A DNA stretch of 45,128 bases from Lachnospiraceae bacterium. GTDB taxonomy: Bacteria > Bacillota > Clostridia > Lachnospirales > Lachnospiraceae. The notes under the pieces are model-generated. The model had not been told where the DNA came from and searched no databases. It saw only the letters and a list, made by a program, of their open reading frames with translations. Both the position numbers and the translations under genes were made by a program. Shown here piece after piece: positions 1-45,128 of this stretch (position 1 is its first letter; each line of letters opens with the position of its first letter). The DNA lies in NCBI GenBank assembly GCA_024698885.1, contig JAILQQ010000087.1:1-45128 (forward strand). Direction: 5' to 3'.

Positions 1-11
1 TGTCTTCCTTT

Positions 12-189
12 CCTGCGCCGATTCGCTTTGCGAATCGTGCGCTTAGGCACGAACCTGTTCGTGCCGATCCGGTCGGCTTGCTGACCGGATCATTTCCTAT
101 CCTGCGCCGATTCGCTTTGCGAATCGTGCGCTTAGGCACGAACCTGTTCGTGCCGATCCGGTCAGCAGGCTGACCGGATCATTTCCTTA
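12..189. repeat. Two tandem 89-bp units, each with three hairpins
   Basis: Copy 1 (12-100) and copy 2 (101-189) are nearly identical. Each holds three perfect hairpins in the same order: GATTCGC-TTT-GCGAATC (20-36; 109-125), GGCACGAAC-CT-GTTCGTGCC (46-65; 135-154), and a GATCCGGTC/GACCGGATC stem (66-91; 155-180). The only differences I see are three bases at the tip of the third hairpin, where G75-T82 in copy 1 becomes A-T in copy 2 so pairing is kept. Copy 2 runs into the stop codon of the CDF gene. No T-run follows on either strand, so these are not classical terminators. Confidence 0.9.
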
Positions 190-1359
190 TTCCCTGACGA
201 AAGGTTTGTCAATATTGACAACGGCATAATAATTGCCCGGCAGCTCCTGTACCCGTTTCTCGATCTCCCGTTTCAGCTCGTCATCACTATACTGGAAACG
301 GTAAGGGGCGATGACATCAAAGATCAGCTTGGTATGCGTCGGGCCGACCACCATCCTGAAATCGTGTATCGAAAGCTCCTCGGAAATGCCGTGCACCAGA
401 AGTTCCGCCACTTTCTCCATGCTCTCCCTGGTATCGTCCTTTATCGCTACCGGATCCATATGGATCACCGCCTCGCATCCGAGCACCTCCTTGAGTTTCC
501 GCTCAATATTATCAATCGTATCATGAAGCTTTACCATGTCTCCGTCAGCGGGAACCTCCGCGTGAAGCGTGATCATCATCCTTCCGGGGCCGTAATCGTG
601 TACGACCAGATCGTGCATGCCGAGGATCCCGTCATAGCTCTCGACAAAGAGCTCGATCCGCTCGGCAAACTCCCGGTCGATCGAAGTACCGAGCAGCGGA
701 TCGATCGTATCCTTGGCGGAAGTAAAGCCCGTGATCAGAATAAAAACAGCCACCAGAAGTCCGCACCATCCGTCGGCATTTACGCCAAGGAATTCATTGA
801 CCACGAGAGTCAAAAGGACAATGGAGGTGGCGACGGAGTCGACAAAGCTGTCCGCGGATACGCCTCGCAGAGCCGCGCTTTTCAGTTTGTCCGCGGCGCT
901 TTTGTTGTAAGCGTACATAAACAGCTTCACAAGAACGGAGGAGATCAGGATCAGAACCGTCGTGGCGCTCATATCCACATCCGTAGGAGAAATGATCTTT
1001 CCCACGGAGGTTTTAACAAGCTCAACACCCATAAGGATAATGATGATGGAAACGATCAGGCCCGTAACGTATTCCAGCCTCCCGTGTCCGAAAGGATGCT
1101 CGAGATCCGGTTTCTCGGCCGACATTTTAAAGCCCACCAGCAACACCACCGAGGAACCGATATCCGAAAGATTGTTGAAAGCGTCGGTTACGACCGCGAT
1201 AGAGCCGCTGAGAAAACCGGCCAGAAATTTGACCACAAAAAGAAGCAGATTGAAGAAGATCCCCAGCCTGCCGCAGAGAAGCCCGTACTGAGCCCTGACA
1301 TTGATATCATGAACCTGTTCGTAATCTTTTATGAAAATTCTCGCAAAAAAATCGATCAT
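187..1359 (-). CDS. Cation diffusion facilitator (CDF) family metal exporter
   Basis: CDF transporters exchange divalent metals such as Zn2+, Mn2+ or Fe2+ for protons across the cytoplasmic membrane. The 390-residue protein has a six-helix transmembrane domain (about 30-215) and a cytoplasmic metal-binding-like domain (about 215-390) of the CDF C-terminal type. Metal-site residues are visible as TDAFNNLSD in helix 2 (D59, N63, D66) and ADSFVD in helix 5 (D170, D174), with the loop motif HPFGHGR between helices 2 and 3. I chose the start at 1359 because an AAGAAGG-like ribosome site lies just upstream; the frame stays open further upstream inside the neighbouring gene. It begins 4 bp after the AI-2E-family gene stops, so both are probably co-transcribed. 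The substrate metal cannot be read from sequence. Confidence 0.9.
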   Translation of the reverse strand: MIDFFARIFIKDYEQVHDINVRAQYGLLCGRLGIFFNLLLFVVKFLAGFLSGSIAVVTDAFNNLSDIGSSVVLLVGFKMSAEKPDLEHPFGHGRLEYVTGLIVSIIIILMGVELVKTSVGKIISPTDVDMSATTVLILISSVLVKLFMYAYNKSAADKLKSAALRGVSADSFVDSVATSIVLLTLVVNEFLGVNADGWCGLLVAVFILITGFTSAKDTIDPLLGTSIDREFAERIELFVESYDGILGMHDLVVHDYGPGRMMITLHAEVPADGDMVKLHDTIDNIERKLKEVLGCEAVIHMDPVAIKDDTRESMEKVAELLVHGISEELSIHDFRMVVGPTHTKLIFDVIAPYRFQYSDDELKREIEKRVQELPGNYYAVVNIDKPFVRE

Positions 1360-1363
1360 ATTG

Positions 1364-2572
1364 CTATGCCTTCTTCTCAGACTCTTCCTGCCGTTTATCA
1401 GAAACAGGCTCGGTCTGTACGCCTTCCGCGGCAAGCTCCTCCGGGGTAAAACGCCTTACCTTTTCAATCCCCTGCAGCAGCATCATGCAGCTGTACTTAA
1501 AATTACTGAATACACCGGCCCTGTAAAGATTTATGATCACCATCCCGATGGGGATCGCTAAGATCAGCCCGAAAGGGCCGCCAAGCCGAAATCCGATATA
1601 AAGCAGAAAAAGTGTCGGGATCGGGTCAAGTCCGATAGAATCTCCCACAAGCTTCGGCTGGATCATCTGCCGGATCGCCTGCCCGATGATCCATATGATG
1701 AACAAACCTGCCGCCATTTTATAGTCCTGCTGCAAAAGCTTTACGATAGCCCAGGGCCACATGACGGCTCCTGTTCCGAAAAAGGGCAGAAAATCAAGCA
1801 GCGCGATCAGAAATGCGATCAAAAACGAAAACTTCACACCGAGGATCAGTAAGCCGATAAACAGCTCAATGTAGATGACTCCCATGATCTTAAACTGGGC
1901 GATAAAGTATCCTCCCACCGCGTATTTGACCGTACTGTATACAAGCTCCCAGCGTTTAACCAGGCTTTCCGGGATATACTTATCGGCAAAGCCCACAAGA
2001 TAATCCTTATCCGCGAGGAAAAAGTAGGAGGCAATAATGCCCATGATAATACTGACAAGGGTCAGGCCCACATTACTGCCGGTTTCTTCCGTAAAACCTC
2101 CCTGGGCGATCGATGATCCGATACCGCTGATCCAATCCGTCATATTATTGGAAAAGCTGTCTAAGACGGTATCTGACCACTCCCGCACAGGGATCGGAAA
2201 ACGGCTCATGTAACCCCGCAGCATCACAAGAAAATCACGGATCGTATCGTTCGTTGATTCCCAGATCTCGGGAGCGAGGCGAAGGAACCCGATAAACTGA
2301 ACGACCAGATTCCATATCACAAAATAAAGCACCGTCACGACCAGAGCGATAACGATGATGATCACCATCGCCGTTCCGGCTTTTCGCGTGATCTTTACCT
2401 TTTTTTCCATAAACCGGACCAGAGGATTCGCGATCAGGGCGATCAGGCCGGCAACGACAAAGGGCATAAAATAGATCAGGATACGCGGCAGCAGAACAAA
2501 GAAAAACACCGCCAGTGCCGCCATGCCGATAATATTAACGGCTATTTTCAAGTATTTTGTCGATTTCTTCAT
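1364..2572 (-). CDS. AI-2E family (UPF0118) membrane permease
   Basis: A 402-residue polytopic membrane protein of the AI-2E/TqsA/YdiK family. Members have been linked to signal export, Na+/H+ antiport or general efflux, so the substrate is unknown here. The N-terminus has two close hydrophobic helices (about 10-50), a third at about 65-95, and a C-terminal set of long hydrophobic segments (about 160-360). The family pattern is visible in FLIALLDFLPFFGTGAVMWP and in PKLVGDSIGLDP with its following glycine-rich helix. The tail is charged. The start at 2572 is supported by a GAGGT ribosome site and lies 38 bp inside the end of engB, which indicates translational coupling in the same operon. Confidence 0.88.
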   Translation of the reverse strand: MKKSTKYLKIAVNIIGMAALAVFFFVLLPRILIYFMPFVVAGLIALIANPLVRFMEKKVKITRKAGTAMVIIIVIALVVTVLYFVIWNLVVQFIGFLRLAPEIWESTNDTIRDFLVMLRGYMSRFPIPVREWSDTVLDSFSNNMTDWISGIGSSIAQGGFTEETGSNVGLTLVSIIMGIIASYFFLADKDYLVGFADKYIPESLVKRWELVYSTVKYAVGGYFIAQFKIMGVIYIELFIGLLILGVKFSFLIAFLIALLDFLPFFGTGAVMWPWAIVKLLQQDYKMAAGLFIIWIIGQAIRQMIQPKLVGDSIGLDPIPTLFLLYIGFRLGGPFGLILAIPIGMVIINLYRAGVFSNFKYSCMMLLQGIEKVRRFTPEELAAEGVQTEPVSDKRQEESEKKA

Positions 2573-3128
2573 ATACCTCGTCTCTGCCGCTTTTCGTAAT
2601 ACTTGAGAAAGGAATGATCCGGACCTCTGCCGGAAGCTTCAGGGTTTCCCTGATCAGCTGTAACTGCCTGTCCTTCTGGCTTCTCTTGATCTTATCGAGC
2701 TTTGTGGCAATAATGACAGGCGTATACCCGCAGGATGTTATCCATTCTGCCATTTCCCGGTCATGCTCCCCGGGGGCATGCCGAATATCAAGGAGAAGAA
2801 ATACCGCCTTCAGCTGGCGCGACGTACGCAGATAGCGGTCTACCATCCGTCCCCAGCTTTCCTTTGCGGTTTTGCTGACCTTTGCGTAGCCGTAACCCGG
2901 CAGGTCCACAAAATAAAAAGCGCGGTTGATATTATAATAATTGAGCGTCTGCGTTTTTCCCGGCTGCGCGGAGGTTCTCGCCAGGGACTTCCGGTTCATC
3001 AGCGCATTGATCAGGGAAGATTTCCCTACATTGCTCCGGCCGGCAAAAGCAAATTCCGGCAGTGTATTTTCCGGCAGTCTGCTGGTAGGGCCGCAGACTG
3101 TTTCCAGACCGACTTCCTTGATTTTCAT
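2535..3128 (-). CDS. engB: Ribosome biogenesis GTP-binding protein EngB/YsxC (YihA)
   Basis: Small cytoplasmic GTPase (197 residues) required in many bacteria for late 50S ribosomal subunit assembly. All G motifs are present: G1 GRSNVGKSS, G2-region threonine in SAQPGKTQT, G3 DLPGYG, G4 TKLDK and G5 SSITKSG. Length and motif spacing match the family. The start at 3128 (MKIKEVGLET) is preceded by GGAAGGA at a good distance; an upstream in-frame Met lacks a ribosome site. It lies downstream of clpX, separated by a hairpin that may partly terminate the tig-clp transcript, and it overlaps the AI-2E gene. The clpX-engB order is typical for Clostridia, but lon, commonly found between them, is missing. 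Confidence 0.96.
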   Translation of the reverse strand: MKIKEVGLETVCGPTSRLPENTLPEFAFAGRSNVGKSSLINALMNRKSLARTSAQPGKTQTLNYYNINRAFYFVDLPGYGYAKVSKTAKESWGRMVDRYLRTSRQLKAVFLLLDIRHAPGEHDREMAEWITSCGYTPVIIATKLDKIKRSQKDRQLQLIRETLKLPAEVRIIPFSSITKSGRDEVYEEIDKILENSR

Positions 3129-3165
3129 TATACATCCTTCCGTGATAAAAGTCACCCGATATCCA

Positions 3166-3192
3166 AAACGCCGCCCAAAATATTCGGCGGCG
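3166..3192 (-). terminator. Hairpin terminator downstream of clpX
   Basis: CGCCGCC (3169-3175) pairs with GGCGGCG (3186-3192) around a 10-nt AT-rich loop. On the minus strand it is followed by a short TTTT. It sits between the stop of clpX and the start of engB. The T-run is short, so it may be an attenuator that allows read-through. Confidence 0.6.
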
Positions 3193-3232
3193 TCAGGCGG
3201 TCATTCTTAAATAACTATTGGCATCTTATTGG

Positions 3233-4507
3233 TTATTCAGCCTTCTTCAAATCATTTGACCTCGTTATTAATGGCGAAGAATTGCCGTCTACGGCGGCTT
3301 TTGTTATTGTTACGGATGTTATTGTTTCGTCAGAAGGGATCTCAAACATCACATCCATCATCACGCCTTCCAGGATAGAGCGGAGTCCTCTGGCTCCCGT
3401 CTTTCTCTTGTAGGCAAGTCTGGCGATCTCCCGGATCGCTTCTTCCTCAAAGCTTAACCGGACACCGTCAATCTCAAACAGAAGCTTATACTGTTTGACG
3501 ATCGCATTCCTCGGCTCCGTCAGGATCCGCACCAGCGCATCCTCATCAAGACCCTCCAGTGAAACGCAGATCGGTACACGGCCGACAAACTCGGGGATCA
3601 GCCCGAACTTCACCAGATCCTCCGGCTGTACCTTCGCCAAGAGTTCGCTGAGCTCCTGCTCCTTTTTCACCTTGATCTCCGCGTTAAAGCCGATAGACTT
3701 CCTGTCCAGACGGTTTTCCACGATCTTTTCAAGTCCGTCAAAGGCGCCGCCGCAGATAAACAGAATATTGGTCGTATCGATCTGGATCAGCGACTGCTGG
3801 GGGTGCTTACGTCCGCCCTGGGGCGGCACTGACGCTAACGTCCCTTCTATAATCTTTAACAGTGCCTGCTGAACACCTTCCCCGGACACGTCACGGGTGA
3901 TGGAAACATTTTCGGATTTCTTCGTGATCTTGTCGATCTCATCGATATAGATGATCCCGAGCTGTGCCCGCTCCACGTTATATTCGGCGGCCTGTATCAG
4001 CTTTAAGAGGATATTTTCCACGTCTTCCCCGACGTAGCCTGCCTCGGTCAGCGTCGTTGCGTCCGCGATCGCAAAGGGAACATTCAGAAGCTTTGCTAAC
4101 GTCTGGGCCAAAAGCGTTTTTCCGGAGCCGGTAGGCCCCAGCATGATAATATTGCTCTTCTGCAACTCGACATCACTCTTTACCTTTGTCTGCATGACTC
4201 TCTTGTAATGATTGTATACCGCCACAGAAAGGACCTTTTTTGCTTCCTCCTGGCCGATCACGTTTTCATCCAGAATAGCTTTGATATCCATGGGCTTAAG
4301 CAGGTTGATGTCCAGATCATCCGAACCATCGCTTCCCTGCTCTTCGGCATACATCTCGTCCTCCAGAATGTCCGCGCAGATCTCAATGCATTCATCGCAG
4401 ATATATACGCCATTCGGGCCCGATATCAGCTTTTTCGCGTATTCCTGAGACTTTCCGCAGAATGAGCAGCAGATATCATCATTATTTCCGTCTTTTTTTC
4501 CAGCCAT
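3233..4507 (-). CDS. clpX: ATP-dependent Clp protease ATP-binding subunit ClpX
   Basis: AAA+ unfoldase (424 residues) that recognises, unfolds and threads substrates into ClpP. The N-terminal zinc-binding domain has C14-x2-C17 and C37-x2-C40. The AAA+ module shows Walker A GPTGSGKT, the pore loop GYVGEDVEN, Walker [11 protein letters not shown] and the [10 protein letters not shown] segment. The ClpP-docking IGF loop is intact within RKSIGFNAE, so it should pair with the ClpP encoded next door. The start at 4507 follows an AAGGAAA ribosome site, 12 bp after the clpP stop. It is third in the tig-clpP-clpX operon. Nothing is truncated. Confidence 0.98.
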
Positions 4508-4519
4508 GTTGATTTCCTT

Positions 4520-5104
4520 TTATTCTCTGTTCTCTATGATCCTGTCGATCAGACCGTACTCTAACGCCTCTGCCGCAGTCATCCAGTTATCACGCTCGGT
4601 ATCTCTTGCGATCTCTTCGATCGGCCGGCCCGTATTTTCCGATAAGATCCTGTTCAGGTTTGCCTTCGTGCGAAGGATCTGCTTCGCGGCGATCTCGATC
4701 TCCGTTGCCTGCCCCTTGGCGCCGCCTAACGGCTGATGGATCATTACCTCAGCATTTGGCAGGGCAAAGCGCTTGCCCTTGGTCCCTCCGGCAAGCAGAA
4801 ACGCGCCCATGCTGGCCGCCATCCCCATACAATATGTCGCAACGTCACATTTCACATAGTGCATCGTATCATAGATCGCGTACCCGTCGGTTACGGATCC
4901 CCCCGGGGAATTAATGTAAAAATGAATATCCTTTTCGGGATCCTCGGCCTCAAGGAACATCATCTGCGCGACCACCAGGCTGGAGGTCACCGGATTAACC
5001 TCCTCGCTTAAGAAAACGATCCTCTCCTTTAAGAGTCTCGAGTAAATATCATAAGAGCGCTCGCCGCGGCTTGTCTGTTCTACAACAACCGGTACTAAAC
5101 TCAT
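4520..5104 (-). CDS. clpP: ATP-dependent Clp protease proteolytic subunit ClpP
   Basis: Serine peptidase (194 residues) that forms the tetradecameric chamber working with ClpX. The catalytic triad falls at canonical positions: Ser98 in GMAASMGA, His123 in MIHQP and Asp172 in RDTERDNWM. The glycine-rich [10 protein letters not shown] loop lines the substrate channel. I chose the start at 5104 ([10 protein letters not shown]) because a perfect GAGGAGGT ribosome site precedes it; a longer reading would overlap the end of tig. The gap to tig is 25 bp and to clpX 12 bp, so the three genes form one operon. Confidence 0.98.
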
Positions 5105-5129
5105 CTTAACCTCCTCATCCCACATTGCC

Positions 5130-6419
5130 TTATTTTTCAACAGCGGAATCGATGATCAGATCGATCGCCTTCTGCAGCTTGATATCCTCTTCGATCGGAG
5201 CCCTGCTGTTTTCGTCAAGCATCTCCTTGAACCGGTCAAGCTCCATATCGTATTCCGTGGCCATCCGCTTCAGCTCGTTCTCGTAATCCTCATCCGATAC
5301 GGTAAAGCCTTCCTGTTTGATCACCTCTTCCAAAACTAACGAGGTTTCGATCCGCCGGCGCGCGCTTGGCCTTGTCTGCTCGATAAATTTCTCCTTGTTT
5401 AAGCCGGTAAACATGAAGTACTGGTCAAGCGTCAGTCCCTGCCCGGAAAGCCGGCCGGCATACTCCTCCATCATACGGTTTGCCTGCTCATCCACCATGG
5501 CATCCGGAATATCCATTTTGGAATCCTTTACAATCGCCTCGAGCAGCCTGTTTTCCTTCTCCGCTCTGGCTTCCTTTTCCTTTCTCTCTTTCAGCGATTC
5601 CCTGAGGGAGGCTATGTACTCCTCCATGGTATCAAATTCGGAAACCTCGCTGGCAAACTCATCATCAAGCTCAGGCAGCTCTTTTTCCTTGATCTCCCGC
5701 ACCGTTACCCGGAACATGGCATCCTTGCCCGCCAGATGTTCCGCGCTGTAATCCTCCGGGAAGGTCACATTGATCTCCTTTTCCTCATTCAGCGCTGCCC
5801 CGATCAGCTGATCCTCAAAACCGGGAATAAAAGAGCCGGAACCGATCGTCAGCGAATAGTTTTCGGCTGACCCGCCTTCAAACGGCTCTCCGTCTACAAA
5901 ACCTTCAAAATCGATCACCGTGATGTCGCCATCCTTAACCGGTCTGTCCTCTACCGAAATACTGCGGGCGTTTCTCTCGCGTTCCTTCTCTATCTCACTG
6001 TCGATATCCTCGTCCTTTACTTCGGCGTCCACCTTTTCGATCTTTACGCCCTTATACTTGCCGAGCTCGATTTCCGGTTTCAGTGCCACGACAGCCGTAA
6101 AGATGAACGGCTTGCCTTTTTCGATCTGCACTACCTCGACCTCCGGACGGGATACTACCTTAAGCTCCTCATTGCCGTACATCTCCGTCATCAGTCCGTT
6201 GTTGATCAGCTCATCGGCCGCGTCATTGTAAAAAATCTCGGGACCGTACATTCTCTCGATCATGACCCGGGGTGCCTTCCCCTTCCGAAAGCCTGGGATA
6301 TTAATATGCTTCCGGTTTTTATGATACGAGGTGTCCAGAGCCTTTTCGAGCTCCTCCGCGGACATTTCTATCGTCAGCTTAGCCATATTATGCTCTAAAT
6401 TTTCGACTTTTAAACTCAT
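5130..6419 (-). CDS. tig: Trigger factor (ribosome-associated chaperone, PPIase)
   Basis: Trigger factor binds the ribosome at the nascent-chain exit and shields emerging proteins. The 429-residue protein has the N-terminal ribosome-binding domain with signature GFRKGKAPR, an FKBP-type PPIase domain in the middle (segment [19 protein letters not shown] then [13 protein letters not shown]), and a charged helical C-terminal chaperone domain. The start at 6419 is supported by GGAGG about 12 nt upstream. It is first in the tig-clpP-clpX operon, and a roughly 345-bp divergent gap separates it from the DJ-1 gene, so its promoter should be there. Confidence 0.97.
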
Positions 6420-6764
6420 TGGTAACCTGTTCCTCCATAGCATTAAATTATTTTGCATCTGTAAAGAACCCCTTGGCTTCTGAACAGATACGCCCTCAGC
6501 AGCAAGTGCTTCGGGCTGTCTTAAACCATTTCATTATTTTGGTTGTATACATACATTTTTAGATTTTATCACAGGACGAAAAAAAAAGCCAGAATAAAGT
6601 GAATTTCTGTTGGTTTTCGACCGCCCGCGGAAGCAATTATAGTCTTTTCCCCCTTCCTATATTATAATATTTTCGGATCATTTCTTTTCAATATGATGTT
6701 AGGCCGCAGTCGTCGGATACCCTATCATCCCTGGCATCACAAGTAATTCACGAAGGAGGACAAT
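6420..6764. other. Divergent intergenic region between tig and DJ-1 gene
   Basis: This 345-bp AT-rich gap must carry promoters for both directions. On the plus strand TATAAT lies at 6663-6668, without a convincing -35 box. On the minus strand TATAAT reads at 6661-6666 with TTGAAA at 6686-6691 (19-bp spacing), a weak candidate for the tig operon; this would give a leader of about 230 nt. I see no riboswitch or coding region in it. Confidence 0.45.
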
Positions 6765-7334
6765 ATGGATTCAAAAACAAATTTTGTATTTCTGGCAGAA
6801 GGATTTGAAGAAATCGAGGCGTTGACCGTAGTGGACATTCTGAGGCGCGCAGGACTTCCCTGCCTGACGGTAGACATCGCAAACAGCCCGTCACGGGTCG
6901 TAAACGGTTCCCATCAGATCCCCGTTATAGCGGACGTCACGCTTGATAAAATAACAGATGAACAGATCTCTTCCCTTATTCTTCCGGGGGGTATGCCGGG
7001 CACTAAAAACCTGCTTTCCTGCGAGGCTCTGCGGGATCTGATCCTGAAGAATAACAGCAAAGGGACAAGGCTTGCCGCCATCTGTGCCGCACCGACAATT
7101 CTTGCAGAACTGGGGATATTGAAAGGTGTCAACGCTGCCTGCTATCCCACCTCAGAGGATAAGCTGGCCGAGGCAGGTGCTATCGTGTCCGGGGCAGAGG
7201 TGATAACAGACGGTCATATAACTACCTCCCGCGGCATGGGAACAGCCATCTCCTTTGCCGTTGAACTGGTCAGACTGAATCTGGGCGAAGAAACCGCCCG
7301 GGAGATCGAGTCAAAAATTGTTTATCGGCAATAA
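6765..7334 (+). CDS. DJ-1/PfpI family protein (YajL/ThiJ-like)
   Basis: Cytoplasmic protein of 189 residues in the DJ-1 superfamily, whose members act as protein or DNA deglycases, glyoxalases or oxidative-stress chaperones. The nucleophile-elbow cysteine is C107 in AAICAAP, and the partner glutamate lies in the N-terminal AEGFEEIE segment. The pattern LILPGGMPGT and the closing ITSRG-like stretch (TTSRGMGTA) match the DJ-1/YajL branch rather than the protease-like PfpI branch. Start: ATG follows a strong AAGGAGGA site. It stands alone and ends before a strong hairpin terminator. The exact substrate is unknown. Confidence 0.92.
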   Translation: MDSKTNFVFLAEGFEEIEALTVVDILRRAGLPCLTVDIANSPSRVVNGSHQIPVIADVTLDKITDEQISSLILPGGMPGTKNLLSCEALRDLILKNNSKGTRLAAICAAPTILAELGILKGVNAACYPTSEDKLAEAGAIVSGAEVITDGHITTSRGMGTAISFAVELVRLNLGEETAREIESKIVYRQ

Positions 7335-7420
7335 GAGGAAAAACCGGCATATGACCTTAAAAGTCAAAAATGACCATAATGGTTAATCAATGTGGCCCAG
7401 ACCGGTCAAAATGATCTGAA

Positions 7421-7459
7421 ATCCAGTGTTTACAAGGGTTTGCGAACACTGGATTTTTT
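7421..7459 (+). terminator. Rho-independent terminator of the DJ-1 gene
   Basis: ATCCAGTGTT (7421-7430) pairs perfectly with AACACTGGAT (7445-7454) around a 14-nt loop, followed by six T residues (7454-7459). This is a textbook terminator 87 bp after the stop codon. Confidence 0.92.
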
Positions 7460-7467
7460 ATATATGA

Positions 7468-7840
7468 ATATATATCATTATTATGTATCGTAGATATGTT
7501 TTATTGTTATGTATTAGTGTTATATTTCTACGTTATGTATTGTTGTTATATTGCTTCGTTACGTATCGTTGTTATTATTAAGCCGATCCCGGATTGTATT
7601 TTTGTATGATATTGATGTTATATATCTATATTATATATCATAGTTATGAATCGTCAATATGTTTCTTTGTTTTGTAACGTATTTATGTAACATTTGATTG
7701 TCGGATGCAGCGACAATATCATGCGTTATTGTTTATTATATCGCTTATGTTATGTGTTCATGTTACGTGTTGATGTTATGTTTCATTATTATGTATTAAT
7801 GTTATATATTATTGATACGTATTATTGTTATATATTATCG
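7468..7840. repeat. Degenerate 13-bp tandem repeat array
   Basis: Three runs keep a strict 13-bp period with rough consensus TTATGTATTRTTG. Run 1 is 7468-7571 (eight units, for example TTATGTATTAGTG at 7507 and TTATGTATTGTTG at 7533). Run 2 is about 7592-7695 (for example TTATATATCATAG at 7631). Run 3 is 7750-7840 (seven units, for example TTATGTATTAATG at 7789). The runs are out of phase with each other, and a GTCG-loop-CGAC hairpin (7697-7717) separates runs 2 and 3. The region is non-coding and T-rich on the plus strand. Confidence 0.85.
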
Positions 7841-8306
7841 TTATCTAAACCCCACCGTCGTGCGGGCGGTGAAAGAGGCAATAAGATTGCCGCACACTCC
7901 GCTGCACGGCTACGGACTGATGTTTTGAGCGATCGACTTTGCCGCTCATCGGCGAAGCCTGTATCGCATGTCGGCAAGCACGTCACGTTCACCGACCGGC
8001 CAGCCGCCGAACGTGGCGAGTACGGAGCCCTTATCCGGTGCTGAGGAAGCGAGGGTGCGAAGGTGCTGAAGGAGTAGAAGGAGTTGACAGAGTTTTAAAA
8101 AACGATCAAAATAGGATCTAAAGAAACACAGCATAAAGAAAGGCCACTTAAGAGAACTGAGGGATAAGAGAAAAAGACGATAGAAAATATCTGAAGGATA
8201 AGAAAAAGGCCGGAAGGGTAAAAGAAGAGAAAGCAAAAAGGACAAAGGAAGAGGAACTAAGGGAAGTAAGAAAGCGGAGCAAACAAAGAAAGCAGAGGAA
8301 ACCCAC
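7841..8306. other. Non-coding leader region: GC-rich hairpin patch then purine-rich tract
   Basis: From 7850 to 8045 base composition shifts abruptly to GC-rich. Small hairpins are visible: CACCG/CGGTG, GGCAAT-AAG-ATTGCC, TGAGCG/CGCTCA, and CACGTTC/GAACGTG enclosing CGGC-CA-GCCG. From about 8040 to 8306 the plus strand becomes strikingly purine-rich (A and G) up to the CYTH gene start. Open frames here (7694-8044 plus, 7946-8335 minus) look spurious: they lack ribosome sites and have extreme composition. Confidence 0.6.
8084..8112 (+). promoter_or_regulatory. Candidate sigma-A promoter for the CYTH gene
   Basis: A perfect TTGACA (8084-8089) is followed after 17 bp by CAAAAT (8107-8112), a 4-of-6 match to the -10 consensus. 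It would give a purine-rich leader of nearly 190 nt before the CYTH start codon. Confidence 0.4.
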
Positions 8307-8765
8307 ATGGAAATAGAAAGAAAATATTTGATCAAAGATCCGGAGCAGATGCCGGCGGATCTTGATGAATTCCCATTTCATCGGATCGAGCAGGCATATC
8401 TCACGACAGATCCCGTGATCCGGGTACGAAAAGAAGATGACAGCTACTATATGACCTACAAGGGCAGAGGATTGATCGCCAGAGAAGAGGTCAACCTGCC
8501 TCTGACAAAGGAAGCCTACGATACGTTGCTAAGCAAAGCCGAAGGCAATATCATTTCAAAGAAGCGGGTACTGATACCCTATCGGAAATATACCATTGAG
8601 CTTGATATTTTCGACCCGCCCTTTGCACCGTTGATCCTTGCCGAGGTGGAATTTGAAAGTATGGAGGAAGCAAAGATGTTTCAGGAACCGACGTGGTTTG
8701 GTAACGATGTTTCGGAGGATACCCGCTATCATAACTCGACCATGAGCAGACAGATTTTTCCATAA
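8307..8765 (+). CDS. CYTH domain protein (triphosphate tunnel metalloenzyme-like)
   Basis: A 152-residue cytoplasmic protein with the CYTH signature ExExK at the extreme N-terminus (E2, E4, K6 of MEIERKYLI). The family hydrolyses triphosphates (inorganic triphosphate, thiamine triphosphate) or makes cAMP. Further pattern elements fit strands of the tunnel: VIRVRKEDD (basic pair), YYMTYKG, and LAEVEFES near the C-terminus. The length matches compact single-domain bacterial members rather than CHAD fusions. The start is fixed by the ExExK motif. It ends 207 bp before the convergent phosphofructokinase gene. Inorganic triphosphatase is the most likely activity, but this is family inference. Confidence 0.9.
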   Translation: MEIERKYLIKDPEQMPADLDEFPFHRIEQAYLTTDPVIRVRKEDDSYYMTYKGRGLIAREEVNLPLTKEAYDTLLSKAEGNIISKKRVLIPYRKYTIELDIFDPPFAPLILAEVEFESMEEAKMFQEPTWFGNDVSEDTRYHNSTMSRQIFP

Positions 8766-8774
8766 AGACTTATC

Positions 8775-8810
8775 GCGGTCGGATAGGGGAAAACACCCCT
8801 ATCCGATCGT
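8775..8810. repeat. Perfect 10-bp hairpin extended by wobble pairs
   Basis: CGGATAGGGG (8780-8789) pairs with CCCCTATCCG (8796-8805) around loop AAAACA. The stem extends outward to about 15 bp if G-U pairs are allowed. No T-run follows, so it is not an ordinary terminator. It lies immediately after the CYTH stop and 7 bp before the larger inverted repeat at 8817. Confidence 0.85.
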
Positions 8811-8816
8811 CGCGTT

Positions 8817-8911
8817 GGCCGTCAAATGGACGCTCGTGCCTGCCGTCAAACGAGCGCTCGTGCAAGCACGGCGCTCGCTTGACGGCAGGCACGAGCGTCC
8901 GCTTGACAGCC
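8817..8911. repeat. 42-bp arm inverted repeat closing on a short hairpin
   Basis: Left arm 8817-8858 and right arm 8870-8911 are complementary at 37 of 42 positions; all five differences are transitions. The tip closes as CGTGC-AA-GCACG. The left arm is itself a near direct repeat: GCCGTCAAATGGACGCTCGT is followed 24 bp on by GCCGTCAAACGAGCGCTCGT. It lies between the convergent CYTH and phosphofructokinase genes and lacks a T-run. Confidence 0.88.
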
Positions 8912-8920
8912 TTATCGCGC

Positions 8921-8961
8921 AAAAAACGGGCAGAATCCGAAGGGATTCTGCCCGCCTGTTT
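8921..8961 (-). terminator. Terminator of the phosphofructokinase gene (possibly bidirectional)
   Basis: CGGGCAGAATCC (8927-8938) and GGATTCTGCCCG (8943-8954) form a perfect 12-bp stem with loop GAAG. On the minus strand it is followed by six T (8921-8926); on the plus strand by CCTGTTTTT, so it may also stop transcripts from the CYTH gene. Confidence 0.92.
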
Positions 8962-8972
8962 TTACAGCTGTT

Positions 8973-10202
8973 TTATTTCCGAACCAGATGACGCGGAAGT
9001 CCGTTCACAAATAACGGCGTCAGTTCTCCCATGATCAGAGGTCTCGCATATTTCTCATAGCCTTCATTCAGGTTGCAGCCATCCTCTGTGATCCACTCAT
9101 CGGGAACAGGCCGTTCCACATTCGCGATCGCGTGAATATCATAAGCAGAGGTTCCGCACTGATACGGATCATCCCCATTACGATCCAGCGTGATCATCAT
9201 GCCGGTCTTTCCGTCTGCCGCCGCCTTAACGGCATCCGCTCCTACCTGGAAGGCTTCATTGATATCCGTCAGGGAAGCTAGATGCGTTGCCGCTCTCTGC
9301 AGTGTGGACAGCTCGATGGCACGGGTCTTTAATCCGGTTTCCGCCGCAACCTTATTTGCCAGATAAGCCGCCGTTCCCGACATCTGCTTATGGCCGAAAG
9401 CATCGACCATAACATTCTCATTGGCCAGCTCGCATACATAGCGGCCGTCGGAAAGCTTCACGCCCTCGGATACCGCAATGACTACCGAGGATTCCTTTGC
9501 GGCCAGTTCCTTCACCTTTGCCATAAAGGCATCTACGTCAAAGGTTCTCTCCGGCAGATAGATCGCATTGGCACCGGTGCAGTCATCTCCCTTGGCCAGA
9601 GCCGCTGCCGCGGTCAGCCAGCCGGCATTCCGTCCCATGATCTCAACGATCAGGACCGTAGGCTTCTTCACACCGAAGGACTCGTTATCCCGGATTACTT
9701 CTTTTAAGCTGGTAGCGATATACTTAGCCGCAGAACCATATCCCGGGCAATGATCCGTTACCGGAAGGTCGTTATCAATCGTTTTGGGAACGCCCATAAA
9801 TCTCTGCTTCTTCCCATGCTCTGCCGCGTAATCCGAAAGCATTTTGACGGTATCCATGGAATCATTGCCGCCGCAATAGAACAGGCACTCGATATCATGC
9901 TTTTCCATTATCTCGAAGATCTTCTCATAAACATCCTCATGGCCTTCGATCTTCGGCATCTTAAACCGGCAGGAGCCTAAGAAAGCCGAAGGCGTGCGCT
10001 TTAACATCTCCACGTCCTCTGCCTTGCTCAGATACTCATCCAGATCACAGATCTGATCCTCCAAAAAGCCTTCGATACCGTGAACCATACCATAAACCTT
10101 TTTTACACCGAGTTTCTTTGCCGCACAGTAAACACCTGCTACGGAAGAATTGATCACCGCCGTCGGTCCGCCGGACTGTCCTACTACAATGTTTCCTGTC
10201 AT
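8973..10202 (-). CDS. 6-phosphofructokinase, probably pyrophosphate-dependent
   Basis: Phosphorylates fructose-6-phosphate to fructose-1,6-bisphosphate in glycolysis. The 409-residue protein has the N-terminal phosphate loop GQSGGPTAVINSS, then GGNDS (111-115), PKTIDNDL (139-146, catalytic Asp in TIDND) and substrate-binding EIMGRNAGWL. ATP-dependent enzymes have GGDGS and PGTIDND; here an Asp and Lys140 occupy the two diagnostic positions, as in PPi-dependent enzymes (established family knowledge). The exact sugar-kinase clade is not certain. The start at 10202 is supported by an AAAGGAGA ribosome site. A promoter lies at 10305-10333 and a strong terminator follows, so it is monocistronic. 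Confidence 0.92.
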   Translation of the reverse strand: MTGNIVVGQSGGPTAVINSSVAGVYCAAKKLGVKKVYGMVHGIEGFLEDQICDLDEYLSKAEDVEMLKRTPSAFLGSCRFKMPKIEGHEDVYEKIFEIMEKHDIECLFYCGGNDSMDTVKMLSDYAAEHGKKQRFMGVPKTIDNDLPVTDHCPGYGSAAKYIATSLKEVIRDNESFGVKKPTVLIVEIMGRNAGWLTAAAALAKGDDCTGANAIYLPERTFDVDAFMAKVKELAAKESSVVIAVSEGVKLSDGRYVCELANENVMVDAFGHKQMSGTAAYLANKVAAETGLKTRAIELSTLQRAATHLASLTDINEAFQVGADAVKAAADGKTGMMITLDRNGDDPYQCGTSAYDIHAIANVERPVPDEWITEDGCNLNEGYEKYARPLIMGELTPLFVNGLPRHLVRK

Positions 10203-10304
10203 ATCCTGTCTCCTTTTTTCAATTGAATAGAATGAATCATCACAGAAGCACTGGTCAAATCGTTTCCCGTCCAACCGACAGGCACGAATTGCCGCTCTTT
10301 CGGG

Positions 10305-10333
10305 ATTATATCAAAACCCTTGTGCCCTTGCAA
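10305..10333 (-). promoter_or_regulatory. Sigma-A promoter of the phosphofructokinase gene
   Basis: On the minus strand TTGCAA (10328-10333), a 17-bp spacer and a perfect TATAAT (10305-10310). It lies about 100 bp upstream of the start codon. Confidence 0.75.
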
Positions 10334-10354
10334 GCCCTAACACCTGTTTTATCC

Positions 10355-11365
10355 CTATCCGAAAAGCTGAAACAGAGTAAAGCCGAAGTATATCGCAAGC
10401 AGAATGATTCCCTGTATGCGGGAAAGACGTCCTCTGATCAGAGCCGGCACCGTCAGAATCAGCATAACAAGCAGCATGAGCGGAATATCGATGATCAGGG
10501 AAGCAATGATCTCCTTTCCGCCTATCATGACCGTCTTTTCCGCAGGAACGCGAAAAGGTCCGAGCAGAATAGCTGTCCCGGATACCAGTACCAGATTAAA
10601 CAGATTCGCACCGCAGATATTGCCCAGTGACAAGGCGCCATGCCCTTTAATTAAGGAAGTGATTGCCGTCACCAGCTCGGGAAGCGAAGTACCAAGGGCC
10701 ACAAAGGTCAGGGCGATCACCGATTCCGGAACACCGAGTCCCTGTGCGATCAGCGTGCCGTTATCCACCAAAAGATCCGCGCCGACCGCGATCAGGGCAG
10801 CTCCCAGGATCAGAAGAAAAACCAGCTTTCCCATATTTACCGGTTCCTCGTTTCCGGCAACCTCCTCCGCTTCTTTCTTTTGTACCGCTGCCTTGGTGCC
10901 CTTAGCACTGTTCTGGGAAAATGCCTCGCGCACGGTGATCGTCGTATAAACCAAAAACATGATCAATAATATAGCACCTGTTGTTCTTGTAAAATCCCCC
11001 GTGGCATATGAAATTGTCATATAGAAGGCAGCGGCCGCAAAGAAAAATGAAACGGGCGTTATTAATGCCCTTCGGTCTACCGCAGATGGTTTGACAGCCA
11101 CCGTGAGTGCCGCTATCAGTGCCGTATTGCAGATGATCGAGCCGATAGCGTTGCCGTAAGCGATCTCACCATGCCCGCTCAGAGCCGAGTTGGCCGATAC
11201 CATCACCTCCGGAAGCGTTGTTCCGACAGAAACAACGGTAGCACCGATCAGCAGATCCGGAACATGAAATTTTGCCGCTATTCCGGCAGCACCGTCTACA
11301 AACCAGTCGCCTCCTTTGATCAGAAGTATCAGCCCTAAAATAAAGAGTAAAACCGGAATTACCAT
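10355..11365 (-). CDS. Calcium/sodium antiporter (CaCA family, YrbG-like)
   Basis: Inner-membrane exchanger of 336 residues with about ten hydrophobic helices. The two inverted alpha repeats of the Na_Ca_ex family are clear: repeat 1 VVSVGTTLPEVMVSANSAL with GNAIGSIICNTALI, and repeat 2 FVALGTSLPELVTAITSL with GNICGANLFNLVLV. A charged cytoplasmic loop (QNSAKGTKAAVQKKEAEE) separates the halves. The start at 11365 is chosen because GAAGGAGGG precedes it; an ATG at 11398 is possible but lacks such a site. It stands alone upstream of the phosphofructokinase gene, which has its own promoter. Physiological ion selectivity is inferred. Confidence 0.92.
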   Translation of the reverse strand: MVIPVLLFILGLILLIKGGDWFVDGAAGIAAKFHVPDLLIGATVVSVGTTLPEVMVSANSALSGHGEIAYGNAIGSIICNTALIAALTVAVKPSAVDRRALITPVSFFFAAAAFYMTISYATGDFTRTTGAILLIMFLVYTTITVREAFSQNSAKGTKAAVQKKEAEEVAGNEEPVNMGKLVFLLILGAALIAVGADLLVDNGTLIAQGLGVPESVIALTFVALGTSLPELVTAITSLIKGHGALSLGNICGANLFNLVLVSGTAILLGPFRVPAEKTVMIGGKEIIASLIIDIPLMLLVMLILTVPALIRGRLSRIQGIILLAIYFGFTLFQLFG

Positions 11366-11485
11366 CAGAATATCCCTCCTTCCGATATACTCTATCACAC
11401 TCTCAATTTTACGTAAATGCTTTTTCCGGCTGTGACCCCATTTTTCAGCTGATTTTATGCGTATTATTTAACAGCAGAATAGTAA

Positions 11486-11517
11486 TTGACGAGTTGAAAA
11501 ACCTACTTTATTATACT
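11486..11517 (+). promoter_or_regulatory. Sigma-A-like promoter abutting the sigI start codon
   Basis: TTGACG (11486-11491), 17 bp, then TATTAT (11509-11514); TATACT at 11512-11517 is an alternative -10. Either places the transcription start at or just before the ATG at 11522, and no ribosome site is present. Confidence 0.55.
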
Positions 11518-11521
11518 AATT

Positions 11522-12259
11522 ATGAGTATAATAAACCGGTCGCGTGATAACGAACGTGTGATCGCTGCCAGAGCAGACGCGGAGAAAAAGAACGCTTTTC
11601 TCTCCGCGGAGCAGAATCATATTCTGCGTCTGACGTCAAGGATTCTCAAAAAAAGTGTCACCTTCAGTGACGACGAATGGTCCGTCGCACTGATCGCCGT
11701 ATCGGAAGCCATGGAAAGCTTTGACGATACAAAAGGGGATTTCTGGTCGTACGCTTCAGTTGTCATAAAAAGCAGGCTGACTGACATGTTCAGGAAGCAG
11801 CAGAAACAGCATAACGAGATTTCGGTATCGCCGGAGGCCTTCAGCGGAGAAACGGACGAGGAAAGCGAAAATCTGAATATCCAGCTTGAGGTATCGGATA
11901 AGATCGCAGTAGAAAGCCTTGGGCCGAATAATGATTTAAAGCTGGAGCTCGAAGCCCTGGAGCAGGAGCTGTCCATGTATGATATCACGCTGGCTGATCT
12001 TTACGATGCTTCCCCGAAATCCGCTAAAACCAGAGAATCCTGTTCACTTGTCATCGGTGCGGTTTTTCTTCCTCCTCCGATCGTTAAGCTGATCAAATCC
12101 ACGAAAAAGCTTCCGATCCGCGAGATCATGAACCGTGTGAATGTTTCCAATAAGATCATGGACAGGCATCGGAAATATCTGATCGCCGCAGCCGTGATCC
12201 TGGATGGGGATTATCCGATGATCGCCGAATATATCGGCGATATCAAAAATAAAATGTAG
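11522..12259 (+). CDS. sigI: RNA polymerase sigma factor SigI
   Basis: Alternative sigma factor (245 residues) of the SigI group, which in Clostridia responds to envelope or extracellular polysaccharide signals through membrane RsgI proteins. The N-terminal half carries the sigma-70 region 2-like block ESFDDTKGDFWSYASVVIKSRLTDMFRK; the C-terminal half (about 170-245) ends in a helix-turn-helix-like segment PIREIMNRVNVSNKIMDRHRKYL. It is followed 48 bp later by the RsgI gene, the usual arrangement. The start is unusual: the -10 box lies right beside the ATG and no Shine-Dalgarno is visible. No nearer start with a ribosome site exists. Confidence 0.9.
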   Translation: MSIINRSRDNERVIAARADAEKKNAFLSAEQNHILRLTSRILKKSVTFSDDEWSVALIAVSEAMESFDDTKGDFWSYASVVIKSRLTDMFRKQQKQHNEISVSPEAFSGETDEESENLNIQLEVSDKIAVESLGPNNDLKLELEALEQELSMYDITLADLYDASPKSAKTRESCSLVIGAVFLPPPIVKLIKSTKKLPIREIMNRVNVSNKIMDRHRKYLIAAAVILDGDYPMIAEYIGDIKNKM

Positions 12260-12307
12260 GCGGCAGCAATGTCTGCCATTCCATTCTGATTTTTACAGGT
12301 AACTTAT

Positions 12308-13783
12308 ATGAAAGCAGTAGTCATTTCGATAGATAACGATAAAGCCACGATCCTAGGGAAGGACGGTCTGATCAGCCGGATCGAAAACCGGGATTATCAC
12401 GTAGGCGATGAATTAAAGATCGAGCTCCTTGAGAAGAAGGGCCTTGGAAACAAGGTTTCTTCCATCGCCTCCCGTTTAAGCAAAAACGCGGTAAGGATCG
12501 CCGCAGCCGCCCTTGTGATGATCATCGGCGCCGGCAGCGTGACGGTATACGCAATGCCTGCCTCAACGGTTACGGTGGATATCAATCCCTCTCTGGAGTA
12601 TCGCGTCAATCTGTTTAACCGGGTGGTGGCTGTCTCCTCCTATAATGACGACGGCTCCGATCTGCTTAACGCGATGTCCGGGCAGCTGACTAATAAAAAA
12701 CTCGATGCCGCCATTGATCTGACCTTAGATGCCCTTGAGGAGGCAGATTATATTAAGGAAGAAACCTCCATTGTCATCACAGTGGATTCGAAGGTTGCCG
12801 ATACCAAAAAACTGGAAACAAAGGTCATGGACTCTATGACGCAGTGGAACGAAAAGAAACAGAGCGAGGGCAAAAATGTCAGCGTAGCCGCAGAAGCTCT
12901 GGAGGTTACGGATGATATGCGGGCCGAAGCAGCAGAGAAGCATGAAAGCCCCGCGAAGGCCTATATGGATGAAAAGAAAAAAGCAGAAGAAAAAGCGCAG
13001 GCAGAGGCGATCGCACAGGCTGAGGCCGACGCGCAGGCGGCAGCTTTACTGCAGGCACAGCTTGATCTGATCAATAATATGACCTCGCAGACTACGCCGG
13101 CACCGGCTGTTGAGCAGTCTTCTCCGTCTTCGGGCAGCAGTTCCTCTGATGATTCTTCCGGTTCCGAACCGGAGCAGGCTCCGGCTGTTGAGCAGCAGCC
13201 CGCGCCCGAGCAGGCTCCCGCAGCAAATAATAATAATAACAATAATAAGAAGAAAAAGAAGAACGCCGATACGGAGAACAAGGAAGAAGGCAAGAAAAAC
13301 GAAGAAGCTGCTTCTGAAACAGATCCGCCTGTAACGGTGGCTATCGGTGATCCCGCCATCGCGCAGGAAGGAACGGCCGCTACTCCTACCCCGACGCCTG
13401 GGGTAACGCCGGAAGCAGGCGATCCAGCAATTCCGGAAACGATCCAGGTTCCCGTTGTGAATCCGGATGGTACCGTTACTCTGGTAACCGTACCGAATCC
13501 TGCCGCAACGGCTTCTCCTACACCGGATCCTACGGCGACAGTCATACCTGATCCTACCGCCATAATCCCGGTTCCGACAGTCGTCACGCCTACCGATACG
13601 CCTGTGCCGACAGAACCTCCCGTCGAGGAAGTCACGCCTGTGCCGACAGTTGAGCCCGAGCAGACAATAACCCCGGAGGTCACGTCCGTTCCGACGACCG
13701 ACCCCGGAAAAACAGATTCAACCGAATCCCAGCTGACGGTCTCCCAGGGAAATGAAGAAAGCATCAGCATGGATAATGAATAA
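12308..13783 (+). CDS. rsgI: RsgI-type membrane anti-sigma factor with low-complexity ectodomain
   Basis: Anti-sigma-I factor of 491 residues. The cytoplasmic RsgI_N domain spans about 1-45 (MKAVVISIDNDKATILGKDG start). A single transmembrane helix is at about 61-82. The conserved external segment that follows contains VDINPSLEY, with N93-P94 at the position of the self-cleaving Asn-Pro bond described for clostridial RsgI. After about residue 200 the protein is low complexity: an Ala/Gln/Glu coiled-coil-like stretch, an Asn-Lys run (NNNNNNNKKKKKK) and long Pro/Thr repeats such as TPTPTP. No carbohydrate-binding or sensor domain is recognisable. It forms an operon with sigI and ends at a bidirectional hairpin terminator. 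Confidence 0.9.
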   Translation: MKAVVISIDNDKATILGKDGLISRIENRDYHVGDELKIELLEKKGLGNKVSSIASRLSKNAVRIAAAALVMIIGAGSVTVYAMPASTVTVDINPSLEYRVNLFNRVVAVSSYNDDGSDLLNAMSGQLTNKKLDAAIDLTLDALEEADYIKEETSIVITVDSKVADTKKLETKVMDSMTQWNEKKQSEGKNVSVAAEALEVTDDMRAEAAEKHESPAKAYMDEKKKAEEKAQAEAIAQAEADAQAAALLQAQLDLINNMTSQTTPAPAVEQSSPSSGSSSSDDSSGSEPEQAPAVEQQPAPEQAPAANNNNNNNKKKKKNADTENKEEGKKNEEAASETDPPVTVAIGDPAIAQEGTAATPTPTPGVTPEAGDPAIPETIQVPVVNPDGTVTLVTVPNPAATASPTPDPTATVIPDPTAIIPVPTVVTPTDTPVPTEPPVEEVTPVPTVEPEQTITPEVTSVPTTDPGKTDSTESQLTVSQGNEESISMDNE

Positions 13784-13793
13784 TGTAAGTCAG

Positions 13794-13828
13794 AAAAGGA
13801 AGGCAACGAAATGCCTTCCTTTTCTTTT
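13794..13828. terminator. Bidirectional terminator between rsgI and tRNA-Leu
   Basis: AAAAGGAAGGCA (13794-13805) pairs perfectly with TGCCTTCCTTTT (13812-13823) around ACGAAA. T-rich tracts follow on both strands, so it can end both rsgI transcription and the convergent tRNA transcript. Confidence 0.88.
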
Positions 13829-13872
13829 CGGAAACCAGATCAGGGAACGATCTGCCAATCCATCTGTTTTTC

Positions 13873-13952
<80 letters not shown>

Positions 13953-14000
13953 TTCTGCACCGATCCGCTCTGTTTTCAGATCGACTGTTTGTTCCGAGCG

Positions 14001-14029
14001 AGTATAGCATACCTGCTTTCGGGTGTCAA
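14001..14029 (-). promoter_or_regulatory. Strong sigma-A promoter of tRNA-Leu
   Basis: A perfect TTGACA (14024-14029), a 17-bp spacer, and TATACT (14001-14006) on the minus strand, about 50 bp upstream of the tRNA. Confidence 0.88.
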
Positions 14030-14069
14030 TCTTTACCTGCGCGGCCAACTGCGCTGTAAGCCCCCTGAT

Positions 14070-16484
14070 CTATACCTGTTCGGCAAACTCCCAGAATTCG
14101 TTTATCTTATCCTCCATGGTGTCAAGACTCAGGATCTCATAACGGCTCCATTCCCGCGGAAACAGCTTCTGATAAGCGCCGCTTAAAAAGCGTTCGTCAA
14201 GCAGCGCTACGATCCCGATGTCGTCCGCGGTCCGGATCACACGGCCGGCCGCCTGCAGGACCTTGTTCATGCCGGGATAGCGGTAAGCGTAGTCAAAGCC
14301 GTTAAGTCCCCGGTCATCATAGCTTTTTTTCATAAGCTCCCGTTCATGGCAGACCATCGGCAGGCCGGTTCCTACAATGACCGCACCGATCAGCGCCTCA
14401 TTTTTCAGATCGATCCCTTCGGCAAAAATCCCGCCCATCACGCAAAACCCGACCAGCGAGCTGCCCGGACGATCATCCATAAATCTCTGCAGAAAGGATT
14501 CCCGCTCCTCCTCCGTCATGGCTCCCTTCTGGCACAGGATCTCCGTTCTCTCATCCGTATACGTCCCCTGATAGCTTTCATATACCGCAGACAAAAAGCT
14601 GTGGGAGGGGAAAAAAACCATGTAATTGCCGGCACGCTGTCTGACGACAGCCGCAATGTAGGCCGCGATCCTTTGATATTCCAGTTCATTCCGTCTGGTA
14701 TATTTGCTGCTGACATCGGAGGCGATAAAAAGTCCCCTCTTTCTCGCATCGAATACGGATTTTGCGTAAACAGCGTAATCCTCCGTCTCCCCGCCCAGCA
14801 TATCCCTGTAATAGCGGACCGGCAGCAGCGTCGCGGAAAAAAAGATCGTGCTGACGCTCTTTAACAGTCGCTGCTTCAGGTTCCCGGAAGGATCCGTGCA
14901 AAGCAGCTTCAGCATCAGCCGTCCGTCCGTCTTCAGCTCGGAATATATGACATAATCATCCTTGCCGCGGTTATCATACATATTGATAAAGTGCCGCAGC
15001 TTAAAGAAAAATTCCAGAAGCTCCGTCCGATGCGCGAACCTGTCTTCTCTCTCTTCCTCCAGAAAATCGTCCATGCGGGAGTAAGCCCGGTTCATCGCCA
15101 TGATCAGATCGGAAATATCTTCATGCACCGTGCAGGATTCCGTTTCTCTTTTAATAAGTAAGAGCTTTCGGTTACAGGTCGAAAGTGCTCTGGACAGCCG
15201 GTTGTCATATTCCTTCACCAGATTTTTCGCCGTCAGAAAATCTTCCTTATACAAAACGGCACTGTACATGTCCATGGCCCGCTCCACCAGGTTATGCGCC
15301 TCATCCACCAGAAAAACATATCGTCCCTGGGAATTGTCTGAGAAGAATCGGCGCAGATAGGCATTCGGATCAAAAACATAATTATAGTCGCAGATCACTG
15401 CGTCGGAAAAAAGACTCATATCAAGTCCCAGCTCAAAGGGGCATACCTGATGCTTCTGCGCGTACTGTTCTATCGTATCGCGGTCAAAATTGTCCAGACT
15501 GGTCAATAAATCATAGATTGCGTCATTGATCCGTTCAAAATGGCCTTTGGCCCGTGGGCAGGCAACAGGATTGCAATCCATGTCTTCCAGAGGACATATC
15601 TTCTCCTTCGCCGTGATCGTTACGGTTTTAAAGCGGAGACCCTGCCCGCGCAGCAGACCGAAGCATTCGGCGGCAACGGTTCTTGTGATCGTTTTGGCCG
15701 TCAGGTAGAAAAGCTTCCCGATCCGTCCCGCGGCTACTGCCTTCACAGACGGGAATACGACGGATATCGTTTTGCCGACCCCGGTCGGTGCCTCTAAAAA
15801 AAGCTTACGCTCGTGATAGATCGTGCGATAGACCTGCGATACCAGTTCCTTCTGTCCCTCCCGGTAAGCAAAGGGAAAAGGAATCTCCGCCGCGGTCCTG
15901 TCGCGCACATAAAGCCATGAAAACTGAAAAGCCGCCCAGCGTTCGTAGGATTGCAAAAGCTCCTGAAACCAGGCCCTGATCTCCGAAAAAGTATAGCTTT
16001 CATGAAAATAACGGATTTGCTGATTGAACAGATTGACATAGGTCATACGGACACGGATGTCAGGCAGTTCATGCTGCATCGCAAAGAAACAGGCATAGCA
16101 TCTGGCCTGCGCCAGATGAACGGGTACCGGCCCTTTCATTTTGTCCACATCCTGCCAGGTGCTTTTGATCTCATCGATGGTAACGTCCTGTAAGGCTTCC
16201 AGTCCGGCGCCGTCATCCCGGTAGATGATCCCGTCAGCCCGGCCCTCGATGATAATATCAAAGCCTTCCCGGGGAAAGCTCTGCTTCAGGGGCACCTCCG
16301 CATGGTAATCCGGTCCGGCTTTCGACTGGATCAGTCGATGGATCCGGGCACCCTCCTGCATCGTTTCCGGATCACTGCCCTTTTTGCGGTTATCGATATC
16401 TCCGCTGCGAAGGATAAATTCCACCAGATGCCTGACGGAAACACGGATCTCCCCCCTGTTTGCGACCTGTAACGCTTCACTCAT
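14070..16484 (-). CDS. DinG/XPD-family Fe-S helicase fused to a PD-(D/E)XK nuclease-like domain
   Basis: An 804-residue superfamily 2 DNA helicase. The N-terminal ~190 residues show a PD-(D/E)XK (Cas4/RecB-like) core: GRAD (D84), IDEIK (E105, K107) and the QARCY motif (Q126-Y130). The helicase follows: Walker A EAPTGVGKT (231-239), a four-cysteine Fe-S cluster site (C297, C304, C309, C348) and DEAH (394-397). The C-terminal HELICc2 lobe includes FFSATLLP, FCVMGGIFAEGIDL and QAAGRVIRT. It probably unwinds and trims DNA during repair; the substrate is not known. The start at 16484 directly follows the stop of the J-domain gene, with only a weak ribosome site, suggesting translational coupling. 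Confidence 0.93.
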   Translation of the reverse strand: MSEALQVANRGEIRVSVRHLVEFILRSGDIDNRKKGSDPETMQEGARIHRLIQSKAGPDYHAEVPLKQSFPREGFDIIIEGRADGIIYRDDGAGLEALQDVTIDEIKSTWQDVDKMKGPVPVHLAQARCYACFFAMQHELPDIRVRMTYVNLFNQQIRYFHESYTFSEIRAWFQELLQSYERWAAFQFSWLYVRDRTAAEIPFPFAYREGQKELVSQVYRTIYHERKLFLEAPTGVGKTISVVFPSVKAVAAGRIGKLFYLTAKTITRTVAAECFGLLRGQGLRFKTVTITAKEKICPLEDMDCNPVACPRAKGHFERINDAIYDLLTSLDNFDRDTIEQYAQKHQVCPFELGLDMSLFSDAVICDYNYVFDPNAYLRRFFSDNSQGRYVFLVDEAHNLVERAMDMYSAVLYKEDFLTAKNLVKEYDNRLSRALSTCNRKLLLIKRETESCTVHEDISDLIMAMNRAYSRMDDFLEEEREDRFAHRTELLEFFFKLRHFINMYDNRGKDDYVIYSELKTDGRLMLKLLCTDPSGNLKQRLLKSVSTIFFSATLLPVRYYRDMLGGETEDYAVYAKSVFDARKRGLFIASDVSSKYTRRNELEYQRIAAYIAAVVRQRAGNYMVFFPSHSFLSAVYESYQGTYTDERTEILCQKGAMTEEERESFLQRFMDDRPGSSLVGFCVMGGIFAEGIDLKNEALIGAVIVGTGLPMVCHERELMKKSYDDRGLNGFDYAYRYPGMNKVLQAAGRVIRTADDIGIVALLDERFLSGAYQKLFPREWSRYEILSLDTMEDKINEFWEFAEQV

Positions 16485-17237
16485 TTAACACATTCCGGGG
16501 CCGTAGCCGCCATAGCACATCCCACCGCCTCCGCAGCAGAGATTACAGACCAGATTCAGCAGGCAGAGCCGCAGACACAGATTATTCCCCTGCATGGCCG
16601 TATTGCCGTAAGGGCTCTGCATATCCCGATACCAGCTGCCACCGGACTGAAGGCGGTTTAACAGCGTCTGATAAGTCATATTTCCGGGCTCCAGCCGGCA
16701 GGCGGTTCGGACATAATCCAATGCCTGTACATTGTTTCCCATGCCCGCGTGCGAAAGCGCCGCGAAATAATACCATTGACCATCCCGGTCATTTATTTCG
16801 TCCAGTACATGCAATGCTTCCCGATAATGGCCGCTGTTGATATAGTTTGCGGCAGCCCGCATATGCACGCCCCTCTCATCCGTGGCAGCCTGTCTCGTTC
16901 GCGGCCCGTTGCCGGCAAAGCTTCCGAAGTCAAAACCAAAGCCACCGAAATCAAACCCGCCAAAGTCAAACCCGCCGGTGGTACGGCCGTACCCGCCGGA
17001 GGAACTGCTGCCCGCGGTTTGTCTCGAATAGTCAGAATAAGAATATCCCTTCTCACGCATATCCATGATCTGCTCATAAGCCTGTTGAACCTGCTTGAAT
17101 TTCTCCTCAGCCTGGTCCTTGTTCGGATTATTGATATTCGCATCAGGGTGGTATCTGCGGCTCAGTGCCCGATATGCCTTTTTGATCTCTTCATCCGAGG
17201 CATTTTCCGAAACCCCCAGAACACTGTATGGATTCAT
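16485..17237 (-). CDS. J-domain protein with glycine-rich linker and TPR-like tail
   Basis: Hsp40-like co-chaperone of 250 residues. The J domain (about 1-62) has the essential HPD in [10 protein letters not shown] Gly/Phe-rich linker with repeated GGFDFGGF follows (about 75-115). Then come TPR-like helices ([50 protein letters not shown]). The C-terminus is cysteine-rich and hydrophobic ([20 protein letters not shown]) and may bind metal or insert in membrane. It is not canonical DnaJ: the CXXCXGXG zinc repeats are absent. It overlaps the DUF5685 gene by 4 bp (ATGA) with a strong AAAGGAGAA site. Role inferred: recruits DnaK to a target tied to its neighbours. Confidence 0.9.
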
Positions 17238-18094
17238 ATTTCTCCTTTACCTTTACTTCTGCTTCCCTTTGTTTTTTCTGCCTGGTGCAGGCGGAATTTA
17301 CCGAAAACGCCCGAATAAAGAATATTGCGAAGGATCACCGCGTCCTCTGAAACAATGGGAAGCCGTTCAAAGGCCCGGCAGCATTCCCCCATCATCATAA
17401 CAAGCATGTTTTCCGTATCCTCCGTCAGGGAAACCTCGTCACTGCTCCTGAGCAGAAGCGGATTATAGCTTCCGGATTTACGATCCTTTTCCAGATCATC
17501 AAAGGCATCCATGATATAGATGAATTTCCCGAGATAAAACCCGATCGCCCGCAGCTCCTTTTCCCAGGGATCCTGATCATATGCCAGAATTTCCGCCATG
17601 ATCGTCCCGAAGGCACCGGCCGGCAGATCAATATTGACTTCTCTGGTCACTTCATAATCCTGTATGGTCTGAAGAGCTTCCCGGATCGTCTCTGCTTTCT
17701 TCGGATACCTTTCTTCTATTCTCTTCTTTTTTCCCTTCAGGCCAGCCGCGTAAAGCCGCCGGAGGACCTTCCTCTCATCCTTCCAGTCATCCAGGCATTT
17801 TTCATAGGTCAGAAGCAGATTCATATCGGCGGCATAATACGTAAAGCGATTTCGTCTGGTCGGATGCTTCTCAAAAGGATGTGCCGCGCATTTCACCAGT
17901 CCTTCCGCAGTTTCCGGTTCATACAGGGCTGTCAGAAGCATAATGACAAAGGTCATATCGTAGCTCAGGGAAAGCTGCCCGAGCCCGCCGTGGTTTTCCC
18001 GCAGGGAACGGCAAAGACCGCAGTAGTAGGACCGGTAGCGGTCAAACTCCCGGAATTTCAGTTCCTGTTTATTCACGATCACATAACCGAACAT
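17234..18094 (-). CDS. DUF5685-type protein of unknown function
   Basis: A helical cytoplasmic protein of 286 residues, which I recall as the DUF5685 family, typically encoded near J-domain genes in Clostridia. The N-terminus has a C-x2-C pair (C25, C28, YYCGLCRSL) plus C69/H72/H77, a possible metal site. Two acidic motifs stand out: LDDWKDE (D102, D103, D106) and [11 protein letters not shown] (D196, D199, D200, D204). Their nature and spacing resemble the two Asp-rich motifs of class I isoprenoid synthases; this is my inference. The ribosome site AGGGGATT supports the start. It sits between a zinc-ribbon membrane protein gene (9 bp) and the J-domain gene (4-bp overlap). Confidence 0.8.
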
Positions 18095-18103
18095 GGCAAT
18101 CCC

Positions 18104-18511
18104 CTATGATTTGCGGATAAATTTTTCCCGGCATTTCGGACAGGTGATCTCGATCTTTCCCTTCCCGCGGGGTACCCGCACCTTCTGTCCGCAGCCGGGA
18201 CAGCGGTATATATGATGGGTCTTCATATCCTCAAGCCGGTATTTTGACTTTGAAAACAATTGTTTGACCCTGCTCTGTATTTCCAGGTATTTCTGGTTTT
18301 CCGCGTAGCGTTTTGCAATATTCTTTGAAAAAACGCGAAAATACAGATAGCCGAGCAGCAGGAGAAGGATCAGATTGATCACAGCGCCCCGGACAAACAT
18401 CCCGATGACTAAGAGGGCAAAGCAGAGAAAGCCTAAAAACTGTGAAAACTGATCCATCCCGTACCGGCCCACCATAAACTGTGCGATCTTATATCGTATT
18501 TTTTGCAGCAT
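18104..18511 (-). CDS. Small membrane protein with C-terminal zinc ribbon
   Basis: A 135-residue protein with two close transmembrane helices (about 20-60: FLGFLCFALLVIGMFV and AVINLILLLLLGYLYF), a basic linker and a C-terminal zinc ribbon with CPGC and CPKC (spacing about 20). The cytoplasmic ribbon resembles rubredoxin-like knuckles found in nucleic-acid or chaperone adaptors. The start at 18511 follows a strong AGGAGGTC site; an upstream in-frame Met does not. It is the first gene of the four-gene cluster with DUF5685, J-domain and helicase genes. Its function is unknown. Confidence 0.8.
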   Translation of the reverse strand: MLQKIRYKIAQFMVGRYGMDQFSQFLGFLCFALLVIGMFVRGAVINLILLLLLGYLYFRVFSKNIAKRYAENQKYLEIQSRVKQLFSKSKYRLEDMKTHHIYRCPGCGQKVRVPRGKGKIEITCPKCREKFIRKS

Positions 18512-18538
18512 ACCCGACCTCCTATGATTTCTCACAGT

Positions 18539-18547
18539 AGTATACCA
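18539..18547 (-). promoter_or_regulatory. Extended -10 promoter of the zinc-ribbon/DUF5685/J-domain cluster
   Basis: On the minus strand TGG-TATACT (-10 at 18539-18544) forms an extended -10 element about 28 bp upstream of the start codon. No good -35 box is visible at the expected distance. Confidence 0.5.
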
Positions 18548-18588
18548 TTTACAATGTGTTTTTTCTTTGTTACAATCATTAAGATACT

Positions 18589-18696
18589 GGGGGCAAAAGG
18601 TGCTTTAGCACCTTTCTAGATACATGATATAGTGCTTGAGCTTGCTCAGGAGCACTATATCATGTATCCGGAAATGGCACGAAGTGCTTTTGCCCC
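18589..18696. repeat. Nested multi-arm inverted repeat in a divergent gap
   Basis: Outer stem GGGGCAAAAG (18590-18599) pairs with CTTTTGCCCC (18687-18696). Inside lie AAAGGTGC-TTTA-GCACCTTT (18596-18615), a perfect 18-bp stem 18619-18636 with 18651-18668 capped by TGAGC-TT-GCTCA, and GCAC-GAA-GTGC (18677-18687). Some outer and inner pairs are alternatives. It lies between the divergent zinc-ribbon and mtnA genes, so it is not a shared 3' terminator. Confidence 0.9.
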
Positions 18697-18756
18697 TAAC
18701 ATACATGACAATTTCGACACCTCGATCAAACTTTCAATAAAGGCAGGTAAAATTCT

Positions 18757-19812
18757 ATGACAGATTCCATCCTGAATACGGAAACCGTTGCCCTTGATGA
18801 GGAAAAATGCGCCCTCGTCATCATTGACCAGACAAAGCTTCCCTACAGCACGGAGCTTTTGACGATTACCGATCTGAAGGAGCTATGGGATGCCATCTAC
18901 CTCCTGAAGGTCAGAGGCGCGCCGGCCATCGGCGTCGCGGCCGCGATCGGCATCTATGTATATACCTGTTCTCTGAACGTTTCCCGCTATGAAGATTTCG
19001 CGGAGGCTGTCGAAAAGGCCTGTGATTATCTGAATTCCTCCCGGCCCACAGCCGTAAACCTGTCATGGGCTCTTAACCGAATGCGGAAAGTAGTGACCGA
19101 TCACCGGGGAGAGGATGTTACAGCGCTAAAGGCTCTTCTGCATGATGAAGCACTGCGCGTAAAGGAAGAGGATACCGCCATGTGCAGAAGCATCGGCGAG
19201 TACGGCCTGTCGCTGATAAAGGACGGCTTCGGTCTTCTAACCCATTGCAATGCGGGACAGCTTGCGACCTCCAAATACGGGACCGCCACCGCGCCCATGT
19301 ATCTGGCGCATGAAAAGGGATATCATATCCGCGTCTACTGTGACGAGACCAGACCGCTTTTGCAGGGTGCAAGACTCACGGCCTATGAACTGTCCTCCGC
19401 AGGACTTGATGTTACGCTTCTGTGTGACAATATGGCCGGTTCCCTGATGCAGCAGGGGCTGATCGACGCCGTTTTCGTCGGCTGCGACCGGGTCGCGCGA
19501 AACGGAGATGCCGCCAATAAGATCGGCACGAGCGTCGTCGCGACGCTTGCGCACTACCACCATATTCCGTTCTACGTATGCGCTCCCTCCTCTACGATCG
19601 ACCTGCATACGGCCACGGGCGCCGATATCCGGATTGAACAGAGGCCGCCCGAAGAGGTCACGGAAATGTGGTATCAAAGGAGAATGGCGCCGCAGAACAT
19701 CAAGGTCTATAATCCTGCCTTTGACGTGACCGATCATTCCCTGATCACGGCCATTATTACGGAAAAGGGTATCTGTTATCCGCCGTACCAGTTCGGGGAG
19801 GAAACGCTTTAA
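18757..19812 (+). CDS. mtnA: S-methyl-5-thioribose-1-phosphate isomerase
   Basis: Converts methylthioribose-1-phosphate to methylthioribulose-1-phosphate in methionine salvage, or acts on related 5-deoxypentose phosphates. The 351-residue protein has RGAPAIGVAAAIGI near residues 53-66, catalytic Cys164 in THCNAGQLAT, Asp244 in VFVGCDRVARNGD and the NKIGT signature, all as in MtnA rather than eIF2B subunits. The ribosome site is weak (AGGCAGG, 11 nt before ATG). No other salvage gene (mtnK, mtnN or a class II aldolase) is adjacent, so partners must lie elsewhere. It converges on prfA with a gap of only 9 bp and no visible terminator. Confidence 0.95.
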   Translation: MTDSILNTETVALDEEKCALVIIDQTKLPYSTELLTITDLKELWDAIYLLKVRGAPAIGVAAAIGIYVYTCSLNVSRYEDFAEAVEKACDYLNSSRPTAVNLSWALNRMRKVVTDHRGEDVTALKALLHDEALRVKEEDTAMCRSIGEYGLSLIKDGFGLLTHCNAGQLATSKYGTATAPMYLAHEKGYHIRVYCDETRPLLQGARLTAYELSSAGLDVTLLCDNMAGSLMQQGLIDAVFVGCDRVARNGDAANKIGTSVVATLAHYHHIPFYVCAPSSTIDLHTATGADIRIEQRPPEEVTEMWYQRRMAPQNIKVYNPAFDVTDHSLITAIITEKGICYPPYQFGEETL

Positions 19813-19821
19813 CGCGCTTTC

Positions 19822-20898
19822 TTACGCGCTTTCGTTCATCTTCGTAAGCTTTGCTGCCTGATCAGCGGCGATGCAGGCATCAATGATCTCCTGAATATCG
19901 CCGTCCATGATCTTGTCTAGCTTATACAACGTCAGATTGATCCGGTGATCGGTCACCCGGCCCTGCGGGAAATTGTAGGTTCTGATCTTTTCAGACCGGT
20001 CACCCGTTCCGATCTGGCTCTTTCTGAGTTCGGCCTCGGCATCATGCGCTTTCTGCTGCTCCAGATCAAAAAGCTTGGCTCTTAACAGGGCAAAAGCCTT
20101 CTCCTTGTTCTGTATCTGCGATTTTTCGGTCTGGGAATAAATAACAATACCCGTCGGATAGTGGGTCAGGCGCACCGCGGAATCCGTGGTATTCACGCAC
20201 TGGCCGCCGTTTCCCGACGCCCGCATCACGTCAATGCGGATATCCTTTTCATCGATATGCACGTCCACATCCTCCGCTTCCGGCATGACTGCGACCGAGA
20301 TCGTTGACGTATGGATACGGCCGCCGGATTCGGTTTCCGGTACGCGCTGTACCCGGTGGACGCCGCTTTCGTATTTCATAATGGAATATACACTGCTGCC
20401 GCTCAGCATAAAGGTAACGCTCTTCATGCCGCCGATACCGATCTCGTCGGCCTCCAGAGTCTCTACCTTCCAGCGGCGGCTTTCGGCATAATGTACGTAC
20501 ATACGATAGATCTCCGCTGCAAACAGAGCAGCTTCATCGCCTCCAGCGCCGGCCCGGATCTCCACGATCACATTCTTGTCATCATTCGGATCTTTCGGCA
20601 GTAACAGGACCTTCAGCCGTTCCTCAAGCTCCTCCACATTCTTTTTCGCGTTCGTCAGCTCGTCCTTGAGCATCTCCCGCATCTCTTCGTCCTTCTCATT
20701 CTCTAACATCGCCAGGGAATCGTCGATATCCTGCCGGTTTTTCTTATAGGCCTTATAGGCGTCTACGATCGGCGTAATATCGCTCTGTTCCTTCATAAGA
20801 CTCGTAAAGCGCTTCTGGTCGCCGGAAACCCCCGGCTCCGAAAGCTCCTGCATGATATCCTCATACCGCATTACCAGATCATCCAGTTTATCAAACAT
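19822..20898 (-). CDS. prfA: Peptide chain release factor 1 (RF1)
   Basis: Recognises UAA and UAG stop codons and triggers peptide release. The 358-residue protein has the catalytic GGQ motif (231-233, [13 protein letters not shown]) and the PxT stop-codon tripeptide as PET (187-189, [13 protein letters not shown]). The N-terminal helical domain and [11 protein letters not shown] block are normal. The start at 20898 follows GGGAGGAAG and overlaps the end of prmC by 8 bp, so the substrate and its methyltransferase are translationally coupled. Confidence 0.97.
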
Positions 20899-21778
20899 CC
20901 TCTTCCTCCCTGATATTCCTTCGCGCCTTTGCGACCCGGTCATGTCCCGCGTAATCCTTTAAAATCTCCACCGATCCGAAGCCGCCCGCACAAAGCAGCT
21001 GCCTGACAGCCTCTCCCTGGTCATATCCGATCTCCATAAGCAGCAGTCCTGCCCGTTTCAGATACCGTACGGCATCGGTGATGATCCTTCTGTAAAAATA
21101 AAGCCCGTCCTCATACCCGTCAAGGGCCAGTCTCGGGTCATGCTCCCTCACCTCCGGCATCAGCGTTTCAATGTCGGCCGTGCGGATATAAGGGGGATTT
21201 GAGAGTACCGCGTCAAATTTCTCGGCAGGCGGGATCCCTTCAAACAGATCGCCGGCCAAAAACGTGATCTGATCCGCAAGGCCGTGCCGTTTCGCATTCT
21301 CTTTCGCAACGGCCAGCGCATCCTCCGAAATATCGGACGCCGTTCCCTCAATATTGTTTTTATATTTCATCAGGCTGATCAGGATACAGCCGCTTCCGGT
21401 ACAAAGATCCAGAACCTTCATACCGTCATCGATCTCGATCATAGCCTCTTCTACCAGAAATTCCGTATCCTGCCGCGGGATCAGCACCCGTTCATCCACA
21501 TAGAAGGAAAGTCCCATAAAGGATTGTTCACGGGTCAGATGCTGCAGGGGAACATGCGACTGCCGCTTCTTTAAAAACGTACGCAGTCTGCAAAGCTTTT
21601 CCGGATCATCGATCAGGCGGTCGCCGTGACCGTACAGCATATTTCTGTCATAGCCGAAGATAAATTCAAGCAGGAGCGCCGCTTCGGTTTTTGCCTCCCG
21701 CTCCTCAAGCCCGGCATTTTTGATGAGCGCTTCCGCCGTATCGCGATACAGCCCCGCAAGCGTCAGATATTCAGGCAT
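20891..21778 (-). CDS. prmC: Release factor glutamine N5-methyltransferase PrmC (HemK)
   Basis: Methylates the glutamine of the GGQ motif in RF1 and RF2 using S-adenosylmethionine. The 295-residue protein has the N-terminal helical RF-binding domain, the AdoMet-binding [11 protein letters not shown] (122-132) and the active-site NPPY (194-197). It lies within the rpmE-DUF1385-prmC-prfA block, overlapping DUF1385 by 8 bp at its start and prfA by 8 bp at its end. Confidence 0.96.
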
Positions 21779-22775
21779 AATAATCTATTTCTTCCTCATA
21801 GGGGATGACCAGATTAAACTCCGAAAGCAGATAGGCCCTCCAGTCAAAAACCGCTTCCACGGAAGCAATCGCGACCTCCACCATAGATTCATCCGGCTCC
21901 CTTGTTGTCAGCTTCTGCAGAAACATGCCCGGCGCGGAAATGATTCTGACAAAAATATTATCGCTCCGGCCCGCGAGCCTGATGATCTCATAAGAAATCC
22001 CCGCGATGACCGGGATCAGCAAAAGCCGGACCACGACCCGCAGGATCGGTTCCTCTAACCGGATAAACATGAAAAGAATCACGCTGATGAACACCACTAA
22101 GAACATGAAGCTGGTACCGCAGCGCTTATGCTGCCTGGATGCAGCCATGACATTGTCCACATTCAGCTCATGTCCCGTTTCCAGGCAGTTGATGCATTTA
22201 TGTTCCGCCCCGTGATACATAAAGGTGCGCCTGATATCGCTCATCAGGGAGATAAGCAGCAGATATCCGATAAAGATCAGGATCCGCAGACCTCCCTCGG
22301 CAATGGAGATCACCATGTCGGAAACGATCCACCTTTTTAACAGCTGGGAAAGATAGTACGGCAGCAGCATAAAGAGCGCCACAGCCATAGCGACCGACAA
22401 AGCAACCGTAAGTCCCGACAGGATCCTGTCGGCGTTTTCGCCGAACAATCTGTCCAAAGGCCTTTTTTTCTGCCTTCTTTTGGTCTTTACATCCTCTTCC
22501 TCATAAAAAGCGGCAGAATAGTTAAGCGTCCGGATCCCGATGATCAGGGAATCGATAAAGGAAAAAACGCCCCGGATAAAGGGAAGCTTCGCGATCCGGT
22601 TATCCGGCCCAAAGGACTGGTATTCCTCAACCGAAATATTGATATCCTGTTCCGGTGTTCTGACCGCTACGGCATAGCGGTCCTTATTTTTCATCATGAC
22701 TCCCTCGATCACGGCCTGTCCGCCGATGCCGCTGTAATGCGTATTGCAGGAGCTGACTTTTTTCTGTTTCGCCAT
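21771..22775 (-). CDS. DUF1385 family membrane protein
   Basis: A 334-residue integral membrane protein of unknown function, widely conserved in Clostridia upstream of prmC-prfA. The N-terminal signature GIGGQAVIEGVMMKN is typical of the family. About four to five hydrophobic helices lie between residues 100 and 260 (for example ILSGLTVALSVAMAVALFML), with the conserved YHGAEHKCINCLETG segment in the middle, whose His and Cys residues may bind metal. The start at 22775 follows GAGGG; the longer upstream frame covers the rpmE terminator and is unlikely. Confidence 0.9.
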   Translation of the reverse strand: MAKQKKVSSCNTHYSGIGGQAVIEGVMMKNKDRYAVAVRTPEQDINISVEEYQSFGPDNRIAKLPFIRGVFSFIDSLIIGIRTLNYSAAFYEEEDVKTKRRQKKRPLDRLFGENADRILSGLTVALSVAMAVALFMLLPYYLSQLLKRWIVSDMVISIAEGGLRILIFIGYLLLISLMSDIRRTFMYHGAEHKCINCLETGHELNVDNVMAASRQHKRCGTSFMFLVVFISVILFMFIRLEEPILRVVVRLLLIPVIAGISYEIIRLAGRSDNIFVRIISAPGMFLQKLTTREPDESMVEVAIASVEAVFDWRAYLLSEFNLVIPYEEEIDYYA

Positions 22776-22855
22776 GGTACCCTCAATCAACTGCGCCGAT
22801 CTGTTCACAGGTCGTGCGCCCGGGAATGGGCTTTTGCTCATTTCCGAAATAAAGC

Positions 22856-22879
22856 AAAAAGGCTGAGCAATGCTCAACC
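22856..22879 (-). terminator. Terminator/attenuator after rpmE
   Basis: On the minus strand GGTTGAGC-ATT-GCTCAGCC forms an 8-bp stem followed by TTTTTGC. It lies 38 bp after the rpmE stop and before DUF1385, and may reduce expression of the downstream genes. Confidence 0.8.
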
Positions 22880-22916
22880 TTATGATGATTCGTTTCAGGC
22901 AACAAAATTCATCTGT

Positions 22917-23123
22917 TTATTTGCTTTCAACGCCATATTTCCTGTTGAACTTCTCAATACGTCCGTCTACTCTGGCCGACTTCTGCTGCCCCGTATAGAA
23001 CGAATGGCACTTCGAACAGATTTCTACGTGTATTTCCGGCTTCGTTGATCCGACGACAAATGTATTTCCACAGTTGCAGGTCACGTTTGCCTGATAATAT
23101 TTAGGATGGATTCCTTCCTTCAT
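22917..23123 (-). CDS. rpmE: 50S ribosomal protein L31 (zinc type)
   Basis: A 68-residue ribosomal protein of the large subunit central protuberance. Zinc ligands are present: CNCG (C16, C18) and CSKC (C36, C39). This is the C+ form, as opposed to the zinc-free paralogue made in zinc starvation. The start at 23123 ([10 protein letters not shown]) follows GAGAGGTG. It has its own promoter and a short structured leader. Confidence 0.97.
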
Positions 23124-23219
23124 AGCCTTTTCACCTCTCAGTCCTTTACTAAAGTGGAATGCTGTTCCCTGTCTCTGCGACAGCCAATGTATTGTACCAC
23201 AGGAGCCGGAACTTCGCAA
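23124..23219 (-). promoter_or_regulatory. rpmE promoter and short structured leader
   Basis: On the minus strand TTGCGA (23214-23219), 17 bp, TACAAT (23191-23196). The ~60-nt leader contains CTGTC-GCAGA-GACAG and CTTT-AGT-AAAG hairpins just before the ribosome site. L31 leaders that bind the protein are known in Bacillota; whether this is one is inference. Confidence 0.65.
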
Positions 23220-23239
23220 TACATTATTTTATAATAACT

Positions 23240-25735
23240 TTAATATGTATCCTTTAACGTGCGGATCACCAGCTGCTGCTCCAACTCCGTTCCGTTCTGG
23301 ATCTCCGGCGTTCCCGGGATCAGATAGCGGATATCCTTCTTTTTCAGCGTCACCGCTTTTTCCCGCTTGGAGGTCAGGTGGAAGTAATTATCCGAAAAGA
23401 TCGCGTCCGCGCCCTTCAGATCCAGCTCCACAAAGGCCGCAAAGCCGCCTGACATCATACGGATCACATATTCGTCCACCAGCTCGATCACGGAATAGGA
23501 AATAGAGCTGGTTTCCAGGTTCAATCGCTTAAACGGAACAAATACCTCGATCTCCGTGGAAACAACGACATCATCCTCGTCGATAAAGACCGCCTCCACA
23601 AAGACCCGGTTCTCGATACCCTCGATAAAGGCACCGTAATCCATGGAGCAGACCATTTCCACACTGCCGGGCGCCAGCTCCACCTCATACTCCATCTCAT
23701 GCAGGAGGCGGAAATCAAAGGTCTGCAGGCTGACCTTGACCCTGCGCTGCTCAATATCCCGCGTTTCATTCTGAATAAAGACAGAAAGCACGGAGCCTTC
23801 CCGCAGGATCGAGCCGGCTACCGGCGAGAAGAAATTTTTCGCCATATACTGAAGCGCCTTATAGCGGCCGAAGTAATCAATACTTGACCAGGAGGCTACC
23901 GGCCAGCTGTCGTTCAGCTGCCAGTACAGAGCGCCCATGCATTCGCCGCGGTGCCGCCTGAAATGCTCTACCCCGTATTTGATCGCGATACCCTGCAGGA
24001 GCTGTGTCAGGTACAGTAAGCTGTCGAAGTCCTTCGGAAACAGGAAGTTCTGGGACAGATAATAGATCATCTTCCCGTTGGCGCTTTCGTTTTTCTGGTG
24101 GCTCTCCATGACCTCCGAAAAAATATTCCGGTCCTCTTCCCTCGTAAAGGTCTTGACGGTTTTAAGGCTCGGGAAGGACTGGAAGCCAAATTCCGAACAG
24201 AACCGCATATTGTGTTCGCTGTAAGCACTGAAGGGCTCCTGATCGTGCCAAACGCCCCAGTAATGTCTGTCTCCTGCATGGTCATTGTCGGGATCCTGAA
24301 AACCCCCTCCCGAGGACGGTGAAGACGGCCAGTAAAACGTGGATCTCGCGTATTTCGCGACCAGCTCCGGCAATATCCTTTCAAATATTTCCAGGTAATC
24401 CTCTCTTAACTGCGGCGAGTGATCGCGAAAACCCTCCCAGGAAACCCAGCCGGATTCTATTTCATTATTGCCGCAGAACAGTCCGAGGCAGGCATGGTGC
24501 CGCAGTCTCTTGATATTATCCACCGCCTCCGCAGTAATATTGTTCTTAAACTCCGAAGTCAGCTCGTAATGATTGCAGGCAAACATGAAATCCTGCCAGA
24601 CGATCAGCCCGTATTCATCGCAGAGCTCATAAAAGGTATCCGAGGGATAGTAGCCGCCGCCCCAGACCCTGATCGTGTTGAAATTGCATTTTTTTGCCGC
24701 ACGAAGGAGATAGGCGATCTTCTCCTTTGTGATAAAGGAATAGATCGAATCCTCCGGGACATAATTGGCGCCCATGGCAAAGATCTTCGTATGGTTCACC
24801 ATCAGGCAGAATTCCCGGCCGTAGGCATCCTCCTCCTGCGAGATCGTGATCTCCCGAAGGCCTATGCGGTAGCTTTTCTGATCCCATTGATTGCCGTTCA
24901 TATCAAGCGCGTAGATACTGACCGTATATAACGGCTGGTCTCCGAAGCCGTTCGGCCACCAGATCTTCGGACTCTCAATCTCGATCTCCAGCGTCGCGTG
25001 GCCGTTTTCCAGCGTATTGGTCACCGCAGAGGGAATGCCGTCCGGCGTGACGAGCTCAGCCTGGATGATATAGGTATCCGGCTGGATCAGCTCAGCATCC
25101 ACGTTTATTTCGAGCACAACCCTTTTTTTCTCGTGATGCTGGATGATCTCGACCTCTTCGAGCTTGATCAGACTGTAGCCGATCAGGTCAATGCTCCGCC
25201 AGATGCCGCAGTCGGGAAGCTGCGCGCCCCAGTCCCAGCCGAACATGCAGTGCGCCTTCCGCAGATACTGGTTGCCGCGCATGCAGCCGGTCGGCGTATA
25301 GTTGATCTCCTTATGCAGACCGTGCCGGTAGTTCTCGATATATTGTATCGGGGAAGCGATCTCGATCGTGATCGTATTTCCGTAAGGACGCAGATAATCC
25401 TTTACATTGAAGTAATAGGTGCGGTGCATGTTTTCGGTACGCCCGATGGGCATATCGTTGATATAGATCCTTGAAAGGGTATCGATCCCCTTGCAGCACA
25501 GATAGATCCGCTCCTGTCCAAACAGATCCGGGTCCACGTCAAAGCCTCTCGTAAAATAAAAATCATTCCGGAATATCTCCCTGGCCTCGTATTCGTTCGT
25601 CCCGAAATAGGGATCCTGCATCCTATGCTGGATCAGCAGCGCTGATAAAACAGAGCCCGGAATCTTGCCTTCCACATAAGCTTCCGAACCCTTTTCATTG
25701 ATAAGCCATTTACCGTTTAATGTCTGATAAATCAT
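23240..25735 (-). CDS. Beta-mannosidase, glycoside hydrolase family 2
   Basis: Cytoplasmic exo-enzyme (831 residues) that releases beta-linked mannose from manno-oligosaccharides taken up by the cell. The N-terminal sugar-binding and immunoglobulin-like domains precede the TIM barrel (about 320-650). Acid/base Glu425 lies in CGNNEIESGW and nucleophile Glu515 in CSEFGFQS, the beta-mannosidase-type GH2 signatures. IRVWGGGYYPSDTFYELCDE is also typical. No signal peptide. The start at 25735 follows GAGGGGAAA. No mannan transport or epimerase genes are adjacent, so it is an isolated gene with its own promoter and a possible cre site. Confidence 0.94.
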   Translation of the reverse strand: MIYQTLNGKWLINEKGSEAYVEGKIPGSVLSALLIQHRMQDPYFGTNEYEAREIFRNDFYFTRGFDVDPDLFGQERIYLCCKGIDTLSRIYINDMPIGRTENMHRTYYFNVKDYLRPYGNTITIEIASPIQYIENYRHGLHKEINYTPTGCMRGNQYLRKAHCMFGWDWGAQLPDCGIWRSIDLIGYSLIKLEEVEIIQHHEKKRVVLEINVDAELIQPDTYIIQAELVTPDGIPSAVTNTLENGHATLEIEIESPKIWWPNGFGDQPLYTVSIYALDMNGNQWDQKSYRIGLREITISQEEDAYGREFCLMVNHTKIFAMGANYVPEDSIYSFITKEKIAYLLRAAKKCNFNTIRVWGGGYYPSDTFYELCDEYGLIVWQDFMFACNHYELTSEFKNNITAEAVDNIKRLRHHACLGLFCGNNEIESGWVSWEGFRDHSPQLREDYLEIFERILPELVAKYARSTFYWPSSPSSGGGFQDPDNDHAGDRHYWGVWHDQEPFSAYSEHNMRFCSEFGFQSFPSLKTVKTFTREEDRNIFSEVMESHQKNESANGKMIYYLSQNFLFPKDFDSLLYLTQLLQGIAIKYGVEHFRRHRGECMGALYWQLNDSWPVASWSSIDYFGRYKALQYMAKNFFSPVAGSILREGSVLSVFIQNETRDIEQRRVKVSLQTFDFRLLHEMEYEVELAPGSVEMVCSMDYGAFIEGIENRVFVEAVFIDEDDVVVSTEIEVFVPFKRLNLETSSISYSVIELVDEYVIRMMSGGFAAFVELDLKGADAIFSDNYFHLTSKREKAVTLKKKDIRYLIPGTPEIQNGTELEQQLVIRTLKDTY

Positions 25736-25753
25736 ACGTTTCCCCTCTGTCAC

Positions 25754-25795
25754 TGCTTTCGTTACCATAGTAATAGAAATCTTTCTTCTTTGCAA
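25754..25795 (-). promoter_or_regulatory. Beta-mannosidase promoter with possible CcpA (cre) site
   Basis: On the minus strand TTGCAA (25790-25795), 17 bp, TACTAT (25767-25772). Immediately downstream, TGGTAACGAAAGCA (25754-25767) keeps the TG...CG...CA core of a cre site but departs at other consensus positions. It would cover the transcription start. Confidence 0.45.
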
Positions 25796-25807
25796 CGCAT
25801 TTTTGAA

Positions 25808-25836
25808 TTGCATATCCCCGGATTTTGTTGTATTCT
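25808..25836 (+). promoter_or_regulatory. Weak candidate promoter of the aminotransferase-rho operon
   Basis: TTGCAT (25808-25813), 17 bp, TATTCT (25831-25836). Each box matches 4 of 6 consensus positions. It lies about 160 bp before the aminotransferase start. Confidence 0.35.
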
Positions 25837-25993
25837 ATACACGTAATCAGTAAGATCCGATGGAAGACATAGTACTTTCCTGTCTTGTGACATAACTGTT
25901 TCTTTTTTCAGGAATTCCCGTTGTGATGAATGCGATATATGAGCAGACAATTGTGCCTGTGCATAATTGAATGATACAGAAGAGGAGATATGT

Positions 25994-27280
25994 ATGAAAA
26001 CCTATCAGGAAATGTCCCGGGAGGAGCTGACGAGCCTTCGGGACGAATTAAGCGGTGCCTATGAGGCCGTTAAACGAAAAGGTCTGAGTCTGAACATGGC
26101 AAGAGGCAAGCCTTCGCCTTCCCAGCTTGACCTTTCGATGGATATGCTGAACGTACTGAATTCCGGGTCGGCCGTCAATGATGTATCCGGGATCGACTGT
26201 CGGAATTACGGCGAAATGGACGGGATCTATGAGGCCAAAAAACTCCTTGGCGACATGATCGGCGCAGATCCCGAAAACGTTATCGTGTGCGGAAATTCCT
26301 CTCTGTCGATAATGTATGATTCCGTGGCCCGTTCCATGCTGTTCGGCGTGGCGGGTTCAACCCCGTGGTGTAAACTTCCTGCGGTAAAATTCCTCTGCCC
26401 GGTTCCCGGTTATGACAGGCATTTCGCGATCACGGAAAAGCTCGGCATAGAGATGATCAATATTCCGATGAACGAAGACGGGCCGGATATGGCGGCCGTC
26501 AGGGAATATGCGGAGAGCGATGCTGCCGTCAAGGGGATCTGGTGCGTGCCGAAATACTCAAATCCCACCGGCATTACCTACTCCGACGATGTGGTGCGCG
26601 CTTTTGCGGCTTTAAAGCCCGCGGCCGAGGATTTCCGGATCTACTGGGATAACGCCTACGCGGTTCACGATCTCTATGAAGACAGCAGGGATACGCTCTT
26701 AAATATCATGGAAGAATGTAAAAAGGCCGGTCATGAGGATATGGTCTTACAGTTCTGCTCCACGAGCAAGATCACCTTTGCGGGAAGCGGGATCGCCGGG
26801 ATCGCCAGCTCCTCTGCCAATCTGGACTGGTGCCGGAAGGAAATGACGATCCGTACGATCGGCTATGATAAGATGAATCAGTTCCGCCATGCCCTGCATT
26901 TAAAGGATATGGACGGCATCAGAAAACGTATGGCCGAGCATGCTGCGATCATCCGGCCGAAATTCCAGGCGGTTTATGACTGCTTCGACAAGGAATTACA
27001 GGGTCTTGGCATCGGAACCTGGACGAAACCCCGGGGCGGGTATTTTATTTCCTTTGATGCGCTGGACGGCTGCGCGAAGGCGATCGTCGCAAAATGCAAG
27101 GAAGCCGGCATGACCACGACCGGTGCGGGCGCAACCTTCCCTTATAAGAAGGATCCCCGTGACAGAAATATCCGTATCGCGCCTACCTTCCCGTCTCTTG
27201 AGGACGTCAGGGAGGCTGCGGCGCTTTTTGCGCTCTGTGTCAAGCTGTGCAGTGTGGAAAAGCTGTTAAACCAGTCGTAA
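25994..27280 (+). CDS. PLP-dependent aspartate aminotransferase, class Ic type
   Basis: A 428-residue fold-type I aminotransferase that interconverts aspartate and oxaloacetate (subgroup Ic by family knowledge). The N-terminal helical stretch MSREELTSLRDELSGAYEAV and LNMARGKPSPSQLDLS are typical of this subgroup. The PLP lysine is in CSTSKITFAGSG; PKYSNPTGITYSD carries the conserved Asn-Pro, and WDNAYAVHDL the Asp that holds the PLP ring nitrogen. The C-terminus shows FPYKKDPRDRNIRIAPTFPS with the substrate Arg. I chose 25994 as start because GAGGAG precedes it by 7 nt. It is 16 bp upstream of rho and probably co-transcribed. Confidence 0.9.
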   Translation: MKTYQEMSREELTSLRDELSGAYEAVKRKGLSLNMARGKPSPSQLDLSMDMLNVLNSGSAVNDVSGIDCRNYGEMDGIYEAKKLLGDMIGADPENVIVCGNSSLSIMYDSVARSMLFGVAGSTPWCKLPAVKFLCPVPGYDRHFAITEKLGIEMINIPMNEDGPDMAAVREYAESDAAVKGIWCVPKYSNPTGITYSDDVVRAFAALKPAAEDFRIYWDNAYAVHDLYEDSRDTLLNIMEECKKAGHEDMVLQFCSTSKITFAGSGIAGIASSSANLDWCRKEMTIRTIGYDKMNQFRHALHLKDMDGIRKRMAEHAAIIRPKFQAVYDCFDKELQGLGIGTWTKPRGGYFISFDALDGCAKAIVAKCKEAGMTTTGAGATFPYKKDPRDRNIRIAPTFPSLEDVREAAALFALCVKLCSVEKLLNQS

Positions 27281-27296
27281 ACAAAGTGAGGCATGA

Positions 27297-28709
27297 ATGG
27301 AAAGAGAAAAATATGAATCCTTAAGTCTGACTGCGCTCAGAGATATAGCGAAAGCCAGAGGCATCAAAAATGTGACCACGATCAAAAAAAGCGATCTCAT
27401 TGACAGGATGATGGCCTTGGACGCGGAATCCCAAAACAGCTCTGCCGTTGCTAAGCAGCCCGCTTCCGAGCAGGCGGGCAGAGAGGCGGCAAAGAAGTCC
27501 GAAGCTTCCGCATCCGGGACGGAGGAGAGCGGCAAGGAAAGCTCCGCCGGAAGCGACCTCTCCGAAGAAAAGAAGATTCTTGACAGCGGCATCGAGGTCA
27601 GGGGGATCCTGGAGGTCCTGGCGGACGGCTACGGTTTTATCCGCAGCGACAATTATATGCCCGGCGAGGATGATGTCTATGTGGCACCGAGCCAGATCAG
27701 GCGCTTCTCCCTGAAAACCGGGGATATCGTATCTGGCAATATGCGCATCCGCTCAACAAACGATAAATTCGGCGCATTGTTATTCGTTAAATCCATTAAC
27801 GGCATCAAACCGGAAAGCATGCAGAAGCGGGTGAATTTTGAAGATCTTACGCCGATTTTTCCGGACGAGCGGCTGAAGCTTGAAACCATGCGTGGACCCG
27901 TATCGATGCGGATCATGGATCTGATGTGCCCGGTGGGAAAGGGGCAGCGCGGCATGATCGTATCTCCGCCGAAAGCCGGAAAAACGACCCTCTTAAAGGA
28001 TGTGGCGCGCTCCATTACCCGGAACAATCCCGAAATGCATCTGATCATTCTGCTGATCGACGAACGTCCCGAGGAAGTAACGGATATCAAGGAAGCCATA
28101 GAGGGCGAGCATGTGGAGGTCATTTATTCCACCTTTGACGAGCTGCCCGAGCATCATAAGCGCGTATCGGAAATGGTCATCGAGCGTGCCAAAAGACTCG
28201 TGGAATACGGCAAAGACGTGACGATCCTGCTTGACAGCATCACGCGTCTGACCAGGGCCTACAACCTGACAGTTCCGCCCAGCGGCCGTACGCTCTCCGG
28301 CGGACTTGACCCTGCCGCGCTGCATATGCCGAAGCGTTTCTTCGGCGCCGCCCGGAATATGCGCGAAGGCGGAAGTCTGACGATTCTGGCGACAGCGCTC
28401 ATTGACACGGGCAGTAAGATGGATGATGTCGTTTACGAAGAATTCAAGGGAACCGGCAATATGGAAATGGTCCTGGACAGAAAACTGTCCGAGCGCCGGG
28501 TATTCCCGGCCATCGATATCCTGAAATCCGGTACAAGACGCGAAGACCTGCTGCTTGAACCCGGAGAGCTGGAAGCCACCAATATCATCCGGAAAGCCTT
28601 AAACGGTATCAAAGCCGACGAAGTCGTCGAAAGGATCCTCGATATCTTCGCGCATACCAAGAACAACCGGGAATTTGTTGAAATCATTAAGAAGCGGTTC
28701 ATTGCCTGA
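27297..28709 (+). CDS. rho: Transcription termination factor Rho
   Basis: Hexameric RNA-dependent ATPase/helicase (470 residues). The N-terminal Rho_N SAP-like domain (about 1-42, [13 protein letters not shown]) is followed by a disordered Ala/Ser/Glu/Lys insertion (about 45-95), then the cold-shock-like RNA-binding domain ([20 protein letters not shown]) and the RecA-type motor: Walker [10 protein letters not shown], Walker [15 protein letters not shown]-loop and R-loop region [20 protein letters not shown]. The ribosome site is GTGAGG. The 3' gap to DUF4364 carries very large inverted repeats that end in a T-run. Confidence 0.97.
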
Positions 28710-28780
28710 GACGGTAATGTCAGGGTCGGCGTGCTGACCGGATCGGCGTAACCGAAGTTCATGCCACAACGCACGATTTA

Positions 28781-28813
28781 CAGCGCACGATTTGCTACGC
28801 AAATCGTGCGCTG
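28781..28813. repeat. Perfect 15-bp hairpin downstream of rho
   Basis: CAGCGCACGATTTGC (28781-28795) pairs with GCAAATCGTGCGCTG (28799-28813) around TAC. The module CGATT-GC...GC-AATCGTGCGC recalls the first hairpin of the repeat at 12-189. Just upstream, GTCGGCGTGCTGACCGGATC (28726-28745) also resembles the third hairpin of that repeat. Confidence 0.9.
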
Positions 28814-28823
28814 TGGAGGGGGC

Positions 28824-29133
28824 GGAGAGGCCGGGAGAGCCGCAGGGCAGAGCCACCCAGACGAGCAGGCGGAAATAGTTCATGTTGTCGAAAGGGGCGG
28901 CGCGATGACGTCTGGGTCAAAAGTGGCATGTGGCGAAGCCACATGCACACTTTGCACAAAAAACCGTCTCTGCAAGCTAGCTTGCGAGAGCGGTTTCTTG
29001 TGCAAAGTGACATGGCACTTGGTGCCATGTCACTTTTGACCCAGACGTCATCGCGCCGTCCCGGCTGCATCTGTATTTCCGCCTGTCCGCCCGGGCGGCT
29101 CCGTCCTGCGGCTCTCCCGGCCTCTCCTTTTTT
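28824..29133. repeat. Very large nested inverted repeat (five-arm structure) between rho and DUF4364
   Basis: Outer arms 28824-28877 and 29074-29127 are complementary at 47 of 54 positions; all seven differences are transitions. Inner arms 28899-28925 and 29031-29057 are perfect over 27 bp. The inner arms enclose three hairpins: GCATGTGGC-GAA-GCCACATGC (28926-28946), a 19-bp stem with one mismatch (28948-29009, capped by GCAAGC-TA-GCTTGC), and ACATGGCAC-TTG-GTGCCATGT (29010-29030). Six T (29128-29133) follow the outer arm on the plus strand, so the whole could act as a rho-gene terminator. Confidence 0.93.
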
Positions 29134-29205
29134 AGATCAAATTACTTCACCTTTGCTTGCCTGCTTCTTCGATAGCTGCGTCAGAAAGCCTCGGCGATGC
29201 CCGCG

Positions 29206-29733
29206 TTATTCCTCTAGCAGCTTCTGCATGAGCCATTTATAAATATCCTGACAGTTTTTGTCCCAGTTGTCGCAGACTGTCTTGGCCGGCCCTTCCGCCG
29301 GCAGCGAGATCCTGACTGTAAGCAGCTCACTGTTATTCTCCCGGATCGTCATCTCTGCCAGGTAATCGCCTGCCGTCGTCCGGTCATAACCTGACCGTAT
29401 CGACATCTCATTTTTTATCTCATATTCCTTCTCTATGAGAAAATCCGTTATTTCCTTTTTAATGCCCGAAGACAGCCGCTCCGGAAACATGTTCAGGATT
29501 TCCCGGCCATCGTCCGTGATCTCGATATTTGACTTGTTCCGTTTTGTCTCCGAGCGGATAAAGCCGTTTTCGATCAGCTCATTGAGGATCACGTTTACAT
29601 GCAGATAGTCGGTATACCTTCCGAGCATGAATTCATAGATCTTAGCCCTTGTCACAGACTGTCCCGCCCTGTTCAGCATGAACAGGATCATGAGCTTATA
29701 CAGCGTATCCAGTTCCTGAATTGATTCTTCCAT
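29206..29733 (-). CDS. DUF4364 family protein (winged-helix-like)
   Basis: A 176-residue cytoplasmic protein of a family common in Clostridia with unknown role. The N-terminal half looks like a winged helix (TLYKLMILFMLNRAGQSV, then AKIYEFMLGRYTDYLHVNVILNELIENGFI and a strand pair SNIEITDDG), suggesting DNA binding. The C-terminal half resembles a small beta domain (LAEMTIRENNSELLTVRISLP). Start is uncertain: ATG at 29733 or GTG at 29739, neither with a ribosome site, while TATACT lies immediately upstream. It begins 39 bp after the P-type ATPase stops. Confidence 0.85.
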   Translation of the reverse strand: MEESIQELDTLYKLMILFMLNRAGQSVTRAKIYEFMLGRYTDYLHVNVILNELIENGFIRSETKRNKSNIEITDDGREILNMFPERLSSGIKKEITDFLIEKEYEIKNEMSIRSGYDRTTAGDYLAEMTIRENNSELLTVRISLPAEGPAKTVCDNWDKNCQDIYKWLMQKLLEE

Positions 29734-29772
29734 AAGCACAGTATATCATATCCAGGCTGTAACCGCGACCCG

Positions 29773-31743
29773 TTATTTCATCGCCCGCATCGCATTTAAG
29801 ATCGCGATCATCGCTACGCCCACATCCGCAAAGACGGCTCCCCACATATTCGCGATGCCAAACGCCGCTAAGATCAGGATCAGCAGCTTGACGCCGATGG
29901 CAAAGATGATATTCTCCCTGACAATGCGCAGGGTCTTCCGGGCGATCCTGGCAGCCGTCAGCAGCTTTGCGGGCTCGTCCGTCATGAGGACGATATCGGC
30001 TGCTTCAATGGCGGCATCCGAACCTACACCGCCCATCGCAACACCGATGTCCGCTCTCGCCAGGACCGGTGCGTCATTGATCCCATCCCCCATAAAAACA
30101 AGCGTCCGCTCCGGTGCTTCTTCCTTTATAAGCTTTTCTACGATATCTACCTTGTCACCGGGCAGCAGCTCCGCATAGACCGTATCGATACCAAGCTTCT
30201 TTGCTACCGCATCCGCGATCTCCTGATGATCGCCTGTCAGCATGACCGATCGGATCTGTTCCGCCTTCAGCCCCGCTATGCATGCTTCCGCATCCGTTTT
30301 GATCTCGTCGGCGATAAGAATAACGCCCGCTTTTATATTGTCCACTGCCAGATAGACCGCCGTTCCCTGCGAGAAGTCGTTATTATCCTCAACCAACTCC
30401 TCTTCCATCGGAATCCCGCTTTCCCGAAGGAATCTCTCATTGCCGCATACGATACGCATGTTATTAATAACGCATGATACTCCCTTTCCGGCCGTTTCCC
30501 GGATATCGGATACCGTTATGTTTGGATTCCCCTCCTGAAACACTCCTCTCTCCTTGGCTGTCTTGATGATCGAGGAAGCAATGGGATGCGTGGAATAGCT
30601 CTCCGCGTATGCAGCGAGGCAGAGCAGCTCGTCTTCGTCCTGCGCGTCATCAGAATGCCCCGTCTGTTTTTTGGGCAGGATCGTCTCCTCTTCCCTGCGC
30701 AAAGACAGAAAGGCTTTTGTCGGCAGGATCTTTGAAACCTCAAAAACACCCTTTGTTAACGTGCCGGTTTTATCAAATACCACCGTATCCGCTCCCGCAA
30801 GGGCCTCCAGATAATTGCTGCCCTTGATCAGTATCCCCTTTGAGGAAGCGCCGCCGATCCCGCCAAAGAAGGAAAGCGGCACCGAAATGACCAGCGCGCA
30901 GGGGCATGAGATCACGAGAAACGAAAGTGCGCGGTAGATCCAGACCGAAGGCTCTCCTGTGATCAGGGAGGGGATCAGTGCTAAAAGCACCGCCGTTATC
31001 ACCACAATGGGCGTATAGTATCGGGCAAAACGCGTGATAAAGGCTTCTGACTGAGCCTTCCTCTGCGCTGCGTTCTCCACAAGATCCAATATCCGTGCCA
31101 CCGTGGAGTCTGCATAGGCCCTGGTGACCCTGGCCTCTAAAACCCCGTTTTTATTGATACATCCGCTGATCAGCGGTTCTCCCTCACAAACAGCGCGCGG
31201 CACCGGTTCACCGGTCACGGCCATTGTATCAACATAAGAGTTTCCGTTTGTCACTACAGCATCTAACGGGATGCGCTCCCCCGGCTTTATCACGATGATC
31301 TCGTCGACATTCACTTCCTCCGGCGATACCGTAAGGATTTCCTGTCCCCGTCTGACATTCGCCTGATCCGGCCGGATATCCATCAGGGCCGCGATCGATC
31401 GGCGGGAATGATTGACGGCATAATCCTGGAAGAACTCCCCGATCTCGTAGAAGAGCATGACCCCCACCGCTTCACTCATTTCGCTGATCAGAAACGCGCC
31501 TAACGATGCCACCACCATCAGAAAGTTCTCATCCATGACCTGGCCGCGCACGATATTCCGTCCGGCCTTGCGGATAACGTCATGGCCGGCCACCAGATAA
31601 GCGATCAGAAACATAATGACCAGTCCGTTCTGATCCTTTATCAGGGAAAGCTTTTGCGCTGCGAGCGCCAGCACAAACAGAAAGGCGCCCAGACCGATTC
31701 TGTACAGGCGCCTTTTCATTTTTTTACTTAATTTCGTTTTCAT
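29773..31743 (-). CDS. P1B-type heavy-metal ATPase (Zn2+/Cd2+/Pb2+ exporter type)
   Basis: Integral membrane pump (656 residues) that exports soft divalent metals using ATP. The transmembrane metal site is CPC (C280-P-C282), the phosphorylated Asp is D324 in DKTGTLT, the P1B His-Pro is H386-P387, and the hinge is GDGINDAP. The last helix contains DVGVAMIAILNAMR, whose Asp is characteristic of the Zn/Cd/Pb subgroup rather than copper. The usual N-terminal HMA domain is absent; instead a separate HMA protein is encoded just upstream with a 4-bp overlap (ATGA). An acidic insertion with GHSDDAQDEDE lies before the HP motif and may sense metal. Confidence 0.95.
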   Translation of the reverse strand: MKTKLSKKMKRRLYRIGLGAFLFVLALAAQKLSLIKDQNGLVIMFLIAYLVAGHDVIRKAGRNIVRGQVMDENFLMVVASLGAFLISEMSEAVGVMLFYEIGEFFQDYAVNHSRRSIAALMDIRPDQANVRRGQEILTVSPEEVNVDEIIVIKPGERIPLDAVVTNGNSYVDTMAVTGEPVPRAVCEGEPLISGCINKNGVLEARVTRAYADSTVARILDLVENAAQRKAQSEAFITRFARYYTPIVVITAVLLALIPSLITGEPSVWIYRALSFLVISCPCALVISVPLSFFGGIGGASSKGILIKGSNYLEALAGADTVVFDKTGTLTKGVFEVSKILPTKAFLSLRREEETILPKKQTGHSDDAQDEDELLCLAAYAESYSTHPIASSIIKTAKERGVFQEGNPNITVSDIRETAGKGVSCVINNMRIVCGNERFLRESGIPMEEELVEDNNDFSQGTAVYLAVDNIKAGVILIADEIKTDAEACIAGLKAEQIRSVMLTGDHQEIADAVAKKLGIDTVYAELLPGDKVDIVEKLIKEEAPERTLVFMGDGINDAPVLARADIGVAMGGVGSDAAIEAADIVLMTDEPAKLLTAARIARKTLRIVRENIIFAIGVKLLILILAAFGIANMWGAVFADVGVAMIAILNAMRAMK

Positions 31744-31961
31744 GCCGGTAAGACCTCAACCTCCGGATCCACCTTTCCTATGACCTTTTTTACTTCTTTG
31801 AGGATCCGCTCATAATCCTGCTCCTCTGCCTCTAACACCATTTTCTTTGTCATGAAGGCGATGCTGCAGTCCTTTACACCCTCGATCTTCCTGATCCCCT
31901 CCTGCATTTTAGCGGCGCAGTTCGCGCAATCCAGTTCTTCCAAAACAAAATTCTTCTTCAT
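31740..31961 (-). CDS. Stand-alone HMA heavy-metal-binding protein
   Basis: A 73-residue ferredoxin-like metal chaperone domain with the motif DCANC (C12, C15). It probably supplies metal to, or regulates, the adjacent ATPase, and in effect is that pump's missing N-terminal domain as a separate protein. The acidic residue next to the first Cys (D11) is typical of Zn/Cd-type HMAs. The start at 31961 follows AAGGAGGG. It overlaps the ATPase start by 4 bp. Confidence 0.93.
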   Translation of the reverse strand: MKKNFVLEELDCANCAAKMQEGIRKIEGVKDCSIAFMTKKMVLEAEEQDYERILKEVKKVIGKVDPEVEVLPA

Positions 31962-31980
31962 TTTCTTTCCCTCCTTTTTT

Positions 31981-32385
31981 TTATTCTTCGATATGTTCAA
32001 GCCCCTGGCTTATGATACTGATAATATGATCATCGGAAAGCATATAGTATACCGTCTTTCCCTCCCGTCTGCTGCGGACAAGCTGCGCCTGTTTCAGGAT
32101 CCTCAGCTGATGGGAGATGGCCGACTGCGTCATGGACAGCGCTTCGGCTATATCGCAGACACACATTTCCCCGAAAAGCAGTGCGCATAATATCCGGATA
32201 CGGGTACAATCGCCGAATACCTTGAAAAAATCCGCCAGATCAAATAGTTCTTCCTCCGGCGGGATCTCGTTATTCAGCTTTTTTACTAACGCCTGATGCT
32301 CTTTGAGTCTGGAATGATCCTCGCTGCAGCACAGCTCATTTTTATCCGAAAGCCCTTTTACCGGGATCATTATCTCTTCTTTCAT
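31981..32385 (-). CDS. ArsR/SmtB family metal-responsive repressor (CadC-like)
   Basis: A 134-residue winged-helix repressor. The metal site motif is EMCVCD (C75, C77) in the alpha-3 region, with an N-terminal Cys pair (C19, C20) that in CadC completes a Cd/Pb/Zn site. The recognition helix is in MTQSAISHQLRILK. It leads the operon with the HMA protein and ATPase and its own promoter carries an inverted-repeat operator, so autoregulation released by metal is expected. The start at 32385 is most likely; an ATG at 32370 with GAAGAG upstream is an alternative. Confidence 0.93.
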   Translation of the reverse strand: MKEEIMIPVKGLSDKNELCCSEDHSRLKEHQALVKKLNNEIPPEEELFDLADFFKVFGDCTRIRILCALLFGEMCVCDIAEALSMTQSAISHQLRILKQAQLVRSRREGKTVYYMLSDDHIISIISQGLEHIEE

Positions 32386-32417
32386 CTTTATGTACCTGTT
32401 TATGTATTCACTTCATC

Positions 32418-32475
32418 ATATGAACAATCGTTCATTTGTTAGCTATACTATACCCCTGTCCCGAACTCCTGTCAA
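32418..32475 (-). promoter_or_regulatory. Metal-operon promoter with ArsR operator
   Basis: Minus strand: perfect TTGACA (32470-32475), 17 bp, TATAGT (32447-32452). Just downstream, over the transcription start, lies the inverted repeat ATGAAC-N4-GTTCAT (32420-32435) in AT-rich flanks, which matches ArsR/CadC-type operators. Confidence 0.88.
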
Positions 32476-32488
32476 GAATATTTTTTAT

Positions 32489-33865
32489 TTATTTCCGCAA
32501 GCCCTTCGGATAATGATTTTTCATCATGCCCTGCACGCTCTTGCCGAAACCAAGGGAGAAACCGTCGACCGTGATCAGCGTCCATCCGTTTTCCCCTTCG
32601 CAGGGAAAGGTAAGTCCCTTACGGTAATCATACGCTTTTTTAAGGGAAAGCGTCATATGCCGCTTCACATCGTCCGGTCTTAAAGAAAGCGCCAGAGCAT
32701 GAGCCGGTTCAAACCTGTTTTTGAGACTCTTTCCCAGCATAAGTCCCGGGCGCAGGACGCGAAGACCGTTAAGCGCCGGCGTGTCCTTTGGTGCCAGATA
32801 AAGGGCGTCACCGAATCTGATCAGCATTCTTCCGTTCAGAGAATCCTCCGTCAGGAACAGATCTGCCGACGGGCTCAGCGTTTCCTCCTGAAACCTCATA
32901 AGATCATCGCAGTCAGAAAGCCGCAGCGAAACGGACCGTTTCCCGGGGAAGCCGGGTTTTTCCAAAACGGATACGCCTGCCTTCCGTTTCTCAAAACATG
33001 CGGCAAAATGACCCTCTCCCCTGATCTGATGCGGATACAGCCTCTGCTCTTTCGTCAGAAGGTAATCGGGATGCGTCTGTAGAAAATATGCCACGACCTC
33101 CTCATTTTCCTGCCTCGAGAAGGTACAGGTCGAGTAAACCAGAATCCCGCCGGGTTTCAGCATCTGATCCGCCCGGTTTAACAGTTCCTTCTGGCGGGCC
33201 GCACAAAAGCTTACGTTTTCCGTACTCCACTGTGTGACTGCTTCCGGGTTTTTTCGAAACATCCCTTCTCCCGAGCAGGGCGCATCCACCAGGATCCGGT
33301 CAAAAGAGCAGGGGAAACGCTCCGCCAGTCTGTCCGGCTTCTCCTGACATACACAAGCGTTCCGAACACCCATCCGTTCCATGTTTTCCGATAAAACAGC
33401 GGCTCTTCCCGGATGGATCTCATTGCTGATCAGAATCCCCTTCCCTTTCATGCGTGCGGCGATCTGAAAGCTTTTCCCCCCCGGCGCCGCGCATAGATCC
33501 AGAACGCTTTGCCCGCTGTCATCAACCGCGAGGAGCCCGACCGGCAGCATGGCGCTCGGTTCCTGAATATAGTAAAGCCCGGCATCATGATAAGGAAGCC
33601 TCCCCGGCTCATCCGATTCCGCATAATAGAAACCGCCTTCTTCCCATGTCACCGTTTCCAGCGAAAAATGCGCGTTCTCCTGTGACCGGGCAGCTTTGTC
33701 TTCCTTCCGGCCGAAAAAAGACAAAAAGAAGTCCGTATCACATTTCAGCGTATTGACCCGCAGTGCGTGATACGAACTCTGTTCATAACTGTTCAGAAAA
33801 GCTTCGTAATCTCCGGGAAGCTCTTCCTTCATGCGATTTATAAATTCTTCCGGCAGCTTTATCAT
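32489..33865 (-). CDS. RsmF/NOL1-type rRNA cytosine-C5 methyltransferase
   Basis: A 458-residue S-adenosylmethionine-dependent RNA m5C methyltransferase. AdoMet motif I is VLDLCAAPGGKS; the two catalytic cysteines are C197 in DAPCSGEGMF and C247 in YSTCTFS. A long C-terminal extension (about 290-458) resembles the RsmF PUA-like region and the additional RNA-binding tail seen in Firmicutes homologues. The target base in 16S or 23S rRNA cannot be told from sequence. The ribosome site is weak (TAGGAT). The stop codon lies only 14 bp from the -35 box of the metal operon. Confidence 0.93.
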   Translation of the reverse strand: MIKLPEEFINRMKEELPGDYEAFLNSYEQSSYHALRVNTLKCDTDFFLSFFGRKEDKAARSQENAHFSLETVTWEEGGFYYAESDEPGRLPYHDAGLYYIQEPSAMLPVGLLAVDDSGQSVLDLCAAPGGKSFQIAARMKGKGILISNEIHPGRAAVLSENMERMGVRNACVCQEKPDRLAERFPCSFDRILVDAPCSGEGMFRKNPEAVTQWSTENVSFCAARQKELLNRADQMLKPGGILVYSTCTFSRQENEEVVAYFLQTHPDYLLTKEQRLYPHQIRGEGHFAACFEKRKAGVSVLEKPGFPGKRSVSLRLSDCDDLMRFQEETLSPSADLFLTEDSLNGRMLIRFGDALYLAPKDTPALNGLRVLRPGLMLGKSLKNRFEPAHALALSLRPDDVKRHMTLSLKKAYDYRKGLTFPCEGENGWTLITVDGFSLGFGKSVQGMMKNHYPKGLRK

Positions 33866-33914
33866 CTGTATATCCTAAGGAGCTGTATGGTTCCCGCCAG
33901 AGAAGCGCGTCTTC

Positions 33915-34814
33915 CTATCCCCAGATCAGATGGTACCATCTTTCCAGTTCCTCTTCGGTTAAAAAGCCGGCACTCGTCCCCATATGGCCGATCTTATAGG
34001 AAGCAAATAACAGCGCGTTCTTGATCGCCCTGACCGCATCCCCGGTTCCCACATAATAATGCAGGAAGCAGGAAAACAGCGAATTACCGGCACCCGCCGT
34101 ATTCACGATCTCCGTCGTCTTCACCGGCTTATAATGGGCAAGCAGATCATCCCCCCGGGAGAAGATCGTCAGTCCCTTCGCGCCCTGCCCCAGAATGATC
34201 GTTCCGGCCGGGAAGCTGTCCGCCAGCTTTCGTACGAATTCATCCGGTTCCGTCACAATATTGTCATCGCTCAGATAAATGATATCCGCAAGCTCCATCA
34301 GTTCCCGGTTATATTCAAGCTTCTCCTCGGTAAAGCCGCGGAAATTCACAGCAACGGTCTTACCCATCTTCTTGGCGGCCCGGGCAAGCGGCTTGCAGAA
34401 ATTTGCGTTCGCCAGAACCACACAGTCCACATCCCCGATATTCTTTTTAAAGGGTTCCAACGGAAATACAATGTCCCTGACGTTCTTGATATCCTCATAG
34501 ATCTGCTGCTGTCTTTCGGAATCATAAAGGATCACGGCAGACGGCGTAGCCTCTAACGCCGGATAAACATAATCGGCCCCGCTGACCAGCTTGTCCTTCA
34601 CGACAATATCCGTATTGTCACTGCCCGTTACCGTAAAAAAACGGACATCATTGCCAAGTGCTCTGAGTGCCAGACACTCATTATAGGCATCGCCTCCCAC
34701 ATTGGTAAAGATCGTATTCGGTTTCGTGATCACCGGACTGTATTCGATTGGGATCTTCTCCACCTTAACGATCGTCTCAACCTGAATAATACCCGCAACC
34801 GCAAATTTCTTCAT
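33915..34814 (-). CDS. PfkB/ribokinase-family protein lacking the catalytic Asp
   Basis: A 299-residue protein with the ribokinase fold. The N-terminal signature VGGDAYNECLALRALG (39-54) and a sugar-binding lid are present. The second signature, normally DTxGAGD, reads NTAGAGN (238-244): the last Asp, the catalytic base that deprotonates the substrate hydroxyl, is N244, and the first Asp, which helps hold the monovalent cation, is N238. The GAG anion hole remains. It may be a pseudokinase that binds a sugar or nucleotide, or a diverged enzyme. It lies 29 bp after the TetR-like gene and 49 bp before the rRNA methyltransferase. Confidence 0.85.
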   Translation of the reverse strand: MKKFAVAGIIQVETIVKVEKIPIEYSPVITKPNTIFTNVGGDAYNECLALRALGNDVRFFTVTGSDNTDIVVKDKLVSGADYVYPALEATPSAVILYDSERQQQIYEDIKNVRDIVFPLEPFKKNIGDVDCVVLANANFCKPLARAAKKMGKTVAVNFRGFTEEKLEYNRELMELADIIYLSDDNIVTEPDEFVRKLADSFPAGTIILGQGAKGLTIFSRGDDLLAHYKPVKTTEIVNTAGAGNSLFSCFLHYYVGTGDAVRAIKNALLFASYKIGHMGTSAGFLTEEELERWYHLIWG

Positions 34815-34843
34815 GAGAGGTTCTCCTTTCCTGTCCTGTTTTC

Positions 34844-37015
34844 TCAGTATTTGATATCGTAATAAGCGGCAGGATCATAGTTGCCCATCTGCGCCGCCAT
34901 GGCGGGATCATACTCCGGAAGCACCGGTGCCGGCCCCATTGCATTCAGGTCTTCCATGACCGGTTCCTGCGGAATAAAGGGCATTCTTTGCGCGGAACCT
35001 GTATCGGATGGCTGTCCGGTTGTTTCCGGTGCCTTCGTTTCTGCCGTTACATTGTCCGCATCCTCTTCATCTGCGCTCTCGTCTTTTCCGTTTTTACCAA
35101 AAAGACCGGAAAAGAAGGATTTTTTCTTCTTCTTTTTCGTCGAAGCCTCTTCCTTTTCAGGCTGAGAGGATTTCGATGTCTCTTCCTTCATATATTCGCT
35201 GGCAAAGGCATTCCGATATGCCAACACCTCATTGACCGGCATCTCCTGGGTCGTTCCGTTCACATCGTAATGATTGACCGAATTGTACAACTCCGCATAA
35301 GCCGCCGAATCATCCTCATACATCATATTCGGATCATACATCGGATTTTCAAAAGCAGGCGGCACATTGTAAAAACTCGCATCCGTCCCGAAGATCAGTG
35401 AAGCGCCCTGACTGTTGTCAGCCTGCGGATATCCGTAATAAACGCCGGAAGCATCTGATTGCTCCGCCGGTCCCTGCTCTGTGACCGTCGTACCCTCCGG
35501 TCCGGCTGCCGTTACCAGAGCTTCCGCTTCCGAAAGCACAGGATCCTGCACCGGAGCTTCCTGCTCTTTTGCTGAGCCCTTTTCCGTCTGATTCATTGCG
35601 GAAACGGTATCACCGAGCTCTTCGATCGCTTCTTCCATTCGTTTCGAATAAAGAGCACTTAGATCGATCATATCCGGATCGCCTTTATCCTTTTCAGATG
35701 CACTGTCCCGCGATCCCTCCGGTATTTCCTTAGCTTCCGCCGTCATCTCCGCGGATGCGTTCTCAGTCTCCCCGTCATGTGTTTCTTCCGGCTCTTCCTT
35801 CTCTCTTCCGATAAAGAAATCCGGCTCCTTTTTCTGTTTTTCAGCCGCTTCAGTCTGTCCTTCCGCTTCCGTCAGTTCTTCCGTTTTAGCGGCTGTTTCC
35901 GCTTCTTTATCCGGTGCCGCTTTCTCATCGGCCGAGACGGTCAACGTTGTTTTCTCCGGCTCAGCCGCCTTGATATCCGTTTGGACCTCTTCTTTTTCTT
36001 TTATTTCATCCGTTTTCTTCTCATCGGATTTCAGCTTGCCGCCTTCCTCCTCAGGCTTCTTTTCTTTCTTTGGCGGGATCGGCACACCGAAGATCGAAGT
36101 GTCCCGTCTGGCCAGTCGTTCCTCGAAAGACAATTCCCGTTTTTGCTGTCCCTGTTGTTCCTGCTGCCTGAGCAGCGCACCATGCATGCCTTTGGCGGGT
36201 GCCTGGCTCTGGGATGATTTCTGCTGATCGGGTTTGTCCGTCCGGTTGAGCTGTCTGGCCAATTGACTCAGGGAGGCAACCCTGCCTTCTCCCGCACCGG
36301 CGGATGTCTGACGGGAGGCCACAGCATTTCCCGAGGTCTGAGTGCCGCTTACCGATATGCCGTGTCCCGGCTCCAGAAGTGCCTCAAAGCCCGTCGCACG
36401 CTTGATCCCCGGCCGGTACAGATGATTCCTGAGCATCAGCAGATACCGGGAGAATTCGATATTCATCCCGTCCAGATCCGGCTCCGGCTCCTCCCGGAAC
36501 CGATCCCGGATAAAGCCCTCGGACATCCAGCCGATCATATGGATCACGCGGTTCACATCCACGAAATCATCAAAGCGGCTCATATCCGCCTGACCGTATA
36601 ACGTACGGTACGTATCACTCAGGGCGTTTCTGTCCTTTCCGATCACAGCCAGAGCGTCCGGATGATCCTCAAACCGGACACTGTCAAGAAACTGCTGCAT
36701 ATACGGATAATTCCGCATCACCCTGGTCTTGACTCCTTCAATCATCCTCTGGATCTCGAAGAAATCAGTCTCTCCGCGCTTGACCGACTGGGTCAGCTCC
36801 AGTGTCATATATTTGACGCTGTAATCATAGACAAATTCATACGCACCGATCTTAGATTCAAAATAGTGAAACAGCAACCCTTTGGAAATGCCCGCCGCTT
36901 TAACGATGACATCGGTGCTGGCTTTTTTGTAACCGTTTTCGGCAAACACTTTTAAGCAGGCGTTAATGATAGCGTCCTGCTTCTCTTTTTTGACATCAAA
37001 AAATTTTGGATTCAT
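34844..37015 (-). CDS. TetR-like regulator with ~500-residue acidic disordered tail
   Basis: A 723-residue protein. The first ~60 residues are a clear TetR DNA-binding domain (ACLKVFAENGYKKASTDVIV, then the GISKGLLFHYFESK recognition helix), and residues to about 200 form the TetR ligand/dimer domain. From about 225 to the end the sequence is low complexity, rich in Glu, Lys, Ala, Ser, Thr and Gln, with blocks such as KKPEEEGGKLKSDEKKTDE, a basic run KKKKKK (627-632) followed by SFFSGLFG, and a Pro/Tyr-rich end (YDPAAYYDIKY). No membrane helix. TetR proteins are usually about 200 residues. It has its own promoter and palindrome. Function of the tail is unknown. Confidence 0.88.
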   Translation of the reverse strand: MNPKFFDVKKEKQDAIINACLKVFAENGYKKASTDVIVKAAGISKGLLFHYFESKIGAYEFVYDYSVKYMTLELTQSVKRGETDFFEIQRMIEGVKTRVMRNYPYMQQFLDSVRFEDHPDALAVIGKDRNALSDTYRTLYGQADMSRFDDFVDVNRVIHMIGWMSEGFIRDRFREEPEPDLDGMNIEFSRYLLMLRNHLYRPGIKRATGFEALLEPGHGISVSGTQTSGNAVASRQTSAGAGEGRVASLSQLARQLNRTDKPDQQKSSQSQAPAKGMHGALLRQQEQQGQQKRELSFEERLARRDTSIFGVPIPPKKEKKPEEEGGKLKSDEKKTDEIKEKEEVQTDIKAAEPEKTTLTVSADEKAAPDKEAETAAKTEELTEAEGQTEAAEKQKKEPDFFIGREKEEPEETHDGETENASAEMTAEAKEIPEGSRDSASEKDKGDPDMIDLSALYSKRMEEAIEELGDTVSAMNQTEKGSAKEQEAPVQDPVLSEAEALVTAAGPEGTTVTEQGPAEQSDASGVYYGYPQADNSQGASLIFGTDASFYNVPPAFENPMYDPNMMYEDDSAAYAELYNSVNHYDVNGTTQEMPVNEVLAYRNAFASEYMKEETSKSSQPEKEEASTKKKKKKSFFSGLFGKNGKDESADEEDADNVTAETKAPETTGQPSDTGSAQRMPFIPQEPVMEDLNAMGPAPVLPEYDPAMAAQMGNYDPAAYYDIKY

Positions 37016-37106
37016 TTTTCCCCCACTTCAGGCTCTCCCACCCGTCCCTTCTCATAACTCACGCTTATGATAATCCGGTTTCGCCGCCCCTTTTCAGCTC
37101 CACCGG

Positions 37107-37151
37107 TGACTGTACAAGTCAAATGATAGCACAGTTAACATAATCCGTCAA
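37107..37151 (-). promoter_or_regulatory. Promoter and candidate operator of the TetR-like gene
   Basis: Minus strand: TTGACG (37146-37151), 17 bp, TATCAT (37123-37128). Immediately downstream is the palindrome TGACT-GTACA-AGTCA (37107-37121). Its position over the transcription start fits autorepression by the TetR-like protein. Confidence 0.7.
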
Positions 37152-37176
37152 CTGCCTCTTATGGTCAAAAATAGAA

Positions 37177-38781
37177 TTAATGTCGAAAATGCCGCATTCC
37201 GGTAAACACCATGGTCATACCGTAAGCGTCCGCTTTATCGATCGACTCCTGATCCCGGATCGAACCGCCCGGCTGAATGATCGCTGTAATCCCCGCTTCG
37301 TGGGCTGCTTCCACGGTATCCGCAAACGGGAAGAACGCATCGGAAGCCAGGACCGCCCCGGTCAGCGCTTCCTTTCCAATCAGCTCCCGCGCATGGTCAA
37401 AGCACTGCTTCGCTGCCCAGATTCGGTTGACCTGCCCGGGTCCGATGCCCACAGACTGCGTATTTTTAACGACTACGATCCCGTTGCTCTTCGTATATTT
37501 GACGATCCGCATGCCAAACTGCATGTCCGCAAGCTGTTCTTTCGTGGGCTGCGCCTTTGTCACCACCTTCAGATCTTCCTCATGATAAAGCTCCGCGTCT
37601 ATCGTCTGCACGATCAGGCCGCCGTTCACCTTCTTCATATCAAAGGCCTTTTTATCCTGCGCCGTACTGATGTCGGGAAGCCGCAAAACCCGGAGGTTTT
37701 TCTTCTCCCGCAAAAGCGCCAGCGCTTCCTCCGTATAAGCCGGTGCCACGATCACCTCCAGGAAAACAGGCTTCATCGCTTCCGCAAGTGCCAGGGAAAC
37801 AGTCCTGTTTACCACTAATATACCGCCGTAGATCGATACCTTGTCCGCCGAAAAAGCCTTCTCCCAGGCTTTTAAGACCGCGGTTTCCTCATCCGGCGCG
37901 TGATCAACGGGGCAGTCCGCTTCGGTACTGACCCTGACCGAGCCGACACCACAGGGATTTCCATGCTTACAGGCCACCACCGTCGGATCCGTAAACTCCT
38001 TGAGCAGTTCCAGCGCGCCGTTGGTATCATTAATATTATTAAAGGAAAGCTCCTTCCCGTTTAGCTGTTCCGCGTCAGTTAAGGATCCCTTCCGATGGCC
38101 GATCTCGCGGTAAAAGGCCGCCTTCTGGTGAGGGTTCTCGCCATAGCGCATATCCTGAAGCTTTTCAAAGGTCATCGTCAGTGTATCCGGAAGCGTTTCG
38201 TCCTCCCGCTGTCTGCGGATATAATCGGCGATCATGGTATCGTAATGCGCCGTGTGGGAAAAGACCTTCTGCATCAGATAGAATTTCGTATCAATATCTA
38301 CGCTGCCGTTTTCCTTTAACTGCTCCATTACCGTTTCATAATCGGCCGGATCCGTTACCACCGTCACATCCTGATAGTTCTTCGCCGCCGCCCGCAGCAT
38401 GGAAGGTCCGCCGATATCTATATTTTCCACGGCTTCCTCTCTTGTCACACCTTCCTTCAGGATCGTTTCCCGAAAAGGATATAAATTGACGATCACCAGA
38501 TCGATCGGCTCGATCCCAAGCTCCGAAAGCTGTTTCATATGCTCGGGGTTACCACGCATAGCCAGAATACCGGCATGGACTCTTGGATGCAGCGTCTTTA
38601 CCCTGCCGTCCAGGCATTCCGGAAAGCCGGTCAGCTCTGAGATCTCCGTAACCTTAATGCCTGCTTCCGTAAGCGTTTTCGCGGTCCCGCCGGTGGAAAT
38701 GATCTCCGTTCCCATCTCTCTCAGCTCTTTCGCCAGTTTAATGATCCCGCTCTTATCCGACACACTGATCAGTGCTCTCAT
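37177..38781 (-). CDS. purH: Bifunctional AICAR transformylase/IMP cyclohydrolase PurH
   Basis: Catalyses the last two steps of IMP synthesis. The N-terminal IMP cyclohydrolase domain begins ALISVSDKSGI and holds STGGT and NIDIGGPSMLRAAAKN. The C-terminal transformylase domain has the catalytic Lys-His in ACKHGNPCG and ends with the QPGGSIRDQE loop. It is 534 residues, normal for the family. The start at 38781 follows a strong CAGGAGGAA site. It lies 21 bp after the EAL-domain gene and in the same strand block as guaB, tying IMP synthesis and its conversion to XMP together. Confidence 0.96.
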   Translation of the reverse strand: MRALISVSDKSGIIKLAKELREMGTEIISTGGTAKTLTEAGIKVTEISELTGFPECLDGRVKTLHPRVHAGILAMRGNPEHMKQLSELGIEPIDLVIVNLYPFRETILKEGVTREEAVENIDIGGPSMLRAAAKNYQDVTVVTDPADYETVMEQLKENGSVDIDTKFYLMQKVFSHTAHYDTMIADYIRRQREDETLPDTLTMTFEKLQDMRYGENPHQKAAFYREIGHRKGSLTDAEQLNGKELSFNNINDTNGALELLKEFTDPTVVACKHGNPCGVGSVRVSTEADCPVDHAPDEETAVLKAWEKAFSADKVSIYGGILVVNRTVSLALAEAMKPVFLEVIVAPAYTEEALALLREKKNLRVLRLPDISTAQDKKAFDMKKVNGGLIVQTIDAELYHEEDLKVVTKAQPTKEQLADMQFGMRIVKYTKSNGIVVVKNTQSVGIGPGQVNRIWAAKQCFDHARELIGKEALTGAVLASDAFFPFADTVEAAHEAGITAIIQPGGSIRDQESIDKADAYGMTMVFTGMRHFRH

Positions 38782-38802
38782 CCTGTTTCCTCCTGCCGCA
38801 TT

Positions 38803-40986
38803 CTATGCGTATTTTTGCTCAAAGTCTTCCTTTTTCATCGGTTCATCGATGCAAAAGCCCTGAATGTAACGAATCTGCAGGCTCTCAAGCCTATGCAGCA
38901 TTTCTTCTGTTTCCACGCCTTTGGCGCACACCTTGACACGCCTCTGCCTGAGCGGTTCCAGTATTCCCCTTACAAAAGCTTCCGGATCATCCGTTTCCGC
39001 TATTCTTTTCACCGTTTCCTGTGACAGCTTCACTGCGTTTACCGGCAGGGCGGAAACAAGTGCCATGGATTCCTTCTCCGCGAGAAAATCATCTATTGCG
39101 ATCCGGCACCCAAAGCCTTTCAGGGATGTCAAAAGCTCCTGCAGTTCGGGATTCTTTTCCCGCAGCGCTTCCTCCGGGATCTCCAGGGTCAGATTTTTCG
39201 GATTGATCCCCGTTTCCTGCAATACCGTGCGGATGTCCTCCTCCAGATGTCCGGAAAGAAGCTCCTCGGCAGAAAGATTGACGTCCGCCTTACAGTAGGG
39301 ATGTCCGGATTCATTCCATTTTCTCACTGAGAGGCAGGCTTCTTTAAGCACATGGCGGCCGATGGGAATGATCAGACCGGTCTGCTTCGCATTCGGCAGG
39401 AAGGAATCCGGCAGCATAAAGCCAAGCGAGCGGGAATTCCATCTGACAAGGGCTTCCGCCGCCACGCATTTTCTGTTCTTTAAAAGATCGATCACGGGCT
39501 GGTAATATACCTCAAATTCCGCCATTACCTTCGGATCGATCGTCTTATCGCTGAAGTTCTGCGTAATTGCCGCTGTCTGATCTTCCGTCTCTGCCGAAGG
39601 ATTCTCCGTAACCGGCGCTGCTTCCGCCGCCTCAAACAGCGAATAAAGCACTGCGTAGCGCCCGTCCACCCATTTAATGACCGTGCGGTTCATATAATAC
39701 CGCCTGCCGCTCTTTTCATCGCAGATTTCCGTGCGCAGATCGTTGCCGTCCGTTTCCGCCCGCAGCAGGTCATGGATTGACCCGTCCTTCAGCGCATCGG
39801 AAAATTCCTCCTCCAGTTTCTTATTGACAAACAGGATCTCATTGCTCTGCTTGTCCTTCACCAGGATATAACTCCCGACATTGTTTAGGATGACCTTCAG
39901 AGAAATGTAGGAGGAGGTCAGCGATTCCTTGTTTAAGCGCTTGTCATAAATGCTCTGTAAGATCCTTGCCGTATCGCCGAAAAACTTGATATCCTCTCTG
40001 CTCCAGAGTCTTGTCGGGTCATTGTCGGCAAAGATCAGGTACATGCTGACCCGGCGCGGCTGCCGTCCCGAAAAGACAGGAAGTGCCACAAAGCTGATGA
40101 TCCCGATGGATCCCAGCCAAAGCCTGAAATCATATTCTATATCCGTCCGTGAGGAGACCACCATGGGTTTGTCCCCTATGGCGGCCATGTATTTCACCAC
40201 ATCCGCCATATCGACCCGCTCGATCACCGGATCGGTATTTTCGCTCCGATATCTGCCCTTCACCTCTATGGTATTCTGCTCCCTGTCAGGCGCGATCACA
40301 TAGGCATGGGAAATATCCACGCTCTTTCCGGCTGTAGTGACCAGTTCATGACAGATATCCTCAAATCTTTCATTGGAATCAAGCAGCTCAACGATATGCG
40401 TTGTCGCCTCGGATCTGTGCAGCGCCCGGGATAACGCCATCTCGCTCTGTCTGCTTTTTTCCTCCTCCTTGCGGGAGTATTCAAGCAGCGCGGCGTTGCT
40501 GTAGATGCGGTTATATATTTCCCGGAGATAGTCAAGACCGCCGAAAAAGATATTCTCATCCACGACAGACCGGATGTTAAAGATCGCATCCTTTCCGTCA
40601 GGATCATAATATACCGCGCAGACGATAAAGCAGAACAGGGGGACATGGTTTGATTTGATGGCTACGGCGGCCAGCTTCATATTCGAGAACTCCGTATTCT
40701 CGACGATCTGCTCCTCGAGCCTTGTTTTCATTACCCTTCTGTAAAGATCCTCGACCTGCCGCTTGCTTAACAGATCCGCGATCCGGTTGGTGTCCCGCAT
40801 ATCGCGCCCGGAAATATCGGTAAGCTGTTTTCCTTCTTCATCCAGCGCAAACAAAAACAGACCGGAAATGTCCGCAAAATAATCCTGGTCCTTTTGCAGA
40901 ACAGTCCGATCTATCGGGGGCTTCCCGCCGCCCCTACGTTCTTCATTCCCTGCTGGGTCTGTATTTTCTACCTTAAATTCCATCAT
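38803..40986 (-). CDS. GAF/PAS-EAL domain protein, probably degenerate c-di-GMP phosphodiesterase
   Basis: A 727-residue soluble protein. After a variable N-terminus (1-160) and a coiled-coil linker, a GAF-like domain (about 205-345), a PAS-like domain (about 365-455) and a C-terminal EAL domain (about 485-725) are seen. Intact EAL residues are E511-A-L, N570, E602, D632-D633, K653 and Q709. However loop 6, normally DDFGTGYSS, reads DDFLAEKES, and the AEGVE glutamate proposed as catalytic base is K689 (AKGVE). It may therefore bind c-di-GMP as a receptor with little or no activity. It overlaps the ABC-2 permease stop by 4 bp. Confidence 0.88.
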   Translation of the reverse strand: MMEFKVENTDPAGNEERRGGGKPPIDRTVLQKDQDYFADISGLFLFALDEEGKQLTDISGRDMRDTNRIADLLSKRQVEDLYRRVMKTRLEEQIVENTEFSNMKLAAVAIKSNHVPLFCFIVCAVYYDPDGKDAIFNIRSVVDENIFFGGLDYLREIYNRIYSNAALLEYSRKEEEKSRQSEMALSRALHRSEATTHIVELLDSNERFEDICHELVTTAGKSVDISHAYVIAPDREQNTIEVKGRYRSENTDPVIERVDMADVVKYMAAIGDKPMVVSSRTDIEYDFRLWLGSIGIISFVALPVFSGRQPRRVSMYLIFADNDPTRLWSREDIKFFGDTARILQSIYDKRLNKESLTSSYISLKVILNNVGSYILVKDKQSNEILFVNKKLEEEFSDALKDGSIHDLLRAETDGNDLRTEICDEKSGRRYYMNRTVIKWVDGRYAVLYSLFEAAEAAPVTENPSAETEDQTAAITQNFSDKTIDPKVMAEFEVYYQPVIDLLKNRKCVAAEALVRWNSRSLGFMLPDSFLPNAKQTGLIIPIGRHVLKEACLSVRKWNESGHPYCKADVNLSAEELLSGHLEEDIRTVLQETGINPKNLTLEIPEEALREKNPELQELLTSLKGFGCRIAIDDFLAEKESMALVSALPVNAVKLSQETVKRIAETDDPEAFVRGILEPLRQRRVKVCAKGVETEEMLHRLESLQIRYIQGFCIDEPMKKEDFEQKYA

Positions 40987-41723
40987 TTCCTTCGATTATA
41001 CCTGTATATACCGATTCCGCTGGAAACAATCAGATAAAAGAATCCCATGGAAACCGTTAACGGAATGTTCCGCGCCGGATCAGCCGGATACGGTATCAGT
41101 GAAAAAAGCTGAGTGACTGTGACTGTCCTGATCAGGCGGAACGGCTCCAGACGGAACGGCTCTGCCGCAAGCAGCATGATCCCTCTTTCCAAAACAACCG
41201 TCAGCAGAAAGTAGAAAAGGTATGCCTTCTTCCTGTCTGAAAAGCCAAACAAAAACATATTCGCAAAGCCGATGCCCGCAAGCCACAGCGGGATCGCGTA
41301 AACCATTTTCTCCAGAAAATCAAAAATATCCGTATGGCCGATCGTGCCATCGCTCAAATGGAAAAGCAGAGTGACTATGAACAGCGTCACCACGGTGATC
41401 AGCAGAAAGGCCATGGCAAGAAGAACAGAAGCCGAAAGCTTCGAGAGATAAAACTGCGTCCGGCTGAGTCCCGGCTGAATCCTGCCTTCTCCGTAAACAA
41501 TGTCGGCAATGAATATGCAGCTGTAATACGGAATCACAAAACACCAGGTCGCATATACCAGAATATTATATGCGAAGGTTCCTTCATTCGAACCGTAGAT
41601 CGCGCGGAAAGCCAGAACTGCCACATTGGCAAGCAGACAGGCCCCTGCGATCGCGATGATATATATCTTGGAAGGCCTGCTTTTCAGAGCCTTCCGGAAT
41701 TCATTGATAATATACTGTCCCAT
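40983..41723 (-). CDS. ABC-2-type membrane permease-like protein (no ATPase partner)
   Basis: A 246-residue integral membrane protein with six hydrophobic helices in the ABC-2 permease pattern. The N-terminal amphipathic segment INEFRKALKSRPSKIYIIAI and a central loop SDIVYGEGRIQPG-like region (IADIVYGEGRIQPGLSR) are typical. An ATP-binding subunit is not encoded nearby, so either it works with a remote ATPase or it has another role. It lies between guaB (24 bp upstream) and the EAL gene, which it overlaps by 4 bp, suggesting coupled synthesis. No good ribosome site precedes its start at 41723. Confidence 0.8.
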   Translation of the reverse strand: MGQYIINEFRKALKSRPSKIYIIAIAGACLLANVAVLAFRAIYGSNEGTFAYNILVYATWCFVIPYYSCIFIADIVYGEGRIQPGLSRTQFYLSKLSASVLLAMAFLLITVVTLFIVTLLFHLSDGTIGHTDIFDFLEKMVYAIPLWLAGIGFANMFLFGFSDRKKAYLFYFLLTVVLERGIMLLAAEPFRLEPFRLIRTVTVTQLFSLIPYPADPARNIPLTVSMGFFYLIVSSGIGIYRYNRRK

Positions 41724-41747
41724 GTCATCTGTTACCGGACATATCCG

Positions 41748-43247
<1,500 letters not shown>

Positions 43248-43751
43248 CTACATCCTGACTTTTCTAGGTGCCATATTTCTCATCACGTTTAACAGGGCTT
43301 CATCCGGCTCAAGCTTATATAAAGCCTCTCCCTTTTCATCATGATATGCCAGATAATATACTCTGTGGTCCGGAAATCCCGAGCTGTAATCCTTGACAGT
43401 TACCTTCCGGCTCAGATAGGAATCAAAATCATGACCATCCGCAGGCGCAAACAGCTCCATCTTCAGAAGATCCAGCGTTTCCATCTTTTTGCGCTTCTGC
43501 TTTGACATGATTTTATCAATCGTAAGTTCTTTGTCAAGATAAAGATATTCATATTCAATATCCAGCATCGGAAAAACCAGATATGCCGACGCAAAGCCGG
43601 CAATGATTGCGCCAAAGATCAGAACAGATATGCCAAACATCAACGAGGCCAGCACAAAGATCGCACAGACCGCGATGCACCCCGCCTTGATCAGGATATT
43701 CAAAGGATTCGGTTTTCTTGCCACCAGGCATTCCACATAAGTATCGTTCAT
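43248..43751 (-). CDS. Small membrane protein of unknown function (DUF6106-like)
   Basis: A 167-residue protein beginning MNDTYVECLVARK. Two adjacent hydrophobic helices (about 20-62: LIKAGCIAVCAIFVLASLMF and VLIFGAIIAGFASAYLVFP) are followed by a cytoplasmic beta-rich domain (YEYLYLDKELTIDKIMSKQKR and later strands) that resembles a pleckstrin-like fold. I recall a Lachnospiraceae family (DUF6106) of this type, but am not certain. The start at 43751 follows CGAGGT. It is 4 bp after the DegT-type gene and 36 bp before guaB. Confidence 0.75.
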   Translation of the reverse strand: MNDTYVECLVARKPNPLNILIKAGCIAVCAIFVLASLMFGISVLIFGAIIAGFASAYLVFPMLDIEYEYLYLDKELTIDKIMSKQKRKKMETLDLLKMELFAPADGHDFDSYLSRKVTVKDYSSGFPDHRVYYLAYHDEKGEALYKLEPDEALLNVMRNMAPRKVRM

Positions 43752-43755
43752 ATGA

Positions 43756-44892
43756 TTAACCTCGGTTGATAATAATGCTGCAGATCCTGTCCACTTCCTC
43801 GAGAGGCAGATCCGCAAAAAGCGGAAGCGTCAGAACCTGCTCACTGATCTGTTTCGCAACCGGCGTTTCCGCGGGATCGAAAATGCCCCTGTAGCAATCA
43901 AAGGCATTTGTGGTTGGGTAAAAATATTTTCTCGCAAATATTCCGTTTGCGGAGAGTATTTCCGCTGCCTCGTCCCGGGACAGCCCAAAAATTTCCTTAT
44001 TAAATAATATAGGGTAGTAGCCGTAATTCATGGTAAGTCCCGGTTGGGCTTTTCGAAGCGTAAGGCCCGGGATACCCTGCAGATTCCGGTCGTAGCGTTC
44101 CGAAACCTTTTTTCGCCTCGCGATTTCCTCTGCGATATGGCGAAGATTGCATAAACCCATGACGGCACAGAATTCGTTCAGCTTCGCGTTGGTGCCGACC
44201 GCCTCGACATTGTTTTCCCGGCTGATCCCGAAATCCTTCAGCAGATAAAGCATCTCCCCGAAGGCCTTTTCCCTGTTCCCGAAGCAAACCGCTCCGCCCT
44301 CGATCGTATGAAAAACCTTGGTCGCGTGAAAGCTGTAGCAGGAAGCGTCTCCGAAGGTGCCGATCCCCCGGCCGTCAAGACTCTCGCCAAAGGCATGCGC
44401 GGCATCATAGATCACTTTCAGTCCGTACTCCTTCGCGATCCTGTCAATTTCATCCACCCGGCAGATATTTCCGTAAACATGCACCGGAAGGATCGCGCAG
44501 GTCCGATCGGTGATCAGCTCTCTGATCCGCCCGGGATCCATCGTATAATCCTTGGGATTTATATCACAGAATACCGGTTTTAAGCCGCATCTTACGATAG
44601 CATGCGTTGTTGATGCGAAGGTAAAGGGCGTCGTGATCACCTCTCCCTTCAGAGCAAAGGCCTGAAGGCTCAGTTCGATGGCATTATGGCCGTTTGTGAA
44701 CAATTCGATATTGTCGACCTTAAGATATGCCTTGAGCGCTTCCTTCAGCTCCTCATGCTTTACCCCCATATTAGTCAGATAGCGGCTGTCCCATACGGAG
44801 CGCAGCTCCTCCATGTATTCCTCTATGGAAGGCATGGAAGAACGCGTAACCAGTATTTTCTCTTCTTTGTTTTTCTTCTTATTATTATTCAT
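43756..44892 (-). CDS. DegT/DnrJ/EryC1/StrS family aminotransferase
   Basis: PLP-dependent sugar aminotransferase-like protein of 378 residues. The PLP lysine is in SFHATKVFHTIEGG, the ring-binding Asp in VIYDAAHAFG, and FTNGHNAIELSLQA matches the phosphate-binding start. The family typically makes amino sugars on nucleotide carriers (cell-surface glycans or secondary metabolites), but no glycan genes are adjacent here, which is unusual. Start uncertain: ATG at 44892 has no ribosome site and follows a promoter by a few bases. The ATG opens an Asn/Lys-rich leader (MNNNKKKNKEEK) before the normal family start ILVTRSSMPS. Confidence 0.9.
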   Translation of the reverse strand: MNNNKKKNKEEKILVTRSSMPSIEEYMEELRSVWDSRYLTNMGVKHEELKEALKAYLKVDNIELFTNGHNAIELSLQAFALKGEVITTPFTFASTTHAIVRCGLKPVFCDINPKDYTMDPGRIRELITDRTCAILPVHVYGNICRVDEIDRIAKEYGLKVIYDAAHAFGESLDGRGIGTFGDASCYSFHATKVFHTIEGGAVCFGNREKAFGEMLYLLKDFGISRENNVEAVGTNAKLNEFCAVMGLCNLRHIAEEIARRKKVSERYDRNLQGIPGLTLRKAQPGLTMNYGYYPILFNKEIFGLSRDEAAEILSANGIFARKYFYPTTNAFDCYRGIFDPAETPVAKQISEQVLTLPLFADLPLEEVDRICSIIINRG

Positions 44893-44902
44893 AATTTCGT
44901 AA

Positions 44903-44931
44903 AGTATAACAAAAAAAACCGGTATAGGCAA
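44903..44931 (-). promoter_or_regulatory. Sigma-A promoter of the DegT-type gene
   Basis: Minus strand: TTGCCT (44926-44931), 17 bp, TATACT (44903-44908). Transcription should begin at about 44896, only a few bases before the ATG at 44892, giving an almost leaderless mRNA. Confidence 0.7.
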
Positions 44932-45037
44932 GGTAAAGCGGGAGAGAGATCAGCCGGAGGTAAAATCCGTTGTTTCGGCATGGAATTTCCGAAGCAATTG
45001 TACTATAATAGGCTGATAAAGCATTGGAAGACGCGGT

Positions 45038-45118
45038 GCTCCCGCGGCGCAGCGCTTTGATAAAGAGCAAAAGCACCATGCAGCTTTGCTCCTTATCAAA
45101 GCGCTGCGCCGCGGGAGC
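45038..45118. repeat. Long hairpin with perfect 26-bp arms at right edge
   Basis: Arms 45038-45063 and 45093-45118 are perfectly complementary over 26 bp (outer end GCTCCCGCGGCGC). The stem continues as GAGCAAAAGC/GCTTTGCTC with one bulged base, closing on ACCATGCA. It lies upstream of the DegT-type promoter, and may be longer outside the window. Confidence 0.93.
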
Positions 45119-45128
45119 TCTCCTGCTT

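Follow-up and report, generated by a model that had tools for sequence, protein, structure and literature searches.

Different families of folding, apparently mobile intergenic repeats in a Lachnospiraceae genome, one of them lying mostly sense beside ribosome-binding sites

The window, the whole stretch of 45,128 nucleotides that was analysed, carries palindromic elements that are best read as mutually unrelated non-autonomous mobile repeats, F1, F2 and F3/F4, whose mobility we infer. It appears somewhat probable that the window holds several such families, that their common style reflects the need of each to fold, and that F1 has multiplied in this lineage. The inverted repeats noticed from the letters in five intergenic gaps are present at all five places, and the six segments of the window folded as RNA gave z-scores from -8.5 to -15.7, with 0 of 200 shuffles folding equally well for each. 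The features are the following.

1–12, minus strand: SD-like GAAAGGAAGACA directly 3' of the F1 end, at the contig end (sequence, flank listing).
13–98, minus strand (runs 98 to 13): F1 unit with three hairpins (nhmmer 81.2 bits, R1 102.6 bits, fold z -8.5).
102–187, minus strand: F1 unit, tandem copy (nhmmer 82.0 bits, R1 104.2 bits, fold z -9.6).
8775–8911: F2, a hairpin (8776–8809) and a long palindrome (8817–8911) in a convergent gap (palindrome scan, copy search, fold).
18589–18696: F3, an outer stem, two short side hairpins and a central palindrome (18613–18674) in a divergent gap (palindrome scan, copies, fold).
22791–22842, minus strand: F1 remnant, 5'-truncated, ending 15 nt ahead of a called start codon (nhmmer, gene context).
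28713–28806, plus strand: decayed F1 copy just after rho (nhmmer 46.8 bits).
28824–29127: larger single-copy palindrome around F4, arms 28824–28877 and 29074–29127 (palindrome scan, copy search).
28906–29050: F4, terminal repeats (28906–28925, 29031–29050), hairpin A (28926–28946), central hairpin (28948–29009) and hairpin B (29010–29030) (copies, TIR search, fold, alignment).
45038–45118: single-copy palindrome at the end of the contig, its arms 34 bp long (palindrome scan, copy search).

The sequence-only reading had taken these elements for one family, which was rejected because the F1, F2 and F3/F4 searches return different sets of places; the F4-region query also contained an F1 remnant and therefore returned F1 places too, and 45038–45118 has no second full copy. 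The modules it saw recurring in 12–189 and near 28726–28813 are indeed common to both, each being F1, the second as the decayed copy of 46.8 bits, and the gene-context listing bears out the mixed settings of the elements, convergent, divergent and gene-end. Since the elements at 12–189 and 45038–45118 lie at contig ends, one flank of each is invisible. Long palindromes (≥60 bits) numbered eight in an unbiased sample of 390,271 bases of this genome and none in the control, one dinucleotide shuffle of that sample. Of three same-genus genomes, two yielded none (in 217 kb and in 200 kb) and the third a single one in 200 kb. At a looser cut (≥35 bits) this genome, with 113 per Mb against 115, 65 and 65 in the relatives, is no richer than one of them. 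Arm differences, described earlier as transition-only, are not so in general: with loop positions included, the halves of 29 palindromes show 133 transitions and 110 transversions, besides 199 gap positions. Of the palindromes in the window, only 18613–18674 fits that description (2 transitions, 0 transversions); the respective counts are 14 and 9 for 28824–29127, 4 and 1 for 8817–8911, and 1 and 2 for 45038–45118. No sign of RNA selection acting on one strand was seen in the big palindromes, whose transition mismatches split 93 to 40, within chance (P 0.19).

F1 is a unit of about 86 nt with three hairpins, and the genome contains 157 or more matches to the structure model R1; shorter partial copies were detected by nhmmer. 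According to the alignment its ends are AGGAAATGA and GGCGCAG, which are not inverse complements, so that terminal inverted repeats are lacking. Rfam returned no F1 match at E≤1. At gathering score it recognised only a tRNA in the window, and elsewhere only sub-threshold miRNA/snoRNA matches appeared, two of them on other palindromes at E about 1e-5.

The position of F1 relative to genes is far from even. It is sense to the called downstream gene in 96 of 110 arrays and, among tandem gene contexts, in a sense to antisense ratio of 66:7; held-out arrays were sense to the next gene in 35/41 cases and antisense in 6/41, and antisense copies made up 8/69 of the sampled arrays. Of the 117 arrays with a 3' end, 72 are sense and no more than 45 nt from a start codon. 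An SD-like AGG or GGAG begins 0–4 nt past the F1 3' end in 52 of these 72, as against 658 of 8685 random intergenic positions. An SD is expected ahead of any gene, and the adjacency is therefore partly a consequence of start-codon closeness. Only 4 of 14 antisense copies have an AGG adjoining the 3' end; this makes strict targeting of SDs less likely and would allow the position itself to be under selection. Flanks compared by eye revealed no clear target duplication at F1. That these palindromes are simply long transcription terminators is very improbable. A T-run does follow the right arm of 28824–29127, and convergent gaps hold 12 of the 49 palindromes that reach ≥45 bits; however, F1 lies mostly upstream of start codons, a position that largely refutes the reading for this family, F3/F4 occupy divergent gaps too, and a pattern scan of 28600–29300, restricted in stem and loop size, finds no terminator.

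The distribution of F1 points to multiplication within the lineage. The structure model found it in 0 of 20 relatives (at most 150 candidates scored per genome) and a DNA search in 0 of 30. Among 391 genomes of the class it was found only here, a weak result because at most two candidates per genome were scored in the results listed. Plasmids and phages gave no match; in viral contigs 61 stretches carry the one exact F1 14-mer variant scanned, none matching R1 at E≤0.1. The relatives are distant (39–85% identity at the compared loci), and therefore only 11 of 132 arrays were comparable; the site was empty in relatives at 9 of 9 comparable loci. Thus the suggestion of a mobile, self-folding repeat, untenable for a single family, is well supported for F1, with its many copies, restricted lineage and empty sites, and for F3/F4, multi-copy with common terminal repeats. 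The alternative suggestion, a dedicated processing factor, found no counterpart, with neither a Y1/RAYT transposase match nor a gene-sized element with matching ends. The enzyme search, which covered Y1/RAYT transposases and reverse transcriptases, identified no mobilising enzyme for F1, F2 or F3/F4. Being short, extragenic, hairpin-forming and present in many copies, F1 might be taken for a REP moved by a RAYT, a Y1 transposase. This is rejected for the present assembly and can be given hardly any credence: Y1_Tnp (PF01797) has 0 matches in this genome (97.7% complete) against its presence in 12 of 21 genomes searched, and the F1 alignment lacks the GTAG or CGTC end tag of the definition in the accessible text of PMC3733652. 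Four reverse-transcriptase matches do occur in this genome. A link to F1 was discarded, the F1 profile finding no full unit near them; the best nearby match, of hairpin-I size, scores 18.3 bits (E 2.1e-5) and lies at L351:1088–1122 on the strand opposite the RT gene, others being weaker.

Covariation is strong in all three stems of F1, with 174 both-sides-changed cells against a shuffled mean of 50.8, and the bulged A of stem III is nearly invariant. Together with the mostly sense orientation and the spacing just ahead of the SD, these features would suit an RNA that serves the host, distributed over 5' leaders or the gaps between cistrons, where it would insulate or tune translation and be retained for working at that position. 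Such a role is nevertheless unlikely. RNA-level selection should favour G.U, but among one-sided mispairs G.T is no commoner than A.C (33 and 41, P 0.42); these mispairs build up with copy divergence as measured in the linker (Spearman 0.21, P 0.02), a trend that two-sided changes do not share; F1 is absent from the relatives searched; and the downstream genes look functionally unrelated, by eye and from protein sequences only, with likenesses to ribosomal protein S12, RuvB, RlmN, MnmG and TruA among them.

F2 has few copies. F3 and F4 have common terminal repeats and a common four-way-junction layout, and are intergenic in any orientation; F4 is also present in one relative. The search with their terminal inverted repeats gave 46 matches against 1 in the control, and alignment A2 covers seven copies. 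In this fragmented assembly no facing pair at gene-sized spacing, as a full-length partner would have, was seen among the 46. Their flanks show no constant target duplication, the ends being blurred by the palindromic flanks. By eye, one F4 copy (L055) bears an F2-type hairpin, and F4 cores cap long stems, the outer arms of these stems showing no apparent relationship between copies. This arrangement would be expected if replication template switching, or quasi-palindrome correction, made and perfected the palindromes, the arms growing outward by inverted copying of flanks, a mechanism described in PMC8794818. The similar style would then be the mark of a mutational process, which could operate in addition to mobility rather than instead of it. 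The excess of two-sided over one-sided changes fits too, as does a tRNA-Pro whose 3' part is repeated inverted past a terminator-like hairpin (45 nt at 76%), although the case is clear in only 1 of 14 tRNAs. Since template switching leaves the dispersed homologous multi-copy families, the F1 placement and the common ends of F3/F4 unexplained, it is regarded as a doubtful explanation.

If F1 is a mobile repeat, new copies would enter mRNA leaders and intercistronic gaps beside the SD (AGGAG), carried by some enzyme or by recombination through short AGGA homology. The latter is proposed because AGGA stands at the F1 5' end and again in many SDs past the 3' end. Spreading copies would require the hairpins, which might decay afterwards. 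As a side effect, about 90 nt of strong hairpins would separate the ribosome-binding site of a gene from the stop codon preceding it, and insertion could uncouple cistrons or alter mRNA stability. Only tentatively may F1 be seen as a mobile repeat adapted to ribosome-binding sites, entering specifically at SDs in sense orientation by short AGGA homology or a nucleic-acid-guided route. About 100 genes would thereby have acquired the same hairpin leader, and the element would sometimes provide the gene upstream with its stop codon (AGG AAA TGA). F3/F4 would be MITE/ERIC-like elements that have ends in common, fold into a four-way junction and depend on an unseen transposase for their movement.

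Known repeats offer partial parallels. F1 differs from MITEs in having no terminal inverted repeats; F3/F4 differ from ERIC and MITEs in that no partner transposon was found and in their interior four-way junction with an exchangeable central tip. The size of ERIC falls within the 100–150-bp range of F3/F4, which resemble ERIC and the other bacterial MITEs of PMC10969869 as multi-copy intergenic near-palindromes with terminal repeats. BOX of Streptococcus pneumoniae is composed of boxA, boxB and boxC sequences. Proposed with RUP and SPRITE to be parasitic and non-autonomous, it is modular with a variable number of units (PMC3049150); F1, likened to it by description alone, is also short, modular, strongly folding, interspersed and variable in unit number, but is mostly sense, upstream and beside the SD, whereas those repeats are reported to be over-represented between convergent genes. 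REPs, 20–40 bp long, GTAG/CGTC-tagged and predominantly downstream of coding regions, sometimes form several families per genome, some without a dedicated transposase (accessible text of PMC3733652). F1 shares with REP/BIME the extragenic hairpin and the coexistence of several families in one genome, yet it is about 86 nt long with three hairpins, untagged and mostly upstream of genes, in a genome without a Y1 match.

Short repeats have been reported mainly downstream of genes or between convergent ones, as far as the accessible parts of PMC3733652 and PMC3049150 go, and the placement of F1, sense beside ribosome-binding sites, is unusual for such repeats. Open-access searches, a scope outside which most subscription papers lie, found no description of a repeat placed in this way. 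Comparing G.T and A.C mispairs, which are equally common, with concerted two-sided stem changes provides an easy way to ask whether hairpins of this kind are retained because they benefit the host or because they help the repeat itself to spread. If F1 does settle mostly sense beside SDs, it would point the way to an insertion mechanism not yet described, and its presence there ahead of apparently unrelated genes would amount to a natural experiment in altered translation across many operons.

The genome that holds the window, as contig C25, comprises 3.71 Mb in 266 contigs (completeness 97.7%), and the window's own gene content is ordinary for a bacterium (clpX, tig, rho, guaB, purH and a YtvI-type sporulation protein). 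All five intergenic gaps singled out in the sequence-only reading do contain inverted repeats, and six segments of the window fold with z values from -8.5 to -15.7, none of 200 shuffles being equally good. A sample of 39 contigs (390,271 bases), drawn without bias, likewise showed an excess over shuffled sequence: it contained 44 palindromes of at least 35 bits and 8 of at least 60 bits, against 3 and 0, respectively, in the single dinucleotide shuffle used as control. Three same-genus genomes yielded 0, 0 and 1 palindromes of at least 60 bits (in 217, 200 and 200 kb), and those of at least 35 bits are not peculiar to the host genome (113 per Mb versus 65, 65 and 115). Throughout the sampled stretches, about 0.9 of whose bases were called coding, 3 of 49 palindromes of at least 45 bits overlapped a called gene beyond its edge.

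The proposal that the five gaps hold one family was not borne out. The palindromes are real and the guess of mobility is plausible, but several unrelated families had been joined:

13-98 and 102-187, minus strand: F1, a tandem of a unit of about 86 nt
8775-8911: F2
18589-18696: F3
28906-29050: F4
45038-45118: a separate palindrome

With at most 150 first-look candidates scored per genome, a structure model of F1, built on 64 of the 67 listed full-length units, gave at least 157 matches in the host genome; in 20 relatives, of which 12 belong to the same genus, it gave no match. The unbiased 390-kb sample held 17 full and 19 partial F1 units; by extrapolation, the whole genome would have some 160 full ones. 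F2 has four full copies, with nine shorter matches on other contigs; F3 matches over at least 70 nt at 16 places; and F4 occurs on at least 17 contigs, 40 of 153 candidates having been scored. The palindrome at 45038-45118 has no second copy, its matches being itself and one chance-level place of 18 nt. Positions 1-103 of the window match 1295-1397 of contig C166 of the same genome at 96%, and GAAAGGAAGACA follows F1 in the window and likewise on C166 (stretch L280), so the window contig may break inside this common repeat.

F1 starts with AGGAAATGAT..., continues with three hairpins, the third with a nearly invariant bulged A in its stem, and ends with GGCGCAG. Over 64 units 96.7% of the cells are paired, and changes on both sides occur at 16 of 33 pairs (174 cells against a shuffled mean of 50.8), a signal that is lost when the structure is slid by 1 to 3 columns. 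One-sided mismatches show no preference for G.T, with 25 G.T versus 33 A.C in the 64 units, and 33 versus 41 (P 0.42) in 112 distinct units with the two apical pairs excluded. The more the linker has diverged, the more mispairs a unit has (Spearman 0.21, P 0.02), a correlation carried by 17 units since the linker is unchanged in the other 95 of 112; two-sided changes show no such rise. The simplest reading is that spreading lineages would retain pairing and that resident copies would lose it by neutral decay. Stem variants are weakly linked (P 0.001, 0.001 and 0.10 for the three stem pairs), and tandem neighbours have them in common more than random copies do (14 tandem pairs).

Placement relative to genes was counted by array, using a simple purpose-written gene caller. 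Three hits that crossed or opposed others (on stretches L113, L132 and L077) were excluded beforehand; the L077 hit is possibly a genuine inverted unit. In a first set of 90 arrays, from stretches partly chosen for holding repeats, the 3' end was kept in 75; a downstream gene was called for 69 of these, and 61 lie in sense to it. The same orientation was found in 35 of 41 cases in a held-out set (42 arrays from 40 loci, the best-scoring structure-model matches outside the earlier stretches, fetched after the rule had been seen). The pooled 132 arrays comprise 15 without the 3' end and 117 with it: 72 in sense within 45 nt of a start codon, 24 in sense but farther away, 14 antisense and 7 without a called gene. 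The Shine-Dalgarno-like AGG/GGAG begins 0-4 nt past the unit in 52, 12, 4 and 4 of these, respectively, several of the 12 marking where a further F1 unit starts, and at 658 of 8685 random intergenic points. Between co-directional genes, 66 arrays are sense versus 7 antisense. At 10 of the 132 arrays (7 in the first set, 3 held-out) the upstream reading frame stops 9 nt inside F1, at the TGA of AGGAAATGA. By eye, the downstream proteins resemble unrelated household genes.

Eleven of the 132 arrays had both neighbour genes adjacent in stretches from the relatives G002, G004 or G010; two represent one locus and one has a different gene order, leaving nine loci, and F1 is absent from the relative at all nine. 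The G004 counterpart of L129:16095-16183 reads stop-ACAGGAGG-start; in the host genome F1 sits between the stop and the Shine-Dalgarno-like motif. At L128:3292-3376 and on L292 the C-terminal residues of the upstream protein differ from the relative's and terminate in F1. Because the relatives are diverged (39-85% at the compared genes), what the empty sites show is lineage-specific gain of F1 (or its loss in other lineages), not that it has moved recently.

As for mobilising enzymes, the Y1 (REP-type) transposase has no match in the host genome and is matched in 12 of 21 genomes searched. G004, where such matches are present, carries a different hairpin repeat (GTCAAAAGGGACGGTTC...), with three copies on stretch L172 (99-165, 8822-8887 and 15899-15967). 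There are four reverse-transcriptase matches in the host genome; no full F1 unit lies near any of them, and one has nearby an F1 fragment of the size of hairpin I (L351:1088-1122, 18.3 bits). The reverse transcriptase at L351:1231-2433 matches the PADLOC model RT_UG26 (E 3.6e-148) and is a candidate defence enzyme.

F3 and F4 both fold with an outer stem that encloses three hairpins, a long one in the centre flanked by two short ones. Their ends fit TGATGTCAGGGTCAAAAG; when up to 3 mismatches are allowed, this sequence occurs at 46 places and the reversed control at 1, no two of the 46 facing each other at a gene-sized distance. Among 30 relatives, F4-like DNA occurs in G002 only, at two places, with the frame kept and the central tips different. 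In 6 of 11 printed F4-type copies the outer arms, judged by eye, run on past the F4 ends still paired, their sequence seemingly unrelated from copy to copy; either the element entered the tip of an existing hairpin, or template switching made the arms grow outward. At L117:9941-10242 an F4 copy lies inside three nested, tandemly repeated stems resembling terminal repeats, as though by insertion of one element into another. Two more palindromic elements (L066:16943-17099 and L072:8897-9053), starting with AGGAACTGT and ending with ACAGTTCCT, look MITE-like by eye and unlike F1-F4. One of 14 tRNAs scanned gave a strong inverted-copy case: at L119:113-266 a tRNA-Pro gene and a terminator-like hairpin are followed by 45 nt that repeat the 3' part of the tRNA in inverted, degenerate form (76%). 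A weaker example was seen after tRNA-Gly (L099:729-868).

In behaviour, the closest known kin of F1 are the BOX, REP and MITE repeats. It is not placed within them, because it lacks the REP features tested and, unlike MITEs, has no terminal inverted repeats. What is noteworthy is that F1 is a lineage-specific, strongly folded repeat that lies, mostly in sense orientation, beside ribosome-binding sites.
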